Assembly (NCBI RefSeq): GCF_009730915.1
Contig: NC_052482.1
Location: 19,250,345-19,314,344 of the forward strand
Reading direction: 5' to 3'
Origin: Dioscorea cayenensis subsp. rotundata
Taxonomy: Eukaryota > Streptophyta > Magnoliopsida > Dioscoreales > Dioscoreaceae
Length of the DNA: 64,000 nt
The notes below the pieces were generated by a model. The model saw only the letters and a program-made list of their open reading frames with translations. It had not been told where the DNA came from and searched no databases. Positions 1 to 64,000 of this stretch are shown in pieces. The position numbers and the translations under genes are program-made. Within the stretch, counting starts at the first letter, position 1. Each line of letters begins with the position of its first letter.

Positions 1-119
1 GGTGCTTGGCTGTTGAATGTGACCTTATTAATAGAGACAGGCTCTCTAGGAGAGTTCTTTGCGTGCGCATACACCCATTGATTACTAGTCTGGTCAAATC
101 TAATGTCTTTGGTCAACAT
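1..119 (-). CDS. possible 5' end of a leftward gene (partial, unidentified)
   Basis: A minus-strand frame opens with ATG at 117-119 and stays open to the window edge (39 codons, beginning MLTKDIRFDQ). Its codon content looks ordinary. What makes it attractive is what lies just upstream on the same strand: a telo-box and four E2F-like sites at 238-353, the layout of an S-phase gene promoter. I do not recognise the protein. The plus strand is also open from 3 to a TAG at 132-134, so this could instead be the last exon of a rightward gene. Only the sequence to the left can decide. Confidence 0.35.
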   Translation of the reverse strand, partial: MLTKDIRFDQTSNQWVYAHAKNSPREPVSINKVTFNSQA

Positions 120-237
120 AATAAGATAATATAGTATAGTTTGGTTCTAATAATTTTCAATCATTCATCATTTTTAAACTGCTAATAAAAATTTTGGTGA
201 AAGAATTAAAATAGTGGCAGGGTTTTGAGGCGGTAAG

Positions 238-353
238 TTAGGGTTAGGGTTTAAGGGACTTTGACACGAGAGAATTTGGCGGGTAGCCAATTTGGCGGGA
301 AAGAAACAGGTTTAACGGGCGTTTTTGGCGGGAAATTTGTATTTTGGCGGGAA
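238..353 (-). promoter_or_regulatory. telo-box plus cluster of four E2F-like sites
   Basis: TTAGGGTTAGGGTTT (telo-box repeat) is at 238-252. TTTGGCGGG occurs four times, at 275-283, 291-299, 324-332 and 343-351, the last three continuing into AA. These match the plant E2F/DP site (TTTSSCGS, either strand). Telo-boxes combined with E2F sites are known in promoters of plant S-phase genes such as PCNA and ribonucleotide reductase. The nearest start codon downstream on the minus strand is at 119, which gives a compact proximal promoter for a gene lying mainly left of the window. KRP, the next rightward gene, begins 2.7 kb away. Confidence 0.6.
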
Positions 354-427
354 TGAGTAAATTAACGTTGCTTGGATGCCGTGTTTGATTTCTCATTCTA
401 AGGCATGCATAGGATTCTTCTATTTTC

Positions 428-479
<52 letters not shown>

Positions 480-2394
480 AAATCATATGATTGTCCTCAT
501 TAAATTTTTTTTCTTTTAATAAATCTTCAATTAATTTAATTTATTATTTAATTTCACTTATAAAGCAATTAAGTATAATTTCATTTTTTTAGAATTAACC
601 AATCAAGTTATCAAGTGTATTTTTATTTATTACTTTTCTTGTATACATAATTAAGATTTTACCAAAAAACTAATTTTCAAATACTTAAATAAATATTCAT
701 TTTATTTTAATTGCATGGATTTGACAAAAAATAATATTAGAAAATAAAATTAATTGTATGATATGAGATTAAAAATGGAAATATATACCTTAAATTTATA
801 ATTAATGGGAAGAATTTTAATGTTGAATTTTCTCTTTTATAAATAAATAAGTAAATTTATTTTTGAAAAATATAAGGAGCATTTATATGTAACTATGTAA
901 CATTCTTGCAAGTGCTACTTGAGTCAAACTAATGTCAGTATTGCAAGTTTTCCCACAATGAATTATATTTTATTTTTAAAATAAAATAAATAAAATAAAA
1001 AGTTCCAAACCCCACTCTGTATATACCAAAATTATCATATTTTTTTATTTTAATTAAATATATTTTATTTGATTTTTTTGCTTTATTTTTTATTTTTTTT
1101 ACATTGGTGGTGCACATAAGGTTGACAAATTTTTTAAAAACCTATAATTTTCATGGAATAACAATATTCTACAAATATGTTATTAAAAACAAGTATTTAT
1201 ATCTAAACTAAATTAACTTAATTAAGTTTTTAACTAAAAATTGAAGAAGTATTTATTTATTTATTTATTTATTTATTTGAAGGATGGTGGGAAAACTCAC
1301 AAGGAATTCAAAGAGGGAGAAAGAGAGAGAAACTAATAAATTAATAGCTTTTATCCACTTTGGTCATTTTCAGAGAGAATCCAATGTTGACTTGTCAAGC
1401 TTGTCATCACCATTTCTTTTCCAAACTTACCAAACTTCTCCTTTTTTTTTATCATCTCTCCAAAATCTTGTGATAAATTCAATCACTAAAATATCACCCA
1501 AAATCATATTTTGATTTAAGTTAAATAGCTGAACTTATAAAGGTTCATTACTAATTGATTTATTAGTGTTTTAAAATTTGTGCCATGTGTTTATTTCCTT
1601 TGGAATGGGCTCTATTTTTATAACACCTATACATAAATATATGTGGAAATAAAATTGATTTCTTTAATTTTTAAAATAAATTAATTAATTAAAAAAATTA
1701 TATGTTACATAAAAATAAAATAAATAATTATAAAATAACAAGTGTGACTAATAAACCCTTCATGAGAAAGTGATGTAAAATTGAAAGATTAAGAATTGAC
1801 AAAATAAATGGGTATATAAACTCAATAACGCAAATAATAGATTACATACTAATAGATTAATACTAATAACCTCGGTAAGAGATTTAATACTAATAGATTA
1901 AAAAATCATTAGTTTGTAATATAAAACTCAATAATATATATTCGCTCACAGTTATATAAATTTTTTTTTAATAAAAATTCCAGTCATTCAATTTATTAGC
2001 GTATCCATCTACAAGTAGTATATTTTTACCAATCTGATATTACATAAATACGAGATTTTACAAGATACAGCAAATATAAATACAAAAAAAAAATCTATTT
2101 CTATCATCACCACATCCTGTATATTCCTCAATTAAATGCACCATATAAACAAGATTTACATATCAAAAGAAAATAACAAGTCAAGCCCAAAATTAAAATC
2201 ATTTGAATATTCCAATAAAACATACCCAAAATTATAAAATTTCCCAAAATAATAATACAAAAACATATACTAAAACAAAAAAATAGTAAATCAATAACGC
2301 ACTTGACTCTTTTTACAAAAGGTTAAAATATTAAACTACCTCCCAATACATAATCAGGAAAACAATACAATAAACAATAATAATGAATGGAAGT

Positions 2395-2429
<35 letters not shown>

Positions 2430-2994
2430 CATCATTTAGGAACGTCATTAGATTTTAAATCTAGGGACACTACAACAACAGGTAGATTTACATTTGATAG
2501 TTATTATGATTCATATACAATAACAAACAGTATAAAAACAGTAAAAAAAGAAATAACATTGAAAAGCCATTAAACAATAAAAAAACAATGTACAACAGTT
2601 CAAAACAGTACAAAAACGGTAAAAAAAAAAGAAATAATATTGAGAGCGATTGGATCATAAAATATACTTTAAAAAGAAAATTATCTAAGTACTTATTTTA
2701 TATATATAAATATAAAATATATTGAAAAAACTCAATTTCTCATCTCAAGATATATATATAATAAATAAATAAATAAATAAATAAATAAATACCATCTAAA
2801 AAATCAAAACTCTATTTTTTTTTTCTCTATCTTACATCATCCACTATCCTCCTCCTCCTCCTCCCTCCATGCTATTCCAATCTCTCTATTATATCTATCC
2901 ATCTACTTAAGAGACTAACACCACTCTCTCTTTCCCTTTTCCTTTCTTTGTTTTTCCCTCCCAAAACCGGAATAAGAGTAACCCTATTCCCTCA
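354..2994. other. AT-rich intergenic region with SSRs
   Basis: No convincing gene. It holds a (TA)n(GA)n run at about 430-476, a TTTA run at 1251-1279, a (TA)n run at about 2399-2428 and an AAAT run at 2761-2790. At 2500-2640 there is a loose two-copy repeat built on AACAGTAAAAAAAGAAATAA. The last 200 bases become CT-rich, probably the KRP core promoter and leader. Confidence 0.6.
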
Positions 2995-3001
2995 TTCCTA
3001 A

Positions 3002-3036
3002 TCCCTGATTCCCTGATTCCTGATTCCCTGATTCCT
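3002..3036 (+). repeat. CCTGATTC minisatellite in KRP leader
   Basis: The unit CCTGATTC(C) is repeated about four times immediately before the KRP start codon at 3070. It most likely lies in the 5' untranslated leader. Confidence 0.6.
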
Positions 3037-3069
3037 ATTCTTTATCTCGCCGGAATAGCGGCCGGGATA

Positions 3070-6000
3070 ATGGGAAAATACATGAAGAAAACCAAGGCCG
3101 GCGGCGAGGTAGCGCTCATGGAGGTCGGAAACCAGTCCTCCCTTGGCGTCAGGACCAGGGCACGCACTCTCGCACTCCAGCGTCTCCAGAAGCCCTCTGA
3201 TTTGTCGTCTGATCCACCTTCGCCGTCTTCATACCTTCAACTTCGAAGTCGCCGCCTTGAGAAAGGCTGTTGCTGACTCTTGCCCTAAGCTTAACCCTAG
3301 GGGTAGAGCTGCTGCCGCTGCAGCGGCGAAGTCGGTGTCTGTTGGCTCTGTCTCGCTGAGTTCTTGCAGGGATGAACCTTCGCTGGAGATTGATGGCGGC
3401 GTTGAGGTTTCGTTTGGGGAGAATGTTCTTGAGGTTGAAGAGAGGGATAGGTGGGTTTTCTTCGTGTTTTGCTGATTGTTTTGCTTGTAAAGATTAGGGT
3501 CTGGTCTTTGTTTTGATTCAAGTGATGGGTTTTCGTTTTTTTCTGTTTTTTTTTAATCTTTGGGTACATTAGGGTTTCGTTGTCTGATTTTTTGGGGGAA
3601 AAATTGAAATTTCTAGGGTTTGTAAAAGGTGATTTGGTTTCTTTTTGTTTCAATTGCTAAAAACTTTGGTTTTTCTTTTGCAGAAAGGTTCTTTTTTTAA
3701 TGTATTTTTGTTTACCTACGTGCCTAGTTTCTTTATTTTTTCCTTTTTTAATCTCAGGATTCTTTTGCTTTTTTTGGATTTAGGTTTCTATAAATTTTTG
3801 GTTTTCCTGAAATCCATCAATCAAAATGGCCTTTTTGGTGTTTTTTTGCTTGAAAATAACCATTTTTCACAACAGTGTTGTATATTGTCAGGTAAATGAT
3901 TTTCCTTGAGCTTTTCATGCTAATCTAAAATTTTCAGGTAAATGTTTCAAAGTTGTTTTACCAGTTCCTTGCCATAAATGGTTTCAAAGTCCTAATATTT
4001 TTTATTGCTAGGGTTTTCTCAAGCATGTTTTCAACATCATGCATGGATTCCACTTGGAGTTTGTGTAGGCTTTTCTTCTTCTCTCAGGCTGTATGAGTTC
4101 ATGTTCATCTCTTTTCGTGAATTCCTTCTTTTTATCTTTATTTCCACACTTGCTAATAATCTCTAGCACTGCAAGAAGTCATTAATGTAGGGCCGCTATC
4201 TTTTGCTTGAAATTGTTATATTTGTCTGTCTTGGTGAGACTCTGATGCTGTGTGAAAACGAGAATGGTTTCATTCACTTCTTTCATTGTCATGTGTTCCT
4301 TTGTTTGATGTTGTTGGAGCAAGAGTTCTCCTTGCATTGCTTCCTTATAGCCCTACCCTCGTCATGTCAAGATTTATGAAGTTATGTCTTGTGTCTTCAG
4401 CATTAGGGAGACTCTGTGCTGTTTCTGTTAACATGGGTCCTGGAGGCCCCCCTTCCTTTGATGATCATTTATGTCTTGTTGCTGGATTTTCTTCATTTCA
4501 GTAAATCCTAAATTAAATGCAAGCACCTATTTTTTTACTGTAACTGACTGCTTGTTTGTGTTGCCTTCTCTATCTAGTCCATTGTTCCTTCAAGCTTTGA
4601 AAGTGGGTTTTTGATTTAGTCTATAAAAGCATGACTCAATCAGCTAAATGCATTTAGTCTGCTGTTTCCTGATCATTTTAGTTGTATGAAAAAAATTGGA
4701 TGAAATTTGCATTAGTGCAACCATTGGTACAGAGTACACAGTACTCTGTGGTACATGGTAATGACTCTTTCTTTTTGTTTCTTTGTTTGGTATGAAGGTC
4801 AAGTAACACTTTGGTCTGTTGTCTGTGTTGCAACCTTTTGCATTGTCCGTTTAGATGTCGGCTTGGGATTAGCTTAACCAGGAGGAACATAAGCTGACAT
4901 GATGTTTGTTGATTGGTATGCTAAGAAGTGCAAGTTCTCTTGATAGTGATGGTCATGGTGTCTATGGCACATTGACTTGGCTTGGTAGTAGTTGTGGACC
5001 AGTTTCTCGTTGTGCCGATGAATTAAGGTCAGGTCCACACACAAATTACACAAAAATTCATATGAAGTGACTTAGATCATAAGGCTATCCAGGGTGTTGC
5101 CTGTTGTAGCTATGTGGCCATTCTTTCAATTAGATATCTTTGCCTTATTTTGGTAATTGTCCAATTTGATTTAAACATTCTTATCTGATGTTATGCAAAA
5201 AACCTTTTCTATGTGATCATTAAGTTGTCCTCATGTGTTCTAGTCTGATTTGATCTCAAGTATTCAAGTGTTTTCCCTCTATTTTTTCAGATTTTACCAC
5301 GTGAACAATCATATCAATTCAGAGATGCTCATGTGACTTAAATTTTTCAGTACTGCCTTTGTTGCTTTCTCTGCCCATTGACATGCATAAGGTCAAAATT
5401 TTGTCCTACTGGTCTTCATCTTCATAACTAGATATTTGAAATGGATACGTTTCAAACTTGTTTTACTGGTTTCAATGATGCTCTTTTGGTTGCATTTATT
5501 TGTTTAGAAGGGAATGGACTACACTTCTTTATTATGTACCTTTTGCTTAGATCTTTAATCTTATTAGGATGAAAAGGCTTACTCCCATAAATCATACGGA
5601 CTCAATTTATGGACAGTTGGTAAATGGGGTGAAATTATAATAATAATGATTTTTAATAAATTACTATTATTATTATTTATGTGAGAGTGCTAATGGTAAG
5701 GCTGTTTACACTTCTAATTGCAGGAGTGCAAGGGAAACAACACCATGCAGTCTGATAAGGAATTCAGAAACAATAGGAACTCCTGGTTCTACAACTAGAG
5801 TGTCCAACTCAGGTGTATCTAGTCGAAGGATACTGAGTTCAAGTCGTCGGAACTACCCAACTACTCATGAGATGGAAGAGTTCTTTGCCAGGGCAGAAGA
5901 ATTACAGCAAAGGGTCTTTATGGAGAAGTATACACTCCATAACAATCCCAATATAATTCTTTATTTGCTTGATAGTAGATGTCTGAGAAAAGATTGCATA

Positions 6001-6120
6001 ATCTTAATTCCTGAAACCTTTTGTTTGTTTTTGTTAACCTTCCTTTGCAGGTATAATTTTGATCCGGTAAACGATTTACCGCTTCCCGGCCGATATGAAT
6101 GGGTGAAACTAGACGCCTGA
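3070..6120 (+). CDS. KRP: cyclin-dependent kinase inhibitor, KRP/ICK family (frameshifted in exon 1)
   Basis: Exons 3070-3450, 5724-5927 and 6051-6120, all with GT-AG introns. KRPs bind CDKA/cyclin D complexes in the nucleus and inhibit the cell cycle. Conserved KRP blocks are visible: the N-terminal MGKYMKK, then [16 protein letters not shown], then [12 protein letters not shown], and the C-terminal kinase/cyclin-binding box [20 protein letters not shown] joined across the last intron to [20 protein letters not shown]. About 217 aa when read through, usual for the family. The reading frame breaks at AAA 3262-3264: as written, translation stops after RLEKGCC, whereas with two A the frame continues [12 protein letters not shown] into the alanine-rich linker. 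Identity is certain; the exact paralogue is not. Confidence 0.9.
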
Positions 6121-7231
6121 AGAATTAAGATAATGTCATCAAGGATTCACATCATCTCCTGCAACTTCTCCATTAATCTCTGCCCAGTGTTTTCATGGAG
6201 GGTGGGTTTGCAGATGCGAGCAAACAACGACGGTGGTGTCGTCGGCCGGCCGACCTGCCAAATTCTCTTGTTGTAAAAAAATCAGTAGTTTTAGAATGAT
6301 AGTGTAGTCTAATGTTCTGTGTAACATACAGAGCTGATGTGTTATACAAAAGGACAACATTATTCTTCAGACCTTCTCTCTAACAGATCTTTTTTAGTGG
6401 TCCATGATCTTTAATTTTCCTTTGTTTAACACCAGACTCTTGTATTTTATCAATAGTGCCCTGCTTTGTTAAATAAATGTGACCCCAATTATGTGTTCAT
6501 TGCTTGTGTTTATAAATTAATCCATATTTCCTGTTTCCACTTATATGGGAATGGGAGTGCACTGCCAGGTATTAATATTGTTATTATGTTCAGAACTTGG
6601 TGTCATTCTAGCAATGGATAACTAGTTGTGTTTTTTAAAAAAATTTTGATTGATTGGTGTGATCTGGTTTCTTATCTCATATGGAATCCAACTTTTTGAG
6701 TTGTGGTTAAAGCTGCTGCATCTCTGGGTAAACATCAAAACACTCCCGTGAGCATGCCTGACTCTTTTTTAACACTTTGCTTGCATTGGATGCATGTGTA
6801 GATTTCACTACTTTTATAATCACTTTTTACTTTGTAGCATGATAATTATAACTCTAAAGAATTAGAGTATTAGTTTTTCATTAATATATAAGCAGAAAAG
6901 ATCTTTCAGTCTATCACATAATGTAAATATAGAGAGCATAAGAAACTAATGTTATACTACAAGAGTTGGAAATAAGAGAATAGTTTGTATAGGATAGAGT
7001 TGACTGCTGCTCTAAATGCCGATGTTCCGGTGGGTTGTATCTCCAAGTGAAAATGTTATAATGATTTGATTTCTGCCAAACCTGCAATTTATAGAAAAAC
7101 ATAGTGAAAATCAAGATTGATTGTGATCATTTATACAGATATACTGATATAAGTCATGTGAAATCTGGTTTCTTACCAATGGCAGTAGGGGAAAAAATAC
7201 ATGAAGTTAAGGCCAAGACTTCAATTGTTAC
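6121..7231. other. convergent intergenic region (3' UTRs)
   Basis: The 3' flank of KRP meets the 3' flank of the DExH1 helicase. AATAAA-like signals occur near 6473 (plus). Short open frames here resemble nothing and have no coding context. Confidence 0.5.
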
Positions 7232-10200
7232 TCAGTGTTTCATTGCTGAAACATTTTGGCTGTGCAGTAATTCAGTGGCTGCTGATACCACACCCTTGCC
7301 CTCTGCATAAATGTCAAGCCCTGGTACTTCGATTTTCCTTTGCAATAGTTTGTCGAGTTCTGCCCTCAAATTCTGTCCAAAAAAAACAATGTCAAACCAA
7401 AACAAACTTTTTTCTAAGCTTTCGTTTAATGATCAGATTGAATTTTACTTTGCAAGAAGAAAAACAGAAACTTAACAAAAGACCATTCCATCATCTTCAA
7501 CTATGAAAATTGATTACCTGAATCAGTTGCAACACACTCTTTGATGCAGAAAAATGAAGGTACCCTCCAAGCATCTCGATGCTCCCGGTTGATTTATTGG
7601 GTGTTAGGCCGCCTCCAAATAGCAGTAAAGCATAATCAGATATGTTTGTTGAGTCCCTGATGTAGATGCTTGTAGTTTTTACTTTCTCACTATAAACCAT
7701 GTAAGGCAATGGGAATAAGTGGATCCCTGCATTTACGGAAGACGGATGGATGTCCACCTTTCCGACATCTTTACTGTAAAATGCCGTCCTTTTGCCTCTT
7801 CTCTTGCATTGGATGACATTAGGATAAAGCCCAGCACATAGAATAGCACACACCATTTCTAGATCATGTCCATATTTGTTATAGGACTGAAATGAAGGAC
7901 ATAAGTCAATGTTTCAATGGGTGCAAAAAGAAAAACATTCATAAGAATTTAAGGCATGATACATAAATAAAACGTATTTGGTACCACGATACTTTAATAG
8001 CATTGGAGACGATGAATCTGAGACTAGGAATACATAAAGCTTTCTCCCTTTATGATATAATTTGTTAACAAGTATGGAGACTAGATTCTTAACTGCTAGA
8101 AGAGAGGATGAAAATTCTTTATGAAAAAACCCTAACAAAGTTAAAAGAAAAACAATATGATAAATGTAGAAATATCTAATAAAATAAGCATCATCTGAAA
8201 ATCATAGCTGAAGCAGAGGAAAACTAAAAAATATTCTTACATATGCTTCCCCAACCACTGCTATCTGCATTGTCCCAATATATTATAGATTGAATCCAAA
8301 GAAATAAAATCTTCTTCAAACAAACAGGATACAAAATTAAGACATCCACAATTAGACAAGTTAACCCAAATAGTAGGTTTCAGTGAAGGAGTGTTCTTTC
8401 AAAATAATGAATTAGATATTTCACGAACAGCAATGCCAAATCAGACAATTGAAATTCCATGCATAGGCATACCTTGATTCCTTTTGCTTTGTTGACAAAG
8501 CCTATATCAGATAATAGATCGAAAAACTGGTTCCTCATGTCATCCATCATTTGCAATGTAATCGGTGACAAAAATTTTTCCCAACAGAATGCACGATCCC
8601 GACCACTTCGTTTTGCATCTTTCCATGCTTCGAAGGCTTTTAGAAGAGCAATATGGTCACTACAAAAAGATTATTCAGATTTTCATATAACAATCCTAAG
8701 AATTTGGAGGAATTATCATGAGGTTCAAGAAAAGATACATCGGCTATTTTTATTGTGGTCGAAAAAGAAACACAACTCAGTAAAGTGACAAACAGACCTG
8801 CAAGAATCACCAGCAAAGGATCTTTTTGCAGCATCAGCTTCCTCTTTTCTATTTATTGGAAGGACAAATGGATCACGATGTGCAAGAGCAGAAGCAATTG
8901 TTAGTGCTGGGTCTAGACACTGAAATATAGACCCCATAATAAGCATCTTTCCAATATTTGGATCCAAAGGCAATGTGCAGAGATGATGACCTGTTTCAGT
9001 TGGAAATGAAGACAATGAGAACCCCTATCACATGAAGCCTACCATGCCATTACAGCAATCTTATCCTGTAGTTACAATAACAATTACCCACCAAGAGGAG
9101 TGAGTTCCTCCCTTTCATCAAAAGCACCTATTGTTTTAAGTAGTTCAATTGCATTTTGGACAGAAAGTGCATCAGGAGGTTGAAGTGCTTTGGATAAGAA
9201 TGTTGCAACTGCACCAAGTTGGAGACTTTTGATATTAAGACAAAGCTCTTGAAGTGGAGTTCGAAGAATTTCGGGTAACTGATACTGGGGCATTGCATCA
9301 TGGACAATTTTGGGGTACAGCCTGTAACAAACTCCAGGTTGAACACGCCCTGCACGCCCTCTCCTCTGTATAAATACCAATAGCCTTAGCAGCAGAAATT
9401 ATAGATGAGAACTTAAGATGGAAGAATATTCAGGACCTAATCATAGGGATAGCTCAAGGAATTCTATTACCTGGTGTGCCGAAGCCTTTGATACCCAGGA
9501 AGGCAGTAGACATGCAAGTTTGTTTAAAGCATCATAACTTGTTTCCTTTGCCTTGCCACAATCTATGACATACACAACATCATCAATGGTAATACTGCTT
9601 TCAGCAATATTTGTGGCCAAGACAATTTTCCTGCAATTATTGACATAATTTATAGTTGTCTCAGCCTTGTTGCAATCATAAGAATACTATAGTGTCTGAA
9701 AAGAATGATCGAAGCAGCAATATGGAAACTTCATAATGAAGTGAAATGCAGCTGGAATACACTCCCTCAAAGTCATCCACAATAAAGTTTCCAACATCAA
9801 ACCCAGCATCACCTAATAAACTATGACTAGTTTATCAACGCCATGCTTTGATTAATATTAAATTTGGACTGCAAGTATTATGACACAAAATTAGAAAAAT
9901 TTCAACCCAATCGAACTATCGATAATCATGTTCTTGCTTGTGCTTAATTATTCATGGGAACCTAGAAATCTGAAACCTTCCATGATGGAAAAAACTTCAT
10001 ATGATGGAAACCTTCCATGATGCAATTGTTAGTGCTTGAATATTCATGGAAACCTAGAAACCTTCCATGATGAAAAACACATTTGGAACCCACATTTAAT
10101 ACAGCTACCACAAGTACATTTGGAGGTGAAAAATTTTTTTGGGACCTGATAAAAGTGAAATTTATAAGCATTCATGATACGGATTACCACAAGCAATGGC

Positions 10201-13200
10201 CTTTCTCTTAACATAACATTTTTCATTTACAAAGTGCGCATATAAAAACATACAAGAAGGGAGAAGGTACCTTGTGCAGTTTATTTTTTTAAAAAAACCG
10301 TAAACACAAGCATGCACACCCACCCAAAAGCTAATAATAATGAGTACTTTTGGCATCCTTAAGCCTAACTGAACACTAAGTCCTGTTAGATAAAAACCAA
10401 ACACCTTATCTAGTCCAGATTCAACCAAAAAACGTGAGCCGATAAAGATGATAAACCCAAGCTTATATATTCATATCCATAATTTACAAATTAACCGATT
10501 TGGGACTATTAGTTACTCTAACACCCCCTTGATACATTCTAGTTTTCTTTTAAAAAGCCATGTTATAAACTACCCAAACAGGCCAAGGTCTAATGCCATG
10601 TTAAAGTAAAATATGGATACAACTAGCTTAAGCTTAAGCTTTTGGGTTGAGTTGTGCCCTTAGATAACATGTTTGGCTTGCATCTAACAAGTTCATTATG
10701 CTTAAATAAGTAAGCGAAACAAAGAAATGACAAGAGCCAAAAATAAGTTTCTTGCCTCATGTTACTTGGTGGACGGTCAAAAATCTCTCGTTGATTGACA
10801 GTAGGCATTGAACCATGCAGTGGGAGGACTAAAAACTTGCTAGAGTTACCAAGAAATGCATTTGCTTTAATTTTTTCAAGAAGCTTTGATATTTCATCCC
10901 AACCAGTAAGGAAAACAAGTATTGCTCCATCCCCTTCATTGCGACAGATATGGTCTATTGCTGCTTCCACCTAAAAGTACACATTAAAGCTAATTAAATT
11001 TAGCATCATAAATTTGAGAGTATCATGACTGCATTCATACTAGCTACTGGCTATCCACATACAAAAAGTAGTATACAAACAAAAAAAGTGTGTCTACAAG
11101 TGACTTTGTATTAGAGGAGATTCCACTTCTCGCTCATAACTTAATTACATAATCTTTTCCGTAATTATTCTGTAATTGTCTGGGACATAGAGAGACAAAT
11201 TCACCTGATGACGATGAAGCCACCCTATGATAACTCAAAGCTATAAACATGAACACACGTGCGTGCGCACACACACACACATGTATATGTATATATGATA
11301 TTACAGAAAGCGCACATACAGATTCTCTTTTGTCAAGAATGCACAGGCTTTGTAAGCTATTTCGATTACAAATCTTGTCTTGGTTTCTAGAATGGTTTTC
11401 CTCATAACTGTATATCCCAAGTTATAAAGAACACAATAGCTATCATGCCAAAGCATTGGCTAACAAGTAAATCAGTAAATATGCAAGAATAAAGAGAAGC
11501 TGCGAGAAGGCGTAAATCACATGTAAAGCTTTGAAAATATTCCAAGAATTCATAATCTCATCAAATGGTTAAAAATTCACAAATCACTTACGAGACCCAA
11601 GTCTAGTTGTACACCAGTCCAAGAGTCAAGAGATTGCCTGGTAGATATGCTGTAGTTTTTATATTGGCTATCAATATCAACTTCCTACACAAAGGAAACA
11701 AAGTTCAGGGATATTCTAATAAAGAAGGAAGCAATAACATACAGGAATAAAATCTTAATGCATTTGAAAAAATTTTAAAAGTCTTCACCAAAATTTGTAA
11801 AATTCTACAACAAATAACAGAAGATGATGATGTGCACATCATGAAAGCTTCTCTATGATGATTTATACATTTATTTTTTTATCATTATTTTTTTTTGTCA
11901 TCACCTTTGAAACTCCATAAGAAATCTGCTCCTAACTAATCAACCTTCTAATAAGGTTAGGTGAACCTATGTTAGAAGCTATTACTCATATCTGACTTGT
12001 ACATATATTTCAGGTATGGTTTTATGTTTTGATCAGAAAAGCTGGGTAGCCTGAGAACAAAACTCAATGTGACTCCAGCAATCTAACATGCAAAGATACT
12101 TAATTCATCCACCAGACTATCCTATTTCAAAATTAAAACCTTAAAATGAATCCATGTCAGATTCATGCAATGCATTTAAATGTTAAAGAATATGTATAAA
12201 AAATGCCTAGTATAAGCAATGGCTTCACTACTATCATATGCAGCATAAAATACACAACTTGCCAACCAAAAAAAAAAAAGAAAGAAAAAAGAAGTCAATG
12301 AAACATTAAAAAAAGTGCAGTTTAAACTAAAAAAATGAATGAGGCTTTTCTCTTATTAGGCGAGCGCATGCAAAGAAAGAAGTCAACACATAAAAAGGAT
12401 TTGGCAGGCAGAAAAAGTTTAGACATTCAGATATGCTTGCTTACCTCGAACATTTCTGTCAATGGATCAGTTCTAGAATATTGCTGTCTCCTTCTTCTTG
12501 AGTTGCCATGCGTATTGTCATACTCTGATTTGATCTTGTAACGTGTTTTCTCTAGTATGTCTTCTAAAAACAGTTCCGCCACAGGAAAAGTCAGTCCCTG
12601 AACAAGCATCAAAATAAAATAAAAAATAAACATCTTTAAGGAGGAAATGAAGTGGCTGCATCCAGCTGTAAACTTAGGATAAGAATACCTGGATGTGTAT
12701 AACTGGTGCATTTCCAAAGTACTTTGAAAAGAGATCAGCATTTATAGTGGCACTCATTAAAATAAGTCGAAGATTTGGACGACGCGGGAGAAGGTCACGC
12801 AAAATTATAATAAGGAAATCCTCATTCATTCCTCTTTCATGAATTTCATCCACTAGCAAATGACTGACATCTCCTAAGTCTGGTTCTTGAATCTGCCATT
12901 ATAAGCCCATCTGAACAGTAAGACAAGGTTCTAAAGCATTTTTCCTCAGCAAATGAACAATCTAGAGATTATGTACTCAGAATATGGGCCAAGGAGAGGA
13001 TACAAAAGCAAAAGCATAGACTATCAGTTACATCCTCAGTTAAACTGAAGCACATGTTGCATCAAGAGATATGTCCAAATACCAGTCTACGAAGCAGAAC
13101 CCCAGTTGTACAAAATAGAAGCCGGGTTTGTGCAGAACGTTTTGCTTCTAAACGGATCTGGTAACCAATGGTTTCACCAAGATTCTCGCCCCTTTCTGAA

Positions 13201-14801
13201 GCAATTCGTGCTGCAACGGAGATAGCCGATATACGACGAGGTTGTGTGCAAATTATGTTGCAACCTGCCCCTCGAAGATTGGATATTTCCTCTTCTAGAA
13301 TAAACTGAGGTAGCTGTGTGGTTTTACCACAACCCTGTTTCTCCAGAAACTACCAACACCTATCATTAGCAAATAACATCAGCAACCCCGAAGGAACAGC
13401 ACAACTATACCATATCATATCATATCATATCATACTATGTTATTTATGAGTGTCAAAGCAATATGCTTAAGGTACAATTAGGCTACTTATAATACCATCT
13501 AAGAGTTCCTCTTAGAAATTTTAGTACAGATAGCATTTTATGTGGTCCTCTTCAGTTTATTCAGAGATGACAATATGTTCATGAAAGCTTTCTGCCAAAC
13601 TCAAACAGCAGCATTCACTATTTTCAAAAGGCACTAAAAATATAGGATGACATCCTTGCAGAACAAAGAGAATAGGTTAATAGAGAAGTGAGAAGAAACA
13701 AAATTGACAAAACATATGAAATATATCATAAATTGCAATTTGCTGGAAAAAGAAACCACTGTCTGCAATTCTTATCAATGTGACCGCATTGTACCTGATT
13801 GTCTCTGACAGCTTTCAAAAATTCATCTTTCACCTTGTAAGCAGGTAATTTTTCCCGGAAAGACTGCATTGCCTTTGCATTAGGTGATGCCTTAAAAAAG
13901 CAGAAGCCAGGTGTTCCATAAGTTATCAAGTAGAGCAACTCAAACTGAGAAATCACAAAATTAAAGTGCCCAAAATCTCTATCTATACCTTCCTAGAGTC
14001 TTGCAAGTTCTTCAGCTCAATACTAAACTTCTCTTTAGCAGCAGTATCATCAAATGATGCCTCTGTTTTACTTGATACTGAATCATGCAAGGATTGTTTC
14101 ATTTCACTACTTGATGGGCCACTAGAATTATTAACCACCTCTGTTCCCTTGGCTGTTGCTAAGAGATTTTCAACTCTTCTCTCAGTCTCTGATGACATTT
14201 TAATCTACAATGTTCATTAGTAAATCAATACTAAATAAAATAAAATAAAAAACAAAAGAGCAATCTTTCACAACAAATTCAACTTCAATTGTCCAACGGG
14301 CAGCATTCAAGAATACCTCCTTCTGCGTCGACCCATGGCGGTCATCAAGATCAGCACGGTAATCCGGCAAAGCAACTTTACTAACAACGAGAGTCTTCCC
14401 TTTATTATACGCATGACTTTCTTCCCAAAAACAAGAACACAAACAAAGCTACTAACTTTCAACACTAAAACCAATAATCAAACAACAAAACAACCGGTGG
14501 GAACTTACAAATGAAGCCCTTGCCGCCGAGCTATGTCAGCGAGGACCTGCTGTCCTTCGCGCCCAAAATTCCGCTTGATCACTAGCTCCTCCTGTGCGCC
14601 TTCTTTCATCTCTTGTATCCTAGCTCGCCACTCATTCTCATCCAGCTTCTCCACCTCGCCAGCCATCTGCCGGAGTCGCTCAGCTCGCCACTGCGGGTCC
14701 CACCACCGCTGCTCCCCACGGCCACCTCCACGACCACCACGCCCACGCCCGCCTCCGCCACCTCCACGTCGGCCTCCCTGGTAGTTAGGACGGTAAGACA
14801 T
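7232..14801 (-). CDS. DExH1: DExH-box ATP-dependent RNA helicase, DExH1 type (16 exons; frameshift in Walker A)
   Basis: Exons (plus coordinates, last to first): 7232-7372, 7518-7886, 8241-8264, 8473-8659, 8798-8990, 9092-9365, 9471-9630, 10756-10970, 11592-11684, 12445-12597, 12689-12892, 13083-13359, 13795-13890, 13989-14204, 14317-14416, 14509-14801. About 997 aa, colinear with Arabidopsis DExH1. It is predicted to unwind RNA using ATP. Visible in order: a Gly/Arg-rich N-terminus, helicase motif I (GETG-CGKTTQ), DEIH box ([10 protein letters not shown]), SAT motif ([11 protein letters not shown]), motif IV/V ([21 protein letters not shown]), motif VI (QRRGRAGRV), then the HA2 and OB-fold regions. 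The first MSYRPNY methionine (14801) is preferred; an upstream in-frame ATG at 14891 would add 30 residues. One extra base at GGG (plus CCC 13333-13335) breaks the frame inside motif I. Intron 9631-10755 has a GC donor, and exon 8241-8264 is only 24 nt. Confidence 0.9.
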
Positions 14802-15080
14802 CGCCGCTCGGACGTGAAATCGAAACCCTAGACGGAGAGATTTGGGGAGAGAGACGAAGAGATGGGCGCCGACGAGGGAAATAGCCGACATGAATGAAGC
14901 TTTTAGCGAATGCGCGTTTAATCGAATGTGTAGCGTTAACGGGTCGGATCCTACTCTAAAATCCGAATTCGATTAAACGGGCGTGGCTATTAACGGGTCG
15001 GATTCTTGTAAAATTTTGTGAAAAAGTAAATAAAATAAAATAAATAACCTTGTGGTTTTCAACTTTTATGAAATAAGGAC

Positions 15081-15112
<32 letters not shown>

Positions 15113-15957
15113 TGATGTGTAATTTTTTAAATTTTAAAAAACCGTTATTAAACTATTAATAGTGTTAAATTATATAGACAAAACTGTCATTTTATTATAA
15201 AATCAATTTATGACATAAACTTTAAAAGCATATATATATTTTTAAAGTTTATTAATCTTTTTTAAAAAATTTATATATAAAAAAATAAATTAAAATAATT
15301 TTAAAAAAAGTTATGTTAAAAATTAATGTTTTTTTCCTCAGCATGCCAGTTTTCTATATGAATATAAATGAACGATTTTGCTTTTATCATTACTGGTTTT
15401 ACAAATTTTGAAAAATAAGTGAAATAAAAAGATATTTTTAAACTTAATAAATCATATGCCACAGAAGAGGGCGAAGCCAAAAGGCCATGGGAGAAGATGG
15501 AGAAAATGGCGGAGATGAAAAACCCTAGAAGAATGCCGAAGTGGAGAAGATGGAAGATGGCGTCATGAAAGAAACGCCGAAGAATGTCATAGTGGGGAAG
15601 TCAGAGATCGTTAAAAAGGTCGCGTGATGTTCGTGAAGTGACGAAGTCGCGAAGGTTTTTGGCGAAGTGAATGGGTATGAAGCCCGAAGTTGTCAAATTA
15701 CCACTCGGGATCCGGGTTCGATGAAACCAAACACTCTGATTAATCTGAAAGCTCATCACTCGTCACTCGACAGGGCCCAGTTCAATTAAACAAAACGTAA
15801 AAATCATCCTCCATTGGCTGCGGAACCCCACAAAAACCTGTCTTTTTTTTTTCCCAAAAATCATAGACACAAATCTTTTTTATTTTTCTTTAAAATTTTT
15901 AAAAACAACGCACGAATCTCAAAGCACAGTGTGTTAATCAGCCAATCAACCGAATAG
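14802..15957. other. divergent intergenic region between DExH1 and BARD1
   Basis: Shared upstream region of two divergent genes. It has a TA run at about 15080-15102 and an AT-rich stretch to 15450. From about 15460 to 15790 there is purine-rich, more GC-balanced DNA (GAAGATGG/GCGAAG motifs) in which I see no gene. CTAGGGTTTCG on the minus strand at about 14823-14833 sits in the DExH1 leader, a common plant leader motif. Confidence 0.5.
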
Positions 15958-16045
15958 TTCCCGCGCAAATTTGGGGTTTCAATGACGAGTTTCCCGCGCG
16001 CTCCAAACGAGTTAAACTATTCGCAAAATCACGAATTTTCCCGCC
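15958..16045 (+). promoter_or_regulatory. E2F-like sites upstream of BARD1
   Basis: TTCCCGCGC is at 15958-15966, TTTCCCGCGCG at 15990-16000 and TTTTCCCGCC at 16036-16045, the last 90 bases before the BARD1 start codon at 16135. They match the E2F consensus TTTCCCGC. Control of plant BRCA1/BARD1-type repair genes by E2F is plausible from known S-phase and repair regulation; use of these sites is inferred. Confidence 0.6.
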
Positions 16046-16134
16046 AGATTCGCCATTCTAAAACCTTGATGAAGCTCCAAGTCTTCAAACCCTAGATCCA
16101 CAGACGAGGGACGGAGAGAGGAAGGGAGAAGGCA

Positions 16135-19100
16135 ATGGCGGATTACCATAGTCTGAGGAGGGTTTCTGAATCCCCTGCTGCTCAATCTCCAGAAAATGGA
16201 GCTGGAGCTGAAATGCCCCATCTGGTATCCAAGTTTTTCATCGTCTTTGTTTTTTTATTCATTGTTTTTTGAATCAGTTTTGAAACTATTACTGTAATCT
16301 TTGTTTATCATCTAATCTTTCTTGTTCCTTTTCATGGATGTTAACTATGTCAATTGATTTTAGTTTCTTTTTTGTCTTTTAATCTAGGTCATTGTATGTG
16401 TGTAATTGTTTTTTTCCTCTCAGAGGATATATATATATATATATTGTGGAATAATTTCCCCTCCTGATGTGGGAAGTTCACAAAAAATAATTTTTTGCCA
16501 AAAATCCTGTTGATTTTGTCTGAATGATTGCACATGTTGGCGGTTCTAGCTTGTAACTAATTTGCATGCGAAAAGGGGAAAAGGGGATCATTGTACTGAT
16601 GCTCATGAATCCTAATATCACGTACTTAATGAGTTTTTTTTTTTTGGTATTTTGTTGTGTTGTAACCGTGGTAATCAATTATCTTGTGCAGCTTGAATTT
16701 GCTGAGTGTGCCACAACTGTTGCCTTGTGATCACATAGTTTGCAGGTTTGATGTTTTTCTTAAATTTAAATTTAGTAGTATTGATTGGTGATGTGTTGTA
16801 CTTATAATATGTTTGTTCTGACTCCTTGATCTTCAGTCATTGCATCAAGAAGCCAACTAATACTGGAACATGTTGTCCAGTTTGTAACACAACATTGCTT
16901 TGCGAAGGTGTCTGTCTCTCTTCTACATATACATGGAAATGTTTTGTTGATCCTATTTTAATTTTACATAACCTTGGAGAAATTTTTTGCAGGGATAAGG
17001 CCTTCAATTCATATGGAAACAATGGTGACCATCTATAAGAGTATGAGCACTGCTTTTGGGGTCAATCTTCTGCAGCGAGGATCTCAAGTTAATGTTTCAG
17101 GTACCGGACTTAATCCTTGAAATGTGGCCTAGGATTTTGCTACAATGATAAGTGAGTGACATATCTTATTTTTTGCATTTAGAATTGAAGACACCTTCGA
17201 ATGAAAGTCCAGGTTCTGTCAACAACAGAGCAGATAGCTTAACGGAAAAATCAGTGGCTAAATTGGCATTGCAGTCATGCACTCATATAATTGCCAACAA
17301 GATTAACATGAAGGAGATAGATAACAATGAACAAGTGATTCATGGAAGAGAGGACAATAGGGCAGAGCTAGCTTTTGCCAACAAAGAAGGGCCTTATAGT
17401 CCCCCGTCATTTGGTGACTTGAAAGATTCTGATCATGAAAGTAACGACCAAGGAAGTGACCTTGTAAGCCATTAATTATCTTATCTGTGTTAAAAGCATG
17501 ACATGAAAGCATTTTAAAAAGTCCTGGATTATGTCATGGATTTCATATTCTTGTTTCTCACTAACATTTCTTGATCCATTAGGATTAGGTCCCTGTGTAA
17601 AATATTTGTGTCTTGTTGAGTAAATGGGTTTGAATCTTAGCTCATCTAGGGTGAGGGCACAAGTGTGTCGAGTGAGTAACTCCACTCCTGTTCATGCCCT
17701 TGTTTCTCAGAGTTAAGGCTTTTCACCTCAACATGCTAGTTTCCTCTTTATGCTTGTTTATCCTAATTATTTGTGACCATGTATTCATATCCGGCATCAT
17801 ATCTCTGTATGTTTTTAAATATGTCCATATGCATTTTCTCTTTTCCTTTGCTTTGTTAGTCATACACAGTGGTTAAACTATTTTCAGAAAAGCCAGGCTG
17901 TTCCTGAGAACCGTTTAATAAGGAAAGATCTAAATGTTGTTGGAGCCAATGAATTGGAAGAGGACGAATTAAGAGAATCCAAGAAACAGAAACTAGACAA
18001 GGAGCTTGGCAGAGGAGATGATAGAGCTGGCATCAATGTCAAGGCCATGCCAGCACTTATTGCTGGCTCTGAACATGAACATGAGAGTCTACCTAGAAGT
18101 CAGCCACTGTCTGATTTCTACCTTTGTGGCCACAGAAGCATCTGCTGAATGCGTGTTCTGTCATTCATTCAAAGTCACTGAGGTGATAATATCCTTGCCC
18201 ATAAATTCTTTATTTGAACATTTAGAATTTGAATTACTTGATACTCTCCTTTTTTGTATATTTACTGAAAACTCAATTTCCAATCTCATTTCAATGTGGA
18301 AGATTTGATTTGAGTTCTTTATTTTTTACTAGGCTTCTGGGGAAATGCTTCATTATCTTAATGGAACACCAGTCGATGAAAACCATCCGTCACCTGATGT
18401 TTTGCATGTTCATCAACAGTGCATAGAATGGTATGCTTTAATTATTATTTTATTAATAAAAATTATCTAAATTTGCATCCTGGAATTTCCAATTGTTCAT
18501 ATTTGTTTCTTGTTTCACCACTAAAACTTCTTGCCCATTTTTAATCTTTGCTTCAATCAGGGCACCACAAATATATTTTGCTGGTGACATTGCTATGAAT
18601 GTGGAAGCAGAGTTAAGCCGTGCTGCTAAGATCAAATGCAGCAGCTGTGGGATGAAGGGAGCGGCTCTTGGTTGCTATGTCAGGAGTTGCCGAAAAAGCT
18701 TTCATGTTCCTTGTGCTTTTGGGATCTCGGGATGTCGTCGGGATTATGTAAGCATCTAGGACATCTTCTTTATCAGAGTACTGTTAGTACCAAAATTATT
18801 CATCTCTGGCTGTTTCAGGAAAATTTTCTGCTGCTTTGCCCTGCTCATGCTTCACATAGATTGCCTTGTGATAGATCAAAGGCAAAAAAGAAGACCCAGG
18901 AAAAGCATCCATCTATGGAAAGGCATGAATTTTTTTCTCTAATTTCCTTGTTGATCTTATATACATGCATGCATGAAGTTGACCTTTTGTGTTATTCCCT
19001 TCACCAGTGATTCTTGCAAGTCATCTGACAATCTCACCTCATTGACAAAGGAAGGAGGCAATGGGTTTTGGACGACCTCAACTTTTGTTACCTCTCAATG

Positions 19101-20008
19101 GGTTCTTTCTGGATCAGCTCTCTCCGAAGATGAAAAGGTGAAAATGCTAAATTTTCAGAACAGAAAATTCTCTTAAATTCCATGAAAACAATAATCTTAA
19201 CTCTTGAATGTTGTACAGGTTCTTCTGAATGAATTTGCTAGACTGACTGGTGCAACAATAGCCAAAGCATGGAAACCTAAAATCACACATGTCATTGCAT
19301 CCACCAATGAGCACGGTGCATGCAGCAGAACACTTAAAGTTCTCATGGCCATTTTGGAGGGAAAATGGGTGTTAAGAACAGACTGTAAGCATTTTTTAAT
19401 TGTTTCAATCAGTCTTTTCACCGACTATTCTTCCAACATTATTCATGTTATGTCTAAATTCACAGGGATCAAGGCTTGCCTAGAAGCTGGAACCCCGGTT
19501 GAAGAAGAACCATATGAAATCACTCATGATGTTAATGGCTCATTTGATGGTCCTAGAATTGGAAGAACAAGAGCAATGACAAAGGTCTCTCCCCATTTCC
19601 ACACAAGTTAATAATTTCTGCAATCAATGTTATGGCTAAGTTTTTCGTATTTTTCACATGCAGGCACCGAAACTATTCTTCGGTTTGAGCTTTTACTTAA
19701 GTGGATACTACATGCCTTATTACAAAGGCTACCTTGAGGACTTGATTTTAGCTGCTGGTGGAGTTATTCTGCAGAAAATTGATGCACAACCCGTTCAATC
19801 CTCAACAGTCAATGGAACATCTTCAAAACTATTTGTTGTTTATAGTGTTGAACCTCCACAAGGTTGCAACACTGATCAGATGATTTCATATGTTTTGAAG
19901 AAGAGAACTGAGGATGCTGAAGCTCTTGCTGCTGAAATTGGTGCTCATGCAGTGTCTCATACTTGGCTTCTTGATTCCATTGCTGCATGTAATCTTCAGC
20001 TCAATTAA
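16135..20008 (+). CDS. BARD1: BARD1/ROW1-like protein: RING, extended PHD finger and tandem BRCT (two frameshifts)
   Basis: Exons 16135-16224, 16692-16745, 16837-16907, 16993-17100, 17183-17463, 17888-18182, 18333-18430, 18561-18747, 18819-18922, 19008-19137, 19219-19384, 19466-19584, 19664-20008; about 681 aa. Plant BARD1 pairs with BRCA1 in homologous recombination repair and also represses WUSCHEL. Seen: N-terminal QKMELELKCPIC starting the RING, LLPCDHIVC, CCPVC; then an acidic/basic linker; an extended PHD region (AECVFCHSFKVTE, CSSCGMKGAALGC, SFHVPCAFG, LLCPAHASHRLPC); and two BRCTs (FVTSQWVLSGSALSEDEK through WIKACLEAG, then KLFFGLSFYL to HTWLLDSIAACNLQLN). Frame breaks are at GGG 16160-16162 (two G give RRFLNPLLL) and probably TTT 18123-18125. 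Intron 18923-19007 has a GC donor. Plant BRCA1 shares this architecture; the LNPLLLNLQKMELELK start favours BARD1. Confidence 0.85.
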
Positions 20009-20759
20009 GCCTAATTATCAGGTTAAATCTATATTTAACTTGTTTGATTGTAGTTATTGTTTGCTGATTAAACATTCTTATTAATTTCTGTATAAGTTTA
20101 TGGTTTGCCATTTATTTGCTGCAAATTTGTTGATATATGAGTTTTGTTATTGTTATCGGATTCGGGTTCTAGTGTTTTGATCCTCTTTGTGAGGATCCGA
20201 AACTGTTAGATCGAGGGTCAGCCGTTAGATTATTATCTCATGGTTGAGGGTTGAAGGAACAGGTTAAGCAAAGGCTGGTTGGCAGCACAAGTTATCCCAT
20301 GATCGTGTTTTAGTTCCATTAATTTCGCAGATTGATATTAGTTTTCCTCCCGCCTTCCGTTTTGGGGGCAAATCCAAACCCTAATTTTATCGCATAGTGA
20401 AAATTTTCTTCGATTTGATCCGATTTCATCAGCAATTCGACCCTTTTTCCGTCGTCTCTTCGCTTACGGTTCGCTGGAATATTGATATTTCGCATCGAGT
20501 TTATTTTTCCTTATTTTTTGCTTCATTTTTTGTTTTGTTTTGATGATAGAGCATTGTGTATTTGGGTTTGATTTTCTGATCCCTGGGTTCTGCCGATTGG
20601 AGAGGGCTTCATGGTGTTTGGATAAGAGAAATTTGATTGATTTTAGGGAAGAATTTGAGTGATTTGTTTTTTGATTTCACTGTGAATTGATGGGATCAGG
20701 GTTCTAATTCTGCAAGATTATGGCTTTGCACAAGTTGTTGATTATTTTGTCTTGTTGGA
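20009..20759 (+). other. intergenic region and probable leader of the next gene
   Basis: The first 150 bases are the BARD1 3' flank. From about 20340 the sequence reads like a plant 5' leader (TC-rich, AAACCCTAAT at about 20377) running to the ATG at 20760. Confidence 0.4.
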
Positions 20760-22513
20760 ATGAATAAGCTTCCAAAGTTTCAATCTTTGAGGGGGAAAAT
20801 AATGGGGTCGAAGATTGCAAACTCTATTTCGGGGAAAGGAAAGAAATATTTTGGTGGTTCAAACTCTTTGAAGGCTGTTGATCAGATTGAGAAGAAGAAC
20901 GAAGAGGAGAATGATGCTCTTTTCCCAAAGGTTGCTTCAAATGGGGGGATAATGAGGAATAAGAAGAAGAAGAAGACCAGAAGGAGAGTTCAGTGGAAAG
21001 ACCGTAATGGGAGTAAACTTGTGGAAGTGTTGGAATACCAGCTAAGGTCTTTCCCTTATACTTATTTCATCAGTTTTAGATGCAACTCTTAATACCTGTT
21101 TGTTATTAGATTTTCTCATAAATATTTACCTTGATGAGCATGAACAGATAAGTTATGGATGAACGCATGTATACAGGAAACTAGTTATTATGTGCTTGTG
21201 GATTTCAATGGTCTGTTTTTGCTTTTAGATAGTGATCGAATTGCATTTTCATTTGTCTTCCTGCTTGTGTTGGTTTTGATGACTTGAATCTTCTCTAGTA
21301 TTCACTTTTGTTTGAAAGTACCTAATAGTGGTTGTTTTTAATTTTTCATGGTGCATGATCATCTTGTTGCACATTCTTCTTTTGAAAATGCATTTTGAGT
21401 GCTTGAAAAATTAACGAAAAGTTGATGGAAACAAGACTTTGTAAGGCATTATTGATCAAATAAATCCCAAAGCCTGCTTCTTTCCTTGTTATATTGCTTT
21501 GGTGGCCAGACACATAGCTAAGACAATTGCTTGTCATTTTCTTCTTGGGCCTTACTATAAGGAGTTTTATGCACTTTTTATGGTTGGACGCTGACATGAT
21601 GTTGTAGTTTTTTTTTTTAATGATCATTAACCACACGCATGTACATCACCCTAAGATTTTTTAAGTTAATCAAGTTACTACTTCGATGGTAAGGATATGC
21701 AGAAATAGGTAATTAGTTTATTTCGTGCTTGTGGATTTTAATGAGCTGTGTTGTTTAAGATGGCAATTCAAGTTCATTTTCACTTTTCTTCCTTCTCATG
21801 TTGGTTTTGAGTCTTTTGATCTACTCTATTATTCACTTTTGTTGAAGGACCTAATAGAGACAGTTGTTATGGTCTGGTGTCCTTGGTTCACATATTTTCT
21901 TTGAAACAGGTTTAAAGGTGCCATGCGTCAAATAATTCCCAAATCCTGCTTGTTTATACATTGCTCTAGTGCTCGTTCTGTCATGCATATGTCTAAGACG
22001 ATTGCCTGTGGTTTTCTTCTTGTGTTCTACTATCAGGAGTTTTATATACTTTTGATGGCTGCCCACTGATGTTCTTGATGATCATTCATACACACACATG
22101 GGCATCACCTAAGCTTTTCTAAAAGTTAATCAACATCCTATTCTGATCTGTGCAAATTGCTGTTTTATGGTAACATTGCTTACAATAAGATCAGATGTAT
22201 CTAATGGTATGGTGTGTGACATATTCCTTTCCCCAATTAGTTATCCAATTCTCTAAACTAAACCTGTATTGCAACTTCTCATAACTATCTTCATAACTTT
22301 CTCGAAGCAAACGCTGCGCTAGATTACTGACTTAACCTTTGGATTGAACTAATTTCTCCACTTATCATGGAAAACTATACAAAGAATTTTATAAATATAA
22401 GCATCATGGTCTTTTTTTTTTCATTTTCTTGATACAATTTGTTTATGGTTTACAGTGATTCAAGTGACTCTGATGACGAGTTTTTGGATAGTTGTCTGTG
22501 CACAATGATGTAA
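20760..22513 (+). CDS. small plant-specific basic/acidic protein ending in a CaaX-like box
   Basis: Exons 20760-21046 and 22456-22513 (GT-AG), 114 aa. I do not recognise a named family. The N-terminal half is basic and Ser/Gly-rich with a KKKKKTRRRVQWKD segment. After that come NGSKLVEVLEYQ, an acidic run SDSSDSDDEFLDS, and the last residues SCLCTMM. The final four, CTMM, fit a CaaX prenylation box (X = Met favours farnesylation), and the Cys two positions earlier could be palmitoylated. This suggests membrane attachment through the C-terminus, but that is inference. The second exon encodes exactly the acidic tail and CaaX box. The 1.4-kb intron contains a tandem duplication. The splice is supported by phase and sites only. 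Confidence 0.65.
21155..22138. repeat. diverged tandem duplication inside an intron (about 520 bp unit)
   Basis: About 21155-21676 and 21683-22138 are similar along their length: GTGCTTGTGGATTT.AATG near the start, TATTCACTTTTGTT..AAG..CCTAATAG in the middle, AGGAGTTTTAT..ACTTTT.ATGG and CATCACC.TAAG.TTTT near the end. Both lie within intron 1 of the CaaX-protein gene. Antisense frames in both copies give alike peptides only because the DNA is duplicated. Confidence 0.7.
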
Positions 22514-23189
22514 ATTTCTTTAGTGCTGCTCCAGCTTCCTATTCAATCTTGAATGTAAGCCATGCTCAAGAAATTTGACAATCATATTTTTGCCTTGACC
22601 TCTAACTTGATTATGCGACGGAGGTTATGGTTAGAGAGCTAGTTCAAGATCTAATGTTAGAGCAAGAACCGGTGGTATAGCTCGGGAAGTGTTACATGCC
22701 ATGACAGGTAAACACCGTGCTGTCGTCACTGTAAGATTTTGATATGAAGGTTATTTTATTATTTTATATTTTAAACCCTGTTTAATACTCCTCGACGTAG
22801 TTCATTGATGTACCTGTGACAGGTTTTAGCCCAATATAAGTTTCATTTGCTCTTTCACTACCAACATTGTTGAGTGTTGTCTATGTGGCCTGTTTAAATA
22901 TGCAATGCTTTATTGATGTCAGAAGGAACTGCCATTGCCCATGCTCATTAGTATCATACTATCATGTGTTTAGTCACATTTTAACTTTCATCTTTTGCTT
23001 TGTCTTTAATTATATGAAGTGATGGCTTTACTTATTTGTTGTCTATGTAACATGTGCACATCTACAATAGCTGCATGACTTGGATTTATGGTTGTTCTCA
23101 GAATTTGGGATTGTATTCTGTCTTCTTTTCTGCCTTTGTTAAGCCTCTAATCACTGTGGTTAAACTGTTTACATAGAGTAATGCTAAAT
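22514..23189. other. 3' flank, no gene seen
   Basis: 3' untranslated and intergenic DNA following the small CaaX-protein gene. No open frame with coding character. Confidence 0.4.
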
Positions 23190-23470
23190 TTTAAGTGTGT
23201 ATTGAATTTTGCCATTATTTCAATAAAAGTATTAATTTTTAATTTGTATTAAAATGTATTAAAATGAGCACTAAATTTTGATTTTATTTCATCAGTAAAG
23301 TAATTGGAGTTTTCCGGTGAGTTTTTAGTGATGTGGATTTTGACGTCCATGTCATCAAAATCTTATTGAAAAACCCCAATTACATAACCAGTGTAATAAA
23401 ATTAAAATTAAGTATTTATTTTGATAATAATTAAAATAAAAAGCAAAGTTCAGTATTCATTCAAAATATT
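23190..23470. mobile_element. inverted-repeat (foldback) MITE-like element
   Basis: The left part (GTATTGAATTTTGCC, GTATTAATTTTTAA, TGATTTTATTTCATCAGTAA, GTAATTGGAGTTTT) matches the reverse complement of the right part (AAAACCCCAATTAC, TAACCAGTGTAATAAAATTAA, AAATACTTA, GGCAAAGTTCAGTATTC-like). The two halves meet at GATTTTGA-CGTCCATG-TCATCAAAATC near 23336-23364. The arms are about 120 bp and imperfect. There is no coding capacity. The family and target duplication are not clear. Confidence 0.55.
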
Positions 23471-25023
23471 TACCTAAACAAATAAATTGGACTAGCCTGG
23501 AGTATTTATCTCTGAAGCCCTGAAAAGACTTGAACTGACCACTCATTTTTGCACATTGATCCCTGAACTGTTTTAATATTTGTCCTGAAGACAGTAATCC
23601 TTTGGACAATGAGAAAGGTTGTTACTATTCCATCTACCTATTTAATTTTTTTCCTATTTGGTTTTGATTTTTAATGGTGCCATAAATACAAAGCACTGAA
23701 TGAGCTCATAAAATTGAAGCATCTTTGGATTCAGTAATATGATATTCATTCTTGCCAATAGCATGTGACACATTTAATTATTATTTGGTCAGTAAACTGT
23801 TTTGTTTTTCTGACAAACTGTGCATAAGGTAGACTGCCAAACCCTAGACATTAAGGTTTGGTATATGTCCAGATCAAATATAGTACTAGAATGAACAAAT
23901 TTTTATGGGGTATTTATTGGAGGAAAGATTATCAACAATATCATGTGGAGATAATGAAATGGTTTTATATTAGCATTGCAGCATTAGCTTAGCAGTTTAA
24001 AGTATTTGATAATAAAAATTTGATCTAATGCATAATGCATAGCTGAGGTGTAATAATAACAATGTGTATTTGAGGTGTAATAATAACAATGTGTACTTGG
24101 GATGGCCGATTCATATTATTAATTATTTAAAGTATTTGACTTTTAATGTAGGAGATTAAAAATTTGATTTTTCTTTTAATGTATGGTTGAGATATAATAA
24201 TAAAAATGTGTGTACTTAAAGTAGTTGGTCTACAAGTATGATTTCTTTGGTTCTTCAACTGAGTCAAGTCTCTGGTTTTTTCACTGTCTGTACCGTGAAA
24301 AAAATTATATTTTTTTATAAAGATTAGGATAGGGTGTAGGTTTATTTATATTTATGTACAGTGTTGTACAATGCAGTGTAGTGTATAAAATCAGGGATTT
24401 GCCTGGTTGAAGAACCAGGCAAGAGCAAGATGCGCTTGCTAGTCCACATTGTAAAAAAAGAAAATAAATAAAAATATTATGTTACGAAAATCCATCTTCC
24501 TCTCAGAATGTTGAATGGTTTGCTGATAATGTTTTTCTGTGTATTAGTGTATTTTGAATAATTTTATTTGTTGATTATATGCTTAATTGTGTTAAAATGA
24601 TATTTTTGATTTTTTTGATTTTTTTGAAAATAGTTGTTGAAATTATCTATAATGAAGACAATAACAAGGAAATGGATGCATCAGAGGTTTTGCATTTTCA
24701 GCATTTAATTGCCATTCAATGCAATGATGTTAAATGCAACCTTATTTTCTCTGATGAGATGCTATTAGTTTGGAATTTATTTGTGTTTATTTTTAAAAAG
24801 ATAACATCATAGATTACAGAATCATCAAGGCATTTGAGTTGGATTATTTATTTATTTATTTTTAAAAATAGATAAATCATCTAAATTACTAAAAAAAAAT
24901 TCAGCCAATCACTAGATGTGGCACATGCCAAAGTACATAAATTAAAATTTATATACCTTTTTACCAATAAAAGTAATTTAACATTTTTTTCACTTATAGT
25001 TACATTTTAGATATAAGTATGTA
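23471..25023. other. AT-rich intergenic region
   Basis: No gene. It contains a short direct repeat (AGGTGTAATAATAACAATGTGTA twice, about 24049-24094, with a third degenerate copy near 24188) and a perfect hairpin at 24401-24420. Confidence 0.5.
24401..24420. other. perfect short hairpin
   Basis: GCCTGGTT-GAAG-AACCAGGC: an 8-bp stem with a GAAG tetraloop, isolated in AT-rich DNA. Function unknown. Confidence 0.5.
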
Positions 25024-25498
25024 TATTGATAAATATGTATAATTGAAAGGAATTTTATTTGGAATAATAATGGTATTATTACTATGTATTAATATTGTTT
25101 TTAGATATTATTCACATAAGTTGATAAACTAAGAAAAAGAATAATTTTCCATAAAAGAAAGAAAAAAAGATAATTATTAAATATCATGCATGCCCCTTTT
25201 TCTTTTTGGGTGGAATAAAGCATCTCCACCTTTCATTTCCTTTTAGCTTTAATTGGCCAAATAAGCAATTACTATTGATAAATATGTATAATTGAAAGGA
25301 ATGATATATGGAATAATGGTATTGCTATATATTAATATTGTTTTTAGATATATGCACATAATTTGATAAAAACTAAAATAAGAATCATTTTCCATAAAAG
25401 AAAGAAAAGACAACTATTAAATATCATTCATATCCCCTTGTAGGTGGAATAAAGCACTCTACCTTTCATTTCCTTTTAGCTTTAATTGGCCAAATAAG
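25024..25498. repeat. tandem duplication, about 240 bp unit
   Basis: 25024-25265 and 25273-25498 are near-identical. Both start TATTGATAAATATGTATAAT, include ATTTTCCATAAAAGAAAG and TGGAATAAAGCA, and end AATTGGCCAAATAAG. Small indels distinguish them. Confidence 0.85.
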
Positions 25499-26591
25499 TA
25501 ACCATTCTATTTACTCTTACAAGTCCTTATCAAACTTAAGGCCAAAAGCTTTTCAATGGTAGTTGAAAATAGTAGCTAACTTTCATTCAATGCATCATCA
25601 ACTCCTTTTGTGGTTACATTAAACTTCACAACTAATTTAGCATTTACTTAATTTTTGATAACTTTCATGATTTACATTATGTGTATATCACTCTCAAGAG
25701 AATTTTAGAATTTGTAGATCTCAGAGAGGGTGGTTTAAGTAGCTCCACAACAATGCACACTATTACTGCTCCTAGATCTAGGAGCTCTTTTATAGTTTTT
25801 TTTTTTGGTGGTCCATGGAGTATTTTTTGGGGGTGCTACTCAATTCTCTTTGGGTTTTATTTTTTATTTTTTTATTTTTGATAATAGGCAACAAGTACCA
25901 TCGCTAAAATGTTTGTTAAGAGATAGGTAAATACGAAGATGCATTGGTTACGTAGTTTATCGATTTCTTAGGGACTTAATAACTCAGTCAAGTGTGACAT
26001 GGAACAATGAAAGTCTGCCACGTGTACGCTTAGAAGAAATGTGATTAATCTTTTTTTTTTTTCAACTTCCAACAAACTTTGATTGGCAACTAATTTTGTA
26101 TTAAATGACACTTTTATGTGTGATCAATTTTAAATTAAATGGGACAGTTCAATTAACATGATTCAATTTGCAATGCACACTCATTTTGATTGAGATTTCT
26201 CCACCTTGCTACTACTTTTGTGAATTAAAGAAGGCCATGTCTCTTATTTATAATTAATTGTTCTAACAAAAGTTATATGATGGATATAAATGCAAAGCAC
26301 CAACCAATTGATGCTTTTCGTTTTAGCATCAATCCATTCAAGCACAAGGAAAGGAATTATGAATTGGTTTGCTTTGGGTTCATGCATCTGCTTCTTTCTT
26401 CTTGTTTTACTAAATTGTGATTAATTCATTTAAAAAAAATGGATTGCTGTCTTAGCCTTTAAATATGAGCTTTGAATTTCTTGATGCTTATCCAACTTTT
26501 ATTAAAAATTAAAAAATCGAAACTATAAGAAAATAAACAAAATAAAGAAACAAAAAAATAATAATAATAATCACTAGAAGAATTGTCCAAC

Positions 26592-26661
<70 letters not shown>

Positions 26662-29376
26662 TAGAACTTGTCTAAGATACTTTAAGATGAAGTATAAAAC
26701 CAATTTACCGTAATAAGTAAATGGTACCATATGAATATATATTCTTGTAGGCAAGAAATTTATTAAGGCATTCAATAGTCCCAACTCCTCATGTCACCCA
26801 CCATTAAATTGCACAATATGATGTGTTGTTGCACGTACCCTAAGTTTTCAAAAATTAGCTAAACTAATGTACCGTACCTCTTTACTCAAAGAATGTTATA
26901 TTTAATATTATTATATATATATATATATATATGATGTTTGAGGAAACCATTTTTACAATAGTTGAAAGTTGTGACTTATTTACTTTAATTAAAAAAAATA
27001 TTGTTATACAAAATTAAATAAACTAATTATTATCATTCTTCTTTAATACTAGGCATTATCTATAATATATATTGAATATTTTTCTAAAATTTCAATGAAT
27101 AAGCAAAGGTTAAATAAAAAATGTTTTGAATTTGATTTATTTAATTAAGGATATCTAAAATATAAAATTAACAGAGTAATTATCGATGAATGATCTCTAT
27201 TTTTTGGTATTTTTTTGAGAGTTTTCTATATATTTTTACTGAGTTCCGTTTTATTTATGTTCCTTTTATTTATTTTTATTTTTTAAATTGTTCAGTCATT
27301 ATTTATGAATGAGATACATTATGTACAATAATATATTATCAATTCTCTAGGTTTCTTATCATTATATGTACTTTTTTTCTTTTAATGCATTTTGATTGTT
27401 TATTCACTTTTATTATTATTATTATTTTGATTTATTTTATTAATTATATAAATAAATACATCTTTTAAATATTGAATCATAATTTATATATACATATAAA
27501 ATCAACATTGCACGAATAAGTGATTAAGCACTTAGAAAAGAAACGGGACGAAGATTTAGCTCTCAAATTTTCAAAGCTAATTAAAGTATATGGACAAGGT
27601 GTCATCTTTATAAACATCTATAAATTAATTGTATTGGGACAAAAGAAAATGTTAATATAATATAATATTAAGTTTATCAAATTCAAATTTATCACAAGAT
27701 AATGGCCAATGGAAATCAACCATTTTTCATGAGTGGGGGATGACTGCACTTTTTTATTTTAATATTTTATCATTAACCTGTGTATTTAAGATCATAAATA
27801 AAATAGAACCATTTATGATATGAATTTTTTTTTCGACATAAAGTTTTATAATTACGCGCGATAATTGCAAATTTCTCTACTTCCTATCATTTTTTAAATA
27901 ATTTTTAATAATTAATTCTGCTAATTGTAAATCTCTCTGTTACTTTTCATTTAATGAGATACCACTGGGATATTAGTTATTATCTTATGTCATTCATTTA
28001 TCCCAGTCTCAAAATTCCCCCACTCACTCTCTCTGTTGAGATCTCTGGGGCGGGGAATCCCCATCCCTCTCAATTTTTTTCTTAAAATATACAAATAATA
28101 TATTAAATAAAAAAATTCACAAAATATTTTTCATAATAAACTATAGTATGATGTAGGATGAAACAAGAAGTTAACTAATACAAATAATATAAAGTTTTAA
28201 ACTAAATTAATAAATAAAAATTAAAATATATGATTTATTTTTTTGTTGTTAAAGGAATTAATCCCCGAAGAGATTCCTCGCTACCCATGAGGATCCCTAT
28301 TGGGGAGTGAGGCGGGGAGGGCATTTTTTTCGCCTCCGCTCCTTCTCTAGGTAGAGAAAAAACTCTCCTCTATTCCCCTTCTCACTGTAAAGGATATTTT
28401 AGAAATTCTCATTTGTCGGGGCAGGGTTCTCACTGAAAAACGAGGATTTGCAGCCCACTTGCACCCTTTACCATCAATCACTCTCCTTTATTAATATTTA
28501 TCTGAGGAATTTTTTTGAAATAACCTTTTATAATTGCTACTTACAAAATCTCTCCATTTCCTATCATTCATTAATCATGGTTAATATGTATGAAATCATT
28601 TTTAATTTATAAATCCTCAAAAAAATTTCAAGACTAAAATTCAATCAATCACTCTCTTTTAATGAAATCTCATATTTTTTTTTAAATAATGGATAAACCA
28701 TAATTAATTAAAGAAAATGGAGAGTACATACCGACAAACTCCAACACCAAAAGATTTCATGAATCTTTTTTGAAATAACCTTTACACATTAATTTCAAAT
28801 CTCTCCATTTCCTATCATTATCATGGTTAATATGAAATCATTGTTTTATTTACAAAACCTCAAAAATATAAAGACTAAGAACTAATTGATCACTCTCTTT
28901 TATTGATATTTATCTCGTAAATCCATTAAATACAAGCTTGAATTATATGGCTATTTACACAACTATATATATCATTAGTGTGAATGGACCCAGTTCGTAA
29001 GTATATTCGCATCATTAGAAAGCCACACACATCTCGTAATTATATGATATATTTCATTGTAGTTCTAATAATTGGATGGAATACATTAAGGCAATAGGAG
29101 ATGTACTGTTCGAGTAAATTTCGAGTTTGTTATCAAGATACAAGCCACATCTCCCTATTTTTTCTATAGACTTTTGGTTGATTTTAATACTTGTTATATT
29201 TTTTTGAACTTCATGTTTAACCTCCCGCATGAAAATTTTGTTTCTTTTGCTATCTTGGTGGTTTATCCATTTTCTTAAAAAAACATGATTATTATATTAT
29301 ACCATTATTAATATTTATCCACTTTTTTCAAATATATATATATATATATATATTACATAGCAAATTGCTTTTAGTC
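25499..29376. other. gene-poor intergenic DNA with SSRs and degenerate repeats
   Basis: No gene. (TTA)n then (TTTA)n occurs at about 26592-26663 and TA runs at 26911-26930 and 29333-29352. A pair of GC-richer islands lies at about 28045-28075 and 28262-28440 (GGGGCGGGGAATCCCCATCC, GAGGCGGGGAGGG), probably an old transposon remnant. The phrase CTCTCCATTTCCTATCAT recurs near 28552 and 28802 with similar flanks, a diverged duplication. Confidence 0.5.
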
Positions 29377-29388
29377 TAATGATACAAT

Positions 29389-30444
29389 ATAAAGAGTGGA
29401 TAAATCAGCGATTTATTAAAAAAATAAAGAAAAGCAGTACAAGGAAGAGGAAACTCTCACCGGAGTGAGGGAAGGACGAGAAAAATAAACCAAGAGCTAG
29501 AACAAAAAGGAAGATAAAAATCTAATCGAGCGAAGGCATGCCTCGAGCGACTCGAGGGCCCCGACTAGAAGATCGGGAGGGTCTCGCTATTCTCGTGGAG
29601 TAGTGTGAGTGCATCTCGCCAGGTAGAATTTGAGGGTCCTTGGGCTGAAAAATTCAAGAGAACGCTTGATTTTCAGGGAAGCTTCATTAAGAGTTTGCTG
29701 GTGCCTGTCAGCTGCAATTGGAAACCAGGAGAGAATCATATTAGCAATTTTAAAAATAATATTAAAGCCGAGGAACAGCTGATCGGGTTGAAAAAAATAC
29801 TGAGAATTCCTTTCGAGCCAAATATTCCACAAAATTGCGCGGGAGATAAGGTCCCAGAGGGTTCGAAGATGAGAAGCGAGGGAAGGAATCCAGGATGTCC
29901 ACAGAAGGGGAATGGTCTGTGGGAGAGTAGTAGGGTCTAGGGAATGAGCAAAAAATTCCCAGATACGCTTAGAGTATGCACAGTCGATGAATAGATGTTG
30001 AAGATTCTCAGAGGCATTATGACAAAGGACACAGGTGTCAGAGGAGTAGTGGGAAATACAACCCTTCTTGAAAAGGTTGGATAAGGTAAGGATTTTGTCC
30101 TCACCAGCAAGCCAGCAGAAAAGAGTGATTTTGCTAGGGTTGTGAGTTTTCCAGAACTGGGGGTACAGTGAGCTGCGGGTTCCACCATCAATGAGGAATT
30201 TATAGAAAGATTTGACTGTGAAGATGCCACCTTTTGCCAGAGTCCAAGAATAAGTGTCACACTGAGCGTGAGAGCAATCGGGAATGATATCTATGAGTGG
30301 AGTTAATAAGTCTGGCGTAGCTGAGTGGAATATTTGCTCAGAACGAGAAAGATTCTGGGAAAACTGCCTAACGGTGATCCAAGGTTCCTTACAGTCGTTG
30401 AAGAGGTCAGGCCATCGGTCCTTAAGTAGGATTCCATAGTACCA
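29389..30444 (-). mobile_element. 5'-truncated L1-like LINE (reverse-transcriptase zinc-binding tail) with 12-bp target duplication
   Basis: Minus-strand translation gives a zf-RVT region typical of plant LINE ORF2 C-termini: LFCWLAGEDKILTLSNLFKK, then CVLCHNASENLQHLFIDC and SKRIWEFF, ending ILWNIWLERN. The 3' end (left side) carries the AATAAATC..GATTTATCCACT tail seen in other copies here. TAATGATACAAT is present at 29377-29388 and again at 30445-30456, flanking the element exactly as a target-site duplication. No reverse transcriptase core remains, so the element is dead on arrival. Confidence 0.85.
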
Positions 30445-30456
30445 TAATGATACAAT

Positions 30457-30892
30457 TCAATTACTAAAAATGTTTTATGGAAGCTTTCAGTGCTAAATTT
30501 TTGAAACATACCTGATGTAGTCATAAAAATTCCACAGCTATGAGATCGTGACCTTAATTATAACCCAATTCCGTTTATAAAAGCAATAGAAAAAATAATA
30601 ATAAGATTTTTTTTTTTTAAAAAAAAAAATCATTACTGTCTTCATCGCTTCCTTCACGTGTAGACATGCACTGGCATTATTGATATCACATGCAATCTGG
30701 TTGGCCGGATTTTACTTACAGTCATGAAGACTCTGCAGGTTACAAACCAGGCTCTAATATAGGAATCTGATCGATGTTATTATATATATATATATATGTA
30801 TACTTTTGTTACAGTCCTCATCTACAGTGCCCTCTTGCTTCATCATTAATGGCCTTACAAAGACTACCAACCTCCCTACCTTTCCCTCTTCC
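30457..30892 (+). other. CER1 upstream region
   Basis: Promoter-side DNA of CER1: a TA run at 30781-30796 and AT-rich DNA before. No other gene seen. Confidence 0.4.
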
Positions 30893-30900
30893 TATATATA
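30893..30900 (+). promoter_or_regulatory. TATA box of CER1
   Basis: TATATATA lies 51 bases before the CER1 start codon at 30951, followed by a CT-rich leader, which is the usual arrangement for a short plant 5' leader. Confidence 0.5.
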
Positions 30901-30950
30901 TCAACCCTCTCCTTCTCCCCCTCTCCCATCCCTCCATACTCTAACAAACC

Positions 30951-32699
30951 ATGGCTACAAAACCAGGCTTCTTAACTCATTGGCCATGGCAATCCCTTGG
31001 CAACTTCAAGGTATATATACTTATATATTTCTTTGCTCTTCAAATTAACCTTCATCTTCCTTGTAACTTCAAACATATATATATATTGATGTATAAATTG
31101 ATGTATGTATGTATGCATGCATGCATGCAGTACTTGGTGTTGGCTCCATGGGTGGTGGCTGGAGCTTACAAGACCATGAAACAAGGATGGGATGTAGACA
31201 TATCCTATCTAGCCATCTTCCCTTCTCTTCTCTTCAGAATGGTTCACAACCAGCTCTGGATTTCGCTTTCCCGTTTTCAGAACGCCAGGAGCAAGCACAG
31301 AATCCTTGACAGAAGCCTTGACTTTGATCAAGTTGACCGTGAGAGAAACTGGTCTCTTCTCTTCTTTCTACCATAAAATTTACATATATATATATATATA
31401 TATATATTGGAAGGAAAATGACTAATGAGATGCATGTTTGTTGGTTGGTTGTTTGGTTGGTTTGATGAACAGGGATGACCAGATAATCTTCAATGGTTTA
31501 CTGTTTTACTTGGGACACATGTATATCCCTGGTGCTAACAACCTTCCAATCTGGAGAATGGACGGTTGGATCATCATCATGCTCTTGCATGCTGGTCCTG
31601 TGGAGTTCCTTTACTATTGGTTCCACCGAGCTCTTCACCATCACTTCCTCTACTCTCGCTATCACTCTCATCACCATGCCTCCATTGTCACTGAACCCAT
31701 AACTTGTATATATATATATATAGTTTGATTAATTCAATTCTTTTTCTTTTGTTTTTCATATAAAGTTTTACTGATGATCTTTTGGTTTTGCAGCTGTTAT
31801 ACATCCATTTGCAGAACATATAGTGTACTACTTCCTCTTTGCTATTCCAATGTATGCCTCCATCTACACCAGAACAAGCTCCATTCTTGGTCTGTTTTTC
31901 TATGTGGTATACCTTGACTTCATGAACAACATGGGACATTGTAACTTTGAGCTTGTTCCTAACTGGCTCTTCACTGTCTTCCCACCTCTCAAGTATCTCA
32001 TGTACACTCCCTCGTAAGTTTATTATTAATTAACTGATTTTCTGTTAATCCTTAATCTTAATTTTTCATGATAAAAATCTAAGTTTTGTTGCTAATGACT
32101 TTTAACTTTTGATCAGGTATCATTCTCTTCATCACACTCAGTTCAGAACAAACTATTCTCTGTTCATGCCTTTCTATGACTACATATACAACACAATGGA
32201 TAAGTCTAGTGATTGTTTGTATGAGAATTCACTCAAAGGAAAAGAAGAAAAATGTGATGTTGTTCATCTAACGCATCACACAACCTTGCAATCTATTTAT
32301 CATCTTCGTTTCGGTTTCGCTTCCTTTCGCTTCGAAACCTTATAATTCTAAGTGGTACATGCTGTTGGTTTGGCCGTTGTCGTTTGTATCGATGTTGTTT
32401 ACATGGATTTGGGGTTCTTGTTTTACTGTTGAGAGAAACAAACTGAAAAAACTGATCATGCAGACATGGGCAATACCAAGATATTCTTTCCAAGTAAGAG
32501 ATATCAATTTGTAATTTAAATGTCTAATCTGTTTATTAATTTGATTAATTGTTATTGAATGCATGCAGTATGAATTATCTTGGGAAAAAGATGCAATTAA
32601 TGATCTAATTGAGAAGGCTGTTCTTGAGGCAGATTGCAAGGGAGTCAAAGTTTTGAGTCTTGGGCTGTTAAACCAGGCATGCTGTTTGCTCTCTCATAC

Positions 32700-32732
<33 letters not shown>

Positions 32733-33698
32733 TTTAATCTGATCATAAATGCTGATTAAGAACAACTGCAAGTTTTACTGCAGTAAAATTAATTAATCTC
32801 AAAACTCTGCAGGGCAGAGAACTCAATGGAAATGGTGAACTGTACCTTCAGAAACACCCAAAATTGAATGTAAAAATCATTGATGGAAGTAGTTTAGCAG
32901 CAGCACTTGTTCTCAAAAGTATTCCATCAGGAACAAAGCAAGTACTGATTACAGGAACTCTATTTAAGATTGGCTATGCAATTGCAACAGAATTATGTAA
33001 AAAAGGAATTCAGGTGCACAAATTATCACTTTAATCACTTTGTCAATTCTTGAAGTTTTAATCTCTAATTTGTACTAACGCATTGATAATAGGTTTCGGT
33101 GACATGCAAGCCTGATTTTCATTATCTGAAGTCAAGACTTTCGGATTCGACAGGAACACACTTAACTTTGACAAAGAATTATACTGCTCAGGTGATAAAA
33201 TTTATTCAGTTTCAAGCTTTATTAATTAAGTTTATAAAAGTCACTTGGTTTACAGTATTTGTTTCATCAATGAAACATGCAGGTTTGGTTGATAGGAGAA
33301 GGAATAGATCATAAAGAGCAAAAGAAGGCACCGAAAGGCGCAATCTTCATACCTTTCTTGCAGTTTCCTTTGAAGAAAGTTCGCGAGGATTGCACTTACT
33401 ACTCTACCCCTGCCATGAAGGTCCCTAATGCGCTCGAAAATATGCATTCTTGTGAGGTAATTCATCTCAATTACAATTTCTAAACTAAGTGTTCTTTTTC
33501 TTTAAAACTAAACCGGTTTTTCTGCTGTTACAACAGAATTGGCTGCCGAGAAGAGTGATGAGTGCATGGCGAGTTGCAGGGATAATTCATGCATTGGAAG
33601 GATGGAATGCACATGAATGTGGAGACACAATGCTTGACATTAACGAAGTATGGGATGCTGCAATCCTTCATGGATTCCTCCCTCTAAATCAAGTTTGA
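30951..33698 (+). CDS. CER1: CER1-like very-long-chain aldehyde decarbonylase (cuticular alkane synthesis; one frameshift)
   Basis: Exons 30951-31010, 31131-31351, 31473-31705, 31794-32013, 32117-32493, 32569-32676, 32813-33013, 33093-33191, 33283-33456, 33537-33698; about 617 aa (Arabidopsis CER1 is 625). The protein acts in the ER membrane with CER3 and cytochrome b5 to turn very-long-chain acyl-CoA into alkanes of leaf wax. Seen: the N-terminal MATKPGFLTHWPW start, membrane segments, and the tripartite His motif of the fatty-acid hydroxylase fold (HRALHHHFLYSRYHSHHH, HPFAEH, HSLHHTQFRTNY). The WAX2 C-terminal domain follows (KGVKVLSLGLLNQG, VLITGTLFKIGYAIA, WLPRRVMSAWRVAGIIHALE). The frame breaks near C32328 (TTTCGCTTCG where TTTGCTTCG gives FASFASKPY). 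Intron 32677-32812 has a GC donor (CAG|GCATGC). The gene converges on PGR5 184 bp away. Confidence 0.92.
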
Positions 33699-33882
33699 TC
33701 AGCAGAAATCATAATTAAGACAATACAATCATTCCCTATTAAGTATATCCATGTACTACTTCTGTTTCAATATAATTAAATGGCAGTACTATAATTTAAT
33801 CTGAGTTGTGCTCAAATTTTTTAACAAAATCTAAGATCTCAAAAGATAGAATTCATATAATAGTTACACACATTCAATTCAT

Positions 33883-34349
33883 TCATGCTAAGAAACCAAG
33901 CCTCTCTCCATTCTTCTTGGCTAACCTGATAAGGCCTTGCCTCTGCTTGTTATCAGCTCCTATAGACTTGCAAAACTCAGTGATCACCTAAAAACAACAA
34001 ATACAAACAAAATAAAAATCTTATGAAAACAATTGATTGAACAAGTTAAAGATGAAGAGATAGAGAGAATGGAATGCAAGAATACCTGTGAATGGAGAGC
34101 AATGGCCTTGCCTCTGAGCAGGTTGAACCTTTTCCGGCCGAGAACATTGCGGGCAAGGATCACCAATGGAGAAAAGACACCCTGTTTGGAGCTTCCCATT
34201 ATGGTGCATGGCCTTAAAGGCTTGGCCACACGTATGCATGGATTGATAGGCTTGATAAGAAGAGCTCTGTCATCTCCTGCTAAGAAGGTAGTGGAAGGGA
34301 GAGCTGTGGACATGGCCATGGCCATGAAGAACATGGACTCTGTTTCCAA
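33883..34349 (-). CDS. PGR5: PROTON GRADIENT REGULATION 5 (PGR5), chloroplast
   Basis: Exons 34086-34349 and 33883-33987 (minus), 122 aa. PGR5 is a small thylakoid-associated stromal protein needed for antimycin-sensitive cyclic electron flow around photosystem I. The mature part is unmistakable: FSPLVILARNVLGRKRFNLL, RGKAIALHSQ, then, across the intron, VITEFCKSIGADNKQRQGL, and the terminal IRLAKKNGERLGFLA. The N-terminal 50 residues from METESMFF are rich in Ala, Ser, Thr and basic residues and serve as the transit peptide, though poorly conserved. The ATG at 34349 is the first in frame; internal methionines follow (MAMAMST). No frame break. The stop lies 184 bp from the CER1 stop on the opposite strand. 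Confidence 0.92.
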
Positions 34350-34827
34350 GTTGAAGAAGAAGAAGTGGATTGCTTTGTTGTTGTGGTGTTATGTTTAGAG
34401 CCTTTAGTTGAGGAGTGTCTGGAACCACACAATAGAGATCCATATGTTGGATTGGCTTGGACATTTCTTGACCCCTACTTTGTTACACTCATCAGTTAAT
34501 GGTTTTTTTTTTTTTAATATTATTTATGCTTTAAGCAAATGCAATTTTCTTCTATAAATGATTTATTTATTAAAAAAATAAAACTAATTTATAACTAATC
34601 AAGCTTAAACTGATTAACTGTAAGTCAAAATAGAGAACATGGAGTTACAGATAAGCAAACAAGCAGCTTGTGAAAGTTACTGCAATATCAAGACCATAAA
34701 CTATTGGAAAAACAAACAACAATTCTGAGATGATTAAAATCAACTGCTTTTTATTTAGGCAAGTCAATCAAGATTTTATAGATGACATTATAAAAGAAAT
34801 CCAATGACTTATTAAAAAAAAAAAAAA
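34350..34827. other. intergenic region between PGR5 and the inositol transporter
   Basis: Contains the PGR5 promoter and the inositol-transporter 3' flank. No separate gene; an open frame at 34270-34464 is the out-of-frame PGR5 leader. Confidence 0.5.
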
Positions 34828-37491
34828 TCAATGACCTTGAACTTGAGCAGGAGCAGTCTTCCAACTCTTCCAAGGCTTATATCCTTTCCTCTCAAGCATC
34901 TTCTCCACTTCTTCAAATGGAAGTCCTTTAGTTTCAGGCACAATGAAGAAGATGAGGAAGAATGCAAGAGCAGATATACAGCAGAATAACAGAAATGTCG
35001 CCGCAGAGCCAAGAGCTTCTGTTAAACTAAGGAATGTTTGCGCGACGATAAGATTGGAAACCCAGTTTGCAACCGCAGCCATACCGCCGCAAATGCCTCT
35101 AAATCTTAGAGGATATATTTCTGAATTAATTATCCAGGGGACCGTACCCATGCCCGGAGAAAATGAGATAATGTATGCAGCGAGAGCGATAAGAGCCAGC
35201 CATCCGAAATTGCTCGGACACCCTCGAGTGTACCATTCCCGATGATTTGCCTTGCATGTGTCCTTCACCATGTCATTTCACCAATAAGCATGAACCAGGA
35301 AGAAGCTGCCAATGGATCGATCAATATATGTTAATAATGCATACAAAGAGAATTAAGAGAAATAATCGATGCAAAGGTACTTACTTTATTGCCTGCATGA
35401 GCACAGAAACCACAATCAGAGGGAGCTTTCAAGCATTTCACACAGTTCCATTTCATGCCGGAAGCTGGATGAAAATCAGGACATGTACTGTTTCCGGCAA
35501 AGCGAGACTCTGTTGCACTGACCGGAGGAGAATGTGCTGCAGCTCCGAAGAATACACCGCTCAATAAGGCAAGACATATGACAATTCCGACTAAACTGAT
35601 AAGGAGAAGCCTTCTCCTCCCCATTCTGTCCACAAAGAAGATACTAACAATAGACCCTGCGGCATTGAGGCCGGAGGTTATTAGTGAAAGAGCCAAGGCT
35701 GTGCTGTTTGAAGCAAACCCAGCTAGTTGGACGATTGTCGGGCTGTAATACATTACAGTGTTTATACCGACAAATTGTTGAGCAACTTGACACAGAATTC
35801 CAGCAGCAAGCCCTCTGCGAACGACAACACTGCCAAATGCACTTCGGAGCTTTGTAGCAAAGCCAGCTTCTCCAACAGGACCTTCCTCGGCAATTTCTGC
35901 TTCAATTGACAAGTGCAAGGCCTCAACCTCCCTGTCGACTTCATCGGCAGGGTATATTTTCCTAAGGATGTTCACAGCTTCCTCTTTTCGATCCTGCTCC
36001 CAAACAAAAACAGAGTCATCGGCATAAGCAACCACAAGACATTAAATTTATGTAAATAAAATGGAGGGAAAAAATAATATCGTGTCTGTAACCTTTCTAT
36101 AAAGCCACCTAGGCGATTCGGGAAGCATCAACATGAGTATAAACTGAACAAGTGCAGGAAGACCGGCAACTCCAAGCATCCAACGCCAAGTTCCAGGTGC
36201 CTGCAGTAAATTATCGAATCAAGATCATATTGTTTTTAATCTTATTATGCCATACATTAGCGACATTGTATTTTACACCGATGTGAAAAACATGATAAGA
36301 TGATGATATAAGCTAAAGTACCTTGGTGAATGCCAAGTTGATAAGGTATGATAAGAACTGCCCTCCAGTGATTAATAACCCATTTGTGCTAACAAGAGCA
36401 CCTCTGATTTTAGCAGGAGAAGCCTCAGATATGTAAAGCGGAGACGTCATGGAAGCCATGCCAACTCCGAGACCGACAAAGATTCTTCCAAGAATAATAA
36501 TTCCTGGAATTGGAGCAATAGCCATGACTATAGCACCGATGAAGAACAAGACGTCAGCGACTAATATGGCGGGTCTCCTGCCAAATCTATCATTCATCCA
36601 TCCACCGAATCCTGCACCGATGATAGCTCCAGCAACAGCCATGCTAACAATAGTTTCCTATTGATACCAAACTTCAATTTGTGTTTAGAAGCCTTATTAT
36701 TATTATTATTTTTTTAAGGTAACTTATCAACATGAATTCATACAATTAGTTTTATTTTAAATATAGATTACCTGCAGGATAGTGCTTCTGTCAACTTGTT
36801 TAAAATCATCTCGGATGTAGAGAAGTGCTCCAGAAATAACACCTAAAGGAATAACCAAAATTTTTAGTACTTCTTACTAAAAAATCACAGAGTTTACTTT
36901 CACTAACTTTTGAAGATAAACAAAACAATCACTGCTCAAGTTTCAATGGTACAATATTTCTGGCAATTTGCAGTTTATTTTTCTATTGGAGAAAGCTTTT
37001 TGTCGCAATTAAATACATAAGTATGATGATTAATTCAATCGTACTTAGAATGACAATACAAAAAGGTGTCTCAAAACATCAAAAGGAGTTGCAATACCTT
37101 AATTTTTCCATTACTTCACACACTGGAAAATCTGTTGGTAAAATGAGCTTTAGCTCGATGTGAATCAGAATAAGTTAGAAATTACTATACAAGAGCACAA
37201 CAACAAATTTGTCTTTTATGTAATCATATGAGGGAAGTATTTAACAATATTCTACACACTTTGTTTCAATGAGCAAAATGAAACAGAAATTAAAAAAAAA
37301 AAAAGAAGATTTTTTTCGAAAAAGGAACAAAACTGAAAACAGTACAGATGAATGATACCTGTATCATATCCAAACAGCAGTCCTCCAATACCAGCAGAAA
37401 ATGCAAGGCGAAGAATGTATGGTCGTTTCCTTGTCAAATTAAAGCATTCTTTAAATTCAGTTTTGTCTGCTTTTTCAATGCCTCCCTCCAT
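34828..37491 (-). CDS. INT: inositol transporter, INT2/INT4 type (MFS sugar-porter family; one frameshift)
   Basis: Exons (plus coordinates, last to first): 34828-35305, 35385-35993, 36093-36200, 36322-36657, 36772-36842, 37359-37491; about 577 aa against roughly 580 in Arabidopsis INT2/INT4. It is predicted to import myo-inositol with protons at the plasma membrane. Seen: start [31 protein letters not shown], the sugar-porter signatures [13 protein letters not shown] and [43 protein letters not shown], and [16 protein letters not shown] near the end. A Cys-rich extracellular loop ([28 protein letters not shown]) marks the INT2/4 subgroup. TTT at 35276-35278 (AAA on the coding strand) has one base too many; with two, the frame reads [18 protein letters not shown] 37489-37491 matches the family start; an upstream ATG at 37551 is in the leader. 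Confidence 0.92.
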
Positions 37492-38547
37492 TGCATGTGA
37501 ATAACTATGACAGAACTTGTGACACCACAAATTATAATTTTGGATTAGCAAAGAAATCAGATAGTCATGCTTCTTTTGTGTTTTTGATAAATTAATAGTT
37601 TATTCATTTTTTTCAAATGAAAAAAATCAAACAAGTGTAACAATTAAATTATCCATTTATAATTCACAGCAGCAACATAAAAGCAAGCAACAATTGATCT
37701 TAATCATAATTTCCCAACAAATGAAAATCAAAATTCACATTCATCTCGTAAGCAAGGTACATCTTTTCTAAAAATGTTACATAGAGAAAAAAAAATCACA
37801 TAAACAGATTTCATATCCTCATGTTATTCTCCAAGCAACAAATGATTTACAAGTTTAAATCCCACAAAACCAAAGACATATCCAACATAAATAATTTTTT
37901 TTGAAATATTTAATGCAAGTGGTTTATTCTTTTTCATATTAAAAACTTTTTGGAAGAAAAAAACATGTCCTGGCCTTCCATTTTCCAATTAATATCATGC
38001 CTTTAACACAAAGCATGAGAATAAAGCATGACTTTAAATTCAAGCTTTGACTGACCCCACAAATGTTTTGAATACAAGAAACAACAAACATAGAACACAT
38101 AATTAACCACCACCTGCTCTGTAAATCCTCATTCATTCCATTGTACCATCACAACACAAAGTGAATATAAAACACATCTTTTTACCACAAAACACAATGT
38201 AAAAATAAAAAAAAAAACTTTGTTTATTATACACTCTACATTTTTTAATAATCCCACACATCATCAAGAAAAGGACAGCACAATCCCACAAAATACAGCA
38301 ATAAACAAATAGATTACACAATGAACACCAGAACAAGCATTGAAAAAGTGCCTATCTTTCATGTCAAAAACATGAAAGACTTCCAAACCAGAACAGATCC
38401 GCATATAAAAGAACATTAAAACCCAAACAATGGGTCATATTCAGGAAAAAAAACACAGCAAACAGTGATAAAAATAAAAACTTTAGGAGAAAAACCAAAA
38501 GAAGCACAATGAGGAAAAATAAGAAAACAATTTGATCCAAAACTCAC
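37492..38547 (-). other. probable 5'-leader intron of the inositol transporter gene
   Basis: A good donor on the minus strand (CCTTTG|GTGAGTTTT, exon edge 38548) and an acceptor close to the start codon (near 37510-37520) suggest a 1-kb intron in the 5' leader. Otherwise AT-rich with no coding sequence. Confidence 0.4.
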
Positions 38548-38795
38548 CAAAGGTTTCACCAATCTGTTTTATGAGTAAAGTTTGCTGCTTTTTCCCTGTT
38601 CTCACTCTAAAAATTGCATCTTTTTGTTTGATTTCAATCAATCAGACAGAAAAAAATCTCAAGCTCGATGTACACAACAACCAAAAGATATAAACAAAGA
38701 GAGGAAAAAAAGGAGAAAAAAACAGATGAAAAACAAAAGAAAAGAGCCAATTTTGAAACTTTTTCCACTGTTTTGCTTTATTTAAGGAATTAAAA
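38548..38795 (-). promoter_or_regulatory. INT: likely first non-coding exon and core promoter of the inositol transporter gene
   Basis: The minus strand has a TATA-like CCTTAAATAAAG near 38773-38784, followed by purine/pyrimidine-biased leader sequence and the donor at 38547/38548. Inferred from sequence pattern only. Confidence 0.3.
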
Positions 38796-40196
38796 AAATC
38801 ATTAATTTATTTTCCAAATTAGTAATTATTTTGAAAATTTTCTTGGATAAGAATGTTATTTTTTTTTTAAAAAAAATTTAAAAATAAAATTGAAATCAGT
38901 TTTTAGTAAAATGAAACAAATCCCAACTCATTCTTTGCAGTGATGATTCAAAGAAGTTAATATTAGACAAAATGCGTTAATGACTTTAAATGCTGGTCAT
39001 TGAACATTTATAGCTAATGGCTAACTGTTACATTTAATATATTCTTTTTTTTTTTACATTTTAATATTTACATATATAGTTATTATTTTTGTTTTTGGGG
39101 GACCAAATGATAAATTCATGAATAAATGTTGCTATTTATTGTGTGTATATATATGTGTGTGTGTGTGTGTGTGTTGAAATGTGGGAACAATTTTAATCCT
39201 TTTAGTATTGAAATCATGCTTATATAGTACCTTCTGATAAATAAGTAGATAAACTACACTTTTATTCCAGCAACAACAGGAATAAGTGAATCTCACTGTT
39301 TTTTTTTAATTGATTCTATATTTATTCTTGTAATTTTTTAATGAATTTTTAATAATTTTTGAAGCGCATTAAGGTTTTTTTTTTGGGTACTTTGAATTTA
39401 TTCATGTTTTATGTTAATTGATAATGTTTACCTTTACATTATCATTTTTATTTCCGAACATGTTAAGGATATGTTTATTGAATCTAGCAAGTACATCCTT
39501 TATCATATCTATTTGATTTAATATATCTATTTGATTTAATATTAGATTGTTTTCTATTTAATTTAATAGTTTCTCATCTTATATTTCAAAAAGACTTTGT
39601 TAACTCTAGATATGAGTTTTTGGAATTATAAAAATTTTAGTATAGTTTATTTTATAACAACAAGAATAAAAGTAATTAAAATTTTTTATTTATTAATTAA
39701 CGTAAGAAATTATTTTTACCCTCATTGCATTTTGTAGAGGTTACATATATTTCATAAATTTTTGTGGGGGAAAAAATATATATAAGGAGCAACTTTTTAG
39801 AATGTGATAGTAATATGTAAAAAGGGGATTAACCATATAAATATTTTCTATAATAGCAACCTTCTTGTCCTTTTATTCTATTCTTTCCATATTATATTTT
39901 TTCTTGCAGTTATAACAGAAAAAAAATTAAGAAAGTAATTATCTAATTATCTAAATGGCATTATTAGTCATGATCCATTGTATTATTTTATAAACATACA
40001 GTATTGGTGGACTTAATATCCTCTCTCTCTATATATAATGCATGTGCAAAATAAGTAAATTATTTTTATGGAATTGTTCGTGGATTAATTTAATAAATAA
40101 AAATGGAAATACAAAATTGGAAAGATAAAAGATTTGGGGAAATGATTTGTGTAAATTTGAAGTGAGACTATTTTCCTTAAAAAATAGGAGCTAAGA

Positions 40197-40245
<49 letters not shown>

Positions 40246-41038
40246 AAAGAATATAAAATTAATTTACAATTAGAAATAGTGGTACTTAATTAAAGTCATT
40301 CTAATGAATTGATGAAAATATATATAAAAACAAAGTGAGGTGATTTTTTAAATTTAAATAAACTTGAAAAAAAATCTTAAAATAATTTATTACAAAAGTA
40401 AAAACACTTTTCTATGCCCAATATCTCTTTATATCTCTGTTCCATGAAATAGATATCCTAACCTTCACTGATAAAAATATACAAATCTAATATCCTTACC
40501 TTCATTAACACAAAACATAACCACAAATATAATAATTTAATTTATTGTTGAGACTTCCTTATCTACCAAATTTATTAACTCTAAAAATCCAAACTAACCA
40601 TTTATATATTTTTTTATTTTTTTGGGAACAGATGAGGAAACCCCAAATGTATTTCGTAAAAAAATAATTGTATAAGTACATGGACAAAATCATATGCACA
40701 TACATAAAATTTTAACATTCGCTGAGAAAAATTTACTTTTTAAAAGACTCCTAGTATCTCATTTCATTTCTGCATATCAATACAAAAATACATAAAAATT
40801 TAGTATTTATAAACAAATATATAATGCAATATAAAAAGATTTTCTTTTCTTAATAAATTTATGATTTATTCATTTTATTCAAAAAAAAATTATATAAAAG
40901 GAGTTGGAGTCGAGTAAAACCATTGAAAATAGGGTTTTTAAAAAATCATCTATTAATGACCGTTCTATAAATTTAAAATGCGAGGAATTTACATTTTAAT
41001 ATTGTATCATACAAATAAACTACAAAATGTGGGACACA

Positions 41039-41072
<34 letters not shown>

Positions 41073-41131
41073 TATGGTAGGCCTTTTGCTTCAAGTTATG
41101 TACACTGACTTTGTCACACACACATGGCATC
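38796..41131. other. AT-rich intergenic region with SSRs
   Basis: No gene. (GT)n at about 39154-39174, a (TA)n run at 40199-40242 and (CA)n at about 41036-41070. A LINE-tail-like TTTATGATTTATTCATTTTATTC sits near 40857-40879. Confidence 0.5.
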
Positions 41132-41138
41132 ACCAAAT
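41132..41138 (+). promoter_or_regulatory. possible secondary-wall MYB element
   Basis: ACCAAAT fits the SMRE consensus ACC(A/T)A(A/C)(T/C) bound by MYB46/MYB83, known regulators of secondary-wall CESA genes. It lies 205 bp before the CESA4 start. A 7-mer, so it may be chance. Confidence 0.25.
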
Positions 41139-41342
41139 TGTTAGCTATACAATCTCAAAGTGACAACTTAGGTTCCAAGTTAACTAAGCCAAACCTCTTT
41201 ATTCCTTAGCTTCTCTTCAACTCAATAGCAAGACACCCCAACTCACAGTTTGGTGAAGGATGCACCCTCCTCACCTTACTCTTCATAAAAACACACCCAT
41301 CTCTTCCTTTCACTTCCACCTTCACTCCATTCCTCATCCTTC

Positions 41343-44300
41343 ATGGACGCCGGATCAACCACCGGCCTCGTCGCCGGCTCCCATCGTCGCAATGAATTGC
41401 ATGTCATGCATGGCTTTGATGAGGTTCACTGCTTGCATGTTTAATTTTATGAATTATTCATGCATTTTCATACATGCATTAATCTAGTTTGTGTTTGCAA
41501 TGTGTAGACTAATAAGCAAATAAGTCATGCTAACTCAAAGATTTGCCGAGTTTGTGGAGATGAGATTGGAGTGAAGGACAATGGTGAAGTCTTTGTTGCA
41601 TGTTCTGAGTGTGGTTTCCCTGTTTGCAAGCCTTGTTATGAGTATGAAAGGACTGAAGGGAATCAAGCTTGTCCTCAATGCAACATTCGCTACAAACGTC
41701 ACAAAGGTTTCATTTATTTATTTATTTATTTTAAATTCATTGAAGTGTTATTGCATTTTAACTATTTATTTTTTTCTAACTTGTTTCATTGATCTCAGGT
41801 TGTGTTAGAGTTGAAGGAGATGAAGATGATGCTGCAGATATGGATGATTTTGAGGATGAATTCCAAATTAAGAGCCCAAAGAAAGCTCAAGATTTCAACT
41901 CGGTATACATATATATATATATATACACACACTCTTAAACATGTATATATATATATATATATATGTAGTGATCATTTAAGAGTTGAACTGATGTTTAAAC
42001 AGGAGAATGGAGAGCAAACTCAACAATGGCCTCCCCATAGGCCTGCTTTTTCATCCATTGCTGGTAGTGGTGAGTGATCTATCTCACAAAGAGTTTTGGA
42101 TACATTAATTTGGTTCTGAAGATAAATATTTTAATTAGCATTTGTTTTTTGTGCATGTAGTTGTTGGTAAAGATTTGGATGCTGACAGAGAACTAGAAGG
42201 AAACTTGGAATGGAAGGATAGAGTTGAGAAATGGAAGGCAAAGCAAGAGAAGAGAGGATTGATAAGCAAAGATGATGGAGGTGATAATGACAACGAAGAA
42301 GATGACGTCTTGTAAGTTTTTATATTTATAAACATATAAATGTCTTTCGATCAATATTTACTAAATTAACCAATATGGGACTATTACAGAATGGCAGAAG
42401 CACGCCAACCTTTATGGCGGAAAGTGCCACTTCCATCAAGCAAGATCAATCCCTACCGCATTGTGATAATTTTTCGTCTTGTCATACTAGCATTTTTTTT
42501 TCGCTTCCGTATAATGACTCCGGCGAAAGACGCCTATCCTCTTTGGCTTATCTCAGTCATATGCGAAATATGGTTTGCCCTCTCATGGATTCTCGACCAA
42601 TTTCCCAAATGGTTTCCTATCAATAGAGAAACTTACCTTGATCGTCTTTCTATGCGGTTCGAGCGAGAAGGCGAGCCGAACCGCCTATTGCCAGTAGATG
42701 TATTTGTTAGTACTGTCGATCCTTTGAAGGAGCCACCAATCATCACTGCCAACACAGTTCTTTCGATACTCGCACTCGATTACCCTGTTGACAAAGTAAG
42801 TTGCTATGTATCAGATGATGGTGCATCGATGCTTTTATTCGACACATTATCGGAGACAGCAGAGTTTGCTAGGAGATGGGTGCCATTTTGTAAGAAGTAC
42901 ACAATTGAGCCAAGGGCTCCAGAGTTCTACTTCTCACAAAAGATTGACTACTTGAAGGACAAAGTGCAACCAACCTTTGTCAAGGAGAGAAGAGCCATGA
43001 AGGTATGAATACAAAAAATTGAGCTTAATTATATTTACATCCTTAATTTATAAGTTGATGTATCTGACCATCAAATGGTACATGTGATTCAGAGGGAATA
43101 TGAAGAATTCAAAGTGAGGATCAATGCATTGGTGGCCAAAGCTCAGAAGAAACCAGAAGAAGGATGGGTGATGCAGGATGGCACACCATGGCCAGGCAAC
43201 AACACCAGAGATCATCCAGGCATGATCCAGGTTGAGTAATTAATAAATTAACATTTCTTTGAAATCTTATTAAAGATAATCACAATCTTAACAGTCCCAA
43301 ATGATCTAATTAAAACAAATATATATGATGCAGGTGTATCTTGGAAGTGCAGGTGCTTTAGATGTGGAAGGCAAAGAGTTACCTCGTCTTGTCTATGTTT
43401 CAAGAGAGAAGAGACCTGGTTACCAACATCACAAGAAAGCTGGTGCCATGAATGCATTGGTAATCATCTAAATCATAACTTATATATATATATATGTTAA
43501 GAAGTTATATTATACATTTGTATTAATATGTTATACAGGTGAGAGTATCAGCAGTATTGACTAATGCACCATTCATGCTGAACTTGGACTGTGATCACTA
43601 CATCAACAACAGCAAGGCAGTTAGAGAAGCAATGTGCTTCCTCATGGATCCTCAGCTAGGGAAGAAGCTTTGCTACGTCCAGTTCCCTCAGCGTTTCGAC
43701 GGTATTGATCGACATGATCGATATGCCAATCGGAACGTTGTCTTCTTCGATGTAAGTGTATATAATTACTAGTGATTACTATATATATATACATGAAATA
43801 ACATCCTCATATATAATATAAATGGAACATATATGCAAATGTAGATTAACATGAGAGGACTAGATGGAATTCAAGGTCCGGTGTACGTCGGAACTGGTTG
43901 TGTATTTAACAGGCAAGCATTGTATGGTTATGATCCTCCGGTGTCGGAGAAGCCGAAGAAGATGACATGTGATTGTTGGCCATCATGGTGTTGCTGCTGC
44001 TGTGGAGGGAGTAAAAGAAAGTCGAAAACAAGAAAAGAAAGAAATGGAATGGGATTGGGAGGACTGTTAAAGATAGGGAAGACAAAGAAGAAGATGCAAA
44101 TGGGGAAGAAGAAGGGTTATGCAAAGAGAGGGTTTGATTTAGAAGAGATTGAAGAAGGATTGGAAGGGTATGAGGAGTTGGAGAAGTCATCACTTATGTC
44201 ACAGAAGAACTTTGAGAAAAGGTTTGGGCAGTCGCCGGTGTTCATTACTTCAACGTTGATGGAGGATGGAGGGTTGCCGGAGGGTGTGAACACGGCCGGG

Positions 44301-45817
44301 TTGATCAAGGAAGCCATTCATGTCATTAGTTGTGGATATGAGGAGAAGACAGACTGGGGGAAAGAGGTATTGATTTTTCTCTTAATTTAATTATATGTTT
44401 TTGCAGGGATTGTTTTGTGAATCCTTTTTTTTTTGTTTTCAGATTGTTTTAGTTTTAAAGGGCATTTGTGCAATGTTGGGGGATTTTTAATTTCAGAGTT
44501 TTTATAGTAAAATATTTTTAGAGGAATTATTTGGTAATTTTGATGTTTAATATTTTTATATAATTTAGAGTTTAGTTTGGTTAATGGCAATTTTCAAAGA
44601 CTATTACGAATTTTGAATTGTTTTAATGTTTTTTTATGTAAAAATAAAAAAAAGACTTTCACTTTAATCAGTTATTGCACCAGCCGGGAATCGAACCCGG
44701 GTCTGTACCGTGGCAGGGTACTATTCTACCACTAGACCACTGGTGCTGTTGTTCTGGAAGCTGAATAAATGAATTTAACTTTCGTTTTCTTTTACTTTCA
44801 GATTGGATGGATATATGGATCAGTTACAGAGGACATCCTGACAGGCTTCAAGATGCATTGCAGAGGCTGGAAATCAGTATATTGCATGCCTGAAAGACCA
44901 GCATTCAAAGGTTCAGCACCAATCAATCTTTCTGATAGGCTTCATCAAGTACTACGTTGGGCTCTTGGCTCTGTTGAAATTTTCCTTAGTAGACATTGTC
45001 CTCTTTGGTATGGTTATGGTGGCAATCTCAAATGGCTTGAGAGGTTTGCATATATTAACACCATTGTTTATCCCTTCACTTCCATCCCTCTTCTTGCTTA
45101 TTGTACCATTCCTGCTGTTTGTCTCCTTACCGGAAAGTTCATCATTCCCACCGTAAGTATGAGAAACCCAGACTTATATATTCGTATTGAATAAAAACAG
45201 TACGTGCTTAATTTTTGCTTTTTGCTTTCTGCAGTTGACAAATTTTGCGAGCATATGGTTTATGGCTCTGTTTCTCTCCATTATCGCTACCGGAGTGTTA
45301 GAACTCCGGTGGAGTGGAGTTAGCATTCAAGATTGGTGGAGAAACGAGCAATTCTGGGTCATTGGTGGTGTCTCAGCTCATCTCTTCGCCGTCTTCCAAG
45401 GTCTTCTGAAGGTCCTCGGTGGTGTCGATACTAACTTTCACTGTCACAGCAAAGGCGGCCGAAGATTCAGAGTTCGGTGATCTATATCTCTTCAAATGGA
45501 CCACTCTTCTTATCCCACCAACCACATTGCTTATAATAAACATGGTCGGTGTTGTGGCCGGAGTTTCTGATGCTATTAACAATGGATATGGATCATGGGG
45601 GCCATTGTTTGGGAAGCTCTTTTTTGCATTTTGGGTCATTGTTCATCTTTATCCCTTCCTTAAGGGGTTGATGGGGAGACAGAACAGGACACCTACCATT
45701 GTTGTGCTTTGGTCTGTTCTTCTTGCTTCCATCTTCTCTTTGGTTTGGGTGAGAATTGATCCATTCTTGCCTAAACAACAAGGGCCTATACTCAAGCAAT
45801 GTGGAGTTGAGTGTTAG
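41343..45817 (+). CDS. CESA4: cellulose synthase catalytic subunit, CESA4/IRX5 clade (secondary wall; one frameshift)
   Basis: Exons 41343-41423, 41508-41706, 41799-41902, 42003-42069, 42161-42311, 42390-43002, 43093-43230, 43334-43459, 43539-43751, 43845-44366, 44802-45152, 45235-45817; about 1048 aa, the length of Arabidopsis CESA4. The protein makes beta-1,4-glucan in the plasma-membrane rosette during secondary-wall formation with CESA7 and CESA8. Seen: N-terminal zinc finger ([33 protein letters not shown]), [20 protein letters not shown], and the D,D,D,QxxRW glycosyltransferase residues ([39 protein letters not shown]). Also visible are the Cys-rich variable region [15 protein letters not shown]-terminal membrane helices and the terminal [20 protein letters not shown] and [12 protein letters not shown] place it with rice CESA7 in the CESA4 clade. 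TTT 45436-45438 carries one extra T; with two the frame reads [16 protein letters not shown] tRNA gene lies in intron 10. Confidence 0.95.
44676..44746 (-). tRNA. tRNA-Gly (GCC)
   Basis: 71 nt, intronless. The minus strand reads from GCACCAG (5' acceptor) to CTGGTGC plus discriminator A, with perfect 7-bp acceptor pairing. The D arm (A box GTGGTCTAGTGGTAGAAT), anticodon stem GTACC/GGTAC with loop CTGCCAC (anticodon GCC, plus strand 44712-44714) and T arm CCGGG-TTCGATTC-CCGG (B box) are all intact. A CAA motif precedes the 5' end (AACAACA|GCACC), as is usual for plant Pol III tRNA genes, and a T-run lies about 20 nt downstream (plus A-run 44647-44653). The gene sits antisense inside CESA4 intron 10. 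Confidence 0.97.
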
Positions 45818-46310
45818 AGGAATAAGAGAGAGATATATATGGTGTCTCACATTTCATATATACTCTCTGTCTCTGTGTATTTAATCTGTATGAAGAACTT
45901 TGTGAAGTTTTGCTTGTGTGAATTGTGACTTTAATTTGGATGTAATCAACTCTCAATCTTATTTTTGTCATCAGAAACATTATATATACATTTTTTTAGT
46001 TGTCATCAAAATAATCATCAGTAAAAATTGAAATTTCTCCTAGAAAGCTCTGTTTTATTGCTAATGTCGACACATTGCTATCAAACTCCATTTAAATAAT
46101 GCCTTATGTTTCTAGAACCTTGATGAAGATAAGACTTGCCCTGTTATTTTTCTGTTGTACTCTTGCTTTTAGGCTCTATTTGAAAGGAATTTCCAAAGAA
46201 GATGCTTTGCTGGCTACCAAATCCTTCACATATCCCTTATATATGTAAACACTCATTCATTTATTGTGTTTGTGTTAAGAAGCTCTTCATAGAATTTTTG
46301 TAGACATACA
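45818..46310 (+). other. intergenic region between CESA4 and MO1
   Basis: CESA4 3' flank (AGAGAGATATATATGG after the stop) and MO1 upstream DNA. No gene seen. Confidence 0.5.
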
Positions 46311-47890
46311 ATGGAGGAGGTGGTGATTGTGGGAGGAGGTATAGCAGGGTTGGCAACAGCGGTGGCGCTCCGGCGTATCAGGGTTGGAGTGCTTAGTCCT
46401 AGAACGGGCACCAGAGCTTCGAGCCACTGGTGCAGCAATCATGCTTTTCCCTAATGCTTTTAGAGCTCTTGATTCTCTTGGTGTCATTCATAAGTTCTCT
46501 TCCATCTATCAACCACTTGAAAAGTATGAGAAACTCAGAGTTTATATATTTATTCAATTATTATTTTAATTAACTGATGTGGAAACTATATTTTAGAGGG
46601 ACGCATCATAAACATTGATGTCGGAGTGAGTCAGGAGGTGTTTCTTTCTGCAAGAGAGCCAAAGTTTGTTACTTCATAATCTCTTAATGTTAATTCATGC
46701 AAGTCCTTAAAATAACTTGGATTTTTTTATTTTTATTATTATTATTTTTTTTTGGGTTAAAGAGAGGAAATGAAGATGAGGTGTGTACATAGAAAAGGCA
46801 TTGTTAGAAGCACTTGCAGATGAACTGCCACCAAACACAATAAGATTCTCTTCAAAACTAGCTTCAATCAAGACTGAAAACCTCAACAAATCATCAGATG
46901 TATATGCTTTACATTTAGAGGATGGATCAATCATTAGGACAAAGGTACACTTCAGAGCTTTTATTTGATTTTGATATATGATCACTAGTTCATGTTGACT
47001 GGTTAAAGATATAATTTGGCATTTGAAGGTGGTGATTGGGTGTGATGGTGTGCATTCTGTTGTTGCTCAATGGTTAGGCCTTTCAGCTCCTTTGAGTTCA
47101 GGAAGGTCAGCAGTTAGAGGGTTGTCTTTGTTCCCTGAAGGCCATGGGTTTCCTCATGGTCCTCAACAATTCCTCGGTGATGGTAAAAGGGCGGGCTTTG
47201 TACCGATCAATGATAAAGAGGTTTATTGGTTCATCACTTACCGGACCATCGAACATGGTAGTATTTAATTATCAAAGTAACTAATAGTCCCACATCAATA
47301 AATTTATTTATTTTTTTAAATAAAATAGTTAATATGAATATAAATATATAAATACCCAGAGCAAGAGCTAGCGGGTGAACCTCATCTGATCCAAAAGGAA
47401 GTGCTAGAGAACCTTGCGAAGGACTTCCCTAAAGATTACCTCAAGGTGGTAGGCCATTCAGACCTATCAAACTTAACAATAGCACCATTTGCTGTTACGT
47501 GTGCCATGGGATGTGCTCTTAGGTCAGACACACAATGGGAAAGATAACAGTAGCCGGAGATGCATTCCATCCTATGACTCCCTGACCTTGGGCAAGGTGG
47601 TTGCTCTGCTTTGGAGGATGCTGTGGTTTTAGCTAGACATGTTGCAAACAAACTAAATAATATAAATGAAGCCGTTGAGATGTACACGAGAGAAAGACGG
47701 TGGCGGGCGGCAAACTTGATAGTTGGTGCTTTTTTAGGTGGATGGGTGCAGCAAGGTGGCTCCGGCATATGGTGGTGGTTCGTGAAGTTGTTCAGGGATT
47801 CCATCTTTTTACAAGTTTGTTTATGCTAAGATGTTTCATTCCATTGATCAGTATGATTGTGGAGTTTTGCCTTGTGTGAACAAGGATTAA
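46311..47890 (+). CDS. MO1: MO1-like FAD-dependent monooxygenase (seven single-base frame breaks)
   Basis: Exons 46311-46523, 46597-46663, 46763-46944, 47029-47257 and 47360-47890; about 404 aa after correction, matching Arabidopsis MO1. The family (UbiH/PHBH-type flavoprotein monooxygenases) includes salicylate-hydroxylase-like enzymes; the substrate is unknown. Seen: MEEVVIVGGGIAGLATAVAL (Rossmann GxGxxG), VLERAPELRATGAAIMLFPN, HRKALLEALADELPPNTIRF, GCDGVHSVVAQWLGLS, the FAD-binding [20 protein letters not shown], and WVQQGGSG with the end YDCGVLPCVNKD. Each break is one base too many: A46395, AAAA 46520-46523, AAAA 46793-46796, A47497, AAA 47540-47542, CCC 47580-47582, TTTTT 47806-47810. 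As written the gene cannot make the enzyme; whether this is error or decay is open. The boundaries of exon 2 are the least certain. Confidence 0.8.
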
Positions 47891-48397
47891 TATGCATTGA
47901 CGTTGGTCCCAGATGATATTACCGATTAGTTTGCTCATATCGGTTGATCCTTAAGAGGAGACCTTTTCTTTTGTTGTTGTATCCATTTCTGATGGACTTT
48001 TTCTACATCTTTGCTTCCTTTAATACTTGTATTGTCTTGGACTCCTATATTTGTTTGTGTTTTTAGTGAATTTGTGGTATACCCATTCTAAAAAAAAATT
48101 TGATGGAGAAATTGATTTGCTTGAAGATCTATAAAACTAATAATATTGCAACAATGTTCATTGTTAAGATTAATTCATATAGATGCAAATGGAACCTTGT
48201 GGTCTTGTGAGAGATGAATGGACCACACTTTTTGTCTTTATTTTTTCAAACTTATGTGGTTGGAGGAGAATAAAGACCAAACATTTAGCAATACATATAG
48301 GTGAAGAACACGCAAAAGAGCATGATATATAAAAAGGAGCCCAAAACTAGGCAATGACATGAATAAGTTGTGAAGGAGTTTGAAAATAAAGGGATAA

Positions 48398-48400
<3 letters not shown>
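47891..48400. other. MO1 3' flank
   Basis: No gene seen; contains the MO1 3' untranslated region and unrelated AT-rich DNA up to the SSR at 48401. Confidence 0.4.

Positions 48401-48458
<58 letters not shown>
48401..48458. repeat. (AT)n microsatellite
   Basis: An uninterrupted AT dinucleotide run of about 58 bases, immediately bordering a LINE remnant. Confidence 0.9.
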
Positions 48459-48459
<1 letters not shown>

Positions 48460-48460
<1 letters not shown>

Positions 48461-49475
48461 AGCAAAAAAGCTTAGAGCTAAAACAAAGAAAAACAAACAC
48501 AATGTCAAAGACAGAAAATATCAAAAGAAGAGATTGTGACTGGCACAAATCTCTTCGATCCAGTTTGGTCTATCTAAGCCTCTGAAGAAGAGTGACAATG
48601 GTGGATTAAGACTTCCATAAGCAGCAAGCTCATCATCAATGGTATTCTCCTTCCTTGGGATTATAGTAATGGAGATGTCTGGGAAGGCTTTCAGCAGCAA
48701 CTTTAGATTCGTGATCAACTCGCTTGATCTCCAAGAGATGCAGGGGTGAATATTTTTGGTTAGCTGAGCAACCCCTGGACAATCACAACAAATTTTGTTT
48801 GGATGGCAATTGTTGTCTTTGCAAATTTGAGGAGCTTGCAGATAAAGTAAATCTCAGCATTAATAGGAGATGAATGGCTGGTTCCCATGGATCCTACAAG
48901 CAGAACCAGACCAAGATTAGCAATGATAAGGAAACCAAGACCTGCATCCTTAGAAAACACATTCCAAGAAGCATTAGTGAAGATAAAGATGGATTTAGAA
49001 GAGTGAATTGGCCTAGAGTACTCCTTGTCGGTGTTTCCAGCTGCAATGTAGAAATTTTCACAATAGGTGTTAGCCCTGGAAAGGATAGAGCCAAGATTTG
49101 GATTAGCGTTTTTGAAAATACGATTACATTGTTCCTTCCAAATGAGCCAAGCAATAGTGGCTATCAAAGCTTTAATTTGGTCACCATCTCGTCTATTCCT
49201 GGCATTGTAAAACAACGAACTACCTGAACATAAAAAGTTGAAATCAAGTGGGTTCATGTTCATCTTAGTAAGCATTGGAGTCCAGCAATAGTTAACTTTG
49301 GTGCAATTCCAGATGATATGGATAGCCGTTTAAGCATTAGATAAGCCACATATATATTGAGATGAAGAAATAATATGAGCACCTCTATAATAAGAGGGTA
49401 TATCATTTTTTTAAAAACCCCAAGAGTAAGGAGAAAAGTTAACATTTTAATAATAACTAAAATTAACATTTTCAA
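48460..49475 (-). mobile_element. LINE remnant: RNase H-like C-terminus of ORF2
   Basis: Minus-strand frames give the end of a plant L1-like ORF2: IAWLIWKEQCNRIFKN, then the RNase H-like part (DASW-like TNASWNVFSKDAGLGFLI, VGSMGTSHSSPINAEIYFIC) and IIPRKENTIDDELAAYGSLN with FFRGLDRPNWIEEICAS. Further upstream is a broken zinc-binding region (CGLSNA-stop-TAIHIIWNC). Frame breaks near 48730 and 49330 and the lost catalytic acid show it is defective. Confidence 0.8.
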
Positions 49476-49909
49476 CTAGCTTTATTTGGATTAACAAATT
49501 CCTGACTTTTAATAATCTTGCCAAATATAATTATAACAAAGTGCCAATAGCCAAGTGCATAATTTGCCATGCGGTAGAGGAAACTATTATATAACCACCT
49601 ATTCTTTAAATGCCTTGTCATATATTCAACTTTCCTCGTCACCATAATTTCCTTGTTAAGGTATAGTTGTCGTATGAGTGAAACCTTAACACTTGCGTAT
49701 GGGGATTGGGGACTTTCTAACCATGGCTACCCTTTAAAATATTTAATTAGGAAGAAATAATAGAATGTTTTTAATTAAAAATTTCATAAATATTTTGTAC
49801 ACATTTCACATTTTGTCCATTTATCTTTTTATTCATTAAAGTTGTGCATTTAAAATGATAGTGACGGAGAATAGTATATTTAAATAGTTGTTAAGATTAA
49901 ATTTGAAAA

Positions 49910-50860
49910 TTAGCTGGGTGCTTGGATAAAGTTTTGGGAGCTTTCAATTCCTCTTAAGGTTAAACATTTCATTTGGAGACTACTGAGGAATTGTCTTTCT
50001 TTGCACAAGGATTTTAATTAAACTCAACTGTGTTAATTGTGTTGTTGAACCTGAAAGTTACCTTCATGCTTTTTTTCTTATGTCTTGTAATTTCAACTAT
50101 GTGGAGAAAGTTTGCTGTGAATACTAATAAGATGTTGTCTATGGATTTTAATGGCTGGTTTTGTAATATGGTGAGGGTAATAAATGAGCTTTAGGTAGCT
50201 TGGGTTTGTTTTTGCTTGTGGAGCCTATGAAATTTTAGAAATAAGGTATTATGGGATAATTCAGCATCTATAGTAGAGTGTGAAATTGCTCATGGTCAAA
50301 TATTTGGTTATTAGCTCATGAGAACAATGGTAAGCAAATTTAGGTGTTGATGATCAGGCTTCTCAGATTATGAAATTGCAGCCACTAGCTATAGGTTGGT
50401 TAAAATGTTATGTTGATGGGACTTCATTTCCTCATCAGTGCAAGGTTGGCCTGGGAGCAAGTATAAGAGATAGCAATGATGAGTGTGTAGAAGTATTAAA
50501 AAAAAAAACTTGGAATAAGTTATTTTCATTATGTGAAGTTGAAGCTCTTTCGTTGAATGAGGCTCTAGGTTGGTTAAAGGCTCAGTAGCTATCACTGGTT
50601 TTCATCGAAATGGATACTTTGCATGTTGTCCAAGTTGTTCTCAAGAGTGGAAATTATATTACAACTTTTAGTTCTTTGCTACAAGATTGTAGCAATTCTT
50701 TTCTTTCTACTAATCAATATCAGTTGTAATTGGTAAGGAGACAAGCAAACAGAGTTGCACATACTTTAGCTAGAATATCTTAATTTTATGATTCCATTTC
50801 AGTTTGAGAAGAGCCACCTGATGGCATTGTTGGTGCTCTTCAAACTCATATTTTTTAAAT
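49910..50860 (+). mobile_element. LINE remnant: zinc-binding and RNase H-like region
   Basis: Plus-strand translation shows FWELSIPLKVKHFIWRLLRN (zf-RVT), then GWLKCYVDGTSFPHQCKVGL, EVEALSLNEALGWLKAQ-stop-LSLVFIEMD and RRQANRVAHTLARIS, the pattern of the RNase H-like tail of plant non-LTR elements. Several stops interrupt it. Confidence 0.8.
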
Positions 50861-51051
50861 TATAAATGATATTTAATTTTTTTATAAAAAATAAAAAAAT
50901 TAGTTTTTAAATTAAATATATATATACAGATAATTTCGAGACATGTAAAGTAATGAACATCATTATTGAAGTTTGTTATAAAATCTCCTTCTCTGCTCCC
51001 TTGATGGATAGGTAGTCAACCTTTGATATATATATATATATATATATATAT

Positions 51052-51510
51052 TTAAAAGGTGGATGAACCACTTCCATTAGAATGGGAACAATATGGAAAG
51101 CCTCCTCAAAAAACAATGGAGAAGAAAAGGAAAGAACAACAAACCACTATATGTGGTACTACATCAAAAGAAAGCCAAAAAAAGACCAAATACAGAAACA
51201 AGGCGAGGACGTAGGGCTTCCTCTAAGCCCCCCAAATAAACTCTAACTCGTACCCAGGTCCTGAACCTCCTCGGATGTTGGAACCCCACCAGAGTTCACA
51301 ACATGAGATCCTAAGAACTCCAAACTTCTGTGAATAGTCATGGAGTCAGCCAGCTTCTCTTTGGTGCCTTCTGTAACAGATGAGAACCAGGATAAAAGCA
51401 TATGGTCAACTTTTAGAATAAGAACATGAGTAGGCATGGAATTAGCACTAAAAATGACGATCATTTCTAGTAAGCCATACATTCCACACAATTGATTTTA
51501 TAACTAAGTC
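51052..51510 (-). mobile_element. LINE 3'-end remnant
   Basis: The minus strand has the end of a zinc-binding/tail region (MLLSWFSSVTEGTKEKLADS, RSLEFLG), parallel to NMILSWFPIAADRHQQTLNE and KRSLEFFS in the 29.4-kb LINE. It finishes with the tail GTGGTTCATCCACC just next to a TA run at 51031-51050. Truncated on the right by the oppositely oriented copy. Confidence 0.7.
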
Positions 51511-53790
51511 TCCCATGTTACTTAATGAAGGTCGAACAATCGACCTCCACGAAATCCCAAAGAACGCTCATGGAGAGAGCGGTTTTTGGTCACGATGTGT
51601 AATGATTCTGGAGTCTCAGCAGGAGCAGGATCGTTTTGGTGAAACTAAAGGAGATTCATAAACAAGAAGAGATTTATTGGAGGCAAAGGTCTAGGCTACA
51701 ATGGCTGAAGGAAGGTGATGAAAACACGAAATTTTTCAGATGGTGGCGAACGAGCGTAAAAACCAGAATTTTATTTCCTAGCATTTGACACGATGGTGTT
51801 TCTTTTACGAACTCCTGTGAAATTGGCAAAATTTTCGCTATGCATTTTCAACAACAGTTATGTCTTAATCGGGCTTTAAGGTTTAGGGTAGACTTTCAGA
51901 AGCTTTTGGAGAATAAGCGACAGGTTGACCTCTCTCATCTTGAATAGCCGTTCATGTTTGACTTGGGCGGGGACAAAGCCCGGGGCCGAATGGCTTTTCC
52001 TTACAATTTTTAAGCAATTCTGGGATATAGTGAAGTTGGACCTTATGAGGCTTTTTGAGGATTTTTATTTCAAGAGAGCTAACTTAGAGAGGATCAACTG
52101 GGCTAGTATTGCCCTCATTCCTAAAATTGACACACTCGGAGTTACTAGGGGACTACCGCCCATCAGTTTAATTAATTCCTCTCTGAAAATTCTTTCTAAA
52201 CTGGGCAAGGTTTTGAGTCATCTTGTAAATTTCTGACCAGTCTGCATTTTTGAAAGGAATGCACTTGGATAATATTACCAATGCTGAAGAGTTGATTTTC
52301 AGCATTCATAAGATGGTTGGGTTTGTATTCAGAATATCTTGTTCTTCTCTAAGGCAAATATTCTTGTAAATAGATCTCCAAATGGCTACATTAGCTATCA
52401 TCGAGGGCTGAGAGAAGGAGACCCGTTATCGTCTATGTTGTTTGTCTTAGTTACGGATGTTCTAAGCTCGATGTTCTCGTATGTGCTGAGATCTAAGGTC
52501 TTGGTCGGTGTCCCCCTTGGCTAGTTTGGAACAAAGTGCAACTTGTACTACACTAACAATTTATTAGTTTTGACCACGGGAGGTCTTGAAGACCTCAGGA
52601 TAGTGAAGCTGATTTTGCTTTTGTTTGAAGGCATGTCAGTCCTTGAAACTAACTTTGAAAAAACTTGCCCTTATTCGAGTAATATGAATGCACTACCGGA
52701 GACTAGGGCTGTAAAAACTTTAAACTGTGGAGTTGTTTTACTTCCATTCACCTATCGGGGGGTCCTGATTTTTGGTAGAAGGCCCTTGCTGCAACATTGG
52801 GAGAGCTTAATTTTAAGAGTTAGAAGAAGACTCTTGTCCTGAAAAGTGCAACACCTATCTTTAGGAGGTTGCCTAACCCTTGTGAACTCGGTTTTATTTG
52901 CATTCCCAACTTATTGGATATCCATTTTCAGATTACCAAGTTGGGCATCAAGGAAATCGACCGGATCATGAGAGATTTTCTTTGGTCAGGTCTAGACATT
53001 GACCACTCGGGTTGTTGGCGAGTTTGTTGGAAGAACCTATGTAGGTCACGTGATCAGGGGGGCTGGGGAATCTTGGACATGTATAACTTCAATCAAGCGC
53101 TCTTGGAAAAATGATGGTGGAAATTTTTTATGGAACCCAACTGGTGTTGTGCGAATATTGTCCAATTCAATTATGGCTTGTCTTGCTGGAATTTGTTTCC
53201 TAGGCTTTCGGGTTGGATCTCCTTTTTTTGGAATGGGGTTTGTAGTTGTTTACTGGCAGTTAGAATGTGTATTTTGCACATCATCAACTCGGGGGATGAA
53301 ACTCTTTTTTTGGAAAGATTGTTTGCTCAATGGATCTACACCCATGCACCTGTAGCCAGAGGAATTCAAAGCTATTAGGCAGCAAAATAGCATGGTTTGT
53401 GAACTCTGCCATCTGTTTGAGGAGGGACCGTTCATCGAGAATCTAGATACTTGTCCCTACAGGGATCGTTTATGGGCACATGTCAGGGAGACGGGGGACA
53501 AGAAGTGGTGGATGTTCACGGGGAACGGTGTCTTCTCTGTGAAGTCCTTTTATAATTTTTTAAATGATGGTGGGTTGCGCTGTCCGGTGGTGAGTTCTTC
53601 TGGCGTAACACTTGCCCACAGAAAATCGATCTCTTCAATTGGTTTGTGTGGAAGAATAAAATTCTTTCTGTTGAGAATCTCGGAAAAAGAAAGTGCAACA
53701 AACTCCCGACTGCTACTTGTGTAATGTGTTACTCTGGGATTGAGTCGGTTGATCATCTTTTCCTTCAGTGCCCTTTTGTCAACCTTTGAT
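51511..53790 (+). mobile_element. degenerate L1-like LINE ORF2 (reverse transcriptase to zinc-binding domain)
   Basis: Plus-strand pieces in changing frames line up with plant LINE reverse transcriptase: NWASIALIPKID, LPPISLINSSLKILSK, GLREGDPLSSMLFVLVTDVL, YYTNNLLVLTTGG (the catalytic YADD has become YTNN), DFLWSGLD, GGWGILDMYNFNQALLEKWW and the zf-RVT start FSVKSFYNFLNDGGLR with CVMCYSGIESVDHLFLQC. Many stops and shifts; the RT active site is lost. It stops abruptly where the MO1 second copy begins, with no poly(A), so it is truncated or was itself interrupted. Confidence 0.85.
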
Positions 53791-54869
53791 TTTTAGTTCA
53801 TGCTATATGCATTGCACATTGAATGAGTTTGAGACTTTTGCTTTGTAAAGTGCAGTGAAGGGATGATGGGAGTTAGAACTGTTCATAGGAAGTTCTTGCT
53901 ACAAGTTCTTGCCGACGAGTTGCTACCGGAGACGATAAGGTTCTCTTTGTCAGATGTATATGTAGATGTATATCCCATACCTATATGTATTATATGTATT
54001 CTAGTTGTATATATGTATGTGTATACGTACATGATGGATACTTGTATTGTTTCTGCCTATATGTAAGCCACAATGGTTGTTGTTCAATGATAAGGACAAT
54101 TCATTCCTCCATTCTCTTCTCTTCTATTACTCTTCAATGCTTGTTTCAATTGAAAATGAAACTCTTGATGATTCTTCTCTTCTTTATCTGTTTCATTTGG
54201 ATGATGGAACTGTCATTAGGACGAAGGTGACATTATATAGAAAATTCTATTGTCATTGTTTTGGTGTTTGAAAATTCTATTGGTGTCTGCATTCACAGAG
54301 ATTGATTAGCTGTGATGGTTTACATTCTGTGGTTGTGCAATGGTTGGGACTAACAAAACCAATAGATTCTGGTCGATCGGCCATTTACGGACTATCTTTC
54401 CTGAAGGCCATGGTTTTCCAATTGTAACTCAACTTTTCATTGGAAATGGCAGAAGAAGTGCATTTTTCCCTCTTAATGATAAAGAGATCTAGTGGTTCAT
54501 CACTATCAACTGTGTCATTCAAAGTATGTAAATAAACTTGTTTGTTTAAGTTCTATGTGTATCTGTATGTGCTTCTGCTTATCTAACACTCTATATGTTT
54601 GAATATCTGCAACAGAACAAGACATTGCAAGAGACTTTGAGATTATAAAACAAGGAAATCATGTATGACTTGGCTAAGGATTTTTCTGTAGGCTATCTCA
54701 AGGTTATTAATAATTCAGATATATTGACATTGATTAATGTTTCGTGTTACTGTCGCCTATGATGCATTCCATCCAATGGCACCAGATCTTTGCCAAGGCG
54801 GGTGTGCGGCACTTGAGGATCCAGTTGTGCTTGTTAGGAGCAACGTGAACATGCAGACAATGTGGCTAA

Positions 54870-55124
54870 GGTAGCGTTTGGTTGGATGTAATTTAAACGC
54901 GATGGATTTCAATTACAATGAATCGAAAAATACTTTTGACTTTTCAAAAATACAGATCGTATCGAAATCTTGTGTTTGGTTGGATGTAACTGGAATTACT
55001 GTATTATAAGATTTTATGTTTGTTTGGAAGGATTTGTAAATCTGAATTAGAAAACATGTGTATAAGTGTATGGATATGTCTGCGTATATGCATATATGCA
55101 TATATATACATATATGTATATGAG

Positions 55125-55167
<43 letters not shown>

Positions 55168-55673
55168 GTATATATTTGTGTATATATACATATATATTTA
55201 TATATATACGTATATATGTGTATTTATATATGTAAACATACTATATATAGGTATATTTAGGGAATATATATACATACATGTATGTATATATAAATATATA
55301 TATGTATATGTATGTGCATACATATATGTGTATGTGTATATGTATAGATTTATGTATATATATATGTATATGTATGTGTATACATATACGTATAGGTGTA
55401 TATATGTATATGTGTATGTGTATATGTATATATTTATGTATATATGTATGTGTATATGTATATGTGTATATATGTATATGTATAGATTTATGTATATATA
55501 TATATGTATATATACATATGCATATATACTAGTTTTGAACTCCCGGGATTTGGATTTACGGTCATTTTGACTGTAAACCAAAATCCCTCAATGATGGTAT
55601 TTCAAAAGCACATGAAAAATGAAATACATCAAAACAAACACCGGATTTTAAAAAGGTAAGGACAAACACTACC
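54870..55673. mobile_element. PIF/Harbinger (Tourist)-like MITE carrying a large microsatellite
   Basis: The left end GGTAGCGTTTG and the right end CAAACACTACC are inverted repeats (one mismatch). TAA stands directly outside both ends, the 3-bp TWA target duplication of PIF/Harbinger elements. Removing the element and one TAA rejoins the host frame as GTGGCTAAAGGAATTAGG. The interior has subterminal motifs (TGTTTGGTTGGATGTAA at both 54876 and 54974) and about 450 bases of TATA/TATG repeat. No transposase. Confidence 0.8.
55095..55530. repeat. long TATA/TATG microsatellite array
   Basis: Complex array of ATATATGT, GTATATAT and TA units inside the MITE. Open frames through it (IYIYIYVY-type) are compositional artefacts. 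Confidence 0.9.
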
Positions 55674-56046
55674 TAAAGGAATTAGGCAATTTGTAATAGA
55701 AAGGCGCGTGTGGCTAGCTTGATTTAAAATCTTATGTTGCTGGCTTCATACAGCAGGATTGCTCTTCGGTTGGGTTTTCTGCCGAAGTTCTTCATAGACA
55801 TCATCTTTTACAGGTTTGTTTATTCTAGAATGTTTGGATGTCATGAAATTTGATTGTGGAGTTTTACCAATTGTGAAGAATGAGTAAACATTGCAATTTT
55901 ACTATAAGTAAAATTCAGTTTGGAATTGTTATAATTTGTGGAGTAAATTAAACGGTTTCAGGGAGGCTTTAAACTTGGTCTACCATGACAAATGCTATAT
56001 TTGCAGCAATTGGCTGCAATTGAGTGAATAGTGGAGAAATCTTGCC

Positions 56047-56273
56047 AAGAAAAATGGAATTTGATTTTGAAACTTGAGTCAATTGTTTACACAAATAATA
56101 TTAATGCTGGTCATTGACTAATTAAATTCAATCAAAGTTTTGGAACCAGAGTTTGCATCTCAAAGAAAAATGGAACTTTGACTTTGAAACTTGAGTCAAT
56201 TGTTCACACAAATAATAGTAATGATGGTCATTGACTGATTAAATTTGATGAGTTTTGGAACCAGAGTTTGCAT
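56047..56273. repeat. tandem duplication, about 112-bp unit
   Basis: 56047-56158 and 56163-56273 both read AAGAAAAATGGAA..TTGA.TTTGAAACTTGAGTCAATTGTT.ACACAAATAATA and end GGAACCAGAGTTTGCAT. It lies just beyond the 3' end of the receptor kinase. Confidence 0.9.
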
Positions 56274-56413
56274 CATCCTATTTAGATAAACAACAGAAAT
56301 TGCACACTTATCTTGGATCAATTTTAGGATACAGAGCTATGTATCTATATAAATATTTACAATATGACAATCAAAATTTCAAGGACTGATTAATAAGTAA
56401 TTAAACTGGACCC

Positions 56414-59400
56414 TCACTGCTGTAAACCTGCAAGTTTGTTAATGGTGATTGCTCTCAATGGCTCAGGAAGGTAAGCTTGTGTGCGTGCTGATATCTCTTG
56501 AGCTACAAAACGCATCTGCGGCCGCAATGCAGGATCGACTTGAGTACAAGTTAGAGCAATCTTCACGATGAACACAACTTCTTCGGCTAATTGACCTGTT
56601 GGTGGCACCAGTCTCTGGTCTAATACATCCTTCAGTAATATATCATTTCCTCCAGTTGATGACATTGATGATACTGATGATAGTAGCTCTCCCGGATGTT
56701 TCCCCATCAAAACCTCCAATGCCACGACACCGAAACTATAAACATCACACTTATCGGTCACCTTCATCGTGTACGCAAGCTCTGCAAAGATCACACACAT
56801 TGAAGTATTACAATTTTCACAGTATCAAATTATAGTGGATGATAAGAATGAAGAGAGATTGAATACCTGGAGCAATGTAACCATAGGAGCCAGCAACAGC
56901 AGTCCAATTGGATGCATCAGGCAGTAGTAACTTTGCCGTACCGAAATCAGCAACACGAGGCTCGAAATCGCTCTCCAACAAGATATTGTTTATCGATATG
57001 TCTCGATGAACTATCGCCGGAGAACAATCATGGTGCAAGTAAGCTAAAGCATGAGCCACTCCTTGAATCACCTTCACCCTCATTGCCCAATCAAACTTCT
57101 TCCCTCCTTCGTCACCGTATAACACTTTCCCTAAGCTCCCTCTTGAGACATATTCATACACCAAGTACATCACTCCATTCCTTGAGCAAAATCCATGTAG
57201 CTTAACGATATTGCGGTGTCGTACCTCTGTCAGCATCTGGATCTCATTCAAGAAACTCTTTTTATTTATCTCAGGAATGTCACCATCGTTGGACAAGTTT
57301 AGCCGTTTTACTGCAACTACTTGGCCGGTTGAAAGCTCAGCCTTGTAGACAATCCCGAACCCGCCTTTTCCAATGCAGAACACTTGGTTGAAGTTATCAG
57401 TTGCGTTGATGATGTCATAGAATGTGAACTTGCCCTCTCTCTCCCATATCAAGGATTGAGATGCCTCAATGGAAGAGCTTTCAGTTTCAGTAGCTTGTCT
57501 TTTTCTGTCTCCGTGATACGATAATTATCGTTACAAGAGTGGCTACTAAAACCAATAGACCGACGACAACCGGGATAACAATAGCGATAATAAGAACAGT
57601 GTGATTATTATGAGAACCATGACCTGAAGAACTTGATCCACAAGAGAGCAAACCAGTGGCATTGCCACACAAACCTGAGTTCCCTCCATAGGATCCAATC
57701 TGGAATGCATTTCCCAGTAGGAATGGCACCTGTTAAATTGTTATATGAGAAATCAACAATATCCAAGCTTGACATGCTTGCCAATGACTCGGGGATCTGA
57801 CCAGAGAGCTGGTTGTGAGACACATTGAGCATGCTGCAAACTTTGTGAGCTTTGCTAAATTGGAAGGAATTGAACCAGAAAGTTCATTACTGCTTAAATC
57901 CAATAAAATTTGCAAATAAACCAAGTTACCAAGCTGATACGGTATGGTTCCAGACAGCTCATTTCTGCTCAAATCCAACAGTAACAAGTTTTTTAGATCA
58001 CCCAGCTCTTTCGGTATGTCACCGGAGACTCTGTTTCCGGACAAAGTGAGACGAGTGAGTTTTCCCAAGCCACCGATTTGAGAAGGTATCTCGCCTGACA
58101 AACTATTGTTTTTAAGGTTGAGAATGCCTAACAAAGTCAAAGTTTCCCAATTCAGATGGTATCTCCCCTGACAGCAAATTTGAAGCTAAGCTCAGTTCTT
58201 CCAGTTTTGTCAAGTTACCAAATTGTTTTGGAATGCCACCTGATATGCTGTTGCCATCAAGACGCAAGAGTTGCAAGCTAGTGCATTGTCCCCAGTCTGT
58301 CGATAGAGTTCCGGTCAGACTACTTCCACTGATGTCCAAGTAGATGAGCTCTGGATGCACACCAAATGCCTCCGATATGTCTCCGGTGAAATGGTTGCCC
58401 TCTAGCCGTACCCGGGTCAATCCAGTACAGTTGCGCAAGCAAGAAGGCAATTGACCGGAGAAGTTGTTGGTGTTCACTGTTAGGAATTGAAGTTTGAAGC
58501 CATTGCACAAAGGGACTCTGGCAACTCACCAGAGAAACTATTGTTTGAGAAACTGACATTATTTAGCAAGCCATTCTGCCCAAGACCAGAAGCAATTTTA
58601 CCAGTGAACTTGTTTGTGAATACAGACAAGTAATACAAGTTCTTCAGCTGAGAAATGCTGCTTGGTAACTCCCCTTGTAACTGGTTGGTGTTGATGTCTA
58701 ACACACCCAATGAAGTCATGTTGCCAATCTCTGGTGGCACTGAGCCACTGAGTTTGTTTTGAAATAGAGCCAAACTTAATAGATTTTTCAAGTTACCTAT
58801 AGTAGAAGGTATTGGCCCAGAGAAGGAGTTTGCTGATAAGTCTAATTGTAATAGACTGACCAAGTTGCCAATCTCTGGTGGGATTGGGCCGGAGAAGTTG
58901 TTGGAGAAGAGGTAGAGTATGTTGAGCTTGGTTAGCAATCCAATCTCCGGTGGTATTTTCCCGGAGAAATGAATTATTCTGAATCTGAAAGGATATAAGC
59001 TCAGGCCAGTTCTTGAACAAGTCTGATGAGAGCTCACCCGGAGAGCGAATTGTTCGATATGCCAAACTCCCTCATTTTTGGTCAGATTTGCAAAGGATGG
59101 AGGGAAAATTACCAGTGAGTTCATTTTTAGACAGCTCAAAAGTAGTTGAGATTGGTGCATTGGCCAAGCTCTGAAGGAATTGTTGAATTCAAGCCAAGAT
59201 ATTTAATGTCAATGTGCTCTAGCAATTTCAATTGACCTAGAGAAAGCAGGGATTGATCCTCCTAATGAGTTGTTATAAAGTTCAAGAATTTGAAGTGTGG
59301 ATATGGATCCAAGGATCGGCGGTATGCCTCCGGTGAGCAAGTTTGCCCCGAGACGAAGAGCTCGGAGTTTTAACTTTTGCCAGTGACACCGGAATCAACC

Positions 59401-60160
59401 CTTGGAATGAGTTTGAGGAGAGGTTGAGGTACTGAAGATTAACCAAACTTGTTGCCAAGTTATCAGGTATAGGTCCAGAGAAATTGTTTTGTGATAGATC
59501 AATGAATGTTAGATTAGTACAATTGAGGATGAAGGATGGGAATTCTAATGTGAAGCTGTTTAAGAAGAGTGAAAGATAAGTCAATGAAGGCATGGCTTTG
59601 AACTTGGAGAAATCTGGAGTTTCTAAGTAATTGGAGCTGAGATCAAAGTGTTGTACCTTTGGGAGATAGCTAAGCTGATATGGTAATTCTCCGATCATGT
59701 TGTTGTTATAAAGACGGAGATCGACAAGGTTCGTGAGCTGACCGATCTCCTGTGGCACTGTTCCATTGAAACTATTGCTGCTTAGATCCAATGAAGTGAG
59801 CTTGGAACTAGCAGAGATGTTTCCAGGGATTGAACCGGTGAGCACGCTGTTGCTGATGTTGAGTTTAGTGATATTTGATAGAGAGGAGAAGTCTAACTCA
59901 TCCAGATTGCCATTGAGGTTGCAGTTGGGCAAGTTGAGCTCAACAATGCTGCCGGCCAAGTTGCAGGTGACACCAAACCATTGGCAATGGTTTGTGGAGT
60001 TTGTTAGATTCCATGAATTCAGAGAATCAGGATTGTTCAAGCTAGACTTCCAGTTCAGCAAAGCTTCTGCTTCTGTTTTTGCATGGCATTTCAAGGACAA
60101 GGATGAGATGAATATAAATATGAAGATGAAGAGTTGGATTTGGAATTGGATTGAGGTCAT
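56414..60160 (-). CDS. LRR receptor-like kinase, MIK2-like (about twelve frame breaks)
   Basis: Exons 56867-60160 and 56414-56781 (minus), about 1215 aa after correction. It resembles MDIS1-INTERACTING RECEPTOR LIKE KINASE 2 / At1g35710-type kinases of the plasma membrane. Seen in order: signal peptide ([20 protein letters not shown]), LRRNT ([16 protein letters not shown]), twenty or more plant LRRs (LxxLxLxxNxLSGxIPxxI), a transmembrane helix ([20 protein letters not shown]), then the kinase: [32 protein letters not shown] (RD type), DFGTAK, IAPELAYT across the intron, and [13 protein letters not shown]. Frame breaks (plus coordinates): 59368-59371, 59243-59245, 59138-59141, 59105-59108, 59075-59079, 59037-59039, 58967-58969, about 58503-58508, 58139-58141, about 57833-57842, 57710-57712, 57500-57504. 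Ten are single extra bases in homopolymers; two are net +2 (or -1). All conserved kinase residues are present. Confidence 0.85.
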
Positions 60161-60803
60161 GTTTGGATGGTTGGAGATGAAGGGGATGGATCATGGAATG
60201 GAGGTGGATGCAAATTGATCCATTTGTTTATACAGAAATAAAAGGAAAAATTTGTCACAGAAGTGGAACTTTTAGTCAATGGAATGGTGTGAATGTATGC
60301 TAATGATTCTCATTGGTTTGTAGTTGGACATGGACGGAAGAAGCTTCCTTTAAATTGTGTGGATTGACTGATTCAATTCTGAGTGGAATACAGTGTTTTT
60401 TTTAAATATTTATTTTTATTTTTATTTTTATTTTTATTTTAAAACAACAGCAAACTATGGATTAAACACTCTATCTGTTTTGGTTTTGGTTTTGTGGTCG
60501 TTTTAGACTTTGGTGACATGTGTCACTGTTGGCGCTGTTTGTTGTCACCTTGGCATGTAATTGCTTAAACTTTCTAATAAACGGGTTTATCCACTTTGTC
60601 AAAAAAACTCTATTTACCATAATTGATATAGACATATGATAGTGCTATTAACTCTTTACGTGGAATATTGAGGATTCAGCTACTTTCTAAATTATGATAT
60701 TTTCTAAATCATGATATGGTGAAAAATTTAAAGACAGAGTGTACATGTGACTTGTCCACATTATCCAAAAACTCTACTTCTTGTACTTGTCGTTAGATGA
60801 CAA

Positions 60804-60848
<45 letters not shown>

Positions 60849-61526
60849 AAATTAAGGACAAGTCCAAAGAGGATTTTTACCATATGAAGTTGAATAAGAT
60901 TAAAATACCATCTTGTTATTGGGCAGTGAAAATAAATAAATTACCAATTTTTCTTATTTTACAGATGGTTAGTAAAATAATTTTAAAAATTTATAAAATA
61001 AATTCACAAAAATATTCATAAAATTAATTTTAAACTACATACAAATTATATAAAAAATTTATAAATCATACATAAATTCTTATTTTATTTTTATAATATT
61101 TTTTTTCTCTATTTTACTTTATTGTCAGTATTGAATAAAATTTTTGAATGAAATCGTGTATTTTCCATTATGATAGTTTTTTTAATCAGTAAAATATGCT
61201 TGCCAAATTTATTAAAAAAACATTAAAAATTTTGATTATTTTAATCATCTTTGTATTTGAAAAATGATAATTTTTTATAATATTAGTTGAGGTGGATAGT
61301 TTATCTATATTATTAGAAAATTATTTTTTTACTACTCATTTTATTAAAAAAAATATTATTTTTTACTCCATCTGAATACACTAAAAAATAATTTAGACTT
61401 TCACCAATATGTTATATTTCTTTTGAGATTATATATACATTGGAATCAGAACTATAGCGGATTTTTTTTTTTTGGCCCTTTTTTGGTTTCAAATGAGTAT
61501 TTAAGTTATATATATATATATATTTT
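60161..61526. other. receptor-kinase upstream region and AT-rich intergenic DNA
   Basis: Promoter side of the LRR kinase. A TTTTTA run is at 60406-60440 and (ATT)n at 60808-60846. Near 60580 the phrase GGTTTATCCACTTTGTC resembles the LINE tail. No gene. Confidence 0.5.
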
Positions 61527-61600
61527 TTGAATAAAGTGGATAAATCACTAATTTATAAAAAAAAAATACAGAAAAATACAAGGTACAATAGTAGCAGCGA
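61527..61600 (-). mobile_element. solo LINE 3' tail
   Basis: TTTGAATAAAGTGGATAAATCACTAATTTATAAAA followed by A-rich ATACAGAAAAATACAAGG matches (on the plus strand) the left end of the 29.4-kb and 62.5-kb LINEs. No coding part is left. Confidence 0.5.
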
Positions 61601-62000
61601 GATAAGTTTTATATTTTAATTTTATTTGATTATTATATTGCTTGTTGTTCTATGAAGGTTAATTTTCCAACTAATGCTTTGACCTCTCGGCATCATCTTC
61701 AAATCTAGTGTACCCTGTAAAGTTATATTAAATTGCAAGTCGTTTGCTAGATCCAACCAAAGCCATGATTTTCAGTGCCAGTCCCTTTCACCTTTAATGA
61801 ACCTTTATCTCACCATTCTAGTCTCTAATAGTTTTTTTATAATAATTTTTTTAATAATTATCTATAAGGAAGTGCATAAATCAAAATAATTTATTAAATC
61901 ATACATCATGTTCTGCCAACTTTTGGTACACCGAAAACAGAAAAAGTAATGAAAAATAAAAGATATAAAATTAGTTTTAAAAAAATGATATAAAAAAGTG

Positions 62001-62038
<38 letters not shown>

Positions 62039-62528
62039 CAATGAGTATTTTTTTATAAAATATGAACAAATCATGCCATAGATATAGACAGATTTGAAAT
62101 TAATAGCTCAACATATATGTGACTTTACACTGCATGAATTAAAATTCGAATCCATCTTCTCGATAAAAACACAAATATTCTATGCAAAAATACTGCTCTT
62201 AGATTTAGTAGTACTACTCACATTATATCTGTTCAAATAAGTTATAGGTAGGTTTTTTGTGGGAAGAGTTGTATCTCTCTCCTCCAGAATAGCATGGCAA
62301 GAGAGATTTTTTTAGCTCGGTACGATTTTTGTAAATTTTCTAGGCGTATATGTGGCAAAACTTTTATTGTCCTATGTGGAACTTAGCCGAGCTAATATAT
62401 CTTTCTATGGGATTGATAAACTATTTGTAACTGGTGTATTTTTATAATCTTTTTTTAACAAAAACCTTTAAGTGAGTGTATTTGTTACCTATTGTCAAAA
62501 AATTTAAAACAAAGGAACTGAACTCAAG
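61601..62528. other. AT-rich intergenic region
   Basis: (AAT)n at about 62005-62032; otherwise nothing recognisable. Confidence 0.4.
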
Positions 62529-62540
62529 TTTAATAATTTT

Positions 62541-63493
62541 TTTTTTTGAATAAAGAAGAGTACGGAGAAATACAGCGGTCTGAGACAACAAGAAGAACTA
62601 GAAATAAAAACGGTCTAAAATCCTCACCAGAGATGAGGAGAACAGCGAATAGAACAATAAAAAAGTAGAGAGGGACAACAAGAGTAAGGTAATAGGCTGG
62701 ATCGGCGAAGGCTACCGTCTGGAGACATAGGCATGTCCAGCAGTAAATAGAGAAGAACTACTCTAAATCAGTAATGTGCGCCTAATCGCCGATATGATCC
62801 GTATGTCTGGTGCTCAGAAAGTTGAGGGAGCGTTTGATTCTCTGGGAGGCCTCTGAAGTTTCCTGCTGATGAGACCCGGTATCTGTTGAAAGCCAAGAAA
62901 GTAGCATATTAGCAGACTTGTAAATTATAGAGAAGACATGTGAACAATTATGATTAAAGATGCGATTGTTTGTTTCCAGCCAAATAGTCCAGATGATGGC
63001 TCTAGAACAAAGATCCCACAGATTTCTAAAAGAAGAAGGTAAAGTAGGGATCCAATTGGACCAGATATTGGAAACTGAGGGTGTAGAGGAATCAATATCA
63101 AGGATTTGTCTGAAAAAAAGACCAAATACGCTTTGAGAATTTACACTCCAGGAAGAAGTGTTCCACTATTTCTGAGTTATTGTGACATAGAATGCATGTG
63201 TCATGGCGTTTGGATTGCAGCCTTTTTTGAATAAATTTTCAAGAGTAAGAATTTTGTTTTCCCTGGCCAGCCAATAGAATAAAGTTACTTTGCTTGAAGA
63301 TTTGAGTTTCCAAAAATGAGAATATAGCTGACTGCGAAGTCCTCCATCGATTAAGAAATTGTAGAATGATTTAACAGTGAAAATACCATTTTTCTCAAGA
63401 GGCCAAGAATATGTGTTCTCTTTATCGAAAAGAAGATAGAATGGTGTTAATCCTGCCAGAAAAAAGATTTATTTTTTGATAGATTTTGATAAT
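62541..63493 (-). mobile_element. 5'-truncated L1-like LINE, zinc-binding tail
   Basis: Minus strand: WPLEKNGIFTVKSFYNFLID, LFYWLARENKILTLENLFKK, CILCHNNSEIVEHFFLECK-like residues with a frame break, then SKRIWSFF. The layout is the same as in the 29.4-kb LINE (LFCWLAGEDKILTLSNLFKK), and the 53.5-kb copy shares FSVKSFYNFLNDGGLR. The 3' tail GAATAAAG lies at the left edge. TTTAATAATTTT at 62529-62540 recurs at 63494-63505 and may be the target duplication, though both are AT-rich. Confidence 0.75.
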
Positions 63494-64000
63494 TTTAATA
63501 ATTTTAAAGTATGCTTTAATAATAATTTTTTTTATAAAAAAATATACACCATAATTTTATTAAAAACATAAGCCGGCTACGCGGCATGTAATAATAGAAA
63601 ATAAAAGAGATTACACCCCACTAGTAACCCACTATTAGTGGATGAAGACTATCAAAATTCAAAAGAGACGGTGGTAAGAACTGGTGCCTCTAGAAGCACA
63701 ATCTTGAGTTGTTGTTAGGGACGTCAACTCGGCAGCAGTGGTTACATACTTATGTCATCAAGACAAGAGGGAGGGTACTCAAAACTTTGTTTGACCGTGG
63801 AAATTGGATCCTTCAATTTTTTTTTTAAATAGAGAAATTATATTTTATTAAAAAAAAAAAAAAATACATGGCAAACATGAAAGTTTCTTTTTGTCTTTGC
63901 CTCGGGTGAGTTGTGTGGTTTTTGTTCAGTCTATACTTCCCCTTTTTAAGATAAATGTGATTTATTCACTTTTTTTTTTTTAAATAAACACATAAAAAAA
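63494..64000. other. unassigned AT-rich end of the window
   Basis: A more GC-balanced patch at about 63560-63800 (AAGCCGGCTACGCGGCATG, ACCCACTATTAGTGG) looks like a transposon remnant without protein similarity I can name. GTGATTTATTCACTTT near 63956 repeats the LINE-tail phrase. Confidence 0.35.

What the first reader, a model, noticed from the sequence alone, without database searches (positions are those of the whole stretch)
3262..60160. Window-wide +1 homopolymer frame breaks in conserved genes
KRP (1), DExH1 (1), BARD1 (2), CER1 (1), INT (1), CESA4 (1), MO1 (7) and the LRR kinase (12 sites) all show frame breaks, and every unambiguous one is a surplus base, mostly 2->3, 3->4 or 4->5 in a homopolymer. 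After removal, every gene's summed exon length is divisible by three and matches the family length. I saw no clear single-base deletion. Random decay would give insertions and deletions alike plus nonsense changes; an insertion-only bias points to residual long-read errors. The load is very uneven: one or two in most genes, 7 in 1.2 kb of MO1 and 12 in 3.6 kb of the kinase. That would fit short-read polishing failing in multicopy families.
Basis: partly seen in the sequence, partly recalled or inferred. Interest (0 to 1): 0.75.

Follow-up and report, generated by a model that had tools for sequence, protein, structure and literature searches.

The report
Assembly errors posing as broken genes
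Eight plant genes here look broken because the assembled sequence carries single surplus letters, nearly all in short runs of one base; the same one-sided error turns up in other genes of this genome, so these are very probably assembly mistakes and not real gene damage.

Summary
I placed 27 frame breaks in the eight named genes (KRP 1, DExH1 1, BARD1 2, CER1 1, INT 1, CESA4 1, MO1 7, LRR kinase 13). 26 shift the frame by +1; one shifts by 2 and reads as a doubled TG. I found no deletion, though KRP, DExH1, BARD1 and CER1 were read by frame only. 23 of the 26 single surpluses can be read as lying in a homopolymer. Decay is contradicted: the densest stretch (7 surpluses in ~415 bp of the kinase) still changes like a selected gene against a neighbouring paralog (dN/dS 0.31; codon-position changes 15/4/29), and the kinase and MO1 frames hold no stop. 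A second MO1-like copy 6 kb away shows real decay: both signs, two stops, no first exon. In an unrelated family (GRAS) the 7 clean breaks found were all +1, in similar contexts. So residual, insertion-biased consensus error is well supported. The added idea of polishing failing in multicopy families is not: kinase copies 94-97% alike have open frames, while the broken kinase's nearest copy is 87% alike and MO1 has no DNA match above 71% longer than 200 bp. Kinase relatives elsewhere carry both signs. Published nanopore work reports homopolymer overcalling. Not a biological feature.

The parts
3262..3266 (+). KRP (CDK inhibitor) surplus base, AAAGG (A 2->3 or G 1->2)
   Evidence: frame reading, shift +1; gene name taken from the finding, no Pfam hit on the 5' piece
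13331..13335 (-). DExH1 surplus base, GGGTT (G 2->3 the likely reading) in SGETGCGKT
   Evidence: frame reading, shift +1
16160..16165 (+). BARD1 surplus base in GGGTTT (2->3)
   Evidence: frame reading, shift +1
18121..18125 (+). BARD1 surplus base in CCTTT (T 2->3 or C 1->2)
   Evidence: frame reading, shift +1
32325..32327 (+). CER1 surplus base in TTT (2->3)
   Evidence: frame reading, shift +1
35276..35278 (-). INT (inositol transporter) surplus base in AAA (2->3)
   Evidence: shift +1; frame-aware alignment from exon 2 on to the C2 paralog
45436..45438 (+). CESA4 surplus base in TTT (2->3)
   Evidence: shift +1; joined exons match PDB CESA chain 8vi0
46377..46383 (+). MO1 site 1, ATCAGGG, surplus A, C or G (run not certain)
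46780..46781 (+). MO1 site 2, GG (1->2) at exon 3 start
   Evidence: read from the letters; shift +1
46793..46796 (+). MO1 site 3, AAAA (3->4)
47488..47490 (+). MO1 site 4, TTT (2->3)
47540..47542 (+). MO1 site 5, AAA (2->3)
47580..47582 (+). MO1 site 6, CCC (2->3)
47806..47810 (+). MO1 site 7, TTTTT (4->5)
59375..59378 (-). LRR kinase site 1, AAAA (3->4)
59243..59245 (-). LRR kinase site 2, TTT (2->3)
59138..59141 (-). LRR kinase site 3, TTTT (3->4)
59105..59108 (-). LRR kinase site 4, TTTT (3->4)
59075..59079 (-). LRR kinase site 5, AAAAA (4->5)
59037..59039 (-). LRR kinase site 6, GGG (2->3)
58967..58969 (-). LRR kinase site 7, TTT (2->3)
58505..58509 (-). LRR kinase site 8, shift of 2, read as doubled TG (TGTG)
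   Evidence: shift 2; read as +2 from contiguous LC-x-GF in L038, L040, L044
58139..58141 (-). LRR kinase site 9, TTT (2->3)
57838..57840 (-). LRR kinase site 10, TTT (2->3)
57830..57833 (-). LRR kinase site 11, CATG, surplus base not in a run
57710..57715 (-). LRR kinase site 12, GGGAAA (G or A 2->3)
57500..57504 (-). LRR kinase site 13, AAAAA (4->5)
   Evidence: aligner prints -2, equal to +1 modulo 3; shift 1
56417..60178 (-). MIK2-like LRR receptor kinase gene, 2 exons, with the 13 surpluses and no stop
   Evidence: LRR and kinase Pfam hits; PDB MIK2 chains among the matches; alignment to L037
46311..47887 (+). MO1-like FAD monooxygenase gene, with the 7 surpluses
   Evidence: alignment to a reference from C10 paralogs; family name from the finding, no Pfam hit on the 89-aa piece tested
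53860..55884 (+). second MO1-like copy, decayed: internal control
   Evidence: 7 frame steps of both signs, 2 stops, match starts at reference residue 91; no exon-1 match for it anywhere in the window

Best explanation
The breaks are consensus errors of the genome assembly, not features of the plant's DNA. During long-read assembly and polishing the length of short homopolymers (mostly 2 to 4 bases) was overcalled by one base at some sites; where later correction did not reach, the surplus stayed. Shown here: one-sided sign, homopolymer context, a per-run rate that rises with run length, retained codon constraint, open frames in several paralogs, the same +1 breaks in unrelated genes of the genome. 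Inferred: that the assembly is long-read at all, that the step responsible is homopolymer-length inference (overcompensation), and that the dense patches in MO1 and the kinase are local blocks that correction skipped.
For: 26 of 27 sites +1, one shift of 2 read as +2, no deletion found. 23 of 26 single surpluses readable as runs (assignment by me). Rate per run in kinase+MO1, from my site list and the run counts: about 0.1% for runs of 1, 1.1% for 2, 2% for 3, 9% for 4. Kinase against L037 in the block with 7 surpluses: dN/dS 0.31, position changes 15/4/29; break-free block before it 0.345, 29/21/54. No stop in the kinase or in MO1's exons. MO1-b shows the opposite pattern. Elsewhere in the genome: 7 of 7 clean GRAS breaks are +1, letters checked for each; two HSP70 breaks +1; one +1 in the C2 INT paralog, on a reference that I joined from its two frames. 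PMC7500977 (passages): nanopore polishing introduced more insertions than deletions, mostly homopolymer overprediction, perhaps overcompensation.
Against: No reads could be mapped, and neither species nor platform is shown by any search. Nanopore assemblies are more often reported as deletion-biased (PMC12007338, PMC7092973; passages). Eleven kinase loci on C12, C846 and C2 carry both signs: 16 insertion-type and 11 deletion-type steps, some at uncertain 5' ends; near-identical pairs there differ both ways. The break-free kinase block just after the dense one shows weaker constraint (58730-58959: dN/dS 0.48, changes 10/6/10), and in 57480-58330 dS was saturated, so constraint could not be judged there. 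The GRAS and HSP70 counts are small and rest on capped tables.
Confidence: 0.93

Rival explanations
1. Real pseudogenes: the kinase and MO1 lost function and decayed, the single breaks in other genes being ordinary loss alleles.
For: Both genes belong to families with decayed members (MO1-b; L042 and L046 with a stop each). Breaks are concentrated in them. The kinase block 58730-58959 shows weaker constraint than its neighbours.
Against: No deletion and no stop among 20 events in the two genes; only 4 of 48 changes at second codon positions in the block holding 7 breaks, so few neutral substitutions can have come with them; insertions mostly in runs of 2-4 bases; conserved genes such as CESA4 and DExH1 carry the same change.
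Confidence: 0.04
2. Residual error concentrated where multicopy families defeat short-read polishing.
For: The load is highest in two family genes; one kinase relative on a small unplaced contig, L039, is broken while its 98.8% twin L040 is open.
Against: L038 and L044, 94-97% alike, are unbroken, and L037 and L040 have long open frames; MO1 has no DNA match above 71% longer than 200 bp; genes with one break and GRAS genes show the same change.
Confidence: 0.1
3. Programmed or tolerated +1 frameshifting during translation, or transcript slippage that removes the surplus.
For: 26 of 27 shifts have the same sign.
Against: 13 shifts in one gene; contexts are short runs of any base with no shared motif that I could see; the paralog L037 does without them. 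I know of no such plant system (recall, not searched).
Confidence: 0.005

Closest known systems
Homopolymer-length overcalling in nanopore assemblies (Courtine et al. 2020, author name recalled; PMC7500977, passages seen)
   Same: More insertions than deletions after polishing, homopolymer overprediction, frames broken in conserved genes, uneven between genes
   Different: That study is a fungal long-read assembly; here platform and pipeline are not shown
Gene-fragmenting indel errors in long-read assemblies (Kastor paper, PMC12007338, passages seen)
   Same: Short indels, many at homopolymers, that imitate pseudogenes; relatives reveal them
   Different: Their main nanopore example has mostly false deletions; these are all insertions
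Plant pseudogenes of clustered gene families
   Same: Kinase and MO1 are members of such families, and MO1-b is one
   Different: No deletions found, no stops, codon constraint retained

Membership tests
Residual long-read consensus error (homopolymer overcall) | Single-base indels concentrated in homopolymers | tested here: met
   23 of 26 single surpluses readable as runs of >=3, surplus included (assignment by me)
Residual long-read consensus error (homopolymer overcall) | Consistent sign across unrelated genes and chromosomes | tested here: inconclusive
   window 27 of 27 insertion-type; GRAS 7 of 7 clean breaks +1; but 16 insertion-type and 11 deletion-type steps in eleven kinase loci
Residual long-read consensus error (homopolymer overcall) | Codon constraint unaffected by the breaks | tested here: met
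   dN/dS 0.31 in the densest block; break-free blocks beside it 0.345 and 0.48; not measurable in 57480-58330. Kinase only
Residual long-read consensus error (homopolymer overcall) | Accurate reads lack the surplus base | not testable with these tools
   no reads available
Pseudogene decay | Insertions and deletions both present | tested here: not met
   no deletion in kinase, MO1, or INT from exon 2 on; met in MO1-b
Pseudogene decay | Nonsense changes | tested here: not met
   no stop in the kinase or in MO1's exons; two in MO1-b
Polishing failure by multicopy mapping | More similar copies are more broken | tested here: not met
   L038/L044 (94-97%) unbroken, L037 and L040 open; MO1 has no near copy; L039 is broken beside its 98.8% twin L040

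The most novel reading that the evidence does not exclude
The surplus bases are real and reflect a recent insertion-only slippage mutagenesis at very short homopolymers in this plant lineage, striking genes faster than selection removes them.
Probability: 0.015. Interest if true: 0.85.

Novelty: not a real feature. Interest (0 to 1): 0.15.

Why it matters
Gene-loss claims, annotation gaps and 'pseudogene' calls taken from this assembly may be wrong for a sizeable share of genes: 7 of about 45 GRAS places in a capped table carry a clean +1 break.

Tried and rejected
Tried: looking for an allelic copy of the broken stretches; the genome searches for the kinase, MO1 and KRP stretches returned no near-identical second place. 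Near-identical kinase pairs elsewhere were compared instead and differ in both directions. Looked for a software fingerprint in all window DNA: A/T runs have an odd excess at length 7 (n6 102, n7 88, n8 15), weaker in 118,872 bases of other loci (128, 83, 31); no other plant genome was at hand to calibrate it, so it is only noted. Papers: in PMC7749330, the assembly paper thought likely, the words nanopore, Flye, Pilon, polish, long-read and contigs do not occur in the main text, which points to its supplement; supplements were capped at 0 and not tried. My paper searches showed no listed paper that describes this insertion bias in this assembly; I read passages of seven papers only.

Rejected: pseudogene decay, multicopy mapping, programmed frameshifting (see rivals). 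A C8 HSP70 gene that looked broken in the table, and that my notebook counts as broken, proved to have an intron and no break. GRAS: 10 split genes; 3 dropped, C9:2985067 (160-base gap, shift 1), C5:1316601 (gaps, shifts 0 and 2), C19:26243495 (in frame). Of the 7 kept, three rows list stops inside (C15:1310905 three, C18:22689591 one, C15:1259804 one), so some may be decayed; partial matches without a second half were not examined. HSP70: split rows with many stops or gaps were not counted; one such copy, C18:22567451, has shifts 1 and 2. KCS: C1469:45813 overlaps a second match with shift 1 and stops, letters not fetched; other splits have gaps, and C2:23510001 is a decayed copy. The Fisher test used 13:7 for kinase relatives, a hand count that left out events at uncertain ends; the automatic count is 16:11. 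In MO1-b two of seven steps print as -2 and could be +1, so deletion-type steps are 3 to 5 of 7.

Full report
What the window is. The window is plant nuclear DNA. The tool places it at G000:C12:19250345-19314344 of a 584,211,761-base genome in 2249 contigs. The size and the chromosome-sized contigs fit white Guinea yam, Dioscorea rotundata (TDr96_F1 v2), which I recall as a nanopore assembly; no call shows the species or the platform. Two papers that bear on that assembly were looked at in abstract or passages only (PMC7749330; PMC9010478).

Checking the breaks. I wrote a protein-to-DNA aligner that allows introns and frame steps of either sign at nearly equal cost. The reference for the kinase is L037, a neighbouring paralog about 18 kb away on the opposite strand (87% identical over 1.4 kb; 1100-residue open first-exon frame). 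The kinase shows 13 frame steps: 11 printed +1, one +2, one -2, which is +1 modulo 3 and reads as a fifth A in AAAAA; no stop. With introns switched off for exon 1 the result is the same. With more distant references (L038, L040, L044) the aligner skips the dense block with a false intron and lists fewer steps. Against a reference from C10 paralogs MO1 shows six +1 steps and a seventh read from the letters at the start of exon 3. One MO1 intron (46945-47028) is missing in the C10 copies but has GT-AG ends and a counterpart in MO1-b. Frame reading around each of the 27 sites gives shift 1 at 26 and shift 2 at one. The last reads as a doubled TG: L038, L040 and L044 have contiguous LC-x-GF there. 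INT from exon 2 on has one +1 and no other step. CESA4's exons, joined in their own frames, match solved CESA chain 8vi0 over query residues 1-80 and 95-980. DExH1, BARD1, CER1 and KRP were read by frame only.

Chance. 26 of 26 single-base steps in one direction has p=3e-8. By my assignment 23 of 26 lie in a run of three or more, surplus included, against 17% for random and 48% for neighbour-copying insertions. In the kinase 7 sites fall within 415 bp (p=0.01), and the load differs among genes (p=3e-4, with approximate CDS lengths that I supplied).

Decay or error? If the kinase had lain unused long enough to gather these steps by mutation, neutral substitutions should be plentiful. In the block with 7 surpluses (58960-59380) it differs from L037 at 15 first, 4 second and 29 third codon positions, dN/dS 0.31. 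The break-free block before it gives 29/21/54 and 0.345; the short break-free block after it gives 10/6/10 and 0.48; in 57480-58330 dS is saturated; the kinase domain gives 0.185. No stop occurs in the kinase or in MO1's exons. The window supplies its own control: a second MO1-like copy at 53860-55884 has seven steps (two +1, three -1, two -2 that could be read as +1), two stops, a match that begins at reference residue 91, and no recognisable first exon in the window. That is decay; MO1 itself is not like that.

Is it local? It does not seem so. In the GRAS family, mostly without introns (recall), 56 matches fall in about 45 places; 10 are split. Three were set aside for gaps or being in frame; the other 7 shift by +1. 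Letters of all 7: by my reading four are a 2->3 run, one 4->5, two not in a run. Three of their rows list stops inside, so some of these may be decayed. Two HSP70 genes show +1 (C12:21283420; C5:7064856), as does the C2 INT paralog on a reference that I joined from its two frames. Against this, eleven kinase loci on C12, C846 and C2 carry 16 insertion-type and 11 deletion-type steps, and near-identical pairs there differ both ways. Some of those may be real pseudogenes, or the error is not insertion-only everywhere.

Why these genes? The copies say otherwise: L038 and L044 are 94-97% alike over two blocks and unbroken, and L037 and L040 have long open frames (L040 with one -1 placed near its uncertain 5' end), while L039, 98.8% like L040, is broken. 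MO1 has no DNA match above 71% longer than 200 bp. I favour local blocks with poor long-read depth or too many initial errors for short reads to align; this was not tested.

Mechanism. Nanopore errors are usually described as deletions (PMC12007338, PMC7092973; passages). One study found the reverse after polishing: more insertions than deletions, homopolymers overpredicted, perhaps because polishing tools overcompensate (PMC7500977, passages). That fits the sign, the context and the rise of the rate with run length seen here, whatever the pipeline.

Verdict. There is no biological feature to explain. Its use is as a caution for anyone reading gene loss out of this assembly.

Noticed in passing
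window 53860-55884 (+): A second MO1-like gene copy, decayed, with long TA-rich stretches inside it; not mentioned in the finding.
   Followed up: yes
whole window: A/T homopolymers are oddly frequent at length 7 and scarce at 8 (n5 323, n6 102, n7 88, n8 15); weaker in other loci of the genome. May be a run-length fingerprint of base calling or polishing.
   Followed up: partly
G000 C12:19503-19543 kb and C12:19762-19784 kb (L038, L040-L047): Kinase loci in these two stretches pair up at 94-99% identity (L038/L044, L041/L042, L043/L047): a recent segmental duplication, or both haplotypes placed on one chromosome.
   Followed up: no
L037 2380-2730: The paralog has a tandemly repeated LRR segment with a 72-base period (93-97% alike) in a region where the window kinase aligns poorly.
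   Followed up: no
window 29587-30456 (-), and by resemblance 48521-49329 (-), 62782-63468 (-): zf-RVT reverse-transcriptase fragments, LINE-like (Pfam hit for the first only).
   Followed up: no
L063 ~1485 (INT paralog on C2): One +1 frame step of the same kind in a paralog.
   Followed up: partly
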